A DNA stretch of 64,000 nucleotides from Dicyema japonicum. Its lineage: Eukaryota; Dicyemida; Rhombozoa; Dicyemidae. The position numbers and the translations under genes were made by a program. The stretch covers positions 184,838 through 248,837 of the forward strand of contig RDEW01000018.1 in the NCBI GenBank assembly GCA_011109175.1, written 5' to 3'. Positions 1-64,000 of the stretch are shown piece by piece. Below the pieces are notes generated by a model. That model searched no databases. It saw only the letters and a list, made by a program, of their open reading frames with translations, and was not told the DNA's origin. The stretch's first letter is position 1, and the number at the start of each line of letters is the position of its first letter.

Positions 1-359
1 GGTTTTATCTCAGGGACATCATCATTTGGAGATGACGACCCAGTTTGGTAAAAATATTTACGATATTCCTCAGCTAATTCTGTGATATCCATGAAGTCTT
101 TCAATATTCTCCGGATCCCCAATCACTATGTGTGCAATGAGGAGATCTATCGCGAAAAACAGCAAGTATTCGAAGGGACTCTGGTGTCTGATTGACGTGG
201 ATACATCATTATTTTTCTTAAAGAGCAGCCTCAACGTACAGGCTTGCATATGTCCTGAGGACTGCCTCCTTCACCCTATGCGACAAACTTGTACAAATTA
301 AAGGGATCTTCCGTTCAACATCAAAGCGTATCTTCAATGTCCTGTTTGAAGAAACTTAG
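1..359. other. No recognisable gene
   Basis: No open frame of note and no repeat that I could match elsewhere in the window. Probably more retrotransposon debris upstream of the fragment that follows. Confidence 0.4.
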
Positions 360-1165
360 TGGGAACAGGCCACGTTGCTGGTCAGATTTGGATGGCTTGG
401 AATTCACAGTTCTATAGACATTTCTCTCCCTTAATATCTCTTGTCACTAATGGCCTGTGATATTATTGTCAAGAGGATTCTACACTCCCTCCCCGCAATT
501 CTCTACCGATCAGGAGTCAGTCATGCTCGTGAAGGCCTGGAACCGTACCTACTTGTTTTTTCCACCTTCCTTTAACTCTCAGTGGGATCTGGACGATGCC
601 GTATACAGTAAGTCATTTGAAGATATACTGGTTTCATTTAACCGACACCTCCGTGCTTGTTCGCTGTCGGGGGCATCTTCCGACAGTGGAACCTGGCTCG
701 ACGCCATTCCTAGTGAAGGTTTGGGAACCTTTCTGAATGATGAATGCATTCGTATTGGGATCTCATTATTAAGTCTGTGTGCCGAATCCACGCAGAGTAG
801 CATTTCTGTTGATCTCCTAGACACATGGCCTTGGACGAAGTCTTTAGAAGTGCTTTGGACGCTGTCGGACACCCTTCTATTCTCGAACCAGTCAACCTTT
901 GCAGACGTGACGGGAAACGACCCTGATCATCTTCTCCTTTGAAGCTGGGACGTCATCTGCACCACACATTTGCCACTAGCATCCTAAATCAGAGTACTTC
1001 TAGAGCCTGCTCTGCTGGCAAGAAGGTTGAGAGATCAAAACGTGCAGCATACGCAGTCTTAACAGAAGATGTTTTGTTTGTTCCTCTCGTAGGTAAAAAA
1101 TTCAGTTCCCTGCACCCCCGAATTACTGGATCGTCTAGGGAATCTGATTTCTACACGCACTAGAG
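360..1165 (+). pseudogene. Decayed C-terminal part of a non-LTR retrotransposon with restriction-like endonuclease
   Basis: In broken frames the plus strand reads WLDAIPSEGLGTFLNDE (about 690-740), then [14 protein letters not shown] (about 880-930), then a stretch with SRACSAGKKVERSK. An upstream stretch (FGWLGIHSSIDISLP, about 390-440) fits the region before this module. The order matches the C-terminal CCHC plus PD..D-type endonuclease module of RLE-bearing el­ements, and the better copy at 43931-44362 confirms it. Stops and frameshifts throughout show a dead fossil. Confidence 0.7.
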
Positions 1166-1988
1166 ATTTCCAAGAAAACATGGTTCGAAGAAAATCTCAT
1201 TGAATATCTTACATCCCTACCACACGTCCTTAAGTCCTTACAATACGATTGAGGATGTCCTCCGGACTAACTCTGGTGCTTCTGTTTAGTTTTGAGCATT
1301 CTGCTCTTAGATTTCTCGAGATTGTCGTAGAAAGGGTTATCTCGTTGTTACCATATTAACAACATCTGTTATTTTGTGGAAGGAATTCACTTTCATGAGT
1401 ACTCCCCACTTGTTTTAAAACGAAGAGAACTGTCGTTCGAAGTTATTCGAAGTTGGAACCCGTGCTGCCTCAAGGCGTTATATTCAAGAGGATCGCGACC
1501 ATTTAGATTTGGTGGAATTCACTGCTCTACCGATGTTTCTCGCTAGTGGCTTCCGATATGTTGGTCAGGAGGATGGTAAACTCCCTTCCCGACTTCTTAG
1601 TCGACCTGGACGTCGACCATGTACGGGAGACTTGGAACTGTCTTCGTTTTATCCTCTTTCTATCCTGAGATTCCAACGTGGAGAATGTTTTTTGTCTGAG
1701 TTTTTCAAAAATCTCTTAAAGCCATCAAACCAGCGCCCCCATGCCTTCCTGTTGTCCCAGCTGGCTTAACTACATCTCAAGCGGAGTACCGGGAGCCGTT
1801 CTGAACGACTTGTTCTTTAAAATTGGAGTTTCGTTAGACATATTGAACCACGTGACGGATTTGGCATGCAGTACTTTCCGAAGTGATCGGATGGATCACC
1901 GACAATTAAAAGGGAATACGTGGCCGTCAGGTGATCTCGCCTTCCTTAAGTAGTCGTCCCATCTTTGCTTGGTGTTCATCCAGAAAAC
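1166..1988. other. Unassigned degenerate sequence
   Basis: Short open frames (1509-1769 and 1741-1953, +) show no recognised motif. The stretch lies between two retrotransposon fossils and is most likely more of the same. Confidence 0.35.
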
Positions 1989-2356
1989 TTACGCACTTCC
2001 TATATGCACAAAGCACTTTTGGGAATTTAGAAGTGTCAATAGGGCTCGCATTCTCCTCACAAGTTCTTTGAAAGGAATTTTTCTTAGCTGCGACAAAAAG
2101 AATCTTTGTAGGGCCACAGTGACTGTTGTTTGAATAACATTAATTTCTTTAGATTTGTATTCGACAGGTTTGTCCCCATGCAGCACGTCCATAGCATTGA
2201 GTAAACCAGCTTTTGTAGTGTAAAAGAAGTGTTTTTACAAAATTTAATTTCGCTGAGAAGATGATATGAGGTTGTTAGCACGATTTTGAATGTCATGAGT
2301 GGGTCTTTAGTGATACCAAGTAACTTGACAGAGTTTGTGGATGGGTTAGATCTCAA
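1989..2356 (-). pseudogene. Non-LTR reverse transcriptase fragment (post-YADD region)
   Basis: The minus strand reads VKLLGITKDPLMTFK followed by EIKFCKNTSF. This is the segment after the catalytic YADD box that is also seen at 47140-47260 (KILVVTYDPLMTFSKHV ... IKLCKNARS). It is out of frame downstream and lacks the catalytic core. It belongs to the same Jockey/I-like group as the copies at 46.5, 51 and 58.8 kb. Confidence 0.65.
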
Positions 2357-2979
2357 TTAAAAGTTTAGAGAGAGATTTTGTTACTCTGAAGCAAATATCA
2401 TATTAACACGAAAAGAAATAGCCAATTGGATAAACAGTCGATTGGTAGAACGGCTCATATGCCTGATCCTATATATAAAGAAAAGGGTGTCAGGATCCCA
2501 TAAAAGGAAAAAGGGATTTATTTTATCAATGATAAATTATTTTTTAAACAAAATAACTATATTCACTAATGGTACTTCCGATCGCTTGTTGTCGATTGAC
2601 ATGATCTACCAATATTATGTGAGCGCTTTGATATTTCTGCAATTATTTTGTACCTAACATTTTTTATCTCGTGTTCTGAATCTAGATAGACTTTTGGTTT
2701 CAGTGTTAGTAAATATTTTTTATTTTTTTTTGATTGTGAAAAATTTATTAAAGTAAATATTTAATTAATTTTTTAAATAAAATAAACTTTTTTAATTAAA
2801 TCAGCTGATTAAACTGATATTAAAATCTCAATTCAGATGTATGAGCAAAGACACGTGGGAATCAGAGGAAAAATGAATTCCTCTCAATATGCTCATTCAT
2901 GTTTTTTGGAACTCCAATTTTTTAATTCAACAAAAATTGATAATCATTCAGTAACTACTCTCATGTTTAAACCAATTTC
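2357..2979. other. AT-rich spacer
   Basis: AT-rich sequence with runs of A and T (2690-2830). A 71-codon plus-strand frame (2442-2657) has no recognised motif and is probably chance. Confidence 0.4.
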
Positions 2980-3282
2980 TTAGTATCTCTCACCGTTAAA
3001 TAGCGACAAAACAAATTCATAATATTTTAAATGATTTGAAGTTTGGCTCGAACATGATTCGGACCCTCCATCGATGATAGATAAAATGTTAGTTACCTCA
3101 GCTTCACTAACAAGTAGGAGGCAGTTTGCTTTCATAATTCCAGTCGCAGAAGTCGGGTACCTTATAAATCTCTGTGCGCTGGGACATAAGAAAATTTTTT
3201 TAAGAAGTCCAGGGGTAATTTTATTGATTGCTTTAAGTAGATTGGGCTTCGTATGCACAAATCTCACGATCCACTTCTTCAC
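2980..3282 (-). CDS. Hypothetical 100-aa open frame
   Basis: An ATG-initiated frame of 100 codons with balanced composition in an otherwise AT-rich area. It is basic at the N-terminus (MKKWIVRFVHTKPNLLK) and has no signal peptide, membrane segment or motif that I recognise. It could be one exon of a gene with micro-introns, since GT..AG pairs 25-35 nt apart lie inside it, but the frame stays open without splicing any of them. It could equally be chance. I assign no function. Confidence 0.25.
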   Translation of the reverse strand: MKKWIVRFVHTKPNLLKAINKITPGLLKKIFLCPSAQRFIRYPTSATGIMKANCLLLVSEAEVTNILSIIDGGSESCSSQTSNHLKYYEFVLSLFNGERY

Positions 3283-4365
3283 GTCATTTTCAAAACATTC
3301 TGTTTCATGACGTTGCTGGCACGATCCTCTAAAACTCAGAGGTAGAGACAGCCTTCATGTCCATCGAACAATTTTACATCTTCATACACTCCAGATTATT
3401 TTTATTTTTATTATAAATTCCACTTGCCATATATTGCCGTACAATATCTCTCGCGGTTGAAATGTCTGGTTCCCTTGCGCTTGCGACGATGGAATTCCTA
3501 AGTCGTCTCGGATTTTTACAAGAACAGGAGATCCTCGTGAGAGCTGCTGGCTATCAACTTCATCTTGTCGTATATTAAAATGTCAACTATGTTCTTGTTG
3601 CTGTCATATCTAAGGCCTACGAAAGATATTCTTGAGACGATGCGTATAAACGTGTAGTTACTTCCAGAAATCTGTTTTTTTTGTTTCTTCCTTTCGCACT
3701 TCTGGAGGATTCTTTTAAATGTGCACTTGGCTTCCAAAGTCTAGCTTTTTGTTTCCTTTTTCCGCACTCCTGGCTGGATTAATTAGCATAACTGTTATTT
3801 ACTTCTTAAGGTACGAATTCTCCTTAAAATGAGATGGGTAATGGAAACATTACAACTCCCCGGCGGAATAGCAGAAGACGCGAACCCTGATTTTTCCTTT
3901 CTTAAGAATTTCTAACATCCGATGATTCCTGAGTCCACCTCCTCGTTCAAGAGGAAAAAAGATAATAGGGTTCATCCACCATGAAGATAAGCAGACATTT
4001 CGTGCAATAGAGGTACATCATCAGCTCATCTTCTGTCAAATTATCCACTTGACTAGCTAAAAAAGGAGTTTCTTTGTCGTTTTTTCATCACATATTACCG
4101 ACTAAGCATTAAAACTGTGTATTAACCTTGAAATTAAGATCATACAGGCACTAATGAGGATCTTTGGAAATAAGCAAACGTCACCTCAGACGTTCCTCGA
4201 TTCAATTACGGCAAGAAATTAGTCTTCTTCCCTCCTGTCGAAGATCTCCAAATTAAATTATAAACCCAGTTTCGCTTATATGCAGGAAACTGGCAACCAT
4301 AAAAAAACGGCCGCTAAGAAAGAACGCTCCCGGAGATCCATTACTTTGATGTCGAGCCCTGGAGG
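3283..4365. other. No supported gene
   Basis: Only short frames. The minus-strand frame at 3516-3737 is lysine-rich and unrecognised. Nothing here ties to a family, and a decayed mobile element is the likely content. Confidence 0.4.
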
Positions 4366-6189
4366 TCAAGGGCAAGCAAAAAGATCCCAAACCTCTCTCT
4401 CAACCAGAGACGGATAAGGTCCACACCGTAAACGAGAAAGTTCTAATATGACGGCCCTCGGAAGAAGGAGTTCTGAAGCACTAATCTTAGGAGGTATGCC
4501 CTCCAGTATCTTGTTCTCCTTGAGACGTAGTATCGCACGTGTAGATGCAAAGTAATGTATATATTTTGTCCAGGTTTGATTTTCTTTGTTGATCAGTGAA
4601 TGTTCTCCGAATAAGGCTAAGGTTTGCGGATTTAAGCAGTGGTAACGTTGGATGGTTCGGGTCAAGTGATTGTCGGAGAAGTTGTGTTGTTCACTTCAAA
4701 GTGGTCACCCAGAAGCAGAATCTTCGACTCTCAGTGTAAGTGCCCGACGGCAGATGATTTCAAAAACCCCGTTGCAGCTTTCAGTGAGAGTTTTGTCCCT
4801 GGTGCAACTTTTGTAAGAGGGAGAGCGCTATACTAGGAACTTAGCTCGGGGAGGCGTAGTTTAGTGTCGTCCTAACGAATTGCTTGTACAATAAGGTAAG
4901 GCACTCCGTTTTGTTGGCCGTTTGAGTTGTCAGATATTACTCTGAGGATGTTTGGATTTTCAATCACTGGGAGAAGTTCTTTGTTGAGGTATATACTGGT
5001 CTGTGGTTAAATTATCTCCTCTCAGTTGTAAAAATGAGGATTTCGACGTGGATGGAGACATCCAGTTTGTCACCATCCAGCCAGAATACAAAGTCAAATG
5101 ACTTTGGACATTACAAGAGGCCAATTGAATGTTTTATCCCTAGATCCAATAATAATGTCATCGGCCTATGATAGGAGGATCTTTTTTGGATGTCGCTGAG
5201 GTATAGGTTAAAAAGTGATGATGAGAGAACGGATCCCTGAGGTTGCGGAATCGGGACATATGGGAATGAAAACATGTTTGACCTAGGTGGAGGGTACAAA
5301 GACCATCAAGTTAGTTGGCAGGCGAGTTGCGCGCACTTTGAATTAAGTCGTGGATTAGCGTTACGGGAACTTGTACCTCGTGGTGGTTGGACCCTCTTAG
5401 GACGAGTATCTTTGAACATTGGAATGTAAATGGTCTTTCGATAATCGGTCATCAAATCGTTTGCATGACGGTGAAAGTCTTTAGTTAGGTTGTTTTATCA
5501 AACATCTCACCATGAGAGGAACCGGGATTAAGTTCGCCTGAACATCATTTATGAATCTTCAGAATTTTTTAGGTTTCTTTTTGGGGTAAGATGGGAAATA
5601 AATCCAGTCCATTTTTTATTCTTGACTTTAGAAATCAACATGGTCTCTTTAAGCGTCTCCTTTCACGAATGAGGTGGAGGATTTCACTATTAAAATAGGA
5701 CTTGTATTCCCTGATGAAGCCTTTGGGGATTAATTTCTTGTCAGCCAACAATATAGCAGAGTTGAAAAAGGCCACGGATTCATCTGGAGACGTGAATTTG
5801 TACATAGAGAAGTCTTCCAAGATACTTCCTATTTCTGACATAAAATTATCAAAATTCATTTTCCTGTAGTTTTCGAAGTTCCGCCTAATCGTTCTCTTTG
5901 CTGATCGAAGCTCCGCTTGACGGTGTTCTTGGAAGTTTCAGTGAGAGTAATGGAAAGTTGTATGAGAGTGACGAGCCACCACCATGGGACCCACTTGCCC
6001 GTTCTGAGCGGAGTACTGAGTAGTCTTTAAATCTTGGTGTTCGTGAGGTGATGGGTAGTCTGGATTTTTGCAGAAAAAAATATCAATTTTGTGTCTCGCC
6101 AAATAGCCTATGAGTTCAGCATGCTTTGATGTGATCCCATTAATGTTCAGTTGTAGGATTCTGATTTTGTTCGGTCCGAGGTTTGGCAA
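4366..6189 (-). mobile_element. Decayed APE-type non-LTR retrotransposon (endonuclease, RT and C-terminal pieces)
   Basis: Read on the minus strand, the pieces occur in the right order. At 6189-5938 an apurinic-endonuclease start reads LQLNINGITSKHAELIGYL then IDIFF. At 5859-5635 there is a pre-RT spacer. At 5299-5111 RT block 5 reads PQGSVLSSSLFNLYLSD, followed by remains of the YADD area. At 4665-4366 the C-terminal region reads SELLLPRAVILELSRLRCG, as in Jockey-superfamily ORF2 tails. About 1.8 kb remain of an ORF2 that is normally nearer 3 kb, with stops and deletions throughout. The 3' end lies near 4300 and no poly(A) tail is evident. Confidence 0.75.
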
Positions 6190-6290
6190 GATATCTCCCG
6201 GGCACAGAGACCCGTAAATAACATCTCACGTAACATGAGATAAATTTAATTATCGAAAAAGAATTTATTTATTTGATAAATAATAAAAAA

Positions 6291-6760
6291 TTATTTAAAA
6301 GTTGATTTTAGTTGACCCGTTATACTCAGTTCTCCGTTAACTAAGTTGTTTTGATGGGAAATGAATATCCTTGAGGTTGAAGAATTTCCATATGAATTTA
6401 CATTTCCGACGATGAACACTGAGTTTGGGGACCCCAAATAATCAATTTTCTTCTCGTCTATTCCAACAAAAAATGTTTGCTGAGTCATCGGACACGGTGG
6501 AAGACCCAGTTTGTCGTAGATAACTCATCTTCTCTTATCAGATTTATGATCTTTGAGTTATCCAGTTCCAATTGGGCGATATATCCATATTCTTTTTCTG
6601 CCACGACCTTGTCGCTTTCTGTCTTCACCAGGGAATGAGCCTTGCTTATCTGACCATCGAAGGAATAAAGGAGGAGAACATTTCGACTGAAATAATACAC
6701 TAAATTACTTATTAGTATTATTGCGCTGATTATATTTGTAATCAAGAGCCAGTTTGCCAT
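6291..6760 (-). CDS. Unrecognised single-pass membrane protein, two exons with a 26-nt intron
   Basis: The ATG at 6760 opens a frame that starts with a short polar stretch and then a strongly hydrophobic segment (residues about 4-28: IISAIILISNLVYYFS and onward), which looks like an N-terminal signal anchor. Exon 1 runs 6760-6506 and exon 2 runs 6479-6291, ending in TAA. Removing the GT..AG intron at 6480-6505 (26 nt) joins ...STTNW to QTFFVGIDEKK... in frame; reading through meets stops. The product is about 150 aa. The part after the membrane segment is polar, with several Asn-Ser motifs, so it may be extracellular or lumenal. I do not recognise the family. A distant resemblance to the layout of sarcoglycans (short N-terminus, one TM, beta-rich ectodomain) is only an impression. 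Confidence 0.65.
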
Positions 6761-6889
6761 TTTAATCGATTACTGTAAGTGGGCTGATTATAAGGCACTT
6801 TAGGCGCAAACAATTTCCAAATATGTACATAAATTAAAGGAAGCAGGGGATTCGGAAGAAAACGGCTTCGTTTATAACCACGATTGTAG

Positions 6890-7130
6890 GAACTGATGAA
6901 AAAAATTATCCAGTGAAGTGGGGGACCACATAATCACTTTTGGTTCCTTCCAAGCACTACGGACTCCTGAGAAAACTGGATCAAATGACGCCATTCTAGT
7001 AGAATGAGGGAAGAGAAGGAACAGAGGAAGGGAAGAGGAACCTTCCGCCAAGTAGTCAGTAGGGGAATCGAACCATGGACTATTGTTAGAACATGACATT
7101 TGGCCATCTCCTGCGTTGGTCCCCTAGTTT
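6890..7130 (-). repeat. tRNA-derived SINE copy
   Basis: On the minus strand this copy has a Pol III B-box match, GGTTCGATTCCCC (about 7060-7075), followed by a pyrimidine-rich stretch and then the family core ACTAGAATGGCGTCATTTG (about 6986-7004). The same core occurs at 9.4, 25.4, 30.3, 40.2 and 50.2 kb. The body is truncated after the core. Confidence 0.65.
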
Positions 7131-7139
7131 ATCGTAAAT

Positions 7140-8715
7140 TCAACTATTAGCACATATGCAAGAAAGGAAGCAAGTACAAGCGATGTGGAAATATACTTTT
7201 GAGGTAAGGCTGTCACAGACAGAAGGAAAGTATTAATCTAACAACGTCAACTACAAACTAATTGAGATCATTGGCGGTCCAAGGTAAGACTCACGTGGGT
7301 TGAAATTATATCTATGGAAAATGATATAGTAAAGACATATGCATCTTCGCTTTTTTGTTTGGTTTCACGGTTGCTTGTGAGATAATGATGTGTAAATGGA
7401 TGAGGAGAGACTATAAATGCCAGCTATATGGACACAGATAGGAAAATCTTGGCCGACGAAGCCAGCTAAGGTTAAAATATGTTGGAGAAGTGCCAGAGAA
7501 CTAGAGGGGGAAAATCGTCTACTACTCTGAGAGTAATAAAGAAAATAAATGAAGAAAATATCACGAGTGAAGATGGCCCTGGTTGTGGAGTAATCGATCC
7601 ACCGGAAAACTTGCTAACCAGAGGATTAAAAATACTGTTGGTAAATCCCGATGCTTAAGAAAATGGCATTATAAACTAGCACTCCTTGCGACGACCTTCA
7701 AGTTTCTAACGACTGTCATAATTGAATTCATTCACGGATTTTTCTAACTATTTTCCCGTGTTTTCGAGGGCTACGGAACATTGGAACAGATCTTTATCGA
7801 GTTCTCACTCTCACATGCAGTACGACCTAGTCTCATGAATATCTCTTTCTATCCAATGGGTCATGTCCTCTGTTATACACCCAACATATCGAGGTTACAA
7901 AAATTAAAGAACGTGAAGCACCCACTATGGCTCAGCACCCAACATTTAGACAACCGTGGACAATATATCCTCAATTCTCTCGGTGACTGAGCATACTCAT
8001 AACCCAGATTCCCATACAAGGACCTCTCAGAGAACTACTGATACACCCAAATCTCCGGATATTACATTATGTTCTACCTCTCTAATGGGTCTATCGCTTT
8101 CGTTTTTTAGATGATCATAACCCCACAATTCTTCGGGTCAAAAGTCAAAGTTGTACATACGACCAAATAATGAAATTCAAGCATTTTGCTTAAACTAACG
8201 GTGGGCTTTACTAATGTGGATTCTCAAGTTTTTGGGATGCACATGACGGATATCACGGTTGATAAAGCAGCAAACATGCTTAGGAATACCATTCTCAAAG
8301 CGAACTAATAATTTATCCACTATCCTCGTATAAAAACTTCAATCCCAAACAATGCTGCTCACGTTTGCTCGAACAGTTAGGAATGCAGGAATTATTGACT
8401 GTGTAAGACAACGGAAATCTCCATTTCACGGCAAATACGGCTACGATATGAACGAAAATGGACCCATGCCTTTACCATAAGAGTTCATGCAACTCTTTCT
8501 GGATGATTTTGAAACGGATCGAAACACAGCTTAAAGACGAGGACGCTGTATCTTCACTACCTATAAAGAACACAGTGAAACTCGCTAACAAAATAATCAA
8601 CCACAATGTATCGATAAGTTACGAAAATCACCCAAATTCTTTTAGGATCAATACTAGCCCTTACAGACCAATCAATGCCAGTTCCCAATATTAATTTTTT
8701 CATCCATGAACTAGT
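7140..8715. other. Long stretch of degenerate sequence
   Basis: No open frame above 80 codons carries a motif. The stretch leads into the retrotransposon C-terminus at 8716, so much of it is probably the 5' part of that dead element. Confidence 0.4.
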
Positions 8716-9064
8716 ATGGAAGACAATTTGTTCCTTGCGGAATTTGGACAAATAAGTCTGAACGTACTTGAAGCCCGCTGGCACCTTTTTGGACATATTC
8801 TACGGATGGGTGAACAAACACCATGCAATGTTGCCATGGAAGATTTTTGGCCATACTGTATCTCCTGCATTCAGAGGACGTCCAAGAAGTTGTCTTCCAA
8901 GGACACCTGCGGAGGATTACGAAGTTATCGGAGGCCGACTGATGGATGCAGATGATCTGAACGAAATTAGGTGACGAGGACGACAACGGAAAGGATGGAG
9001 AAGCCTAAGGGAAAGGATAATCGAAAAACATGGCACAAACACAAACAGTGTTTACTGGTAACGC
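8716..9064 (+). pseudogene. CR1/RTE-like retrotransposon C-terminus
   Basis: Frames read LEARWHLFGHILRMGEQTP, then RGRPRSCLPRTPAEDY, then LMDADDLNEIR and KGWRSLRERI. This is the conserved post-RT tail of a CR1/RTE-like family also seen at 38.4, 34.2 (minus), 20.8 (minus) and 63.7 kb. One frame change near 8870 separates the two halves. Only the 3' end is left. Confidence 0.75.
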
Positions 9065-9394
9065 GGATGTGCTTTAACTAACTAACTAGGAAATTCGCGT
9101 GCCTGTGGCCCCGATGGAGAATCTGCATATCACCTAAAGCGTTATTGGTTTTGACGAGTTACAAAATTACTATGTGACCTCGTACATCGTCCCAAAATAT
9201 GGAAAAATTCGATAATTATACCAATTTAAAATATGGAAAATCCAAAACGTCATATCGGCCAATTTCTTTGACATGCTCTCTTTCAACGGTGTTGGAGAAG
9301 TTAGTCCTTGTGATGATTTTTCCAGATCTGCCATTTTCCACCATGGCTTCCGAATTTCTAGTCCACCACGACGCACTTGTCAACTTTATCCCAA

Positions 9395-9640
9395 TTTTTG
9401 TCTGTTCCTCCTCTTCCCTTTTCTAGTAGAGTGGTATAATGTGATCTACCCTCTCAAGTGGCGCCCAGTGCCAGGATGGAACAAAAGAGGATCATTTTCT
9501 CTCCTCAACTGAGGGGTTTCAAAAACTCAAGGAATGGACGTCTGTTACCTTTAATGTTGGTTCCGGATGGATTTGTGTGATGTTGAAGGACTGTCTCTGT
9601 AACAGTGGAAACTGGATATACTTAATTAGGTTTGTTTACT
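9395..9640 (+). repeat. SINE copy
   Basis: The core CTAGTAGAGTGGTATAATGTG (9423-9443 region) is followed by TGGCGCCCAGTGCCAGGATG and a GAGGATCATT block, then a 3' part ending near GTGGAAACTGGATATACTTA. It aligns along its length with the copy at 40165-40440. Confidence 0.7.
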
Positions 9641-10029
9641 GTTAACTTCATTCTCGTATATCCGCGGTTAATAATATTGCTATAGCTCTTCCCAGACCAA
9701 ACACACGCTTTATTTAAGTAAAGAACAGTTATCACAACTAATCGAAGAAGGAGAACCAAGGAATGCTCTTCACTTTTCTTTATGTTGGGTATGAGTCTTT
9801 TTGTAGACGATCTGGTTACGCAGTGAGATGTTCACTGATGACGGCGTCACTTGTCAAGTCAAAGCATAGTAGATGCGTGGAACGTTCAGCCGGAATGTAC
9901 TGCAGCGAGATTGAAACTAGGAGCCATCATGCCTTTTGGCTGGCACTCCTTACAATCCGTACCCAACGTATCTTGGGGTTAATAATAATCCCAATTTATC
10001 ATGGACGGCTTTAATGCCCCTAGGCCCCA

Positions 10030-10715
10030 TATGCGGACGGTATTGTTTCCATCGATATACAAAAGGCCTTTGACTCGGTATCGAGGACTCACCTTACAAA
10101 GAAGATCTTGGACTCAACATCCACCCGAACCTTAAACTCTGACTGGAAAAATTTTTTCGGATGGCATGGGAGAGCGTCCAAGAAGTGTTTTTACGAAGTT
10201 TAATTTCGTCGAGGTGGTTACTGCAAGTTCACGACTGCTTCCAAATGAAGTTCTACAGTGCTCTCCTTTTTTCCAGGATTATTTAATTCGGTTCTTCCAA
10301 TGTCCCAGAGATTTACGACCCAAACACATTGCTCTTATTCTATGCAGATGACTTCACAATAGCCTCAAGAATAGTTCACCCTCCATGGCGGCCGCGGTTG
10401 TCCAAACACCTGGATCATATTATGAATTGGCTCTCACGGTATAAACTGTCTTTTTCATCATCAAAAACCATCTTCACATTATTCACGTCGGATCGCTGCT
10501 ACAAGGATGTTCCCGTGGTCCGCCTGGGATATGTGTCTACAACCGTTTCAAATAACCCAAAAATCCTTGACGTGACCTATGACTTATTGATGACCTTCGC
10601 AAGGCATACCGACCAAATCTTGACTAAAGGAATCAAGAAGATTAATGTCTTCATGGCAATTGTTGTAAAGACCCCGTTCCTAGTAAGATTGCTATTATAT
10701 CCCTGTGCTTTATAG
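10030..10715 (+). pseudogene. Non-LTR reverse transcriptase fragment
   Basis: IDIQKAFDSVS (about 10050-10085, RT block with catalytic Asp) is followed after deletions by LLFYADDFTIAS (10330-10365, the YxDD active site) and by ILDVTYDLLMTF (10565-10600). Intact stretches alternate with frame breaks. Same Jockey/I-like group as 46.5, 51 and 58.8 kb. Confidence 0.8.
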
Positions 10716-11201
10716 AAGTGAAAAAACGATGGTACAAAAAAAGGTGATCGTTACAAAAGCTGAGGCAAAGGGAAGAATTTAACAGATAACGGTGCAAAGA
10801 AGATAACAAAAAGAAGTCCTTCACGTCCTCCAGGAGCGTCAACTTCAAAAAGCGAGGGTTTGTCAACGCAGGAAGAAATAATTGTGCTCCTGGGAAGTTA
10901 TCTGATTACATGAAGACGTATCTACGTAATTATCAAATTAAGTCGAGAGGCTATCTCCGAAAGGCGATTATAGACGTTGTGTCGACTCAAAGACAGAGGC
11001 TATCTCCGAAAGGATTTCTTTAGTCAAGAGGACTATTAATAAAATATGGACAGATTTTTCAGAACGAAACCCATTTTCTCGAAAAGTTATAGAAAACTTA
11101 CATGTCCTAGGACAAGTGCAGAAAAGGTATTTATGGAGAAACCGGGTGGTAGTTTCTACAAGATAGAGGAGACCTCGTTTATTTTCAAAAATCACCGGTT
11201 C
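10716..11201. other. Unassigned spacer before the MULE
   Basis: It contains a short imperfect repeat, GAGGCTATCTCCGAAAGG, at about 10945 and again at about 10997. Nothing else is recognised. Confidence 0.4.
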
Positions 11202-11750
11202 CCATTCAAAATGGCCTCTTTCAAAATGGCCTCCATTCAAAATGGCCTCTTTCAAAATGGCCTCCATTCAAAATGGCCTCCATTCAAAATGGCCTCCAAT
11301 TAAATTTCTCAGGTTTTGGATAAGTTCATCAATAGACATCACGAGATATTTTACCAAGGTCCTCGACATCTTTAGGTAAAAAAGTCATCTTTTTAAATCT
11401 TATAAAAATTGATTTTACCAAGGTCCTCGACATCTTTAGGTAAAAAAGTCATCTTTTTAAATCTTATAAAAATTGATTTTAACAGATCCTATGGGTAAGT
11501 GGAACATTTTACCAAGGTCCTCGACATCTTTAGGTAAAAAAGTCATCTTTTTGAAATCTTATAAAAATTGATTTTAACAGGTCCTATGGGTAAGTGGAAC
11601 AATTTACCAAGGTCCTCGACATCTTTAGGTAAAAAAGTCATCTTTTTTAAATCTTATAAAAATTGATTTTAACAGGTCCTATGGGTAAGTGGAACAATTT
11701 ACCAAGGTCCTCGACATCTTTAGGTAAAAAAGTCATCTTTTTTAATATTT
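11202..11750. repeat. Left terminal inverted repeat of the MULE, internally tandemly repeated
   Basis: Two nested repeat systems: about six copies of a 14-15-bp unit with ATTCAAAATGGCCTC at 11202-11300, and five copies of a 64- or 95-bp unit from 11349. The 95-bp units carry an extra block, CCTATGGGTAAGTGGAACA. Confidence 0.85.
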
Positions 11751-11972
11751 TTATATAAGTTTAAAATGAAATATTTATTTTCAAAAGAAAAAAAGGAAAA
11801 TGATTATAAATGTTAATAGAACACATATTCTACTAAATTGAATATATAGTCTGTCGATCCATATTAAGTAATATTTGTTCTTGAACAAATTTCAATATAT
11901 TCTCCGATAAAGCGATATATTTAGTTTTTCTAAGAATTTTTTCTCCATTTTGTAATCTTAAGAATTTAATTA

Positions 11973-13106
11973 TTATGCCTTCTTCTTCTTTATCAATTTC
12001 TTTACAAAATTTCTTGGCGTCTTGTTTAGTGTCCCAAATGTACTTCTAAAAACGTTGTGCCAGCCTTCAATGGAGTTATTTGTCCGAGGTAAGTCCTCAT
12101 ATAGATTATCCAGATTATTCCAATAATTAATTGGAAATCTTGGAATTAATCCATTTTCTTGATTTCCGATATAATTGATCAAGAAATATTGATATAATGG
12201 AGTTAGAATCACAGGAAAATCTGATCTCGACACTATCCAATCAAAAGTGTTCTTTACAGTATGTGTAGGAATAAAGGAGAGGCATTTCAACAGTTTTACA
12301 AATCTATCGTTAATTTTAAATCACATTTAACCTATTTATATCTTCATTATTTATGTCGTTGAAAATTCCTAGTTCCAATATTTTTTTATTAATATTTTGT
12401 CCTAGATGGAACATGCAGCAATTTATCCGTGCGTTTGGAAATGATTTTTGAAAAGAGTTTATTGCTCCTTTTTCAAAATCTGAGACAATAACTCTTGGTT
12501 CTAAATCCGGAATGAGACGTTTAATTATTTGAAGCATTGTGTCATATTCATTTTCAGTTTTTGATGTTAAAAGACAGAATATTATTGGAATTACATGGTG
12601 ATTAATTATTACCGATATTGTGAATAATTGCTTCCAAGGAAGAGGGCAGACAGAAAAAGTCCCATCAATAGACCATATTTTATGATTTTTTAATGGTGTC
12701 GTCATTTCAGAATTTAAAAAATAACCATATTTGTCTCAACATCTGAAAAGTTAATCATTAATATACCAATATTTTGGCGAAAACTGTGTCCAAACTGATA
12801 GAATCTATGCCCTCGTAAGGTATACATTAAATTCTCCTCAATATTAAGAACTGAATCATCACTTTCGTGTGGGATACTTTTTCTTGTTCTATTAATCAGT
12901 TGTTCCAGAGAAGAATGAGTCCCTGTCAAAGCAATAGTTGTCAAATTTTGTCCAAGCAGAGAATTATTAATAATCTGTCTAGGACCCATATCACATAAGA
13001 GTGATTTCTGCTTTATGTCCTCCCGTATTAAGGCTCTCTTGACAAATTCACTCCTTGGAAGATGATTATTCACTCCTTGGAAGATGATAGGATCCCTTAA
13101 AATCAA
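11973..13106 (-). pseudogene. MULE transposase, two one-base frame breaks
   Basis: Three overlapping minus-strand frames (13106-12714, 12705-12316, 12290-11973) make one MULE transposase. The DDE core is visible: SIDGTF with the first Asp, VSDFEKGAI with the second, CCMFHLGQN as the C..H box, and TNNSIEGWHN with the Glu region typical of animal MULEs. The N-terminal part (about 130 aa) resembles the segment after a FLYWCH finger; the finger itself is missing and the frame runs into the right TIR. The frame breaks lie in a T run near 12717 and near 12310, and one base at each explains them. The product would be about 370 aa, short for a full MULE transposase. Confidence 0.85.
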
Positions 13107-13421
13107 TTTTTATAAGATTTAAAAAAGATGACTTTTTTACCTAAAGATGTCGAGGACCTTGGTAAAATGTTCCACTTACCCATAGGACTTGTTAAAATCA
13201 CTTTTTATAAGATTTAAAAAAGATGACTTTTTTACCTAAAGATGTCGAGGACCTTGGTAAAATCAATTTTTATAAGATTTAAAAAAGATGACTTTTTTAC
13301 CTAAAGATGTCGTTTCGCTAAAATCTCGTGATGTTTATTGATGAACTTATCCAAAACCTGAAAAAATTAATTGGAGGCCATTTTGAATGGAGGCCATTTT
13401 GAAAGAGGCCATTTTGAATGG
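13107..13421. repeat. Right terminal inverted repeat of the MULE
   Basis: Inverse copies of the left-end units: three copies containing GATGTCGAGGACCTTGG or its truncated form, then the unique TIR stretch, then three copies of GAGGCCATTTTGAA. It is shorter than the left end because it holds fewer tandem units. Confidence 0.85.
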
Positions 13422-13439
13422 ACACGATTTAATCAGATA

Positions 13440-14220
13440 TTGTGAGGATGATTTAGGATTATGGAGGAAGTAGTTACCATATTGGAAGTTGCGATCAAGG
13501 AGTGCAAGGCAAATGTATCAGGATACGACGATATGGTCATGTTCAAAGAAGGACTGGATGCATTGTTTGATGTTCTACAAAAACTGTTTAATGAAAGATT
13601 GGGTTTATTCCACTCTTATGGAGAAGGTCTATAGTGAGGATGATCCCCAATCTAGGGAAATTAAAGAGGGATTCTCTGAGTTATAGGCAAATCAGCAATC
13701 AGCCTGATATGTTCCATTTCTAAGATAATCGAAAGGATTACCTTCAAACGTCTGTGTCGGCATATTGAAAATACTAATTTCTTACTCCCGTCCCATTGGG
13801 GTTTCGCCTAGGAAGATCGTGTGCATACTGTTTCTACCACGGAAATCCAGAAGACCAATAATAGCCGAAGGCATTTAAACTTGTTATGCCTGGACAGTAT
13901 TTGACACGAAGCTCTTTTGGCTCAGCGTCTGTTGACGGATATTCCTAAATACCTGTTTAACTAAATAAGAAATTTCTTAACGGGCAGGGAGTCCTTCGTG
14001 AAAGTTGGAGGAAGTATCTCAGGAGAGATCTCGCTTATCAGAGATGTTCCTCAGGGTTCTGTACAAGTCCAATATTATTCAATATCTTCATGGCTAGTTT
14101 ACCTAAACCACAGAGTCATAACTCTGATATAATAATTCACGAGGATGATATCACCTTGCATCAAGAGCTCAATACTCTCGGAAAGGAGACTGAATATATT
14201 TCTATCATAGAAGACTGATG
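13440..14220 (+). pseudogene. Non-LTR reverse transcriptase fragment
   Basis: Broken frames match the RT at 53.4-54.4 kb: KECKANVSGYDD (about 13498), GVSPRKIVC (fingers), FLTGRESFVKVGGSIS (about 13978-14020) and DVPQGS (about 14045). The 3' tail (14330-14480) repeats the tail found at 15420-15600, so this and the next fragment are two copies of one family lying head to tail. Confidence 0.7.
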
Positions 14221-14639
14221 TAGCAAGAGAGGGTTAAAACTCTTATGGGAAAGTTTAGTGCACTTCCAAGATCAAATCTCTACAGGAGGGGTCGAGATGA
14301 GCGACCATTAAGTTGAGCTTAAGAAAAAGGCTAATGGATGAGTTGACTGAGGAGGAAGACAAACTCCCAACAACAATAAAATGCGTGATCGAGAAGAGGT
14401 TTTCAAGATGATAACCAAAGTCCGAAGCTCGAAGAGGAGAGGAAAAGAGTGAAGTGTCCAAGACTACTGGCAGGACTGAAAAATAATACACTCCCCAACA
14501 TAACTCCTTACCTTCTTTCTAGAAATAAATTTGTTGTTGTTGGAAGTATGCACTCTCAACGTCATCTTTGGACAAAATCACACGAAAAGACTCTACGCCT
14601 TTTACGCAATCGAACAGATCCAAAGCCAAAGAAGTCTAT

Positions 14640-15600
14640 AGTAAGGATGGTACCAAACCAAGAAAATCGAAGAAGGATCCACTGATCTACAGACCAATTA
14701 GTCTTGTATGCTCTATCTAAAAGATTACTGAGCGGGTACCTTCAAAAGATTGTGTCTACATCTCGAAGATAGTCATTTCCTGATACCGCAGCTATGGGGT
14801 TTTCGTCCTCGTGTATGAACTGTTTCCACCAATTGAATTCGGAAAGTGTGAGGGCCATAGATAGCTTGAGACAGCTAGAGGTGTTATGGCTGAATATTTC
14901 TAAGCCGTTCGATATCGTTTGGCATAAAGCACTTCTGGTTCAACTCGTGTTGGTGGGTATTCCGAAGTATCCATTCAATTGGATAAGAGATTTCTTAACC
15001 GGAAGGGAATCCTAAATGTGAAAGTGGGAGGAATTATCTCCAATGGAATCTCGCTTATCAGTGGGTTCCCCGTGGCTCAAGTAGCATGGTTCAAGTTCTC
15101 TGGTGAAAAGTCCAACGCCCTACGAATTAGTCGGGTCAGGAAACAGCTAAAGCAAGATGTGCATTCATTACGCTATTTGGGAGTAGAAATTGACCGGTGT
15201 ATATATGGAAGATATCAAAGTGAGGAGGAAGCTTTCAAACTCTTTCATGTATCGCTATCTACGCGTCAATGAGATATCTTTCTATTTACCTTTTGTGGAA
15301 CAATTTTACCCAATTTACTCTATGAATGTGAGGGATGGTAATTCTCCTCGATAGGGGACAGAATAATATCTTATTTGGAAAAACAAGGAGAGCGGTCATC
15401 AAGTGGTAGTAGAAAAGAGGTTATGCGATGAGCTAGACGAGGAAGAAGACAAACTGCTTAATCCAGTTAAGTGAAAGGTGGAGGAGAGGATCAATTATTT
15501 CATGATGAAACCAATATCCAGAACTCATGTATAACAGTGAAGACTAACTAAGGATAAGAAGGATCTGACGAAGTGTCCAAGCCACGTGGCAGGACTAAGA
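14640..15600 (+). pseudogene. Second copy of the same RT family, head to tail
   Basis: At 14794-15272 frames read GFSSSCMNCFHQLNS, ISKPFDIVWHKALL, WIRDFLTGRES, KVGGIISNGISLIS and LRYLGVEID. This is the same region and spacing as the copy upstream and as the better RT at 53386-54357. The shared 3' tail has an acidic LDEEEDKLLN-like stretch (about 15430-15465). Confidence 0.7.
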
Positions 15601-15659
15601 TACTGGACTAAGATACTTTAAATAAAAGAAAACTATGGCCTGCATGTAGTAAGTACGCA

Positions 15660-15990
15660 ATGGGACTTACCCTTCTGCCGATTTGGCCATTCCCTGTTAC
15701 CAGTCGTCCCTGCAGGTTGCCGTCCCCTGGCAGACTCAATCTGTTAGATGGGGATACTATTCTTGTCGGAGTTGCTCTTCGCTTAGGCTTCGATGTCTGC
15801 TTGGAATATCGATGCGGTGGGATGGTGACAGGAAAGGTCTACATCCGCTGTCACAGTGCCGGGAGATTCCCTCGTCACGTCATGCTAAACCCGACTGTCA
15901 CGAGGGCTATCGAAGACTCCGGGTTTACTTGCCTTCTGGAACCCGCCGGACTTGACAGAGGTGATGGCAAGAAATCGGATTTGTAGAGAT
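15660..15990 (+). pseudogene. RLE-type retrotransposon C-terminal module
   Basis: A 108-codon plus-strand frame reads VGVALRLGFDVCLEYRCGG, HSAGRFPRHVMLNPTVTRAI and LEPAGLDRGDGKKSDL. It carries the Cys-His knuckle and the start of the endonuclease module seen intact at 43931-44362, and is cut off just before the VWD..C motif. Confidence 0.75.
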
Positions 15991-16399
15991 CCAAGAAAGA
16001 AAGGTTAAACCCACTAATTAAGTGATCACAACCTCCAATATCTCCAGAACTCTCTTTGAATCTTCCGTAGCGACCCAACTGCCCTCCAGGAGTGCCTTCT
16101 TTGTGTCTGCTGAGGAATTCTATCGGAGTACACTTATTTATGGTCGATCGGAATTTCTCTGCATGAACCACCCTCTCTCTGATAGGTTTCCTAGGTCCTT
16201 GCAAAAACGTAGAAAACCTTAGCTACTTCTCACACCGCTTTCTCAGAAAGGAGATTGTCGGCTTGCATGATCTGTGTGATTTACACCTGAGAGAGTTTTC
16301 GATCCTTGAAGAGGAAAGGGCAAACCTCCAGGCAGAACAGACATATTCATTTGTCGGCACAATAACTTGAAGGTAGAATTTACTGATACCTTAGGTGGG
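15991..16399. other. Unassigned degenerate sequence
   Basis: Short frames on both strands without recognisable motifs, between two opposite-strand retrotransposon fossils. Confidence 0.35.
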
Positions 16400-17075
16400 A
16401 GGGGGCTCTTTTTTATGATAGCCTTTAGAACGTTTCACTTTCAAAGCCACTTGGTTAACACTTCGCAGTGTGACTCCAAGGATCTTCTGAATTCGCGTAG
16501 AAGAAATAGGAATGTCTCCAAAGAATCCCGACTCCATCCTTAAATATTCTGTTCGAGTGAACTAAGACTTGCATGCAGAAACAGACAACATATTCGGAGA
16601 TAGCCATTCCTGGTTGATGTGTGGCTGAACCACCGCCACAGCCAGGGAAGTAGCATGATGTCTCATGTAAATTCGAATTAAAAGTCCTCGAAACAGAGTC
16701 AAAGGCTTTCTGTATATCGATCGGGATCAAAGTCGTCCGTAAATGTGTTTTCATGTTGAAGCCATCTGTGTTGAACTGAGAGACAAATCACAAATTAGTC
16801 GTTGTAGAAAGATTTGCTCTGAAGCCATACTGAAATTTGGGCTTTGGCAGAGCAGGGTAGATTAACATTAATACCAGCTTCTCCAACACTTTTGACATGG
16901 AAACGGATTGTCTTTTGGTTTTCCAGACTTGAGAATTGGTGTAATCAAGGAATTCTTCCATATGTTTGGTATTGTATGGGAATTGATAAAATAGTTGTAT
17001 AACCTGTGCCTGAGGTTTTATGTGCTTGAGGTGAATAGCACAGACACCGTCAGAATCACAGGCAAGGGTTAACAA
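16400..17075 (-). pseudogene. Non-LTR reverse transcriptase fragment
   Basis: On the minus strand, SKVLEKLVLMLIYPALP and KFQYGFRANLSTTTNL (16900-16790) give RT blocks 2-3, and IPIDIQKAFDSVSRT (16720-16680) gives the first catalytic Asp block. Downstream the sequence loses frame. Same Jockey/I-like group. Confidence 0.75.
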
Positions 17076-17397
17076 CTTAATGACTTGTCCATATCACGGA
17101 GAGTAAAGAAGGTAGATATGACTTGTATTGTAGACCATATCGTTCGAATAAAATATAAATGTCCCAAAAATGTCTATTTAACTCGAACATCTTAAATGGA
17201 AACATTGATTTCTCCGTTCTTAGGCAACCGACATAATCTATATCAACAGTATCTTGATGAACCATCGGGAGGAAGTGTGATGTACTTTCCCACACTTCCA
17301 GATACAGAACAACCCGGGTCCTTAAACCCCCATCCTGGTTAGGACCATTTGCTCTTGTTATGATTATTTGGTTAAGAAATGTATAGAAACGCTTACC
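17076..17397. other. Unassigned sequence
   Basis: A 124-codon minus-strand frame covers 17077-17451 with no motif that I recognise. It overlaps the tandem duplication that follows and may be a retrotransposon part. Confidence 0.35.
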
Positions 17398-17507
17398 AAG
17401 AGCTCCAAGACAACCGGTTTTGAGACCACAATTGGGGTTTGGCAAAAGCAACTAGAGCTCCAAGACAACTGGTCTTGAGACCGCAATTGAGTTTGGCGAA
17501 AATGAAA
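17398..17507. repeat. Tandem duplication of about 55 bp
   Basis: Two adjacent units both begin AGAGCTCCAAGACAAC and share GAGACC(A/G)CAATTG further on. They differ at several positions, so the duplication is old. Confidence 0.7.
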
Positions 17508-17921
17508 CTAACAAATAGTTTCATCCAACCAACTGGATTACTCAATCAGTCTCCCATATCCATATCTACAGACACATTAGTCACCTACCACGGAAAAAAC
17601 AGCTCACAACTGTAGCGAACAGAACCAAATTTTCTCCATAATTAAGCAACTACCAACCAATTCGCTTGGTATGGGCAACAGGAAAACACGAGGCCACCAC
17701 TCTGATTGTTTAACACAATCTCAACGTTCTACATAAAATAGGCGACATTAAAAACCCAGACTAATACACTAAAACACAGGAATATTAGAAATCATCAAAT
17801 TTGATTGAGCGGTCCATTATTCCGCCTAAAGTAAACAAACCACTAACCTCGTCTGAAATCCATCAGAATTCCTCCTAAACAACTCAGTCACAATCAATAC
17901 ATCACTCTAAACATAAAAGAG
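17508..17921. other. AC-rich spacer without a gene
   Basis: A base composition rich in A and C on this strand, with no long frames. It lies 3' of the SR-protein gene and may hold its 3' UTR. Confidence 0.4.
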
Positions 17922-18592
17922 CTAGCGCCAACCTCTTATACTGACCCTGTCTACCTTCATAGTATCGTCTACACTCATAAAACAACCATTACCGATTCTC
18001 GACCAGCCAAAATTCCTACAAAATCACCATAACAATCACCTTTGTAGATTGTAACAGTCACGTGCAAAATGTCCTCGGTCTCCGCAGCTATAACACCTCA
18101 TTTTGGGATCAAAATGTCCCCTTCTCTACCCTTCGTCCTGGGCCTCGCCATAGTCACTTTAATAGTGCTCCCTTTCAGCACACTAACCATTATAAAACAG
18201 TCTACTATTCGTCTAGGCTGATCATGGCTTCCTTAGCGTCCTCTTCATACTTGAAAATGACAAATCCAAAGCAGGGGGACGTTCGAGCGACCCAAACGTC
18301 TTCCACATCGCCGTAGACTTTGAAAATGGCAGATAGGTCCCTTTCTGTGGTTCGGGGAGAAAGATCTGCGATGTGAAGCCTGTTTTGAAGCTCCAAAGAG
18401 TCGGCTGGTGAGGGAGAACGGTCACGAAGACGTTTCTTTGAATCGAGTTCCGAATTTAGAGAGGGCAGCCCCCGTTTGTCGGTAGATTCAGCTTTCCCTT
18501 CGATTGGAGAAGGCGATCGAGATTTAATCACAACTAAAAGTTATTATAATGACGAAGTTTGAGGTTTAGTAAAACTTACTGTTGTCAGCCAT
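17922..18592 (-). CDS. SR splicing factor with RRM and CCHC zinc knuckle (SRSF7/9G8-like)
   Basis: A nuclear RNA-binding splicing factor by family. ATG at 18592, reading leftwards. Exon 1 is 13 nt (18592-18580), intron 18534-18579 (46 nt, GTAAG), exon 2 18533-18206, intron 18183-18205 (23 nt), exon 3 18182-18040, intron 18016-18039 (24 nt), then two short exons with a proposed intron at 17969-17992 (24 nt). The N-terminus has SRSPSP and RDRSPSP (RS-like). The RRM (about residues 54-125) shows LHIADL (RNP2), VWVARTSPCFGFVIF (RNP1, as in SRSF3/7), and after the 23-nt intron VLKGSTIKVTMARPR. The knuckle is CYSCGDRGHFARDC. One base is missing in the CCCC (GGGG on the coding strand) at 18118-18121 between RRM and knuckle. 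The family usually has its RS domain after the knuckle; here it is before the RRM and the C-terminus is short. The last exon is uncertain. It is divergent from LRRC23. Confidence 0.8.
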
Positions 18593-18731
18593 CACCACGT
18601 TTCAAATGTTTCAATTAATTTTAAATAATAAATAATTATTAATAAATTGTATATTATTTAAATAACTTGAATTCATTTTTAAAGATTTTACTTTAAGTTT
18701 AATATTTAAATTTAGTTTCTTAGATACACGA
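18593..18731. promoter_or_regulatory. 139-bp spacer between divergent start codons, probable shared promoter
   Basis: The start codons of the SR-protein gene (minus, 18592) and LRRC23 (plus, 18732) are only 139 bp apart. The spacer is very AT-rich (18605-18720) with TATTTAAATA-like sequence, so both promoters and 5' UTRs must fit inside it. This is inferred from gene positions; no transcript ends are known. Confidence 0.6.
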
Positions 18732-19960
18732 ATGGCGACCGACACACAAGACGAAAATGTTGATTTGGACAATTTGAACGGTTTTTTTATTTGGTTAATT
18801 TTAAGGTAACTTAGACTCTGAGGAATCGAAGGAGGACGAGGAAGAGGAGGAGCCTGAAGCAGAACCTGAGGCTGAAGAAGATGAAGAGGAGGTTTTACTG
18901 TAAACTTATTTGAAGGAGGACGCAGTTCCCCTCACTGCCTCCATTGTGGCGGAAGGTCTGTCCCTAGTTAGCAAGGTTTCTGATGGATTCGCTCACGCCT
19001 ATGTGCGACTGTCTCTGAAGGAGAGGTCTCTTCGGCTTAATTTGCAGGGAACTATCGAATATCGATGCCATCAAACAGTTTATTTACCTACGATATGTGG
19101 ATTTGTCGAATAATTACATTAAAAGTCTTCAGCCCTTGGAGAACTTGACTACCATTCTGGTGCTGAAGGTCGACAGTAACAAAATTCAAACTGTGGATCT
19201 ACCAGAAATGCGGTTCCTTCAGATTTTGAGTTTAAATAACAACAAATTGAAATCCCTTAACGGAATGAATTTCCCACTTTTGGAACAACTCAGCGTCAAC
19301 GGTTTTAATTTTTATTTTTTGATTAAATTAATAAAAAATTTTAATTTTTATAAATTATTTATAATTTAATAATAAATCATAGAAAATGACATCACTGACA
19401 TTTCCGGCCTTGATCCTGACGTTTTTTCGAACTTACACACTCTAGAGGTGCGGGGAACAAAATCAAGTCTACCAAAAGCCTAAACCTGCCGAATCTGAAG
19501 CACCTTTACTTAGTCTTTGTAAAATTTATGCTAGGCTGAAAACAAAATTACAGAGTTGGCAGGACTAAGCAACTTGACATCTCTCCAAACCCTCCATCTG
19601 AGGAACAACACGACTTTAAATAACCTCGATGGTCTCTCGGAGTCCAACACTTCCTTAAAAATTCTAAATTTAAGGTTTTATGGAATTTATGTTTTCCAGG
19701 TCTACTGAAATCTCCAATTTCGCGGAAATAGTAAAATTGGGGGCAATTCAGAGCTTAAACAAATTGAGTTTAGTAGGTTTGTATTCCTAAATATTGAAGA
19801 CACCCCGATTGCTAGTGAGGGAAATTACCGAGTGGAGGTGTTGTCATATATAAAGAGTCTCACTAAGCTGGACAAGGAAGAAATCACGGAGGAGGAGATC
19901 ACCGAAGCTCACGAAATCATTAGACAGAGATCTGAGGAGGATAATTCTATTGAAGTTTAA
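18732..19960 (+). CDS. LRRC23: Leucine-rich repeat-containing protein 23 (axonemal radial spoke protein)
   Basis: LRRC23 is a leucine-rich radial-spoke protein of motile cilia and flagella. Eight exons give 335 aa: an acidic Glu-rich N-terminus, then VAEGLSLVSKVSDGFAHAYV and LRYVDLSNNYIKSL, which are family hallmarks, then about eight LRRs (LSLNNNKLKSLNGM, LEVRGNKIKS, LAGLSNLTSLQTLHLRNN), and a C-terminal LTKLDKEEITEEE cap. Exons: 18732-18780, 18806-18891, 18916-19025, 19048-19301, 19383-19512, 19535-19674, 19700-19776, 19800-19960. The introns are 25, 24, 22, 81, 22, 25 and 23 nt; all are GT..AG and each restores the LRR frame. One base is missing in the GGGG at 19452-19455 (LEVRGN), the only break. 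Vertebrate orthologues are about 340 aa, so this is full length. A ciliary gene fits a ciliated animal. Confidence 0.93.
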
Positions 19961-20289
19961 TGATTTCACGTTCCTTTAGACGCCAAACGCTAAAGAATAG
20001 AATCGAATAACTCTGACTAATCTTAAATATTGATTTCTCATTTGAGTTCATTGAGTCACTTTTTTGCGTAAAATAACTCTTCAACTGTAACCACCATGGA
20101 TCGGCTTAATAGACCTCATATTACGGGAAAATGCCATGAAGACTTATGGGGGCGTTTAGTTTTAGTATTCCGTGGTCAGTGAGCAAAATCAGATGTTCAG
20201 TTTTATAAAATGGAAATCTCAGTGCAAAACAGTAGCTCTCCCAATATATGGGAATGGAATTTCAAGGGGTAGTTTCAGGTTGGCCTTAA
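19961..20289. other. Spacer downstream of LRRC23
   Basis: Probably holds the LRRC23 3' UTR (AATAAC and TAAATA stretches near 20005-20075). No coding signal. Confidence 0.4.
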
Positions 20290-20490
20290 AGTTCTACTAA
20301 TAATCAACACTATGTCTTCTCCACTTTGCCCACCATGCCTTTTTGATGTCCAGGATACGGGGCACCTCTTCTCTTGTCCGGGTTCTGAACAGAACCAAAT
20401 AAGCCTGTCAGATCTCTGGGATCGTCCGACTGTGAAGTTCTAGCTAGCCATCGATTTTTTTCACTCGAAGAAATCGGGGTAAATAAATAT
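20290..20490 (+). pseudogene. Non-LTR ORF2 C-terminal zinc motif
   Basis: The plus strand reads CPPCLFDVQDTGHLFSCP (about 20330-20385), the CxxC...H...C box near the end of Jockey-superfamily ORF2, then DLWDRP (about 20410-20430). The tail with CACTCGAAG and GGGGTAAA (20460-20480) recurs at 29329-29415, showing a shared 3' end. Confidence 0.65.
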
Positions 20491-20499
20491 ATTCATCAA

Positions 20500-20640
20500 T
20501 CAAAGGATCAACTTGATTTCACGCACGTCATGACTTCTGAGTGTGGGCAGAAGTCCCAGGCTATTGAGAAAAGACAGAGTTCTTCTTTACTCCTCAAGTT
20601 GTTTCGAGAGTAATCGCACGGAATGGGATTTCGTCGAGGA
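20500..20640 (-). pseudogene. RLE-type C-terminal fragment
   Basis: The minus-strand reading resembles the FLRILGCLTTFRSHEV segment at 31.0-31.2 kb and FLKKMRRLATFKNHDV at 37.05 kb. It is the same short piece of the RLE-family C-terminus, heavily decayed. Confidence 0.45.
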
Positions 20641-20809
20641 GTCTTTGTTATTTCTTTCCTTTAGCCTTCTCCGCATTTTCTGTTTCGGATAATGCCTTTA
20701 CTGTACTCCTAGTGATGTTAGTAGGAGATTGGGAGTTGATACAGGTGGTCATCCTAGTAACTTCTCCAACCTAAAATTATAGTTCCTTCCGGAGATTTTC
20801 GTTACATAG

Positions 20810-20915
20810 AAAAATTCTTCCATTGCATGGTGTTTGTTCACCCATCTGTAGAATATGTCCAAAAAGGCGCCAGCGGGCTTCAAGTACGTTTAGACTTGTT
20901 GGTGCACAATCAGTC
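20810..20915 (-). pseudogene. CR1/RTE-like C-terminal fragment
   Basis: This is the reverse complement of the sequence at 8768-8830: on the minus strand it encodes LEARWRLFGHIL. About 100 bp of near-match, truncated on both sides. Confidence 0.65.
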
Positions 20916-22136
20916 AGTCTGTATAATTAATTGTTTGAGATTTTCGTTGGCCAAGAGTATCCAAGGAGTTTTATTAGCTGGCCTCTGTGAAACAAGTCGA
21001 GTTGTTCCATGTCTTTCTTTGATGTTCCCAAAGTACCTGCGTTCCACATGAGGACAGGTCGACAAATCCATTACATAACCGCATCTTGTTTTTCGTCTTT
21101 CCTATAAAATTGTAATTTAAGACTAATATTCACTTTCTTAATCCTGTTTTAGCTGAGACTCGTATTTATCGACTTTGAAGGTTAAAATTACCAGGAACCC
21201 TGTTGAGTAACGCTGACATAATCTAATTTTCGTTGAAATAATAAAATAACTTTACGGGCTTACTGAGTTTCCTGAACTACTTTAATTCAAAACAAACATA
21301 AAAAAAACATAAAAATTATGTATTTATTATTGATTACATGAATTATCATAACAATGTAAAATTTACTCAAAATAATCAATTTTGTCTGAGGGCCAATTCT
21401 AACATAGAATGGCTATTTGAGTTTCCTGCAAAGTGGCATTTCAAAATTCGGTGGTACAATTCTAATGGTCTTTTCGGTCTTCTTTCTAATGAAAGGACTT
21501 GAGTGTCGGAAGTGCCATCAACAATTAAAAAATATCAATTTGCACTCGAAATAATTATTAATGCACTTTCATTACGCCATGGTCACGACAAAGCGTGTGC
21601 AACCTGGGAAACTAACAACAATGTTATCCCCCTCCACATGTTCCTCCTACCAGAAAGCTCCCAATGTGAGCATCTCCCTCTATGAAACGCCTCCTACTCT
21701 ATTGGAGATTCCCGTCCAAGACTATCGGTGTAATCATCCTTGGTCCTCACTGAATCGGGGAGCGTCTGAGAAGTCCCCCATGGCCACGTTAGCTGGGCTA
21801 TATTGTACCAAAAAAAGTCTTTTCAAATATATAATTTATGTTTGCATTAATTTTTAGTAAAATAAAGTACAAATTAATGCATTTTTTAAAAACAATAAAT
21901 TCATGTTTAATGCAGGTTTAACAAAACTAAATTATCAAAATAACTGCTTAATGATAGAGTAACGACTAATATTAACACTAATTTTATGATTCTTACTTAT
22001 TTAATTAATGGATTGATTACTTTTTAATTATAATGTAGGTCGCCATAGGTCAATAAATAAAGGATAAATTGTATGCTGTGGTACATTTTATCAATGAAAA
22101 CTAAAAAGGCTTATAGTCCCCATATTTGTCGCCTTA
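20916..22136. other. No firm gene; possible fragments
   Basis: 21503-21857 (+) holds two overlapping open frames without motifs. The opposite strand has a short stretch reading EEHVEGDNIVVSFPGCTRF (about 21640-21580) that looks protein-like but could not be extended with plausible introns. From 21800 the sequence is AT-rich. Confidence 0.35.
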
Positions 22137-22310
22137 TCCTCAGACAGGAACTCTTCTTAGGGGGACAACATATAAGCCTGTCAGTTTACAATTTGAGTTC
22201 CATCTTGCTCCGATCCAAGCGTACTTTGTAGTTTTGTCTTCAGACAGGAACTCTTCTTAGGAGACAACACATCTGCCCACCAGTTCCCGATTTGAGTTGC
22301 ATCTTGGTTT
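22137..22310. repeat. Diverged direct repeat of about 100 bp
   Basis: The block beginning CAGACAGGAACTCTTCTTAG occurs at about 22140 and again at about 22242. Both copies are followed by GACAACA and then by TTTGAGTT(C/G)CATCTTG. It lies 300 bp upstream of the protocadherin start, so a regulatory role is possible but untested. Confidence 0.75.
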
Positions 22311-22608
22311 GTAGACAGCTGAATTTTCGAGGATCAATTATTTCTAATAGATTTTAATTTATATGCAGAATTATTTCAACATTATAATAATTAAATTCAA
22401 TGTCAGAATAGCAATTAATTTGACGAAAGAAACAAAACTCTTAACTGGTAATCAATCCGAGTGATTAATTGGGTAAAATTCAAAGTGAAATGGCCCATTG
22501 TCATGCTGTCAAAATTGTTATCGGCGTCCAGCGCCTTGATACTTTAGAATACGCATTCCACTAACGTTTGCGTGCTTCTTATTAATTCTGTCTGCCGGAA
22601 ACAAACAA

Positions 22609-25295
22609 ATGTGGCTGAATTGTCTTCTGTTTTGGTCCGTCATTTTGGGAGGTTCTTTGAAATATTCGATCACTGAGGAAGTAGACGGCCAAGTTGTACT
22701 TGGGAATATTTATGAAGATCTCAATTTTGCAGATTATCAACTTAGCTCGGAGGAATTAACATATGGGATATTCATAAGTAGTATTTCTGGGGGATATTTC
22801 AAAATAAATCAAAACGGAAATCTGATTTCGACAGGAAAAATCGACCGTGAAGAGATATGTCCTCTAACAAAGCACGATTGCTTGATCTTCCTCAAAATTT
22901 TGATCGGTTTTCCAAGTGGGGAGACAAGCTTAGCAGACGTGGAGATCACAGTTATTGATATAAATGACAACAAACCTGTTTTTGATCCGTCCTCCGTTAC
23001 CATCGAGATCTCCGAGTTTCAACAGATCGCACGTTGATTCCAGTTACCTCGGCGTCGATAAAGACAGTGAAAATACGGAGTTGGAGACTACTCCGTTATA
23101 AGCAGGAGTCAAATTCCCTTTATTTTGCGGAATATAAATGGTGGAGATTCAAACCTATATCTGGAAGTAACAGAGAGCTCGATCGGGAGACCAGATCCCG
23201 TTTTACATTCGCAATCATCGCACGTGACAGAGAAAATAGACAAAAATATGGACTTCTGAACGTCACTGTTGACATTTTGGATGAAAATGACAATATCCCG
23301 ACCTTTACAAAGCAAATATTTTACTTCAATGTCTCTGAGTCCGTCCACGTGGGCACAATTGTTGGAGAAATTGAAGCAATTGATAAAGATGAGGGAGTCA
23401 ATGCAGTGATAGAGTATAATATCGATTCCGGCGTCAACCCGGAGGTCGAGAGATACTTCTTTTTGAACAAAACCTCTGGCAGCATTATGCTGAGGAAAAG
23501 CCTCGATTTTGAGAAAATGAATAATTTCCGGTTTCAAACGGTGGCCTACAATCCATCCAGAGCACTGTTCAAGGCCAAGGCAGAGGTTTCCATAAATGTC
23601 CTCGATTTTAACGACAACAGACCCATCATAACTTTAATCGGGGACCAAATTCTCTCAGTTATGGAAGATTCCCCAAAAGGAACAGGAATAGCCACCTTCT
23701 TCGTCTCAGATGCTGATTCCGGCAAAAATGGGGATGTTCAATGCAGAATTACGGATAATCGATTCCAACTAAACTACTTACAATCTGGAGGACTATTGCT
23801 GGTCAAAGCTGGCACTTTAGACCGGGAGATGAGTGACGAAATAGAAGTCTTGATGATTTGTGAGGACCAAGGTGTCCCATCCTTATACTCTTCAAAACAG
23901 TTATTCATCAAAGTTGAGGATGCGAACGACAATCCCCCACTTTTTGAAAAATCGTTCTACCTGTGCTATGTGATCGAGAATTCCGTGGTGCAAAATCCAA
24001 TAATACAACTTAAAGCCGACGATAAAGATATCGGAGAAAACGGCGAGATTCACTATTACCTTAAAAATGGACCGAATTTGGTTTTTCCGTGGATTCAACG
24101 TCGGGAAATGTATATCTCCACCAAAAACTCGACCGTGAGGTGCATGACGTCTATTACTTGCAAGCGGTCGCTATCGACTCTGGTAGACCGCACTTATTTT
24201 CATTTGCAACAATACAAGTTAGAATAATCGACACAAATGACGAAAAACCCACTTTTCCGCAGAAAATTTATTATTTTAATGTTTTAAAAAACACCAAAAT
24301 TAACACAAAATTGGCTCTGTTTTTGCCTATGACGCTGATTTGTCTCCCAAAACTGAATATTCTCTATCAGATTCGGATTATTTTCTTGTTGGGAAATCAA
24401 CGGGGGATGTTTATGTTAAACAATCTCTAAGGGAGTTACAAGTCTCATTTTTAAAAGCACACGTGACTGCCAAGGACGGAGAGAATCCAAATTTTAACGA
24501 CACGACGATGATTCTGGTCAACATTTTTGACGAAAATGTGCACCCCCCAATATTATTCCCAAATGATAATTTAAACCACTTCCAACTGAATTCAGCTACA
24601 AAAATTGGGCATTCCATATTCAGAGTGATAGCACGTGATACGTCTTTTGGACCTTTATTTTACAATCTCGACAATAGCGGCTATTTCACTGTGAATCAAA
24701 CTGGCTGGGTTCAAGTTTCGAGAAGACTTGATTTTATTGGTCAGCACGTGGTCACAGTAAACGTGTCTGACAGTGGGTATCCCCCACTTTATTCCCTAAT
24801 TAATGCCACAGTCGATGTGGTCCCCAGTTCTTCGGACATTTACTCGAACTCAATGAATATCGTCGCAGTCATCTTGTCAGTCGTTGTCGTTATAACATTC
24901 ATTCTTCTCTTCACGATTTGTAGGAAAAAAAGGGGGACTAAAAAAAATTCAATTTGACAAAATAACGGATTCACAGTTTTCATGTGCGATTATTTTAGAG
25001 AGCTCCGAATGGCAGGAATGGTTTTGAAAAGTTCCACAAAAGCAAGGAACACTTCGAAATTTTGCCGCTGAAAAAGTCCCCTATTAAAAACGGTAACATT
25101 AAAGTGCAGGATTTATCGACCATTGCTTATTCAAGTTACATGGGTCTAAAGTACTATCTTGTCAATAATTACCATATGCTCTCGAATAATTCTTAAATAT
25201 TATCTTTAATGTTTTTAGACTTGGAAATGAAAGCCGATTATATCTTTGACTCAAATATGAACCCACAAGGACTGCTCAAGTCTGTAATCGTCTGA
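22609..25295 (+). CDS. Protocadherin-like cadherin-superfamily adhesion receptor (frame breaks present)
   Basis: A type I membrane adhesion protein by family. ATG at 22609 opens a signal peptide (MWLNCLLFWSVILGG). Six cadherin calcium-site linkers follow in order: DINDNKPVF, DENDNIPTF, DFNDNRPII, DANDNPPLF, DTNDEKPTF and DENVHPPILF, then a last partial repeat, a TM helix (about 24855-24920) and a basic CRKKRG stop-transfer. The ectodomain is one long exon, as in protocadherins. The tail uses introns at 24976-24998 (23 nt) and 25144-25218 (75 nt) and ends LLKSVIV, a possible PDZ ligand. One-base breaks occur near 23030, 23060, 23099, 23180, 24085 and 24310, and one more is likely in the A/G run at 24925-24945. 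Between breaks the sequence is strongly conserved, so this is either a recent pseudogene or an error-containing stretch. It is too short for FAT or Dachsous. Confidence 0.85.
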
Positions 25296-25374
25296 CTGCT
25301 GTTTAAACATTAAATTATATTAATAAAGATAATATTAGTTTTAATGTTTTAAATGCTACTTAAAATGATTTAAT

Positions 25375-25560
25375 TTGGCCACGTGGTGCTATGTGGCTAG
25401 TATGTCAAAAATTATTTTCCCTCCCTTTGATGGCGTCATTGGATCCACCCTACTGAGGAGACGCCCAATGCCTGGCCGGCATCAAGAGGATTCATTATTC
25501 TTTCTCTCAGAAACAATGTCGTTACCTGGAGACAAGTTCTGGAACCCTGGAACGAGTTAG
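25375..25560 (+). repeat. SINE copy
   Basis: The head CCACGTGGTGCTATGTGGCT and the core GGCGTCATTGGATCCACC...CGCCCAATGCCTGGCCGGCA align with the 40.2-kb copy. The 3' part is diverged. Confidence 0.7.
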
Positions 25561-25794
25561 GATCAAGGAGTAAGTTAGTTTGGTTACCCTTGGTCTTTTG
25601 AATAATTTTTATTAATTTAATCATCAATCCGAATCTTTGGAAGCGAAAGCGATGCGCCCACTCAATGGTCACCATACAGTCCGACTTCCCAGAGGTCGTT
25701 AAACAGGTTGACAGGGGAGTAATCGTGGTTCTTTTAGTTGCTAGATTGAAACTGGTATCCAATTTTCTCCACGTGAAGGTGAACTAATAGACCA
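25561..25794. other. Unassigned spacer
   Basis: A 108-codon minus-strand frame spans 25436-25762 but overlaps the SINE and shows no motif, so it is treated as chance. Confidence 0.4.
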
Positions 25795-26045
25795 ATCAGG
25801 TTCCTCTCTTCCGAGGGACATCTGGGTAAACCTGGCTCGTCAACGATGTGGGCAACACCCCCTTTTTACCGACGTAAGATGTCCTCTGTTTTTTTGCAAC
25901 CTCTACGAGTTGACATTTATTTGAATGCACATAATGTTAGTATACAATGCCAGGACTGACCGATGTATGAGAGACACCGGCATTTGCTGCGTCCTACTTA
26001 ATAGCTGCTGGCCTCCTACAAGTTAGTGAGGCCGGGGTTACTTAA
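25795..26045 (+). repeat. Dispersed repeat, copy 1 (retrotransposon C-terminal remnant)
   Basis: About 250 bp aligned with 45305-45545. Shared blocks include GGGTAAA near the start and ATTTGCTGCGTCCTA plus CTCCTACAAGTTAGTGAGGC near the end. The partner copy encodes VNHLQCGHYSFLPIYV, which resembles the RLRCGH..L..Y segment of non-LTR ORF2 tails. Confidence 0.6.
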
Positions 26046-28400
26046 CTAACTATCAATCTGAAGGAGCAACGGAGGGGACCTAATCAAACGTGATCAGGAT
26101 AAAACCCGACCCCAACGAGCTTTTGTAGGATCGAGGTAGGAGAATAAAGCAAAACTGAGATATGTCGAAGAACCAAAAAATGTGAGATGCCATCATGCCC
26201 AGAGAAAATCAATACAATGTGCCAGCTTTTGCCAGTATCGGGTTCCCTCTTCTAAATCTGGTGTCATTTAGTTAGCTGAGGACGTTTCTTTTTAACCCAT
26301 TGAATGAGTAAAAAGGGAATAAATTAAAAAGTAAAAAAGTGCGGTCCTTGAGTTAGAAGAGGAGTATTTTAATTTAGACGTACTCCATCTAATAGTGCTT
26401 GAGAATTAATAATCTAATTAATAATTCCCCCGTTTCTCCTCAAAACGGACTTGTCTAAGTTCTCCCATATTTTGTGCAACTCATGATTCGAATCCAGATC
26501 ATAGTATATCCTACCCTTCCTCGTTCCAACCTTTGCCTATCCAATGTTTTCTGAGTCCATCATTCATCCATTCACACGAAAAGTGGAACAACAAGTTACA
26601 TCAATTTTAAAATGAAGCTATTTTTTCCACGGAGTTTACATAATTTAGACATTCTGGCGAAGACGATCAAAACATCGAGGATAATGGGGCATAATCACTA
26701 AGACTTTGATGTGAAGAGCCTCAAATCATGAATATGTCAAGGGCCTCGAGTTTGTATATCAAAGAATTCAAAAAGAACAAGTACCACTCTCTGGAGAAGC
26801 GATAGTTCTTCAACTCATCCCATTGAGACTTAAAGAGTTTTGGCCACTTCTGATTATTGACAAAGTCGAAACCTGGCCGATGAAGGACATTTGTATCGCG
26901 GTATTGGTAGGTAACTCAATCGTATCTACTTGGCAGAAGGTTTCTTTCATATATTCTATTCATTCTAGTGGAAGGATGGGGGTAACAAAGATCATTTGAT
27001 TTCCCCACTTCACTTGGTCAATAATTGATAGGGTTCCCTTCAATCATTTGAGATGTTCACAGGGGTGGTTCTGGATTGGGATGTCTCCCTGTAACTATGG
27101 GAACTGGATAAACTTAATCGCTAATAAATCCCCAAGTCGGGCACCAGCCACCTATTATGGGTTTGATAGCAAAAAACTCAGTTTCACCACATTTTAGGAT
27201 TGTGTAAAAATTGCCTTATACTGGAGAAATCGATACTTTGTAATCCTCCATCCATGGGAACAAGGCCGAGTGTGCTTTCCAAAACTGATGTATTCAGTAT
27301 TTTGAGATCTTTTTTCCAAATGAAAATTGGATAACGAATCTAAGATTCCTAGCTTGAATTTCTTAACCCCCACGGTGGGGATTTACATTATAGACCCTAT
27401 TATTAATCAATCTACGTCATCCCAGTCTGATGAAATTAAGTAATTTTCCAAAACAACCAGCATATTTTTGAATCTAAAAAAAACAAATGAAAACGTGGAT
27501 ATTTTTAAAATGAAGTCAAAAAACGATTCATTAGTGACTTCTAATCTGAAGCAAAATCAATAGTCATATTGATCAGAATAAAAATTGCTTTTACCGGAAA
27601 CATCGGTAAGATCCTTCCGCTTTTTATTTCCGCGGCCATTACTTCCACCACAAAAATATGATTTTTTATTAAGATTACTACAATCTCGGTAAAATATTTA
27701 AAACACAAAAATTCGTGATCTGGTGTTTCTAGGGTTCATCATTTAGTCGATTTACGTAAGAAGATCCAATGACGAGCAGCCATGTTCGTCATTGGCGATA
27801 AAATATTTGTGCAAAATTTAACATCTGATATTCCCAACATGAAGCTAAAAGCTCATTTGTAGAAAGAAAACAATAATAGTCTTGATGTGATATCTAGTTT
27901 TCTAGATACTTGAAGAAGTCCCCAAGATATTGGATGACGTCATGTCAAATGAAAAAAGGAGTACACGACAATGAAAGGAGCACAGGACATTGGTCCCAGC
28001 ATTTTCAGGCACCTATGTCGGATCTTTAGTTAATCATAACTCGCGTGGACTCAGTTATACCGATGACTAACTGTCAGTCTGTTCTAAGTCAATGGTCTGA
28101 AAACGAGTTCCCTCTTCCAAGCTCCCATGAGAAATGAGATATTTTCAATAATCGTAACATGGCAGGGTTAAAATTGTCCGAGGTCCAAACTGAGATTAGT
28201 TTTGAAATTAAAAGTATTATCAATGTTTAATAATAAAATTAATTATATTAAAAAATATTATTAATTTTAATATTTAAATTGTTAAATAACACTGGAAAAC
28301 CTAATAAAATAAACTTTCAAATAACATTATCTAGTTATCCCAAATATTGTTAATTTTTCCTTGTCCTGCTATTTCTAACTTAAATTTCTATATTCAAACA
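26046..28400. other. 2.3 kb without a supported gene
   Basis: No frame above 60 codons with a motif. At 27040-27120 the sequence GTAACTATGGGAACTGGATA matches the 3' end of the SINE family. Around 26484-26497 a B-box-like GATTCGAATCC occurs alone. 28190-28340 is very AT-rich. Confidence 0.4.
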
Positions 28401-29106
28401 ATGGAAATACAGAAAAGAGAAAAGATCCTACAAAAATTTTCCAGCATTGTCAATTTTTATATAAATACTTACCCATTTACTTCAGAATCAGCGAAAAGTC
28501 TCTGCACAATCCGCCAACAGCTCAAGTAATCACCTAAATTTACTAACAATTTTAGCATTTCGATGAGCCGATTCTTCTCGGAACTTAAAATAGCCTTATC
28601 CAACAAACCAGCTAACAGCCCGAATAAGCAAACACTGTAATATCGCTTTTCTTACTTTAGAACCGAATTAAACCAATTCCTGTGTTTCTACGCGCAAAAC
28701 TTTAAGCCAAAAAGTCAAGTTTTAGGCAATCACAGGGAAATCGCAGACAGATTTGCTACCACGAAAAAATCCGTTCAAGTATTCAAAACTTTTAACGGTA
28801 TTCTTTAAAAAGCCTAATTTTCTCTTCAGAAGTGGGGGATGAGGTATTCTATATGCGCAAGACACGTGACTACTCTGTACAGACTGAATTTGCAGCAAGT
28901 GGACAGTCGATGGATAAAAGTCAGGTGCTTCGTGATCTATAGCATAGGATGACGCGGAATCAGGGGAGGTGGATTCTGCGGAAAGCGATTTCTCGCTAAA
29001 ACGGAATGGAGGAGATCAAAACTTAACGGAAAGGAACGGCAGTCACTCGAAAATGCTAAAAATTACGATTCCAGTTGATTTGTCGGTTTATTCCGCTAGG
29101 TTCTGA
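28401..29106 (+). CDS. Unrecognised 198-aa protein, five exons with four micro-introns
   Basis: ATG at 28401 in good context (AACAATGG). Exons 28401-28525, 28556-28636, 28661-28797, 28830-28924 and 28948-29106; the introns are 30, 24, 32 and 23 nt, all GT..AG, and together they give one open frame of 597 nt ending in TGA. Each intron carries a stop or a frame change if retained, so the model is strongly constrained. The N-terminal two thirds is helical-looking (MEIQKREKILQKFSSIVNFY, SRFFSELKIALSNKP, TELNQFLCFYAQNFKP). The last 60 residues are acidic and serine-rich (KSQDDAESGEVDSAESDFS). No signal peptide or TM. I do not recognise a family; a soluble nuclear or cytoplasmic protein is plausible. 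Confidence 0.75.
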
Positions 29107-30184
29107 CTGACACCTGTTGTATAAAGTTGATCGCCGCAAAAAACGTAGCCGTGGAAAACGGAGGAAGTAAGATCCGATGCAACGGACTCAAAGAAATTGA
29201 CACAAAATTAATTGAATAACAATTTTGTAATTTTCATTTTTAATAAATTTTAATTTTTATTTGGTCATTAAATTATTGCAAATTAAATTCCTTGTTTGTC
29301 AATAAATTGGTTACTCATTGGTTGATCTCTGGATCGTCCGCTCTTGGCTCTGACGTTCTTGTTGACCACCGGTTTCTTTTACTCGAAGCGACCGGGGGTA
29401 AACAATTATTGGTTCTCTGAGACTTGGGTTTTTTGGCTGCTCAGTTAAGTAATCTCTTATGGGGGCCACGTGCTAGATACTGGAAGATACAACCTAAGCC
29501 GTGATTTATTGGTTACGATTAGCAACCAGTGGTCTTCAATTACTATTAAATTTTTAAGTGTGTCAATCGATTTACCAACATGAAAATAGCACGTGCAGTC
29601 ATCTTGTGTGTTTCGTAAATTATTTAAATTAACCAATTAACTCCTAGTTTGATGGTATCCCCAATAGTTGTCCTGTCTGCACTGGCAAGGTAAATTCAAG
29701 CAAAACTTAAACGAAAATTGTTTAGTGTTTCTAACTTCCACTTTAATGGTTAGGTGGGAGATATAAGTTAGTCGATAGCACCCCCACGTTCCCGTGGGCA
29801 TATGGATACATAGGGTTTCGCTTGTGCTGTACTTCTTATTATCTTTTCTTCTTGTTTCTCCCTTCCAACACCCGTCCTTGCACGTTTCCTTAGTTCGCTA
29901 GAGGACGTCTTTTCCAATATGGGGGTTAAATTGATTTAAGCGAGTTAAGATAGTTGGGGGAGACGAACTTAATTAACTTTATATTACAAAGGCAAATACG
30001 GCGGATGTGGATTCGAGATTTATTTTGGATTCTGTAGATCTCATTTAGATCGATAAATCCCATAAACTCTGAAATTAATGAAAATCGGAGTATGAAGGAA
30101 CAATTTTTTATCAAAAATTTCGAAATTCTGGTTTACTTTATTTTACCAATCGAGAACAAAGTAAACGAATTAATTCTAAGTACC
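29107..30184. other. No firm gene; retrotransposon tail and an uncertain short exon chain
   Basis: 29329-29415 repeats the retrotransposon 3' tail of 20430-20490. An ATG at 29580 starts a short hydrophobic frame (MKIARAVILCVS) with GT..AG pairs downstream (for example 29616-29648), but no recognisable product results. A 62-codon minus frame at 29926-30114 is unsupported. Confidence 0.35.
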
Positions 30185-30400
30185 TTAGTGGTTAGTATGT
30201 CAAGTCGTTAATAATACTCCATAAGTTTGATCCCCCGATGACTAGTTTACCTAAGATTTCTCTTCATTTTCTACGTTTCTTATCTTCCCCTGTTTTACTA
30301 GAGTGGGGTCATGTGATCCACCTTCTTAAAACGGCGCAGTGTCAGGATGGTTTAAAGAGGATTATCTGATCTCCTTAGAAGAGTCACCTCCATATCCGAG
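30185..30400 (+). repeat. SINE copy with tRNA-like head
   Basis: The head has TTAGTGGTTAGTATGTCAAG (D-arm and A-box-like) and AGTTTGATCCCCC (B-box-like) 25-30 nt later. The core ACTAGAGTGGGGTCATGTGA (about 30300) and GGCGCAGTGTCAGGATGG follow. This is the clearest tRNA-derived head in the family here. Confidence 0.7.
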
Positions 30401-30577
30401 TTAGTCGTCTCTCTTTTTCCCGCAGCTACCAGATAGTAGTTCCCCAAGTTGGCTCGAAGCAGAGATGAACTCTTCATCAGACACCTTCATGTTCAGAGTT
30501 TTCTTCGGTACAATTGAGTGGATAAAGTCCTCGTTGCTTTTCAGAAAATTTATCCATACAACTCCACCCAAAATCAT
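30401..30577 (-). CDS. Possible 58-aa single-pass membrane protein
   Basis: A minus-strand ATG at 30577 starts MILGGVVWINFLKSNEDF with a short hydrophobic segment, then a polar tail with SDEEFISASSQLGELL, ending in TAA at 30401. The frame stays open upstream for another 27 codons. The composition is protein-like, but the frame is short and lies against a SINE. It could be the last exon of a small mitochondrial-type membrane protein. No family recognised. Confidence 0.3.
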   Translation of the reverse strand: MILGGVVWINFLKSNEDFIHSIVPKKTLNMKVSDEEFISASSQLGELLSGSCGKKRDD

Positions 30578-30997
30578 AACCAGTCTTACTGTGAAATTCG
30601 TAATGGAATGAGATCTCCTGTAAGAAGATCACATTTTGCCCCTAAACCTGTTTTATAAGTACGTAGTCTTCCTATGGCTAGCGTGAGAGGCAATGCCGTA
30701 TCGATTAATCGGCGAGGACAAACTTGGTTTCTCAAAGGACACCAATATAACACGTTTTGAAGCATTTTAATGATTTACGTTGGATAATTAAATTATTCAC
30801 AAATATGCGCATGAAATATACAAAATTGAAGAAGCATAAAATATAGGACCAAAAAGTTAAACTGTTTCATTCACGTGGCATTTAAGATCAATTGAAACAC
30901 AAATTGCCTCAACTTCGGAATTCCCTACAGAATTCTATTTACCGGGGTTAGTGTTCATGGGGTTGCTCATGTCTGGTGAACATTGTGTGCTATCAAA

Positions 30998-31198
30998 CTA
31001 TTTTTCCCTGCCGGCATAATTGACGCGCTGTTGGCTTTCACACAAAAATAGAAATCGACTGAGGGACCCATTGGTTTTACGGACTTCATGGCTTCTGAAT
31101 GTGGTCAGACACCCCAGAATCCTGAGGAAACAAAGACTTCCAGTTATCTCGTCAATAATCGCGCACAACAAAAAACAGTTATATACACTATTAATCAC
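30998..31198 (-). pseudogene. RLE-type retrotransposon C-terminal fragment
   Basis: A 66-codon minus frame reads SLCFLRILGCLTTFRSHEVR, which aligns with FGRLGNRITSCTGDLRE in the longer copy at 43931-44362 and with 37.05 kb. Only this short tail is kept. Confidence 0.5.
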
Positions 31199-31199
31199 A

Positions 31200-31781
31200 A
31201 TATAGTTATGACGTCATCGTTTATGACATATTTTTTTAATGTAAAATAAAGACCGGGTAGCCACGTGGTTAATTGTAGAATGGCTCATATAATGACGTTT
31301 TCTACTACATAAAATGTCGACTTAACTCCATGATGTATGAAAACCCTTATCCTCTTTTCGTGACCATAGGCCCCGTCGAGGGTTAGACATTATATTGTTG
31401 TTCGTACTGATTAAAGCTTTTCTCAAAAGGTTCCTGAACCATTCAAAATTGAGGGAGATTAAAATATGACCGATTATAACTATCCGAATAGTCATATCCT
31501 CAGAAACTCATTTCCTCTTAGAAGAACTACTTCCATTTCACCACCACTGTTGTTCTCTTCCTAATTAACCTCACTGTCCACACCCAGCTTTGTTGTCAAC
31601 TCCAAAAATGGTTAAACTCAGAGAAAAGCTTTCAACTATCTCCCTCCATACCACAAGTTAAATACCACACATGCGACTCATCAAAGTGATCTTACGGCTA
31701 AAGATCACCTGACTCCTACCCAAAGAAAATTCACAAAAAATTAGAAGATAATATTAACAAAAATTATTAAAAAGAACGAAA
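31200..31781. other. Spacer downstream of SMARCD
   Basis: 31257-31290 holds a fragment resembling the SINE head (CCACGTGGTTAATTG). The rest is unassigned; the part next to 31781 may be the SMARCD 3' UTR. Confidence 0.4.
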
Positions 31782-33185
31782 TCAATTATTTCCTAAATTT
31801 TTATCAAAATCCGAGATCTCCCTTTGAACTTTATTAAAGAAATATCGTCCCACAGCCTCTGGAATCCAATCCTGGTAGTAAAACTCTGAGTGCCGTTCAT
31901 TTTCCACATTCCTCTCAGAACCAGAGACAACCTACAACACCCTTATCCGCTACCTCAAAATCCTTAGACTGGGAGGACAACCACTTGAACATAAATTTAA
32001 CTGGATTCTCAGAAAATTCCTTGAAAAACTCATAATTGATCCTCGAAAGACTGATCTCTTCTATTAGATTGTGGATCTATGACTCAAACCTACGTTATAC
32101 AGTGTCATCATATTCCTCCAACTGTCTCTGAAAGTCCCCAGTCATCAGGAAAGTCTTCCTTCTCTCGACGTCCTCGGAGTTCTAGAATGATCGACCACAC
32201 AAACAATTTCCACGGGAATATCGAAATAAGAGCGATTCACAGGAGTTCGGAGATCAGTCCTACAACAACCACCAAAATCCAACTTTACTACAAAGTTGAG
32301 GACAAATGGGTCCGGTGGAGTCAGCAATTTCTGAACACGACTGGAAAGCTCGTCAAATGGCATTCTTTTGACTCCAAAGACCTACAGGGAGTCAAAGGAC
32401 TACAACTTTGCGAAACCCAGCATCACAGTTGATGTGGTACCGGTCTGAATGATCTTGAAGTTTGTTGGTTTTGATGTACTGCCACAAAGCTGCGATTATC
32501 ACTGTGCGCGTGCTGGGAGAAAAAATTCCTATTAGGTTGGCGAGTCTTCTCTCAGGTTTGAATTTAGGCGGCTAAAAAATTTAGTTTGACGTGGCAACCT
32601 CGTTGTTGAGAGAAATGTAGATTTTACAGGCTACATCACAGTTTCCTGGCCGACTAATCTGAAATCCTGCAGTTTCTTCACAATTTTGAACTCTGTTCCA
32701 TTCAAAGAGGTGGTTTTCTGGACCATATTGCTCTCGGTCTAGCTCCACGACCAAACTCTTTATAAAATTCGACATTTTTAATTTATTTGGAACCTCTTGG
32801 GTTATATTTTTAACCTAAATCTTTAATTCGCAAAAGAAAACGTCCACTAATTGACCTTCAATCTTCAAAACCCAGCTGGGGATGGAAACTTCCCCATACT
32901 CTCTCGAATTCATCGCCGGCGTGAAAATTGAGGTCAAAAATACTCGCAAAGTGGAATTTTTCCAAATAAAATTACAAATTACTGTATTGGTCCTCTTTAC
33001 AGCTTCGCTTATTTCGAGTTTTTTCCGTTTTATAAGCCTTTCCAATTTCCTCTCCAATTGAAGAGATTTGTAGAACGAATCTCTGCATTCCATCATCTCC
33101 ATTATATGCTGCGGGAGAATATTTTCGTTTAGACGATTTTGATGCCTGTTTATGAAAATTAGCTCTGTTACTTTTCAGAGTACAT
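31782..33185 (-). CDS. SMARCD: SWI/SNF chromatin-remodelling subunit SMARCD/BAF60
   Basis: BAF60 links the SWI/SNF remodeller to transcription factors and is nuclear. Eight exons from ATG 33185 to TGA 31782 give 410 aa with no frame break: 33185-33172, 33145-32842, 32814-32599, 32571-32404, 32381-32205, 32181-32101, 32076-31954, 31931-31782. The seven introns are 26, 27, 27, 22, 23, 24 and 22 nt. Family marks in order: LERKLERLIKRKKLEISEAV, RVFLTSIFTPA, NFIKSLVVELDREQYGPENH, the SWIB domain (RTVIIAALWQYIKTNKLQD, MPFDELSSRVQKLLTPPDPF), FKWLSSQSKDFE and the C-terminal FYYQDWIPEAVGRYFFNKVQ. Animal BAF60 proteins are about 470-530 aa; the difference is a much shorter N-terminus. The D1/D2/D3 paralogy of vertebrates does not apply, so only the general symbol is used. 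Confidence 0.95.
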
Positions 33186-34139
33186 GAGACAAAACAAAAT
33201 TTATTATTTAAAATTATTTATTCGCTCAATTTATTTTTAAATTTAATTTTGAATATTTAACTTTTTCAAACTATTCGGTTTTTTGTAGGTTTGGATAGTT
33301 TTGAGTTAGGATGTCATATTTATAATTATTCTCCCGCTTCCCTTTCCTCTGTATCTTTCTCCGATCGATTAGCGTGACGTCATGCGATCCTTTTGTATTT
33401 GGAGAGATCAATGGCGAGATGTCATTGTAAACGATCATTTGTTCTTCTACCTCCGCTCATCATTTTTTGTGAGAGTACACACAACTGTGTTTTTGGATGT
33501 ATTTATGTTTGCCTGGAATGACCTGCATTTCTGCGATTGTGAGAACTTGATACAATTAATTTGTTTTAACTTTATTCTCTATTCATCGATGGGTAATGAA
33601 AACTGCACTTTAAGTAGGACTTTGATATTCTAAAGTTTATGAATCTCATGTTGGCGGTTCATTCTAAAAACTGAGAGATGAGATTTCGTGTCTTTTGTCT
33701 TGAGGTGGCACATTGGATAATTACTAACGTTATTAATTCTGAATTTTGCATTTACTTCCACGTGGGATACAATTTTTTAATTGATTGTATTTCAATCGAA
33801 TATCCACTTGGATTATTAATGATTCGTGAAGTTTATGTTAAAAGAAAAAAAGTTTTATTTACCCATTTACGCTGGAAAAGTATAAACAGTTGTATTAAAA
33901 TTTTTTTTATGTTACGTGTATCTCACATTTGCTACGGAATTGTGGTTTCCGGATTAAATTTCATTATCCTGAGATGGATAAATCAATATCATCCATCATT
34001 TGTGGTCAAAAATAACTCACGTCGTCATTTGTTTACAAAACTTGGCTATCCTCCTTAGCCTGTTGTAGCATGATAGGCGTTTTGCTAAATGCTGCGACTA
34101 TACGCTAAAAATTTAACATATGTTTGTAATAGTAATGAC
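33186..34139. other. AT-rich region with unsupported open frames
   Basis: 33340-33400 carries a partial SINE core (TTAGCGTGACGTCATGCGAT). Plus-strand frames at 33382-33633 and 33678-34058 (126 codons, rich in Phe and Ile) show no motif and probably reflect AT-rich sequence with few stops. A host exon cannot be excluded. Confidence 0.35.
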
Positions 34140-34440
34140 AGTGTATATGCAATCACAGTAACCCCTTATTATTAATGAGGACTCCCAAGAAAACATAAAT
34201 TAATCAAGTCTCCCTTGTGCAATATTCCGAATCATCCTCTACGTCAGCCTCGACCATGGTCTTTTGTTGCGCGCTAGTTCTCTTAGGTCGTCCGTCGAAG
34301 TTAGTCTCATACCAACCGGTTGGAGGGAGAGAGGCTATTGACACAGATAGCGTCTCAGTCAAGGTATTTACCCCTTTCCAGTGGGAAGAGAGTAGTTCCG
34401 CCCGGTCTCAGTTGGCTTGAGCAAGTCCAAGCGGCTCCAA
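34140..34440 (-). pseudogene. CR1/RTE-like retrotransposon C-terminus
   Basis: The minus strand matches the plus-strand copy at 38650-38810: it encodes LTSTDDLRELARN and WSRLT.RMIRNIAQ, followed by the same 3' flank (TTATGTTTTCTTGGGAGT). Only the 3' end is present. Confidence 0.7.
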
Positions 34441-34559
34441 TTGAACATAATTGATTTTTTTAATTTATTGATTTTTTTATAGAAAGAATTTTTTATGGTG
34501 GATCTCCTCGGAAATTATGAAAAAATCCAATGATTCCATCCTTCGAAGAATCGCAGAAA

Positions 34560-34745
34560 TAGGAAAAAATATTGAATGTGATTAATGAACTGTATCCAAA
34601 TTTGTGGAACTTGATCTCTCAGATAAACTTACACTTTCCATCTTCATTTCTTGTTGAAAGAGGATATCACAAAGATAGAAATTTCCTTCCCGTAAATATA
34701 AAATATTATCTAGCTTTGTGTGTAAAAAAATAAAAAACTAAACCA
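34560..34745 (+). pseudogene. hAT transposase C-terminal dimerisation fragment
   Basis: A plus-strand frame reads LYPNLWNLISQINLHFPSSF then LVERGYHKDRNFLP. The FPSS(F/Y)LVERG block is characteristic of the dimerisation region of ZBED-type hAT transposases and their domesticated relatives. The sequence after it has lost the LRL stretch. Confidence 0.65.
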
Positions 34746-34829
34746 ACTTTTCAATTTTAGGTCAACTTTTTGCAATTATTAGGTCAACAATTACAATTTT
34801 GGGGAAATTTAATTGACTTTTTGTCAATT

Positions 34830-35440
34830 TTATTTTGTTTTAAGGACAACTTTTCAGCTGATTACAAAGTCGATCAAAAATATCCTTGTTGTTCTGGATT
34901 ACAACCGAGAGAATCACCAAACTTTTGTGGTTGCCCCTCAACCTATGGTATCTGACCGGTATCTGAACAGATTCAATGGAAATTCTCGATTCTTCTTTGG
35001 AACGACGGTGTGAGGTGAATAAAGTACAAATCGATTTTGCGGCCGAAATCGTAAAAATGGCAATCAATTAAGGTTTCAACTTGAGTCGAAAGATTGAGTG
35101 TTGCCATGATTAAATCATCCGCGTAGGTTATTAACAAGGAGTCTTCGTCCTTGTCAGTTGTTAAGTCGTGGAGGAATAGCTTGAATAGAGTAGGAGAAAG
35201 CGAAGAACCCTAGGGTACTCCGTTTGGTAGTAACCGTGACCTTGATCTGAGGTGACCACAGATGATTCTCCATAGAGAGAAGGTTGACCAACCACAGCTT
35301 TAGGTTTGGATGAATTTTTGAAGCAAAAATCTTCCCAATGAGAAGTTTCCTCGGGACTTTGTCGAAGGTCTTTTTTATGTCGTTGGTGTGTCGGAATAGC
35401 ATTGAATCCATTTGATGAGAGAGTTCTTCCAAATAATTCT
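34830..35440 (-). pseudogene. Non-LTR reverse transcriptase fragment
   Basis: The minus strand reads DIKKTFDKVPRKLL and IHPNLKLWLVNLL (35400-35270), then LLITYADDLIMATLNLST (35130-35080, the YADD active site), then SICTLFTSHRRSKEE (35030-34990). Blocks are in order but in different frames. The closest relative in the window is the better copy at 58784-59776. Confidence 0.8.
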
Positions 35441-35556
35441 CTAATAGTAAATAAACACTAATTAAGCTAATTTAATAATTTTTAACAACATATAATAAAA
35501 TTAAATTATTTTATTTAAATTAAAATGCAGAAAACTTAAGTGGTGATTGCCAAGAA

Positions 35557-36190
35557 ATGGACATAAGCTACAAAGTTGATAAGTCTGTGGAAAATAAGAG
35601 AATGTATACTTGCTATGGCAGTGTATATGCAAACTCTAGTGACTCCGTAACCACCAGACTCTCTCTAATTTGTGGATTAAACAAGGATATGGAAGATCAG
35701 GAGTTCAGAGATTCAATCACCATATACAAACAAAGTAACACAAAACCTTATCCCAGAGCTCCCTACAGGTGAGGAACAAAGTCTCACAGTGCGCAGAACC
35801 ACGGAAGCCAAGGATGGCCAATGGTTAGACGCATCAACTTACTCAAAGCTACCTAATATACTACGGAATGGTTGACTCTGATCAGAAAACACCGCTAATA
35901 ATGACCCGAACATTCGTTCAGTGCTCTGCGGATCACCGAATTGGCAAATTTTTGGAAGAAATTGGATTTGAGTATAACTTTTGGTGAGAAGCAGAGTTTC
36001 AAACGATTTTATTACCGAGGGACAAATTTTCCGTCACGGAAACGTGAAAATCACTTTGTACAGGATAACACCGTCAAAGGGTCAGTTTGTGGCCGCCTTC
36101 AACGATTCATTAGTCTTAGAGATGTGCCTGATATCCAATGGGCAGGTTTATGGTTCAATAATCATTAGGATAACCCCCACGGACAATTGA
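35557..36190 (+). CDS. MED18: Mediator complex subunit 18
   Basis: MED18 is a head-module subunit of Mediator and acts with MED20 in RNA polymerase II transcription. Four exons give 187 aa with no frame break: 35557-35734, 35757-35823, 35849-35971, 35995-36190; the introns are 22, 25 and 23 nt. The joined frame shows the family order: CYGSVYANSSDSVTTRLSLI near the N-terminus (human CYGSV..HSLESL-like), SLTVRRTTEAKDGQ, YLIYYGMVD, KFLEEIGFEVSNDFITEGQI, then RHGNVKITLYRITP and SLVLEMCLIS. Without the third intron the strand between FEV and SNDF is lost. Human MED18 is 208 aa, so this is near full length. ATG 35557 is chosen because the upstream frame has no better start; an extra 5' exon is possible. 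Confidence 0.93.
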
Positions 36191-36419
36191 AGCCAGTGAT
36201 TGAAACTCTCTCATCGTATTGGCTTTGTGATTTATTGTAGATATGTTGATTTTTATAACATCAACAAAGAAAGCGGGCTTTTTGGTTAATTTTTAATTTT
36301 TGTAATAAAATCATTTAATTTATTAAATCGGTAATTGCTTCGTTACACCAGGTCTCCCTCCACCCATCACAGTCTTGTATGGGAGGAACACCGCATCAGG
36401 TTGAGGATTCTACTATACT

Positions 36420-36615
36420 TGCTGGTAGCGTGGTGGTCAGTGATGTCACTTGTCGCGATTAGTAGTGGAGTCGATTCCCACACTGCTACATATTTTGTGG
36501 AAAGGTTTCCTAATTCCAAGAGGCGTTATATAATATATTTGTCTTAGGAGAAGCCCAGTGTCTGGCAGCCATCTAAAAAGGATCACTCTCTTCCTCTCAG
36601 TTCATCACTTCAAAA
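36420..36615 (+). repeat. SINE copy with tRNA-like head
   Basis: GGTAGCGTGGTGGTCAGTGA (A-box region) and GGAGTCGATTCCCAC (B-box region) lie about 45 nt apart, followed by GAGAAGCCCAGTGTCTGGCA and AAAAGGATCACTCTC, the family core and 3' block. Confidence 0.65.
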
Positions 36616-36989
36616 TTCATTAACTGTGTTGTCACGTGGGTAAGGAAGCTTCATTTGAAGTGAATTTGAGGTCAGATACAACATCCCTTGTTCGTCTGAA
36701 CATCACATTCTATACGAATGGATCAGGTCTCCTCTTAGATGCTTCAACTGTCACATCAATGAACATTTAACCTGGGTTTACAAAGAAAAAAAGAGATGCC
36801 TCCATATAGTGTCATCATAATTTACCTTACTGCACGCAAATTCGGGGTCAGAGGCAACCTTGTTCAACAGGACGAGAAGCGGGTTTTTTAGGTTACAAAT
36901 GTGTTTTAGAATCTCAAAGAAATGTGGAAATACTTCCTTCGTTTGTAACTTAGGCCATGTAGTGAGAATATTTAGAGACGTCATAGGGG

Positions 36990-37390
36990 GACAAAGATAT
37001 ATGATCGCTGGGTTAAAAATGTAGGTCGTAGGTCGACTGCCCCTAGGAGTAAGTACGTCGTGGTTTTTGAATGTAGCCAGACGTCTCATCTTCTTGAGGA
37101 AACGAACCGATTTCCCGCTTATTCTTCCAGTTGTCTCAACCACGTCGATCCGGAACGTAAACCGGCTTAACAGAAATTTGCATTTCTTTCCACGTGTCTT
37201 CAGCGCTCCCGACGATGTTGGAATGACAAAAGGAGTCGATGCACGTTGTATCCCATACCAGTGGCTTCCCCTTTTCGAACAGAAAGGTTTTAATTCTGTT
37301 TCCTTTGTCCAGGTCGATCAGTTCCAGTATGGAGGGGTAACCAGCAGATTCCAGAGCAAGAACCCACAGCCAATCGTGACTTGAGCGACA
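36990..37390 (-). pseudogene. RLE-type retrotransposon endonuclease fragment
   Basis: The minus strand reads ILELIDLDKGN, then EKGKPLVWDTTCIDSF (about 37280-37230), matching GKPLVWDVTCTDTF of the 44.2-kb copy, then after decay FLKKMRRLATFKNHDV (37100-37055). The PDG residues before the module are lost. Confidence 0.7.
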
Positions 37391-37479
37391 GTACTAACCA
37401 CTTCTAGTCAAAAATCTAAATTCACCTTATGGTTATTTTACACTCCAGAATTATAAGATTTAAAAAATTATTGTTAATT

Positions 37480-38219
37480 TTGTTCAAAAAATAGAACATT
37501 TAAAAATAAAGAATGTGGGAGATAGAGAAGTTCAGTTCAAATAATCTGTGGACTTTACTAAAGACCCTACCATATCCATTAGAAAAGTTGTTGAAAGCAG
37601 AATTGCCTAAATAAGAAGGGTTCTCAGCATTCTTATAACCAGTAATGGGGTCACTATCATTCTGAGAGTCATCTCAGAGATCCCTGAGGGTGGAACAGCA
37701 GTCATCCTTCACTTTATTTTTTCCGTTGTAGATTGATCCTTTTTTCAAGTAATTTTCTGAAATAAAATAATTCCGGAAACTTCAGCACCGCGAGTAAATT
37801 TTTGAGAATTATTTTAATATTCAAAAATGTAAAATCCTTTATTTCTTCAAGGCATCTCAGTTGAGACCTCTGGAGTTCTTGTTCCCAGCACACCGTATCG
37901 CTGAAAAGGCTGGACGTACATTAGGAGATCCTATAAAGTGCCTTATCGAAGGGTATCTACCAAGAATCATATTTTCTGCTATCATGATCCTCATTTCTTT
38001 ACATTTTTGGTTGCATGGATTCGAACCTTGATCTTCTAATCTTCCTTCTTTGATCAGAACATATGGTTTTGAGTCAGTCATCCCATCTATTCTCGCGAGA
38101 AGAACACTTTCATCCATCATGAAACTAAGGAGACAGTTCACGCAACAGAGCTATGTAACTACTTCAAGATTCCTACCAACAACCTCATGACTAAATAATC
38201 CTCATAATTCGAAGAGAAT
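37480..38219. other. Degenerate region with an isolated Pol III B-box
   Basis: On the minus strand CAAGGTTCGAATCCATG (38022-38038) is a perfect B-box match with a nearly pairing T-arm, but no matching acceptor stem or A-box was found upstream. A tRNA pseudogene or SINE head is likely. A 94-codon minus frame over the same place (37857-38141) is unsupported. Confidence 0.4.
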
Positions 38220-38850
38220 GATGAGTCATGGAAATGGCAAAAGAAGGTTGACTCGCTTCTAGGAGACTCTGAAGATGTTACTCGTAATATGGGGAGAGAT
38301 AGGATTAAACATCAAACTTAGAATATACAAGGTTATTGCCATCCCGGTACAAACCTACAACTCTGAGACTTGGGGAATCCCTAAACGGGAAATGGACCGC
38401 CTTGACTCTTTCACAGAGCTCAGCTCAAATCGGTAATCAAAATCTACTGGCCTATGAAGATCTCTAATGCAAACCTTTATTCTAAATGTAAATCCGGCGT
38501 GCTGTCAGATGATATTTTAAAATCAAGATGGAGCCTCTTTGGCCACGTGTTACGTCTAAATGACAAAGTTCCCTGCATATGTCGCAATGGGCAACTACTT
38601 CGCACACACAGGAACCAAATTCCGTGCAAGTCCAAGATCGACACTTCCGACAAACTTGAATGAAGACCTAGCGGTGGTTGGTTTGAGACTAACTTCGACG
38701 GACGACCTAAGAGAACTAGCGCGCAACCAAAGATCATGGTCGAGGCTGACAGAGAGGATGATTCAGAATACAGCAAAGGGAGACTTAATTACTTTTATGT
38801 TTTCTCGGGAGTGCTTTTTAACAATAATGACTATCTTTATATATGTTCCT
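38220..38850 (+). pseudogene. CR1/RTE-like retrotransposon C-terminus
   Basis: Plus-strand pieces read IPVQTYNSETWGIPKREMDR (about 38340-38400), SRWSLFGHVLRLNDKVP (38522-38575), PRSTLPTNLNEDLAVVGLRL and STDDLRELARNQRSW. The order (ETW box, FGHVLR box, RPR..LP box) equals that at 63499-63850 and 8716-9064. Frame changes separate the pieces. Confidence 0.75.
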
Positions 38851-39006
38851 AGGCGTCCATGAGACAAATGGATCACCTAATACCTCGACTAGGCATTAGA
38901 CGTCTCCTGAGACAGATGGATCAACTGATCCTTTAACTGGCACTATGCGTCTCCTGAGACAGATGGATCAACTGATCCTTTAACTGGCACTATGCGTCTC
39001 CTGAAG
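38851..39006. repeat. Tandem repeat, unit 47 bp, about three copies
   Basis: Units start with GCGTC(T)CCTGAGACAGATG. The last two are identical (ending CTTTAACTGGCACTAT) and the first is diverged. Confidence 0.8.
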
Positions 39007-40164
39007 GACTATATTTATGTTTTTTTCAGTTTAAGAGTGTAAAATTTATGAAGAAAATCAGAAATAATACAAATTCCATACAACAAAGCAGCCAAACCGC
39101 ATGCATTCACAGGGAACATGCTTTTTCTTGGAAAACGAAATTATAATAAAAATTATGTAGCGAAAGTAAAAAAAGTTGAAGATCGCTAATAAATTCGTTT
39201 CAAGGGAAACTTGTTTAACAACAGAACTGAGACCATCTGAGGCGATCTCTTCTCTTTCTGTTCTCTCTTGGAGTGTCAATTACGAAAAAGGATTTATTTG
39301 TTCTCCCCCATTCTTTTAGAGACCTGCTAGGCGTTGTAAAAGGGTGGTCCTGAACAACTTCCCCCAGAATCCTCAGATGAATTTATTTTGACTTATTAAT
39401 TCTCTCCCAAACCAAAAGTCCATGTCTGTGATTACGAAATCTAGTCCTACACTGGTAGCACGTACCCCATACAAAAACTGATTCTGTCAACCCTAAGGAT
39501 TTAAGACAGATCACATGGCTTTTACATACTTGTCACTAATGTATTAATGTGCTGAAGTGTTAGACCTCATTTCAGACTGTTAGCTGTGATTAAAAGGCAA
39601 TGCCAAGGGGACAACGAACGGGCTCTTTTAAACAAGTGGGTTAACTGATAACAATTCCCGCTTCTGTGTTTGAATTGACGCCCAAATGGCATTCGATTCA
39701 GTTGACTAAGACTTTTTTGAAAAAATACTGATGAACTCTGGGCTCCTATTACTCCCAAAGATATTAATAGGTTCCTAAAAACTTCAGGGTTGGGGAAAAT
39801 AATGCACAATAGTTTATTCTATCAAACGAGGGAGTCAGCTTGATTGACTTGACAGTTAGATCACTCCTATTATGGAAAAACAAACAAGTAAGTCTGAAGA
39901 TTGATAAAAAACCTAAAAATCCACCTCTGTGCAAAGAAAGACTGTATTTGTCGAGGGGTAATAAATATGATCCATTGCCTGGTAGCCAAGACACGAGGTC
40001 AAAGTGAGGATATTTTTATCGTTAAACCTTGTGATGACTTAGTATTCCATTCTAAAGAAGTACTTTGCAAAGTTTTAAAAAATTGTTAAAACAAAATATA
40101 CGTCATACAGCGGCGTGACTATTCGCTCAAAAGATGGCGAGCGAGATTCATTCAAATAACCGCG
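39007..40164. other. No supported gene
   Basis: Several short frames on both strands around 39560-40090 without motifs. A fragment related to the RLE family tail (GCGAGCGAGATTCATTC, about 40136) lies just before the SINE. Confidence 0.4.
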
Positions 40165-40440
40165 TGGCCCATGTGGTGCTTCGTGGCTAATTAGTGAAGT
40201 TTCTGTTTGTTCGTCTGTTCCTCCTTTCTCTTTCTATTAGAGTGGAGTCATGTGATCCACCTGTCTAGGTGGCGCCCAGTGCCAGGCCGGCACGAAAAAG
40301 GATCATTGCTCTCCCCCACTCCATTGGAGGGGTTTCCACAACTGCAAGTATGGACGTCTTACCCTTTATGTTGATTCCGGATGGACTCTGTTTTTGTAGA
40401 AGTGGAAACTGGATACACTTAATTAGTTGTTTATTTACCA
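40165..40440 (+). repeat. SINE copy, the most complete
   Basis: Head CATGTGGTGCTTCGTGGCTA, pyrimidine-rich linker, core TATTAGAGTGGAGTCATGTG and TGGCGCCCAGTGCCAGGCCG, then CAAGTATGGACGTC and the 3' end GTGGAAACTGGATACACTTA. About 275 bp. Confidence 0.75.
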
Positions 40441-40479
40441 CGTGCGGTTTCGTCACTTTAGGCAATATCCGCCATAATC

Positions 40480-40758
40480 AGACTGATTCGGCCATAATCA
40501 TTTCACTAAAAACACAGAAAAACAGAAAAAGCTTTAAAGAAATGTCAAAACTGAATGGTCTTCTATGCCAGCCAATTTCCCCTAAAGAAATAAATGTCGC
40601 AATTCGGAGTTGTAAAAATACACACTTGGATATTCTATACCAATCAGAATATTTAAAGAAGCAGATCAATCTTAATCGATTGCACTGGCATTATATACAA
40701 TTCGTGGATTGTTGGCCATGTCCCATCGAACTGGAAACAATTTCCTCGCTGATAACTA
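40480..40758 (+). pseudogene. Left part of a non-LTR RT interrupted by nested DNA transposons
   Basis: The plus strand reads RSCKNTHLDILYQSEYLKKQ and FVDCWPCPIELET, which look like the pre-finger and finger-1 regions of a non-LTR RT. The coding signal stops at the TA where the element at 40759 begins and resumes at 43053 with an RT block. Confidence 0.55.
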
Positions 40759-41273
40759 GGGCGATTTTTATTTTGACTTTATAAATCGGAAATTTTGACC
40801 TAAAAATTGACTTTATGATAAATTTATCTACAAAAAAATTTTTTTAATATAAAAAAAACTAATCAAATCTTTATTAAATAGGAATATGTTGTTTTTCCCA
40901 CTTTTGTGATAGAAAGCACTTGATTGACTATTAATCTTGATTCCAGTACTTCCCGATACCACATAAATCGTCCCCGAAATGCAATTTCTGAATGTGTTCA
41001 AAGGCGTCTTCACGATCTATCGCAAAATTATCTGAACGATAACCAAAGAGTTATATTTTTTTAACAACAGACTTAATCTTTTCAATGTCATTCTTGATTG
41101 AACGCGGCATCACATTGAATGATGATAATTGATCCCACGCTAGTATTTTATTTAAAAACTCTAAAAATTAAACAATAAAAATTAAAAATCAATAAAATTT
41201 TTGACTTTATTGACTTTTTTTGACTTTATAACTTTTGATTTATATAATATTTTTGATTAAAAACTACATTTTA

Positions 41274-41459
41274 CAGGGTTTTCCTATTTATTTAATAACT
41301 TTGTCATAAAATTTAATAACTTTGTCAAAATATTCAATAACTTTGTCATAAAATTTAATAACTTTGTCAAAAAATTTAATAATTTTGTCAAAATGTTTAA
41401 TAATTCGTCAAAATACTTAATAACTTTGTCAAAATTTTTAATAACTTTGTAAAATATTT
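41274..41459. repeat. Left TIR of the mariner, tandem AATAACTTTGTCA units
   Basis: About eight units of TTTAATAACTTTGTCAAAA and variants, with TCATAAAA or TCAAAATA linkers alternating. The mirror image is at 42806-42987. Confidence 0.85.
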
Positions 41460-41690
41460 ATGGGATTATTATTTATATTTTTGGGATTACTATTTATATT
41501 TATTAGATCATTATTTATATTTATTGGATCATTATTTATATTTATTAGATCATTATTTATATTTATTAGATCATTATTTATATTTATTAGATCATTATTT
41601 ATATTTGATCATTATTTATATTTATTGATCATTATTTATAGATTATTATTTATTGGATTATTAAGTTCCTATAAATACAAATTTTAGCGC
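41460..41690. repeat. 24-bp AT-rich tandem repeat inside the mariner
   Basis: Repeats of GATCATTATTTATATTTATT and variants fill the space between the left TIR and the transposase. The open frame across it (a LFIFIRS repeat) is a by-product of the 24-bp period and not a protein. Confidence 0.8.
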
Positions 41691-41702
41691 AAAATGAATT
41701 AA

Positions 41703-42753
41703 ATGAATAGTTACAAAAACAAAAATACTACTGTATCCGAGGATAACCGAAAACTTATTATAAATAAATATGAAGCAGGGTTGGCTTATTCAAAAATAAG
41801 CGAAGACATCTGTATTAACTATCAGACAGTTGTTTCTATCGTCAAAAAATACAAAAATACAGGAAGTTTTGCTTCAACAAAAAATAATTGTGGACGAAAA
41901 AAAAACTTAATTCATCGGACATCTTATTTTTGACTAAAAAAATTGAAGAAGATGCTTCATTTACTCTAAAGAATTTAAAAAATTCTTTATTTTGATGTGC
42001 AAAGAAAAAATGTCTCTCTATCGACAATAAATAGGACGCTAGATACATTTGGATATAGTTTTAAAAAGATTCAATTTGTACCTATGGCGAGAAATTCTAC
42101 AATAAATATGGAAGAAAGATATAGATTTGCCAGAAAAATAATTGAAATTGATAATCAACGGCTTATTTTTATAGACGAAATGGGTGTCAATTATTCGATG
42201 AGATCCAAATTTGGAAGATCTATAAAAGAAGTTACTCCGAAAAAATGTATTAGAAACATAGGAGAGAAAAATTTTTCTATTTGTGCTGCTATTTCTGTGG
42301 ACGGCCTTTTACATTACGAAATCAATTCCTCCCCTTATCGCGCAGAGACGTTCATTGATTTTGTAATACAGCTTAATTATAAGCTTGAACATGCAGGGAA
42401 AAAAAGTATGGTTATATATTATATTCAAGACATGGTATTGATATGTGACAATGCATCAATTCACAAGAGCGAGCAATTAAAAAATGTTGTATTCGGAACT
42501 AAAATCCAATTAATTTTTAACGTGTATAGGGTATGAATTGTATTTTTTGCCTCCTTATACTCTTCAACTCAATCCAATTGAAGAGTTTTTTTCTGTTTGG
42601 AAAAATAACATCAAAAAGAAAAATTGTAGGAACTCTGAGGAATTAATAAACGCAATCCAAAACATCGGAGAAATTCCATCAGATGTGTGCAATAATTTGT
42701 ATAGCCACATGCGGAGCTATTTAGTTAAAGCATTGGCTTATGAAGAATTTTAA
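41703..42753 (+). pseudogene. Tc1/mariner-type transposase with frame breaks
   Basis: The N-terminal helix-turn-helix begins at 41703 (SEDNRKLIINKYEAGLAYSK, then INYQTVVSIVKKY). After a frame break at about 41930-41995 the catalytic part reads LIFIDEMGVNYSMRS (first Asp), LICDNASIHKSEQL (second Asp), and after another break at about 42525 YFLPPYTLQLNPIEEFFSVW (Glu). All three DDE residues are present. Spacing between the second Asp and the Glu is about 45 residues when the break is bridged, longer than the 34 usual for Tc1/mariner. Total length would be about 340 aa. Recently dead, or broken by sequence errors. Confidence 0.85.
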
Positions 42754-42805
42754 TTTATAGTTGTTTTTTTCAATTAATTATAAAATTGGTTTCTTTTAAT
42801 TTGAC

Positions 42806-42987
42806 CCTTGACAAAGTTATTAAACATTTTGACAAAGTTATTAAGTATTTTGACGAATTATTAAACATTTTGACAAAGTTATTAAATATTTTGACAAAAT
42901 TATTAAATTTTATGACAAAGTTATTAAATTTTTTGACAAAGTTATTAAATTTTATGACAAAGTTATTAAATAAATAGGAAAACCCTG
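42806..42987. repeat. Right TIR of the mariner
   Basis: Inverse of the left TIR: repeated TTTGACAAAGTTATTAAA units ending in AGGAAAACCCTG. The unit order, including single variant copies with GACGAATTATT, mirrors the left side. Confidence 0.85.
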
Positions 42988-43052
42988 TATAAGTTTTAAA
43001 CAATTATAAAAAAACATATCATTTTTTGACTTTATTGACAAAAATCGCCCTA

Positions 43053-43680
43053 CTGATGACCAATGGAGATTCCGTCAGAATAAGGGAACAGGGGACTGTC
43101 TCATGGAACTGAGAAAACCGATTTAAAATTCTGCACATAAAAATGAATTCTTTACCGCAGTATGCCTGAATATATATAAGGCATTCGACAGTTTTTGACA
43201 CCTTGGACTAGTTGATAGCCTGTCAAAGGCAAACATTGAGAAAACGGCACGTTTGTAGATAGAAAACTTTCTTTCAGAAAAAGTGTCTTACATACGTGTC
43301 GGAGATCTTACTTTCAAAAAGATGGAGCTAAGAATGGGAGTTCTAAGAGGTTCTATTCTTAGCCCACTTCTCTTTAATTGTGTAATGCGTGAAGTGCCAA
43401 AACAGACAACACTAATAGCCGGATGCTTATTTATGCTGACAACATACTTGTCCTCGACTCACACCAAACAAGCAAATGTCATGGAAGACGGTAGAAACTC
43501 AGATTTCAAGAATTGTAACCTGCTGCAAAGACATGGATTAAATCTATCGAGGGAAGAATGCACTGTCAGCTGGATAGCTAAAAACAGAATGTGAATATAG
43601 GAAAAAATTCGCTCTCGAAAAAATTGAAATATCTTGAAATGTCCGTTGATAGAAGATGATCCTTCAAAGATCATGTCGAA
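43053..43680 (+). pseudogene. Right part of the RT interrupted by nested transposons
   Basis: The plus strand reads DQWRFRQNKGTGDCLMEL, then NIYKAFDSF (catalytic Asp block), VSYIRVGDLTFKKMELRMG, LRGSILSPLLFNCVM and YADN-like remains. It continues the RT whose start lies at 40480-40758. Confidence 0.7.
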
Positions 43681-43930
43681 ACAGGAAGAACGAAACCGAC
43701 GGAGATGCTTACTTCGATTTCATCTGAATCCGGAAACCTTCCTTTATATATTTTCTGTATGTGGAGACGTGTGATGTAATTTGGGGTTTCCTAGAAGACA
43801 CAGGGTGTCTCATTGAACTGACCCCACTCAGAAAATACAGACCCTCTTGATTAGTTTTTCGGCTCTCTTTTGGATCTTCTGGTTCTAACTTTTTTTTTTT
43901 GAATAGTCAAATTTTATTAAACAATAGAAG

Positions 43931-44400
43931 TCAGGTAGTTGCCGCCCTCACTGCGTGGCTGTTCCCTCTCAAAATTGCGAGCGAAATTCGCTCAAATAGC
44001 CAGCGGCGTTCACGGAGATCTCCAGTGCATGAGGTGATCCGGTTTCCAAGACGTCCGAAAAACTTGAGTGTAGAGGGGGAGTAGGATCCGGAAGTCTCCA
44101 TAGCAAGGGGAACAAATTTGACATCATCGGGAAGGTCGACGTATTTAACGAGTTTGGCCTTCTCCGCCTTTACGGATGCTGAACAGGCCCTTGTAGCACT
44201 CTCGTGAAGATTTTTCTGGGCGAACGTGTCTGTACATGTCACATCCCAAACCAGTGGTTTCCCGGCCTCAAATGAAAATATGGTCATCCCGTCCGGTCGT
44301 TTCCCGTCACTTCTGCATAACCCGACCGGTTCAAGAATGGCCGAGTATCCAGCAGCATCCAAAGCTCGCCTGACAATTTCATTCAGAGCCTTGTGCCTTG
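43931..44400 (-). pseudogene. Best-preserved RLE-type retrotransposon C-terminal module
   Basis: A continuous 143-codon minus frame reads ILEPVGLCRSDGKRPDGMTI, GKPLVWDVTCTDTFAQKNL, KLVKYVDLPDDVKFVPLAME and RISLAILRGNSHAVRAA. PDG followed after about 16 residues by VWDVTC fits the PD..(D/E) restriction-like endonuclease of R2/Hero/NeSL-type elements. The A-run at the left (43890-43930) is on the 3' side. It serves as the reference for the copies at 0.4, 15.7, 37.1 and 48.3 kb. Confidence 0.8.
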
Positions 44401-44509
44401 GGGATCTTCCAGCGCTCCTCCTGCAGGCGAGAGGGTGCAGGCCATATCAGTCTATCAGGATGAGAATGGTTCTAACTATAATTGGTCTTGGGTTTGTCGA
44501 TAAATAAAA

Positions 44510-44690
44510 CGCAGGGATCAAGATTGCCCTGTGCGAAAGACTCGACGAGAATTTAGATGAAGATGAAAATTTGTTAGTAATGTCGATCAGAGATGCAGCA
44601 GAGAAAAAGATGGTAAACTTCCTAAAAAGAGATGCCATCATTGACTCTTACGTTGCTGCACAGCATAAACGATAAGAGGGGTCTGAGAGC
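44510..44690 (+). pseudogene. RT-family 3' tail
   Basis: The plus strand reads LCERLDENLDEDENLLVMSI then KMVNFLKRDA, which corresponds to the acidic tail at 14330-14480 and 15420-15480. Confidence 0.5.
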
Positions 44691-45304
44691 GCAGAGGAGA
44701 GTCAAAGCTAGTGAGAAGCCAATTAATACCCTCTTTAATTTCCTTTGTTAATAAAAGTTGTTAAAGTAAAGAGTTTGTTAATGATTTCGAGTGTGGACTG
44801 GCCTTTATACCCGGACAGTAACTCATCCAACCAACTATGGATTCGGAATCGCCGTTGAGATATTAACCCTTCGAGTCAAAAAAACTAAGAAATTTAAAAG
44901 TCGGTTGTTTGAAGTCACTGGAGAACGAAATACAAAAACGGTGCGAAGATGTTCAGGACAATACGACCACTAAACAGAGACAGTTTCCCCCAAGGGAATT
45001 TCGATCATCTCCCAAGAAAGGTGAATGCTCATGAGTGCGAGAAAATGACCATTGAGCCTCAACTCTTCAAAGGATTGCTTAACATCCCTGAACTTAGCAC
45101 CAATGTGAATTGAGGGTTACCTCACCACGTTTTATTAGAGATAACTTACAGAAATTTGGCAAGGGTAGTTTGACCAATTATTCTGCTATCACAAACAAGG
45201 CTAGTGAAAAGAAGAGTGGAGTTCTCGGTGGGAAGTCGACGGATCACCTTAATACCCATATTCCAATCAATTCTAAAACAGTTCTATGCGATGGCCTAAC
45301 AATC
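44691..45304. other. Unassigned sequence
   Basis: The plus frame at 44791-44973 and the start of the frame at 45110-45397 carry no motif up to the repeat at 45305. Confidence 0.35.
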
Positions 45305-45545
45305 CCCTCTATCTCCCTTACAGGGGACACGCGGGTAAATCATCTTCAATGTGGACACTACTCCTTTCTTCCGATATACGTAAACCAGAAGATGTAAAAG
45401 ATGTCTTCTGCTTCTTTTGAACCTTAACTATTACGGTGTTCTTCTACCATGCCAAATCTGACCGATCCATAAGAGTGACCGGGATTTGCTGCGTCCTAAT
45501 AGCCGTTGGTCTCCTACAAGTTAGTGAGGCCCGGGTTACTTAACT
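45305..45545 (+). repeat. Dispersed repeat, copy 2 (retrotransposon C-terminal remnant)
   Basis: Aligned with 25795-26045. It encodes DTRVNHLQCGHYSFLPIYV in an open frame and shares GGGATTTGCTGCGTCCTA and CTACAAGTTAGTGAGGCC with copy 1. Confidence 0.6.
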
Positions 45546-45739
45546 CGAATTCTCCGATATATCCCCATTTTTTCTTCTTTTGGTACAACACTGAAAATGA
45601 CGAATCATCTGGCAAAACAATTGACTCTTCTGGTTCCTCTTCGGAATTTTCTTCGAATTCAGAGCCTTGTAACTTCATCTCCCTAATTCTCAATTTTCAC
45701 CCCTCTTCGACAAACACGTTTAATCGTCGCAGACTGAAT

Positions 45740-46215
45740 GTATGCTCTTAAGACTTCGTTAGCCTTTCAGTTAGAGCTTATGGTAAATTGTTACTACTCC
45801 ATCCCAAGTCAAGACAATAGGGAACATCGTAACCGTCGTCTTGGAGATCTGAGAGTTCTTCTGAAGGTATTCAATTTTGTGCAGTTTGTCCACTTCAACC
45901 TTAACATTCCTTGAACAAAGGCCACATCATTCCTTGTTAACACAAATATCTTGTGTCTCGCTTGAATATCTGTTTGCAGCGTCGTATTGGATACAATCGA
46001 CTGGACTGTGTTTGTATTTATTCTTTTAGTCTGTTTGATTACAAAGACAAAAATGTAGTATACATCTTACAACTTTTTTATGTCGTCGCATATAAGGGCA
46101 GTTGAGCATCCTGTTAAACCATGCAGCCAAATTATCAACGCCCTTTGTAGTCGTAACACAATAATTTGATTTCATCTCTTCAAAAAATGGCGCCGATCTT
46201 GGACCATGCAATACA
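45740..46215 (-). pseudogene. CR1/RTE-like His-Cys C-terminal domain fragment
   Basis: The minus strand reads CPYMRRHKKVVRCILHFCLC (about 46110-46055), then VEVDKLHKIEYLQKNSQ and IVLTWDGVVTIYHK (about 45870-45790). This is the same tail as in the element split by pogo (62.3 and 56.8 kb). Confidence 0.7.
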
Positions 46216-46499
46216 TTGCTTCGAACCTTGGAATCTTGTTTCTATTGGTTAATCATTATGTAGAGCAGAGGTTTTCAGAAAATAATTCTCGCAGCACATT
46301 AATATTACAAAAATATTCCACGACACACATTAAAAAATAAAAAAGTAATTTTTTGGGATACGTAAAAGTGAGGACAAAAATTGGTAATTAAATGGGCAAA
46401 TTATTAATATAAAACAACAATAAATTAGAGAAAGCGGCGACAATTGGTAATTGAATCATGATTCACTAAAAAATATAAATTAAAAAAATGAAATACACT

Positions 46500-47590
46500 T
46501 AATTATTATTTCTGCAGATATCATCAATATTTGGTCTCCCAGATGTATCCTTCCAACATGGATTTAAGAAGGCTTGTTCCACAACTACCCACCTTACTTG
46601 CTTGACAAAATTCATCAAGGAAGGCCTTCAACGCAAACCTCGGCATCAAAGACCATTATGTGTTCCATTGACATACAGAAGGTTTTTGACTCGACACCGA
46701 GGAAACTGCTCACTAGGAAGATTCATCGCTCTAACTTTCCGAACAACCTAAAAATTTGGCTCGCTAACTTCCTCAAAGGAACGAAGAGGAAGAGTAATTT
46801 CCCATTCCACATCTTCAGTCACTAAATTTCTACTGAATGGGGTCCCGCAAAGATCCCCCTCTATTCAACCTATTCATGAGCGACTTGCCTTCCTACAGCT
46901 GCGACGATACCCTATTCCTTGCTTACGCCGCCGACCTAAACCTAAGAACAAGTGAACAGTGCATCCACACAGCTAGCACCCGTTTACAAGATTCATTGGA
47001 TAACCTAAACTGCTGGCTTGCGAGGAACCAACTACACACAAGTCCTGTAAAGTCGTGCTCTATGATCTTTACTTCCAATAGAAGATTGACTAACTTGGCG
47101 CCTTCATTGACCTTAAATACGATAACAATCCCTTCCACAAATTCAACCAAAATACTGGTGGTCACATATGACCCACTAATGACCTTCAGCAAACATGTGA
47201 GCAACATAATCTTTTCCTCAGCAAAAATTAAACTTTGTAAAAACGCTAGATCATCTCTACTAGCAACATATACTTCCGTCAATCAGCTACTTGGGGTTCT
47301 AACATATCCTACACCAACCTAAAGAAAATAAATTCCTTCCAAAAGGCAGTAACAAAGACCCTACAAAGATCATCCTCGATATTAAAACCAACCCCGTTCG
47401 AGGAACTCGTGAGGAATATGGGAGCTCTGCCAAAACCTCTAAATTTCCAAAAAGTCATTCGTCCACACCGGAAATGTGTCGGCACTCGGGAGGAACACCG
47501 AGAAAAAATGAAGCTGCTCAAGAAGGCCGGGATCACCTACTCTCCTTTGTTTTGTCGGTGATTTATGGTTCTAAAATAAATAAATCTGGT
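46500..47590 (+). pseudogene. Jockey/I-like reverse transcriptase, decayed but long
   Basis: In order: IDIQKVFDSTPRKLLTRKI (46670-46725), NLKIWLANFLKGTKRK, FNLFMSDLPSYSCDDT, LAYAADLNL (46920, the YADD box with a changed residue), CWLARNQLHTSPVKSCSMIF, ILVVTYDPLMTFSKHV, and at the end CVGTREEHREKMKLLKKA with AGIT (47475-47535). The GTREEHR tail is shared with 57.2, 62.9 and 63.4 kb. Several frame breaks. Confidence 0.85.
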
Positions 47591-47689
47591 CGAATGGTTG
47601 ACAACGCCACTCGCTTTTCTGCATCAATATTTTTTAAATTTCGTATTTCATATTATGCAGCAAAGAAAAATTAATTTTAAGGATCGATT

Positions 47690-48100
47690 ACTAAACAGTT
47701 CAAATTGTTCTTTATTTTCTTTGACATACAAAGTGTTCTGATTGTGACATAAGAAAAGATTATCAAGTTTTCGGCAATGGTATGAGGTTTCAGTTCTTTT
47801 GCTATCAATTCAGAAATCAGATATGAACATCTCAATGATTCCGTTGAGCTTACAAAAGTATCACTAACAACATTTGACTAGAATTACAATACATAATAAA
47901 AACTAAATAATGCTTGTGTTGTTTTTTTAAATGCATAAAATAATCCACAGATTTTTTGGAATAGTCCGGATGCTTGGAAGTAAAATGTCTATTTAGTTTG
48001 CTAGGAACCATTCATTCAAATTTGTATTTGGCTGACGGTACACCGTTGACAATCTCTGCTGTAGAGTCATTTGCATCTCGATCAAAAAGATTAAATAAAT
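47690..48100 (-). pseudogene. hAT (ZBED-like) transposase N-terminal fragment
   Basis: The minus strand reads PSKLNRHFTSKHPDYSKKS (about 48020-47965; a BED-finger end with H...H) and LIAKELKPHTIAENL (about 47810-47765). Both are typical of ZBED/SCAND3-related hAT proteins. Stops occur between. Confidence 0.65.
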
Positions 48101-48289
48101 AGTTATAAAATCGAAAAGTCAAATTTTATTAAAATTATTTTTTAGGTCAATAAAGTCAATTTTTTTATTTTCGGCGACTTCCTATGAAATTGACAATAAT
48201 TTGCTTTAACATAAAAAAACTTTTATTGAGTCGTTTATTTACGAAATATTATTCAATAAAAATTAAAGAAAAGAGAGTAAACGATATAG

Positions 48290-48480
48290 CGGCTTCCTGA
48301 CTGCGTGGCTATTCCCTCTCAGGATAGCGAGCGAGATTCGCTCAAATACCCAGCAGCGCTCATGAGGGTCTCCTGTTCGTGTAGCGATCCGATTCCCTAG
48401 ACGACTCAAGAATTCCAGCGTCGCAGGCGCAAGGGAATAAGACGTCTCAACGGCGAGTGGAATATATCAAACGAATATGA
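48290..48480 (-). pseudogene. RLE-type retrotransposon 3' tail
   Basis: Nucleotide match to 43940-44100: CTGCGTGGCTATTCCCTCTC, GCGAGCGAGATTCGCTCAAA and CATGAGG...GATCCGATT are shared. Only the last 60 or so codons remain. Confidence 0.7.
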
Positions 48481-48731
48481 AAGACATCTCTATTATTGTC
48501 ATATCAATATTCTCAAAGCATGCTGTTTCGTTCATGCTGAGTGATGGTTTCCCGAAGCCATTGATTTGACTCAAATGGGCAGGAGTGACCTCATTAAAGA
48601 ACTTAGTTCGATAAAATAATATAATGTCGTACTAATTATCACAAATAAAGACAAATTAATAAACTATATTATTTAGGTCCTCTGACCCCTTTCCACGGAA
48701 CGACGATACCTAAACGCTAAAGATCATGAAT

Positions 48732-50131
48732 TTACATTAATGTGAAAGAAACGGAAAGTAAAAGACTTGCTATAACGAAAAATATGAGACCCGGGAAAGT
48801 CGTTAAGGTTGATCTGTACACTTGGAGACCAAGTGTATTCCCTAAGACACCGGATAAACTCTGAAGTACCAAAATAACAGAGAAAAGTCTCCCTAAAATT
48901 TAAAATCAGGCAGAACCTTTTTCATCCGGATCCACAAGCTTGCCAGCATTGACATAAAAATGGGTGCGGGGATCGACCGGAAGGACAGAAAAAACATGGC
49001 TAATGAATATTAAAAAATCCTCACCAATGTAAATCATAATCTTATTTTTAGCGAATCCTGTAAAATAAGCCCAATTGAGTTAGAAAGAGTCAATATAATA
49101 CCGAAGAAAATATCACTGAGTCGGCGTCTCCCTGAATTGTTTTCCTTGAGAAGAAACTGGGAGCTCAAAATCCCAATAATCAGTCCTACGCTTGCTATGG
49201 ACACGACTATCCATATTCCTTATTCGACATCAAAAATGGGTCGGAGAGAAAATATAGGTAGGTCACGGAGGAATAAGCTACAATAAGTCGAAGGATTACA
49301 GGTGTATGTAACATAGGAAAGGAAGAAGCATAGCAGGTATAGTAAAAAAGGTTACGAGAATCTCTCTTTTTAAAAATAACCCCAAAAAGTTGTCTAAACA
49401 CGTTTAAATAAGAAAAAACGTAAAAATATTGCATTTTGGTTTGCTTTCTGGTATTCTCCAACAGAAGAAGATTTAGAAATATCAGGGATCAGAAACAAGC
49501 CGTAATAAGAGGAGGCAATGTATAACATAAGAGATATCAAAAAAGCCATATCCAGTTGTTTTAAATCAGCTAAATAACCCCCGTTGTTAGTAATTAAAAC
49601 TGTTAATAATATGACGACTTCTGCTATGACAAGACGACTGGATAAACGCTCGGGATTCACGGTGACACTTATGTAACTGAAACTCGTCTGATAGAGAACA
49701 ACCACACTCACTAAACAAAAGGAAACAATGGTAGACAAGTATATCGTCCAGAAATCGAAATTAAATCTGACAATGAACATCAAAAATAGACATCCGGACG
49801 AGGATCCAATAAGTGGGAAACACAGGGACCGTTTATATCGCCCTTTGTCGATTTGGACTCCTGAGAGAAATATGGCAATAATGGGAATGACAACCATGAG
49901 AGTACTGTTAATGGTTATAACATTATCTGAGAGTTTTTGAACGTTAAGGCGTTTGCTTTTCTGAATGGAAGTATTTGTCCTCTTGGATTGTAAAAAATCG
50001 CATTCCTTGTATAAATTATTACAGGATTTTTGATAAATCAATGCTTTTCTTGAAAATCCCTATAAGTTTGCAGCCAAAATGACCAAAAAAATTGGTTCAA
50101 TGTATGTAATTTTATCGAATATATAGGCCAT
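48732..50131 (-). CDS. SLC46-like major facilitator transporter (frame breaks in the 3' half)
   Basis: A multi-pass plasma-membrane or lysosomal transporter by family (SLC46 includes the proton-coupled folate transporter). ATG 50131 starts MAYIFDKITYIEPIFL; intron 50060-50083 (24 nt); exon 2 50059-49420; intron 49394-49419 (26 nt); exon 3 to 48917; intron 48893-48916 (24 nt); last exon 48892-48732. YIEPIF near the start, the Cys-containing first loop (CNNLYKECDF), IDKGRYKRSLCFPLIGS after TM2, SSYYGLFLIPDI at the end of TM6, and VDPDEKGRLFSVIL before TM11 are family marks. Exons 1-2 are clean; exon 3 needs about four one-base changes (near 49310, 49205, 49045-48985, 48940). It is adjacent to a SINE insertion 5 bp upstream of the ATG. 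Confidence 0.8.
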
Positions 50132-50134
50132 AGC

Positions 50135-50290
50135 AAATGATCCTTTTTCGTACCGGCCTGGCACTGGGCGCCACCTAGACAGTTGGATCACATGACGTCA
50201 CTCTAATAGGAAGAGAGAGGAGGAACAGACAAGCAAGCAGAAATCTTTAACCAATTAACCACGCAGCACCACATGGCGCCACGCGGCATT
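50135..50290 (-). repeat. SINE copy
   Basis: On the minus strand: CATGTGGTGCTGCGTGGTTA, the pyrimidine linker, TATTAGAGTGACGTCATGTG, TGGCGCCCAGTGCCAGGCCG and AAAAAGGATCATTTGCT. It lies between the SLC46 start and the truncated gene at 50297. Confidence 0.75.
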
Positions 50291-50296
50291 CCACAG

Positions 50297-50590
50297 ATCA
50301 CACTCTCCCATGAACCCACTACCCTCCTCATTAATTTTATTTTTAATTCGATTTTATACGATACTGAAAAAAATGTTGCGTGGCTCACCTACGATGTTGT
50401 GGCATTGCACAATTTATGTGAAAAAGATCCGCAAAATCCCTATCCCTTTCTCATTGAGACGTGGATGGTGTCGTGCATTACGATACTGACCCTAAGCTGC
50501 ATTAGGTGGTACATGGCTGGATTTCCGCGAGGTTACATCCTAGAAAAGTACCCCAATTATGCTCATGCTACAAATAACAGTTTGCTTTAA
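50297..50590 (+). pseudogene. 5'-truncated membrane-protein remnant beside a SINE
   Basis: An open frame of about 95 codons runs from the SINE edge to TAA at 50590. It contains KNVAWLTYDVVALHNLCEKD, a hydrophobic segment (MVSCITILTLSC), then IRWYMAGFPRGYILEKYPN. The composition is protein-like and unlike retrotransposon frames. There is no in-frame ATG outside the SINE except within the membrane segment, so the 5' end is either cut off by the SINE or lies in an unseen exon. Family not recognised. Confidence 0.4.
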
Positions 50591-50689
50591 TCTTTATCTT
50601 ATTTTTTTAATTGTTAAATTTATGGGGTCATGTAATTAATTATTGGAAATTGATTTATTTTGTGGGGAATCAAGACTATTCGCCAGGGT

Positions 50690-50935
50690 CCCTTCATTTC
50701 CTGGACAAATTCCTTGAAGATTTGAGCTAACCAAAAAGGGGCTTCTAAAATTACGGAACGATGGAATTCTTGAATGTTCTAGTGTCCAATTCCTCTGGAA
50801 TCCTTAATACGAGCAACGTGCTGTTGCGACTACGGGGATCCTATTATACGGCCGATACTGGCTTGTGTGGGCTCAAGGAAGGAGTATTAAGCCAAGTAAA
50901 GGTCTCTGTTGGAGTACGCTGGGACCACGTTTATT
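50690..50935 (+). pseudogene. Retrotransposon 3' end, copy 1 of a pair
   Basis: Aligns with 63260-63475: ATTCCTTGAAGAT..GAGC, AAATTACGGAACG(A/C)TGGA and CTTGTGTGGGCTCAAGGAAG are shared. In the other copy this encodes the GSREEHRAK-type tail; here it is diverged. Confidence 0.6.
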
Positions 50936-50949
50936 TATTTAACCCAAGA

Positions 50950-51800
50950 ACACCAATAGTTAATTTAATTGGACCTTCCGAGATCCAACACAGCTTCTCT
51001 GAGGACGGGAGGGTTTTGAAAGAAATACAAGAGGGGTGATGTAAAGTCTTCTAGTAAAACCCAATCCATTAGAGCATTGTAGGAAGTTGGATTTTCGACA
51101 CAGAGCGGCGAATCCTTTCCCATTTTGTCCGATAAGGTCTTCCAGAGAGGTGGGTGTGAGACTGACTGTTCTCACGAGCTTGCCGATAGTTGTAGCTGAT
51201 AGGGACTGAATATCACTGATTTTCTGTTTGTTCGTCCAGGATAGGTTGATTCCCCAAGACGCACAGGCGTAGCTTATAGATGGCTCAATGAATTGCTTAT
51301 GTAGTAGTTTCAATGCTGGGAAAGGGATTCTGATGCCACCAAAAATAGATTTGATCAAACCAAGCTTTCTTGAGCAGGTTCCGGAGATATATTCGACATG
51401 AGGGGAGAAGGTCATGTGCGTGTCAAAGGCGACTCCTAAGATTTTCAATTTCTTCGTAAAAGGTATTTTAGTTTGGTTGATAAATAAATCAACGGTCATT
51501 CTTCCAAGACGTTTGTCTGAGGTAAATAGGGATGTGGAGGACTTCTCAGGAGATATATCAAGTCTGTTGGAGATTAACCAATTTTGAATCACGTTTAGTT
51601 GTTTTTGAACTCTTTCTGAGGCTTTTAGGAGATCCTGGTCACGGGATCCAATTAGAATGTCATCAGCATAGGAGAGGATAAGATCGTCTTTATCAACTGA
51701 TCGTGGCAAATCGGACATAAAATGGTTGAATAAGGCGGGGACAAAGGAGAGCCTTGCGGAACACCATTAAGAAGTAGTCTCGAAAGTGATTTGGTCCCAT
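50950..51800 (-). pseudogene. Jockey/I-like reverse transcriptase, 3' half
   Basis: A continuous 253-codon minus frame (51718-50960) preceded by NGVPQGSPLSP in another frame (51770-51740). It has LILSYADDILIGSRDQDLL (active site), CNVIQNW-like helix, RLDISPEKSSTSLFTS, LKILGVAFDTHMTFSPHVE, and a thumb with FIEPSISYACASWGINLS. Nothing upstream of block 5 is present: the copy is truncated at 51800. It is among the better-preserved RTs in the window. Confidence 0.85.
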
Positions 51801-52762
51801 CCATACATACCCGGCGTTATTGTTATTTTTGAATTTTTATTTCAATATAAAAAAACATTTTTTGAAATTCTTTTTATTTTTTACCAAATTCTGTTAAAGG
51901 GAAATTGCAATTTTGAGTCAATTAAGTCGCGTGGCGCAATGTGGTGCTGCGAACGAAAATTCCTGTGGTACAATCAGTCATCCAGTAACCTAATGTAAGT
52001 TTTACTCATTTTTTATCCAAACCCGAAAAAAGAACAAGAACGAAGTATCAAAGTAACTAATTAAGTGATCCTGATATTACAAAGTAGGCACGCGAGATCT
52101 ATTTGATATCTCTCCATAGTTCACATTCTCCCATGTACCCACTACCCTTCTCTTTCAGCAGTTTTGAAAGAGTTTAGAGTTCATTTTTATATTTTCAGGA
52201 TTTGGCGTCTTCTATCGTTGAACAAAACAAGGAATCAGATTCTTCGCTGAACTAGAGAAGAATAGTGATGCAAACACTTCACAGATCTCTATGCAAATTA
52301 AATCATCCGAATAAGTTTGACATTATTAATCTCGGATATCATATTTCCCGGGTAAAGTTTCTCGGAATCCGATTAGAAACAGTCCCCAAGCACAGAATAT
52401 TTGTCCAACTTCATTTGTTCGGCAGAATCAGCAGAACAATCTGAGGTTATATTAGGTATTATATTTATCAGGGAAAATGTATCTAATTATTAGTTTGTCG
52501 GAAGGTTGAGATGGTGACGTAACCCTAAAGCACTATGGGAAAGTTTTTGTGAATTTAATATCCTCATCTTCTCAAGATGAATATTAGCCCCTCATCCTTC
52601 TTAATGGATTCTGAAGACGTCGGAAACATAGTTTTTAAAATAAAGATCAACAAATGCCCTTATATCTATGTTAGAATTTCGTATGGCTCAAATAGGGGAA
52701 ACCTTCTTTGAGGAAGAACGCTTCCACAGATCTCTGATGTTAATTGTGGTCCCTTGAAGAAG
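51801..52762. other. Degenerate sequence
   Basis: 51925-51985 contains a SINE-head-like stretch (CGCGTGGCGCAATGTGGTGC). The rest shows no motif. Confidence 0.4.
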
Positions 52763-52938
52763 AAGAAAGCTTCTTGTGGAATCAATGATAATTGGTCAGG
52801 TGGTGGAAGCCAAGAGCCCGACTCGTCTCTAAGTAGGAAGTGGCCAGAACGTACTAGGGTCCTTTTTGGTTCTCTCGAGAGTAGTCTCCGAGTTATCCAC
52901 CAATGGGTGAGGGCGATCCAGCAGGTCGTTCAAACCAG
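52763..52938. repeat. Left member of a 175-bp near-identical duplication
   Basis: Begins AGAAAGCTTCTTGTGGAATC and ends CAGCAGGTCGTTCAAACCAG. It recurs at 54490-54664 with only two or three mismatches. The second copy starts immediately after the N at 54489. Confidence 0.85.
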
Positions 52939-53084
52939 AATCGTTGTTAAAGGACCCCCCAAACCAAACCAAACCAAATTTATTCCAAAGTAAGTAAGTA
53001 AGGAGTTATTTTTAGGATATTTAAACGTGTCCGCCTATGCAACCTGGACACTTCCGATGTATCCACACTCCATTTAGTTATCTT

Positions 53085-54360
53085 CTATCGTCGGATCCCA
53101 TTGATTCTTTTCTCTACGATGTTCTTAACAGGAGTTAAAATCATGTCTTCTTTAGTACTGAGAGCATCCCAGAGCCTTTTCCCTAAAGCCAGCTTTATTG
53201 CCGACCTTCTGGTTTTTTCCATGAGAAACATTATTCTTTCTCTTTGGCAAGAGAAAAACCATGCTTCGCATCCATATAGCAGTTCCGGTAGGATGATCCT
53301 CATGAAGATGAACAAGAAGGTTTCCAGGCTTACAAACAACTTTCTCGTACATAAGAGTGCTTGAAGCGCCTTCTTCTTCTTCGTCTTATGTCCTCGATGA
53401 AGGAACCATTCCATCGATTGCTATCCCGAAGTAGAGCATTGAGTTTACTTTAGGAATCTCTAATGAGTAAGGCTGCTTCTGATGCCTCCTTAGGCGACTT
53501 ACTCGTAAAGAGCTGGATTTCTCCGTAGACAATCTCATCCCTCTTTTTGTGCACCAGTCCTGAACTTGTCCAATGAATGACATGATTCTTTTTTCCGAAA
53601 TAGTTGATTCGCCAGATGTATCTGTGATCAGAATATCATCGGCGTATATCAATAGTCTTGTGTTTATATCCGGTGGAGTTGGAAAATCTGATAGGAATAT
53701 GTTGAATAGCAGAGGGCTCAGGACGGAACCCTGAGGAACTCCCCTCTTTAGTATGATGTCTTTTGACATATGTGCTCCAACACGTACTTGGGAAATCCGT
53801 CCTGTTAGGAAATCCCTTATCCATATGAGAATTTTCTTTTGTATCTGAGCTGCTGCTAGCCTTGATAGGAGTGCTTCGTGCCACACACTATCAAAAGCCT
53901 TGGACAGATCCAAACATACCAGGTTGACTAGTCTTTTGACTTCCAGACCTCTCAATACCGTTGAATGCATCTGGTAGATACAGTCCGTGCATGATTTTCC
54001 AGGTCTGAAACCCCATTGTTCTGCGAGGAGGAAACCACTTTCTTCTATGTTGTCGTTAAGCCTTCTGAAGATAATTCGTTCGATCATCTTGGAGATCAAA
54101 CAGATGAGGCTTATTGGCCTATAGCTGAGAGAGTCCCTCCTCGATTTTCCCGGTTTCAGTATCATTCTGACAATGGAAGATTTCCAGCGTTTTGGGACAT
54201 GACCATGATGAATGCTTGCATTGAATAAATTCTTCAGTATGGGAAATAGAGCCTCTGGGGCTTCCTTGAACAATCTCATGCTTAGATGGTCAAGTCCAGG
54301 AGCGTTAGCCTTGCATTTCATGATTGCAGTCATGACTTCTTCCGTAGTTATTTTCATTTT
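53085..54360 (-). pseudogene. Best-preserved non-LTR reverse transcriptase
   Basis: A 323-codon minus frame (54357-53386) plus its continuation (53414-53085) in a second frame. RT blocks: CKANAPGLDHLSMRLFKEAP, SIVRMILKPGKSRRDSLSYR, LAEQWGFRPGKSCTDCI, VCLDLSKAFDSVWHEAL, LKRGVPQGSVLSPLLFNIF, LLIYADDILITDTSGES and RLSTEKSSSLRVSRLR, then a thumb with ILPELLYGCEAWFFSCQRER. All catalytic Asp residues are present. The N-terminal endonuclease is absent upstream: the sequence is cut by the N at 54489. One frame break near 53400. The copies at 13.4 and 14.6 kb belong to the same family. Confidence 0.9.
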
Positions 54361-54488
54361 GTATCTTTAAGATCGTCCAAACAGTAGGTTAAAATTTCAC
54401 GTGAAGAATCTAACGTCTCCCTCGGAATAAGCTCCATCGGGTTGACCCCCTGAATCGGTCCAGTTGTTTCTTAAAAATATCTGGGGCT

Positions 54489-54489
54489 N
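54489..54489. other. Single-N assembly join
   Basis: The N separates the RT upstream region from a second copy of the 52763-52938 sequence, suggesting an unresolved contig end and not a true single unknown base. Confidence 0.7.
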
Positions 54490-54664
54490 AGAAAGCTTCT
54501 TGTGGAATCAATGATAATTGGTCCGGTGGTGGAAGCCAAGAGCCCGACTCGTCTCTAAGTAGGAAGTGGCCAGAACGTACTAGGGTCCTCTTTGGTTCTC
54601 TCGAGAGTAGTCTCCGAGTTATCCACCAATGGGTGAGGGCGATCCAGCAGGTCGTTCAAACCAG
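54490..54664. repeat. Right member of the 175-bp duplication
   Basis: Near-identical to 52763-52938, in the same orientation. Together the two copies flank the RT fragment. Confidence 0.85.
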
Positions 54665-54689
54665 TCTTCCGATTCCTTTGGTAGATATG

Positions 54690-55190
54690 TGGTCATCTAT
54701 TGTCTTTGACTTGGTTTTTTTGGGGGTAGATGATGAATTTATACCAGTTCACGAGACAGGAGCGTTATGGTCAAATTACCTTTCTGTTGTACTTCACGTG
54801 AGTCAGGAAGTAGCAGGGTGGTCTGGTTCCGTGATTTTATTTAAGAATTGGAGGTTCTTTATGCAGAGGTGATCTTCCAATGGGAGATGGTGGTTTCTTA
54901 GTGAAGGTGGGCAGCAATAATTGTTTGAAGAGCTCCATTTTAGACTCTTCGAAGTTTTGGATGTTGCAGGCTGGAAGGGATGAGTCCCAGGAAAGGGTCG
55001 CGTAGTTCAAGGTGGTCCTGATATATTTTTTGTAGATTATTCTGTGGGTTTCCTTGTCCTGGTCAAAGATGGATCAGGCAACTGCGCGGAGGGCGTTCTT
55101 TTCCTTACTACTGTCATTCCATAAGGGACCAGGTAGTTTGGCGGTTGTAGTGTTTTTCGAGACAAGCTGCAGATTCAAATTCCATAAAGT
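54690..55190 (-). pseudogene. Retrotransposon RT thumb/C-terminal fragment
   Basis: The minus strand reads NTTTAKLPGPLWNDSSKEKN, SIFDQDKETHRIIYKKYI, RTTLNYATLSWDSSLPACN and ESKMELFKQLL. The YKKYI..TLNYA..SW segment corresponds to YKQFIRPTMTYASPSW of the 58.8-kb copy. Confidence 0.65.
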
Positions 55191-55342
55191 GAACATGACA
55201 CCGGGATTTAATTTAAGTTATTAAACGGGATCACTTTTTTCTTTTATTTTTTTGAGTTAAATAAATATTTTATTTTTAAATTTGAATATTTTGGATCCTT
55301 GTGGGTTCGTAAGGCTAAGGCATAATTTATTAATAAATTTAG

Positions 55343-56315
55343 ATGGGAAACTTTGATTCTAACAAGAACAGAGATAAGGTGCTGGATTCTAAGCTAAAAC
55401 GAAAAATGTCAGATAAAGTAGAAGAAATAGAAAACAAATTTGAGATCCATTACGACCAGCTGGAGAACAAAATCAAGAACGAAACCATCGGTCCTCGATT
55501 TATTTATTTAAGGATTGGTTACCTTTGATGAAATGGCTATGCATCAAAACGAAGCGCTGAATTCCCTCAACAAGGCAACCCCAGTCGTCAATAACACCAA
55601 AAAGACTGTCAAAATCACTTGCAAAGTATTTGAATTTAAATATCAGAAATCGCTGCTTTCTTTTGATCTTGAAGAGGATGGCGACGTAGACTGTGCTCCT
55701 CCCAAACGACAAAGTAACACGTGGGTGGACACTTAGGGAAGAATCCGACCGTGGATACGAGCTTTCTCCCAGACATCGAACGGGAAGAAGTTGAGAAGAA
55801 ACTTAGGTACTACGATTATTAAGTCTTAGGGCGTCTCTGGTTGATGAATGGAAGGAGATGCAGGAAAACACCAAGAATGAACCATTGGAGATCGAGTTCA
55901 GCTTCTGGGACGGGTCAGGACACAACCAGCAGGTACCCACGCGATTTAATTTCAGATTCAAGTAAAGAAGGGGACCTCAGTGCACGAGTTCTTGCAGAAG
56001 GCACTCGAGGATCTCCGCGAGGAGTTCATAGAACTGAAATCGACAACGTGCGATCAGTTGATGTTTGTGAGGGATGATGTGATCGTGCCATTCTACTACA
56101 CATTCTATGATTTGATAGTGGCGAAGGCTTATGGACGGTCGGGACTGTTATTTGGGTTGCTATAGTGATTATATGGAAGACAGTCGAGTGAACTGGTATC
56201 GGAGGATATGTCAAAGGTCTGTACGAGGGATTGGTATGATAAGAACAGACATATTTACCCGGCTGATCGGTGGGAGGCTTATGATCCTTTAAGGCACAGG
56301 AATCCGAATGAGTGA
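55343..56315 (+). CDS. FAM50: FAM50/XAP5 family nuclear protein
   Basis: FAM50/XAP5 proteins are conserved nuclear proteins linked to splicing and chromatin. Six exons give 285 aa with no frame break: 55343-55490, 55513-55713, 55737-55806, 55830-55932, 55956-56155, 56180-56315. The introns are 22, 23, 23, 23 and 24 nt. Family blocks in order: [103 protein letters not shown] and the C-terminal [20 protein letters not shown]. The human proteins are about 325-340 aa; the missing part is the charged N-terminal coiled coil, here reduced to some 50 residues. ATG 55343 follows a long AT-rich stretch and is the only in-frame start. It is flanked by retrotransposon debris on both sides. Confidence 0.95.
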
Positions 56316-56534
56316 TTTGGTGTATTTTGGTTGTTAATTTTATGTTTTTTTAATATTTATGGATTTTGTTAGATTACTTTTTTGTTTGAAGGTGTCATTG
56401 GATGCTCAGTGGCTGGGCGGCATTTAAAAACTATCCCTTTTTCCATAATCCAGTGGAGTTGTCATAGTGAAAATACTTGGCAGGGACGTGATGCTGTGGG
56501 AGGATACGTTTCGGCAGGGGAACTGAATAAAACC
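56316..56534. other. 3' flank of FAM50 with a weak SINE fragment
   Basis: 56385-56450 resembles the SINE core (GTGTCATTGGATGCTCAGTG..GGGCGGCA), highly diverged. The sequence before it is AT-rich and may be FAM50 3' UTR. Confidence 0.4.
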
Positions 56535-57053
56535 TTATTTATCTTTCAACAACACCTCTTTCCTCGATATTTCCCATAAAATATCTGGTGTGTCCAACCC
56601 ATATTTATGTTGGTGGTGATAACTCTTAGCCTCCTTCTCATCGTCGTCCACAATTCCCACTTCATCTCCATATCCATTAAGAATATTCTCTGCTGTCTTC
56701 TTATCAGTCTGTATATAAGCTTTCACAGGACATTCCAGCCTCAAGGCTTCAAAATGGTGTTTGTAATACTTGCTGACGATCCCATCCCAAGTCAAAACCA
56801 CCGAACTATATACACTTCTGCTTGTGTATTAATCCGAGTTCTCTTGCTAAGAGATCATACTTGTACGCCTTTTTGACTTCGACATGCCTTAGTAATTGNG
56901 ACGATCCCATCCCAAGTCAAAACCACCGAACTATATACACTTCTGCTTGTGTATTAATCCGAGTTCTCTTGCTAAGAGATCATACTTGTACGCCTTTTTG
57001 ACTTCGACATGCTTTAGTAATTGTTGGGATGTGATTCACTTCTATTAGAGTTA
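56535..57053 (-). pseudogene. CR1/RTE-like retrotransposon, 3' part beyond the pogo insertion
   Basis: The minus strand reads TLIEVNHIPTITKA right after the pogo boundary, then (other frame) HVEVKKAYKYDLLARELG, then VLTWDGIVSKYYKKHF-like sequence and CPVKAYIQTDKKTAENILNG. This is the ORF2 end of the element whose upstream part lies at 61447-62888. The join contains an N with a 125-bp duplication. Confidence 0.75.
56774..57024. repeat. 125-bp direct duplication around a single N
   Basis: 56774-56898 and 56900-57024 are identical except for one base (GCCTTAG versus GCTTTAG), separated only by the N at 56899. Most likely two overlapping contig ends that were not merged. Confidence 0.85.
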
Positions 57054-57150
57054 CAGTCCGACCTCTATTTGGGGAGCATCTCTATTTTTGGGGAAACCTC
57101 CGTTTTGGGGCGCTCTATAAATTTTCTATAAAAATGTGACAAATTATTAT

Positions 57151-57418
57151 TATTTAAGCCAAAGAAACACTGTCTTAACCACTAACTAATATTTAGGTGA
57201 TCCCGGCATCTCTCTTTTCTCGATGCTCCGACAGTGACCCAACACATTTTCTATACGGACTTTTTCCCCTCCTCTTCTGAAATTTATTTAAGCCAAAGAA
57301 ACACTGTCTTAACCACTAACTAATATTTAGGTGATCCCGGCATCTCTCTTTTCTCGATGCTCCGACAGTGACTCAACACATTTTCTATACGGACTTTTTC
57401 CCCTCCTCTTCTGAAATT
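57151..57418. repeat. 134-bp tandem duplication
   Basis: Units 57151-57284 and 57285-57418 begin TATTTAAGCCAAAGAAACAC and differ at about one position (GTGACCCAAC versus GTGACTCAAC). They include the GTREEHR-type tail codons and the 3' UTR. Confidence 0.85.
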
Positions 57419-57790
57419 TCCTCCAGTTGCATCTATGATAAACTCAAGTGTTCTGGGGGCAATTTCTCTATCCGTATATGTTTCCAGTAAATTGATTGCT
57501 TTTGACTGGATCTCTTGAATTTTTATTATTATTATTGTCGCCAGGTTAGATCCCCACACAGCACATGCATAACCTATTGTTAGCTCGATATACTGCTTTT
57601 AGAGGGTCCCGACACCTGGCGGATAAATTCCTCCATAGTTCCAAAGGAAGGCTTTTACAAAATTGATCTTTGAAACAGGTTGATATGATGGATTCCACAT
57701 GGGCTGAGAAGCAGAGGAAAGTATCAAAAGTTATTCCTAGTATATTCTGAGATTTCTTTTGTGGTATAGGTACTCCATTTAACATGACAT
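57151..57790 (-). pseudogene. Jockey/I-like RT 3' end inserted in pogo
   Basis: The minus strand reads LNGVPIPQKKSQNILGITFD (57780-57720), CFSAHVESIISTCFK, and at the end RKCVGSLSEHREKRDAGIT (57245-57190), followed by a 3' UTR and an (ATA)n tail at 57141-57153. A 134-bp tandem duplication lies in the 3' end. Confidence 0.8.
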
Positions 57791-58189
57791 CAATCGTTAA
57801 TAATAGCCTTTTTCACGGAGCCGCAGTATTAATAGCTCCGCATAGACAGGACACACACTTTATTCAAGTAAAGAACAGTTAATTTTAGCTAATCAGGAAC
57901 AACGAATGATTTTCACTTCTATTTTCTTTTTCTTGTGTGTGGGTTTTTTTTGACTATCCAGTTCCGCGGTACGAGTCCACTAATGACAGAGTCACTCGTC
58001 AAGCCTTTTTAGCATCGTAGATGCGTGGAACCTTCCATCAGGTGAACAGTAGCGAGAATAGAACCCGTAACCTAAGTCACTTGAGCCCGACACCTATCCA
58101 ACTGTTAAATCAATTAAATTTAGCACCTCAATTTGGGGCATTATTATTATAATAATAATACCTTTGCTAGATCTCCAATATCTTCACTT
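57791..58189. other. Unassigned sequence inside the composite pogo region
   Basis: No motif on either strand. 58140-58165 has a TTATTATTATAATAATAATA run, possibly two retrotransposon tails meeting. Confidence 0.4.
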
Positions 58190-58545
58190 TCTCATCTCAA
58201 ATTATTATACATACAGTATATTCTACAATGGAACATGCATATACGGCGTGGATTACACCCTTGTCAACATTTACGCAGAACAAATTAGAGGTCATACAAA
58301 ACCAATGCCTCCGCATCCTTCTTAAATGTGACAGAATGACGCCTACGTCAGAAATGAGGAACACATTAGATCTCAAAAAAGTTATGGAACATCTCGGTGA
58401 CGAACAACAAAAATTCTTGATAATGGTACGATCTTCTGGTAGCCCCTTGAAGATGTGTTTCTTGCCTATCAGAAGTATGCTCGCAATTTTGAGATCAAAC
58501 CTTTCTTGCTTTTGGACGATCATAAAAGATTGCTGACAAAGTCGA
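58190..58545 (+). pseudogene. Non-LTR RT C-terminal fragment
   Basis: A 102-codon plus frame reads MEHAYTAWITPLSTFTQNKL, EVIQNQCLRILLKCDRMTPT and LDLKKVMEHLGDEQQKFLIM. The YA.W.......L..IQN..LR.LL segment is the standard thumb and post-RT part. A (TTA)n tail follows at 58580-58600. Confidence 0.75.
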
Positions 58546-58783
58546 AACAAGGATGATCACTTATTCCTCTTTCCTGTGTTATTATTATTATTATTACCCC
58601 CAGGATCACTGGGTCAAAGAGAAAGAAATAAAAGTTCTCATCTAACTAAGTGATCCCAGACCGACAAAGGTGAGGACGAGTCCGGCGGGGTCGAGAATCC
58701 TAAACAGCTCTTCTCATTGGACATGGCTTCGGCTCAAAAGTTCTGTATGATTGTAGATAATTCGATAGTATTTGGAATAGAGG

Positions 58784-60390
58784 TCAGCTCGGTAGAACAG
58801 CCTCCTTTAATAGTTTCCGTTGTAGTTCAATTAAAAAATTTTCAATAGGTTGGATATTGTGATCTGGTCCAATTAACCTTATTGCAGTCTCCTCGATTGC
58901 AGATAATTTCAATGTGGAAGATCGTGACATTTGCATTGCCCATGAAGGACTTGCATACGTCATCGTTGGTCGGATAAATTGTTTGTAAATCGTGGCAAGG
59001 ATCCCAGTTTGATCTCTAAGTGTTTTTGAGAGCACTTTTAAAATTCTCATTTTTTTCAGAGCAGAAGTTACTCTGTTTTCAACATGCCGGATAAAGGTGA
59101 GTCCCTGATCAAAGGTTACTCCCAGAATCTTCGGTGTTTTGTTAATAGAGATAGCTTCGTTCTTCATAAAGACTTTTGGTTCGATACAGAGCTGTCTCTT
59201 GTAGGTGGTAAACAGTGTGACAAAGGACTTTGCTGCTGATGTGTCAAGTCTCCGCTTCGAGAGCCATAGTTCCAAGTTGTCGAGCATTTGTTGAGCCAAC
59301 TGAGTCGCTGATTGAATGCTTCTGTTCTTGGAAGCAAGAATGATATCGTCGGCATAGGAGAGGATTAGACAGTTTTCATTACAGGTTTGTGGCATGTCGT
59401 TTATGTAGAGATTGAAGAGTTGGGGTGATAGTGGGGAACCTTGAGGAACTCCATTTGGGAAATAGCGAGATCTTGATTTGATGTTGTTGCAAAGTACTTG
59501 TGCTCGTCTTCCATTTAGGAAGTTTCCAAGCCAAAGTTTTAGGTTCGGATGGATGTTGGTCTCGTATATTTTCTTTGTTAGGAGTTTCGTGGGGACTGAG
59601 TCAAACGCTTTTGTGATGTCCACGGATATAAGTACTGTCCTCTGATGTGGTTTGGGGGAGTTAAATCCTTCCGCAATGAATTGTGTGAGGGTTGTAAGGT
59701 GTGTTGTCGTCGAATGGTTGTCCCGGAATCCGTGCTGGGTCGGAGGTATTAAGATTGAGTCTTGTATTTTTTCCAAAACAAGCCTTTCAAGGATCCTTGA
59801 GACCGGACTTAGAATAGATATTGGGCAATAGGAAGATGGTTCATCTATTGGTTTGTTGGGTTTTCGGATAGGTCTGATTAGAGACTTCTTCCATATTTCA
59901 GGGATTGTATTCGTGTTAATGGATAGGTTAAATATATAGGCTAATAGTTCCAGGGCTCGATGGCCTAGGTGCTTCTGTTCACATGTGGTTATGTTGTCTG
60001 GTCATTTGGCCTCTGAGTTGTTGGCCTTAGATATGGCTCTGCGAACATCCTGACTAGTAAATAGGATCCAGTCATCGGAGCGTTTCGGCTGGTCATTTGG
60101 CCTCTGAGTTGTTGGCCTTAGATATGGCTTTGCGAACATCCTGACTAGTAAATAGGATCCAGTCATCGGAGCGTTTCGGTTCAATCTTTTTCAGGAATAC
60201 TTGGTGTTCTTTTGAAAACTTCCTGTAGGACGTCCCCGCAGCGGCGCAGGCCTTCATTATTGGTCCACCCGTGAAGATAGGGGAAAGTGTGGTTCTTTTT
60301 TTTCAAATGCCACCACGTCGTCGGCGAGCCACATGACATTTTTTCTGTTTTTCTTTCCTGTGTTCCTGGGGTTATAATAATAATTTGGGA
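58784..60390 (-). pseudogene. Long Jockey/I-like reverse transcriptase
   Basis: A 330-codon minus frame (59776-58784) with an upstream continuation in another frame: IWKKSLIRPIRKPNKP and SPVSRILERLVLEKIQDS (59880-59760). Blocks: IPPTQHGFRDNHSTTTHL, VLISVDITKAFDSVPTKLLT, GVPQGSPLSPQLFNLYINDM, LILSYADDIILASKN, DTSAAKSFVTLFTTY, ILGVTFDQGLTFIRHVE and FIRPTMTYASPSWAMQM. All catalytic Asp residues are present. The endonuclease is missing upstream. A 91-bp tandem duplication disrupts the RT N-terminus. Confidence 0.88.
60000..60181. repeat. 91-bp tandem duplication within the RT
   Basis: Two adjacent units starting GGTCATTTGGCCTCTGAGTT, with one internal difference (ATGGCTCTGCG versus ATGGCTTTGCG). 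Confidence 0.85.
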
Positions 60391-60480
60391 CATTAATTTT
60401 TTATTTTATAAAATTAAATTTTATTTAACCGAGTTTAAAAATAAATATTTTAAAAGTCACGTTTCATTTCAAATTTTTGT

Positions 60481-61285
60481 GTTATTATAATGCTTTTGAA
60501 TCGTGAAACAAAATTGAAGATTGCAGATCATCTCTTAAAAAATAAACTTTCTGAAAGGCGCTTATATATAATGTACAATACAAGCAAGGGAACTATTTTT
60601 CGTATAAAAAACTATTCAACCATTTATAGAAAGAGAATTCCTTTATCAGGTTCAAATAATTGGTAAATTTAAAAGTGAAAATAAAAACAGATTGGACAAA
60701 AAATTCATGGATATTTTCCAGCGTTCAAAGAAGCAGAATTTTCCAGTTTCTGGAACTTTTTAAAAAATTTTACAAACTGTTTCTTAGAGGATGGGCTTAA
60801 ACAATTTTAAAGCTTAAAATGGGTGGTTAAAGAAATTCAAACATAGGCGGGAATTAAAATTCAAAGCATTGTTAGGTGAAACTACTTCTTGTGATAAGAA
60901 GATGATTCCGATTTTTTATTAGAATTAAATATTAAATTTGAACAGTATGAAAGTATAACATTCTTAATTATAACGAAACTGCTCTTTTTATAAAACTTGC
61001 ACCACGCAAATCATTTGTGAAAACTGGTGAATCCGGATTTAAACGGAATAAAGATAGAATCACTCTCCATCTATGCTGTAGCACAATGGAGAAAAATTCT
61101 AACCATTAATAATGGAAAGTACAGAAATCCTAGATATTTCAAAAAAATTTCTCCGAAAATTTATGGAATTTTAGACTTTATGTTGGATGGAAAACCAGAG
61201 GCAAACATTTTTAATTTGATTCCAGACTATCTTCATGATTTTTATGAATTCAGAAAGAAACTGACGGTAGGAATAAAAAAATAAA
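60481..61285 (+). pseudogene. pogo/Tigger-type transposase, dead
   Basis: The N-terminal CENP-B-like helix-turn-helix starts near 60490: KLKIADHLLKNKLSERRL then NTSKGTIFRIKN. After much decay the catalytic region reads YNETALFIKLAPRKSFVKTG (60970-61030) and SGFKRNKDRITLHLCCSTME, then in another frame KYRNPRYFKK (61110-61145). In active pogo-type enzymes the first motif is DET; here the Asp codon has become Asn, consistent with loss of activity. The second Asp and third acidic motif are not recognisable. Confidence 0.75.
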
Positions 61286-62345
61286 TATAAGCATGACGAG
61301 AAAACGACTGATTATTATATTTTTTATTAAAGACAATTATTTACTGATTATTTTAAAAAATAATGTTATTTTGCTTATTTCTTGAAGTTAAATAAATAAA
61401 CTGTGGAAAACCTCTGTTTCGGGGAACACGTAGAGGTCGGACTGTATTGTAATCTTCATCTTGTTGAACGCAAATATGTCCGGTTTGTTATTTTGTACCT
61501 TTTTGTCCGTTATTGTTGTATTTTCTCGAATCTACAAACTAATTGCACAGTAGACTGCACGGAGTGTGTTTAGAGTCTCAGTCTTCTTAATTTCATATTG
61601 ACGACACAGGTGAAAATGTATGCATTTAACCACCTCATTGTGTCTTCGCAGGTAATCGCTGTTCATATGACTACACCTTGTTACCACGTGGTCTACACTT
61701 TTCCTGGCAGTTACAATGGTTGCACTTTTCTCCCACATTGTTGAAGAACANAAATCCTAGATATTTCAAAAAAATTTCTCCGAAAATTTATGGAATTTTA
61801 GACTTTATGTTGGATGGAAAACCAGAGGCAACCATTTTTAATTTGATTCCAGACTATCTTCATGATTTTTAAGAATTCAGAAAGAAACTGACGGTAGGAA
61901 TAAAAAATAAATATAAGCATGACGAGAAAACGACTGATTATTATATTTTTTATTAAAGACAATTATTTGCTGATTATTTAAAAAAATAATGTTATTTTGC
62001 TTATTGCTTTAAGTTAAATAAATAAACTGAGCAATGTGGAAAACCTCTGTTTCAGGGAACACGTAGAGGTCGGACTGTATTGTAATCTTCATCTTGTTGA
62101 ACGCAAATATGTCCGGTTTGTTATTTTGTACCTTTTTGTCGGTTGTTGTTATATCCTCTCGAATCTACAAACTAATTGCACAATAGACTGCACGGAGTGT
62201 GTCTAGATTCTCAGTCTTTTAAATTCCATATTGACGACACAGGTGAAAATGTATGCATTTAACCACCTCATTATGTCTTCGCAGGTAATCGCTGTTCGTA
62301 CGACTACACCTTGTTACCACGTGGTCTACACTTTTCCTGGCAGTT
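61136..62345. repeat. About 600-bp duplication across the N at 61751
   Basis: 61136-61740 and 61752-62380 share the pogo 3' end and the His-Cys domain, with roughly a few percent difference (for example GCAAACATTTTT versus GCAACCATTTTT). Mismatches and small indels suggest two haplotypes or contig ends placed in tandem. Confidence 0.8.
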
Positions 62346-62888
62346 ACAATGGTTGCACTTTTCTCCCACATTGTTGAAGAACACGGACTCGTATAAGACA
62401 CGACAATGGATTTTGGATAATTGTTCCCATAACCACTGAGGTGATTCCCTGACGTTGATATCCAAACATTCGAAAAAAGGTTCCATGCAGTAGCTTCCTC
62501 CGTATTTTTTTCGATTAAAGATTTCCCAAGGAGCTATTTTAGTAAGTTGAGATGCATAAAAACGGGTTCTTTATACCTTCGATTGAGGAATTCTACGATT
62601 GTGGCCAAATGTGTTTTCTTTGATTTTATAACCCGTAAAATCCCTGCTTTCCTCAAAAAATAATTCAACTATTCTCTAGGTCTCTGAAGAATTGTAAAAG
62701 TTTCCGTTCACTTTATGGATAATGGATACCAATTCTCTTCCAAGCTTATCTCTTGATAGATAGAGTCTCTCCTTGTTTTCAGGTGTCACATGAATCCGAT
62801 TCTGTACAAGAATTTTCCTTATGTTGTGGTCGATTAGCTCAAATTCGGAAGACTCTACATTAATGAGCCCAATTGAGTAATTATACAT
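61447..62888 (-). pseudogene. CR1/RTE-like retrotransposon, 5' part beyond the pogo insertion
   Basis: The minus strand from 62888 reads FELIDHNIRKILVQNRIHVT, ENKERLYLSRDKLGREL (the RLYLPR..GGRGL box), ESPQWLWEQLSKIHCRVLYE, then the His-Cys domain CNHCNCQEK..DHVVTRCS, YLRRHNEVVKCIHFHLCRQY, and finally NNKPDIFAFNKMKITI at the pogo boundary. The region contains an assembly duplication (next entry), so part of it appears twice. Confidence 0.8.
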
Positions 62889-62896
62889 GATAACAC

Positions 62897-63210
62897 GTGT
62901 TCATTCGTGGCTTTGAACATGTTGCCAGATTCTCGATCCTCTTCAAGACGTTCCTTTTTCTATCCTCTAACACACCAGGGTATCTATATCATCTATTCCG
63001 TCGAGCAAGTTATCTCAGATCCCAGGGTGAGCACACTAGTAACAGATTTTTCGACATTTTTAAAGTCCAGAGGCTTCAAAGAAAAAATTAATCTCCTTGG
63101 AACCAGGGAGGAACACCGAGCAAGAATGAGATGGCTAGTCGAGGCGGCCGGAATCACCTGACGGCTATGTAATTATTTAATTTGTCGGTGATTTTTGGTT
63201 TTAATGAATA
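62897..63210 (+). pseudogene. Jockey/I-like RT 3' end
   Basis: The plus strand reads DFSTFLKSRGFKEKINLL then GTREEHRARMRWLVEAAGIT and a stop, followed by TTTGTCGGTGATTTTTGGTT, which matches the 3' UTR at 47550-47570. Confidence 0.75.
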
Positions 63211-63239
63211 ATTCATTGAACCATGCATCTCTTATGCAT

Positions 63240-63512
63240 GTGGTATATGGGGCCCATTCATATCTTGAACGAATGTCTTGAAGATCGAGCCTCCAAAATC
63301 ACGGAACGCTGGATTTCTGGAGAGTTCCAGCCACCAATGAATGAACCATGGAACGCGCCGTCGTGACTGCAAAGGTCCAGTCACTCGACCGATACGTGCT
63401 TGTGTGGGGTCGAGGGAGGAGCATCGGGCCAAGATGAGGTCCCTGCTAGAGCGTGCTGGGATCACGTGATTAGTTAGTTTCTGTAACCGTGGTCTCTGGT
63501 GTTATTATTATT
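63240..63512 (+). pseudogene. Retrotransposon 3' end, copy 2 of a pair, with (TTA)n tail
   Basis: The tail codons read as GSREEHRAKMR-like in a shifted frame, then GGGATCACGTGA, a short UTR and GTTATTATTATTAT at 63500-63513. Pairs with 50690-50935. Confidence 0.65.
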
Positions 63513-63960
63513 ATATGACACCATTATCAAACCAATTCTCCTATACAAATATGGGACCTGGGCCACCTCAAAAGAGGAATCGGAGAGGCTAGACTCGTTT
63601 TACAGGAATCATCTAAAAAACATAACTGGAATGTCCTGGCCATCCTCGCGGAATAGACTGTACAATAAGTGTGACTGTACACCAATAAGTCTATAGATCA
63701 TAAGCTCTCGTTGAAGACTCTTTGGACACGTCCTGAGGTTGGACCCGACATCCCCCTCCCCATTGGACTCGACTCGTGTGTCTTAGGTCTCTTGAGTCCA
63801 TTAAGAAGGGAGACGAGAAGTTTGTCAACCTTGAGGAAATGAGGACATCAAGTGTACTGATATATTTTTTTAAATTTAGGACCTCAAGTCGAACCGATAC
63901 TCTTGGAAATTGATGACTTCTATTGAAAACAAAGATATACATTGGGAGCTGTGACACAAA
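63499..63960 (+). pseudogene. CR1/RTE-like retrotransposon C-terminus
   Basis: The plus strand reads TIIKPILLYKYGTWATSKEE, SERLDSFYRNHLKNITGMSW, RNRLYNKCDCTPISL, then RLFGHVLRLDPTSPSP. The layout equals that at 38220-38850. It continues to near the window end in decayed form. Confidence 0.75.
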
Positions 63961-64000
63961 ACATAGGCCTTATGATAAGGTTTGACACAAAACATGGAAA

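Follow-up and report, generated by a model that had tools for sequence, protein, structure and literature searches.

Introns of 20 to 27 nucleotides in genes of Dicyema japonicum and the signals that may define them

A 64,000-nt stretch of the Dicyema japonicum genome (contig RDEW01000018.1; the window, with 38% GC, in an assembly of 64.7 Mb) contains genes whose reading frames are broken by very short GT..AG segments, raising the question of whether these are spliceosomal introns and, if so, by what signals they are recognized. An initial annotation had placed about 35 introns, nearly all of them 22 to 27 nt long, in nine host genes, of which four (FAM50, SMARCD, LRRC23, and MED18) are analyzed here. 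GT..AG introns of approximately 20 to 27 nt are confirmed to interrupt the genes checked, and each of the three junctions that had been singled out, one each in SMARCD, MED18, and FAM50, is a 22-nt GT..AG segment at the position proposed for it (Table 1).

Spliced alignment to structure-solved homologues places 15 introns of 22 to 27 nt in FAM50, SMARCD, and LRRC23 (mean, 23.7 nt), in keeping with the size range proposed; this set excludes a 20-nt and an 81-nt LRRC23 segment and all of MED18. The main aligner was site weighted, with GT-AG compulsory, lengths of 15 to 100 nt permitted, and 20 to 30 nt, exonic AG, and TAG mildly preferred, and a second aligner had no site weights. In these three well-aligned genes, the segments restore the frame, have GT-AG borders, and vary little in length, all of which supports reading them as true spliceosomal micro-introns of the dicyemid type. 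In FAM50 the frame is restored and the site-weighted alignment to human FAM50A (8c6j) returns exactly the lengths annotated (22/23/23/23/24). The SMARCD series of 26/27/27/22/23/24/22 comes out as 27/27/25/23/24/22 when aligned to SMARCD1 (6lth); for the third of these introns, homology favors 25 nt over the annotated 22 nt, the shorter version having the same acceptor and a donor 3 nt further in, and the proposed 26-nt first intron lies outside the aligned part. Homology alone cannot choose between 31932-31953 and 31914-31935 for the last SMARCD intron, since the unweighted aligner took the latter, which is also 22 nt long.

LRRC23 is less tidy. Alignment recovers lengths of 22/81/22/25/23, including the 81-nt segment listed as a long exception, and a codon model recovers the first 25-nt intron (a 25-nt intron is also present, without coordinates, in a gene-finder model). 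The restoration of frame is not exact here: it slips by one base near 19448-19470, the alternative being to assume a 20-nt intron that is doubtful and absent from the initial annotation. MED18 is partly resolved: it aligns weakly to the PDB MED18 (3e-4), and of the annotated 22/25/23 introns the 23-nt one is stable in both aligners. Once all three are spliced out, Pfam Med18 is matched at 6.8e-11 by a protein segment that runs across all three junctions; the site-weighted aligner absorbs the 25-nt segment into an 80-nt gap.

Table 1. Introns placed in four genes of the window (coordinates are those of the window)
Gene	Length (nt)	Position	Strand	Basis
LRRC23	25	18781..18805	+	forced-open codon model only; beyond PDB alignment; matches initial annotation
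LRRC23	22	19026..19047	+	spliced alignment to LRRC23 (9fqr), both aligners
LRRC23	81 (97% A+T inside)	19302..19382	+	spliced alignment, both aligners
LRRC23	22	19513..19534	+	spliced alignment to LRRC23 (9fqr), both aligners
LRRC23	25	19675..19699	+	spliced alignment to LRRC23 (9fqr), both aligners
LRRC23	23	19777..19799	+	spliced alignment to LRRC23 (9fqr), both aligners
SMARCD	27	32815..32841	-	spliced alignment to SMARCD1 (6lth), both aligners
SMARCD	27	32572..32598	-	spliced alignment to SMARCD1, both aligners
SMARCD	25 (or 22)	32382..32406	-	spliced alignment, both aligners; homology favors 25
SMARCD	23	32182..32204	-	site-weighted alignment; unweighted aligner gives 32 nt, same donor
SMARCD	24	32077..32100	-	spliced alignment to SMARCD1, both aligners
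SMARCD	22	31932..31953	-	site-weighted alignment; unweighted aligner differs (see text)
MED18	22	35735..35756	+	GT..AG segment read; Pfam Med18 match of spliced protein; unrecovered by PDB alignment
MED18	25	35824..35848	+	unweighted aligner, beside doubtful 13-nt segment; Pfam Med18 match
MED18	23	35972..35994	+	spliced alignment, both aligners
FAM50	22	55491..55512	+	spliced alignment to FAM50A (8c6j)
FAM50	23	55714..55736	+	spliced alignment to FAM50A (8c6j)
FAM50	23	55807..55829	+	spliced alignment to FAM50A (8c6j)
FAM50	23	55933..55955	+	spliced alignment to FAM50A (8c6j)
FAM50	24	56156..56179	+	spliced alignment to FAM50A (8c6j)

A control gene located elsewhere in the assembly, Prp8, supports the micro-intron reading far more strongly. 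It is modeled with 35 introns of 20 to 26 nt (mean, 23.2 nt). Alignment to human Prp8 fixes 21 of these, each of which recurs identically in a gene-finder model partly trained on them; the other 14 are calls of that finder, whose training used introns of this kind. Although 12 to 120 nt was permitted, every one of the 21 homology-placed introns is 20 to 26 nt long, and the exons between them match human Prp8 at 400/482 and 847/934 residues. In Prp8, too, the frame is one base off unless a 20-nt intron of doubtful status is accepted, and the 20-nt segment, which is coding-like and adjacent to the offset, is left out of the counts. When any boundary is allowed, GT-AG is among the near-best placements in 24 of 43 gaps (five aligned segments in four genes; a 44th gap, in SMARCD, is too near the reference end and was set aside), with the next-best pair, GG-TA, a one-base neighbor of GT-AG, in 10/43. 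By gene, the GT-AG counts are 19/21 for Prp8, 3/6 for LRRC23, 2/11 for SMARCD, and 0/5 for MED18, so that Prp8 provides the decisive evidence, with the window genes too diverged for boundary-free proof. With GT-AG enforced first, these placements have the top local homology score in 21/34 gaps (Prp8, 15/22; SMARCD, 3/6; LRRC23, 3/6).

An ab initio gene finder with HSP70 as its training set found almost nothing, a failure attributable to weak codon bias, and homology was needed. Retrained on Prp8 introns, the finder read the whole of Prp8 and mostly missed the window genes, and its other models are therefore excluded as evidence; its last training set of 81 introns included four of 43 to 58 nt and two of 19 nt. 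One of its models, at 41051-41605, lies in repeats and was rejected as spurious, together with the spurious long introns of a forced-open reading allowing introns of up to 100 nt; the former was the source of some training-set introns.

The signals within the introns are sparse. Across 50 introns of Prp8 and the window, positions +3 to +6 each carry -0.04 to 0.10 bits relative to the intron interior (0.25 to 0.64 bits relative to uniform composition), and G is present at +5 in 3/50. The 5' site consists of GT and a preference for a preceding exonic AG: A is at exon position -2 in 33/50 introns versus 110/303 exonic GT sites in Prp8, and G is at -1 in 29/50 versus 63/303. Decoy GT..AG spans of 20 to 27 nt are common: Prp8 has 4.0 for every real intron, and the three window genes have 6.3. 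U1 pairing at +3 to +6 (AAGT) fails to separate real introns from decoys in the window genes (AUC, 0.519), and in Prp8 the separation is weak (AUC, 0.683); over all nine positions the AUC is 0.67 in the window genes and 0.794 in Prp8. At the branch site, the motif CTNA occurs in 1/35 Prp8 introns (shuffles, 2.6) and 3/15 window introns (shuffles, 3.9), and no branch motif is among the enriched 4- and 5-mers of pooled gene-finder introns. The best TACTAAC match in window introns is no better than its control (3.80 versus 3.89; standard deviation [SD], 0.18), and there may be a faint excess in Prp8 (4.40 versus 4.21; SD, 0.09). Composition differs between the two sets. Prp8 introns are 95% A+T, and A+T content of the span separates them almost fully from decoys (AUC, 0.992 for 35 introns and 139 decoys; 0.994 for the 21 homology-placed introns and 89 decoys), whereas in the window genes the AUC is 0.686 for A+T and 0.793 for T content. 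Given this poor separation by A+T, composition and length are insufficient as the whole code in the window genes.

The snRNAs appear ordinary. The U1 gene that was read (one of 11 listed loci) carries the canonical ACUUACCUGG 5' end, the U2 genes carry GUAGUA (8 of 25 matches read), and the U6 genes carry ACAGAGA (9/10 loci); these boxes are the recognition sequences of the three RNAs. The helix-hairpin domain of SF1 has one partial exon match in the assembly, as does RED, the member of the RED-SMU1 pair that was searched for. A U12 candidate scores 85 bits and contains a stretch, AUGAGUAAGGAAAAU, that matches the model and has a role in branch recognition, and a U6atac candidate scores 37 bits against a gathering score of 33. 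From these candidates, the genome seems to have retained a minor spliceosome.

These observations very probably reflect U2-type spliceosomal introns that have shrunk to 20 to 27 nt in a dicyemid or a very close relative. The segments could instead reflect frameshifts, pseudogenes, or chance, with common GT..AG spans allowing frames to be patched anywhere; the abundance of decoys speaks for this, as do the apparent one-base offsets in LRRC23 and Prp8. However, the return of GT-AG without any boundary assumption in Prp8, the narrow lengths of its 21 homology-placed introns within a far wider permitted range, and the match of the intervening exons to human Prp8 make this the least credible of the alternatives. 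Dicyemids have developmental DNA elimination, and the assembly could be a germ line version containing segments that are removed from the somatic genome, in the manner of ciliate internal eliminated sequences. The segments are indeed short, regular in size, and A+T rich in Prp8, but ciliate-style TA-bounded excision would leave TA repeats, and the segments have GT-AG borders (19/21 boundary-free Prp8 gaps) and a preferred exonic AG ahead of them, in a genome with U1, U2, and U6. Comparison of Dicyema cDNA with genomic DNA also gives introns of similar size, and elimination is highly improbable. Removal of a part of the introns by the minor spliceosome is equally so; the U12 and U6atac candidates speak for it, but an RTATCC start is found in none of the listed Prp8, window, or gene-finder introns, and genome-wide pairs of RTATCCTT and TTCCTTRAY with a gap of 0 to 12 nt number 3, versus 2 in the reversed control. 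A U12-type nature of the micro-introns is rejected. The same pair at gaps of 13 to 43 nt is in excess genome-wide (14 versus 6).

For the preferred U2-type introns, we infer that the ordinary major spliceosome would remove them through intron definition, recognizing as one unit an A/U-rich span of about 23 nt that runs from the GT after an exonic AG to the next UAG. U1 would pair mostly with the exon end and GU, any suitably placed A could act as the branch point, and B-complex factors such as RED-SMU1 may relieve the crowding that results from a 5' site-to-branch distance far below the approximately 50 nt required in human extracts (PMC6692369). A fuller synthesis, which we offer tentatively and consider somewhat more likely to fail than to hold, is that recognition depends chiefly on this measured span, with exon-side U1 pairing, no branch sequence, and canonical snRNA boxes, that another signal acts in genes of the window type, which nearly lack the A/U cue, and that the minor spliceosome is kept alongside.

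Small introns in dicyemids, with weak 5' sites and no branch point signature, are already in print, and the surprise is smaller than the initial annotation implied. In three papers (PMC2222250, PMC2483917, and PMC6543705, jointly), Dicyema acuticephalum introns have a median of 25 nt and a mean of 24.93 nt, are 69.9% AT, and have no branch signature, with a mean of 26.2 nt from a comparison with cDNA; Dicyema sp. has a median of 27 nt, and the source of that value gives a median of 57 bp for an orthonectid. The introns placed here share the shortness, the very weak 5' site, and the lack of a branch signature, and window-intron A+T is near the published value of about 70%, but they are slightly shorter (means of 23 to 24 nt) and those of Prp8 are far richer in A+T. 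For D. japonicum itself, a published report (PMC6736024) gives a genome of 67.5 Mb, 36.7% GC, and a mean intron of 38.2 bp, longer than the lengths here, with means pulled up by long introns. An independent gain of micro-introns in some other animal lineage is unlikely as an explanation, given that intron length, the weak 5' site, the missing branch motif, window-intron A+T, and genome size are all near dicyemid values. Paramecium, a ciliate in which short introns have an independent origin, is similar in length (P. tetraurelia, 25 nt; P. bursaria, 23 to 26 nt), in low GC, and in retaining the exon -2/-1 consensus while losing +3 to +6, but the ciliates examined in that work lack a U11/U12 snRNP (PMC12862383), in contrast to the U12 and U6atac candidates here. 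A 5' site shifted toward the exon has been proposed in P. bursaria, and LUC7-family genes are candidates for involvement in such a shift. Nucleomorph introns of Bigelowiella natans show the same extreme shortening and degenerate signals but belong to an algal nucleomorph and are shorter still, at about 19 nt (PMC2483917).

Beyond the published phenomenon, the value of these data is in a larger intron set, the snRNA observations, the juxtaposition of A+T-pure Prp8 introns with compositionally ordinary window introns, and the persistence of U12 and U6atac candidates; what is new is that those U1, U2, and U6 genes that were read retain canonical boxes although positions +3 to +6 are nearly free of information. 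An entire micro-intron here is about half as long as the 5' site-to-branch distance required in human extracts. With its canonical snRNA boxes and its candidates for minor snRNAs, this animal offers a direct test bed for the minimal intron sequence that a spliceosome can use and for the proposed movement of U1 recognition to the exon side.

The initial annotation had placed about 35 GT..AG introns, most of them 22-27 nt, in nine genes of the window, and for the genes tested this micro-intron observation is correct and its interpretation right. The window lies on contig C77 of an assembly of 64.7 Mb in 191 contigs, and all three junctions that had been singled out are found there as GT..AG segments, each of 22 nt. 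Four of the nine genes were rebuilt by spliced alignment to proteins of solved structure (SMARCD1, MED18, LRRC23, and FAM50A), with GT-AG obligatory and mild weight given to lengths of 20-30 nt, to an exonic AG, and to introns ending in TAG. FAM50 yields introns of 22/23/23/23/24 nt, exactly the lengths previously given, and its spliced protein matches Pfam XAP5 at 2.1e-37. SMARCD yields 27/27/25/23/24/22 nt and a spliced protein matching Pfam SWIB at 7e-19, in agreement with the annotation except at one donor (25 or 22 nt, acceptor unchanged); without site weights two picks are altered, with 32 nt replacing 23 nt and 31914-31935 replacing 31932-31953. LRRC23 yields 22/81/22/25/23 nt, again in agreement, and a doubtful segment of 20 nt; the frame near 19448-19470 stays in register only if this segment is an intron, and is otherwise out by one base. 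MED18 departs from the annotated 22/25/23 nt, with introns of 80 and 23 nt in the weighted alignment and 13, 25, and 23 nt without site weights, although the protein spliced as annotated matches Pfam Med18 at 6.8e-11.

Because the window genes have diverged from their references, Prp8 was taken as a control gene; it was found on contig C87 and fetched as locus L021. Alignment to human Prp8 in two parts (499 and 941 residues; identities of 400/482 and 847/934), with introns of 12-120 nt allowed, gave 22 GT-AG introns, of which one, a coding-like 20-nt segment where the frame shifts by one base, was excluded. The other 21 all measure 20-26 nt despite the permitted range, and every one of them recurs in a gene-finder model, trained partly on those introns, that reads a single gene of ∼2270 aa with the 20-nt artefact among its 36 introns. 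In a boundary-free test, which allowed any border dinucleotides at 15-90 nt and counted GT-AG if among the near-best placements, GT-AG was recovered in 19 of 21 Prp8 gaps, and in 3/6 for LRRC23, 2/11 for SMARCD (leaving out one more gap close to the reference end), and 0/5 for MED18. With GT-AG enforced first, a GT-AG placement holds the top local score in 21/34 (Prp8, 15/22 including the artefact; SMARCD, 3/6; LRRC23, 3/6). The boundary-free proof therefore stands on Prp8; the window-gene introns follow from the shared length class together with frame restoration. The Prp8 frame is one base out near base 5088 of the L021 minus strand. Both Prp8 and LRRC23 are otherwise conserved, and their offsets may reflect assembly indels, allelic variants, or mutations of recent origin.

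Interior A+T is 95.2% in the Prp8 introns (n = 35; 96.5% in the 21 placed by homology) and 66.1% in the window introns (n = 15; 63-72% in SMARCD, LRRC23, and FAM50), so A+T-pure introns in one gene of this animal seem to coexist with introns of nearly ordinary composition in other genes; local composition, expression, or intron age are possible causes. Span A+T separates real Prp8 introns from decoys with an AUC of 0.992 (35 versus 139), or 0.994 for the 21 homology-placed introns versus 89 decoys and 1.0 versus the 77 of these that overlap no intron; for the three window genes, with 15 real spans versus 95 decoys, separation is poor (0.686), and there T content gives 0.793 and total U1 match 0.67. 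Relative to intron interior composition, each of positions +3 to +6 carries ∼0 bits in the Prp8 introns and 0.06-0.36 bits in those of the window; relative to uniform composition the figures are 0.46-0.82 and 0.03-0.35 bits, respectively. Position +5 is G in 3 of the 50 introns. On the exon side, A is retained at -2 in 33/50 introns and G at -1 in 29/50, versus 110/303 and 63/303 at GT sites within Prp8 exons. Neither CTNA nor TACTAAC is markedly enriched in the Prp8 and window introns, and the best TACTAAC match in Prp8 (4.40 versus 4.21, sd 0.09) is a faint excess.

The U2 snRNA has GUAGUA in all eight loci read, from 25 matches, and U6 has ACAGAGA in 9/10 loci. The best U1 locus (one read of 11 listed) starts UUCACUUACCUGG, has conserved loops, and scores 69.0, slightly below the gathering score of 69.5. 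The SF1 helix-hairpin domain and RED are each represented by a single partial match. The single U12 and U6atac candidates suggest that the minor spliceosome is retained in this micro-intron genome, a subject on which there is no title among the literature matches listed for dicyemids. Canonical U12-type motif pairs are nevertheless rare, numbering 3 versus 2 in the reversed control at short gaps and 14 versus 6 at gaps of 13-43 nt.

Locations of named junctions, snRNA candidates, and other window features
Feature	Location	Strand	Evidence
SMARCD junction	31932-31953	-	GT..AG, 22 nt
MED18 junction	35735-35756	+	GT..AG, 22 nt
FAM50 junction	55491-55512	+	GT..AG, 22 nt
U12 snRNA candidate (L052), single	G000:C68:163471-163599		85.4 bits
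U6atac snRNA candidate, single	G000:C34:237761-237858		37 bits, cut-off 33
Cadherin-repeat gene, nearest CELSR/Flamingo	22540-25000	+	7e-89 to CELSR1 in PDB; exons long
Reverse-transcriptase open frame, LINE-like	53389-54366	-	Pfam RVT_1
Reverse-transcriptase open frame, LINE-like	58787-60001	-	Pfam RVT_1
Tc1/mariner-like transposase	41703-42750	+	DDE_3
Near-identical duplicates	52712-52929 and 54413-54655; also 56740-57000		

Fragments resembling the two RVT_1 frames occur at other sites in the window, and the transposase is flanked on both sides by A+T-rich repeats resembling inverted copies of one another. An N (translated as X) adjoins the duplicate near 54.5 kb and near 56.9 kb, as if contigs had been joined there; the whole window has three Ns.

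Micro-introns of this kind are already known. Judged by its introns, genome size, and GC content, the source organism is most likely a dicyemid. We take PMC2483917 to be Irimia and Roy 2008, PMC6543705 to be Zverkov et al. 2019, and PMC6736024 to be Lu et al. 2019. Excerpts of the dicyemid papers give 16 introns averaging 26.2 nt from cDNA and genomic sequencing of Dicyema acuticephalum (Aruga et al. 2007; PMC2222250), and 41 tabulated introns of that species with a median of 25 and an AT content of 69.9%, which lack a branch signature and whose 5' boundary, at 0.5 bits, is the weakest known (PMC2483917). They also give a median intron length of 27 bp for Dicyema sp. and of 57 bp for an orthonectid (PMC6543705), and a 67.5-Mb genome with a mean intron of 38.2 bp (PMC6736024). 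In an excerpt of Keiper et al. 2019, human splicing in extract needs ∼50 nt between the 5' site and the branch site, and short distances are eased by Smu1 and RED (PMC6692369). Paramecium bursaria, in excerpted text, no longer has a consensus at +3 to +6 but retains the exonic one at -2/-1, a pattern tied to the loss of LUC7L while LUC7L3 persists; according to the same text, the ciliates examined have no U11/U12 snRNP (PMC12862383).

Alongside the observed borders, lengths, and snRNA sequences, we infer a model of recognition, which explains the window genes only incompletely. The ordinary major spliceosome would remove the micro-introns through intron definition, with length, GU, the exonic AG, and UAG as likely cues, to which A/U richness may be added in some genes.
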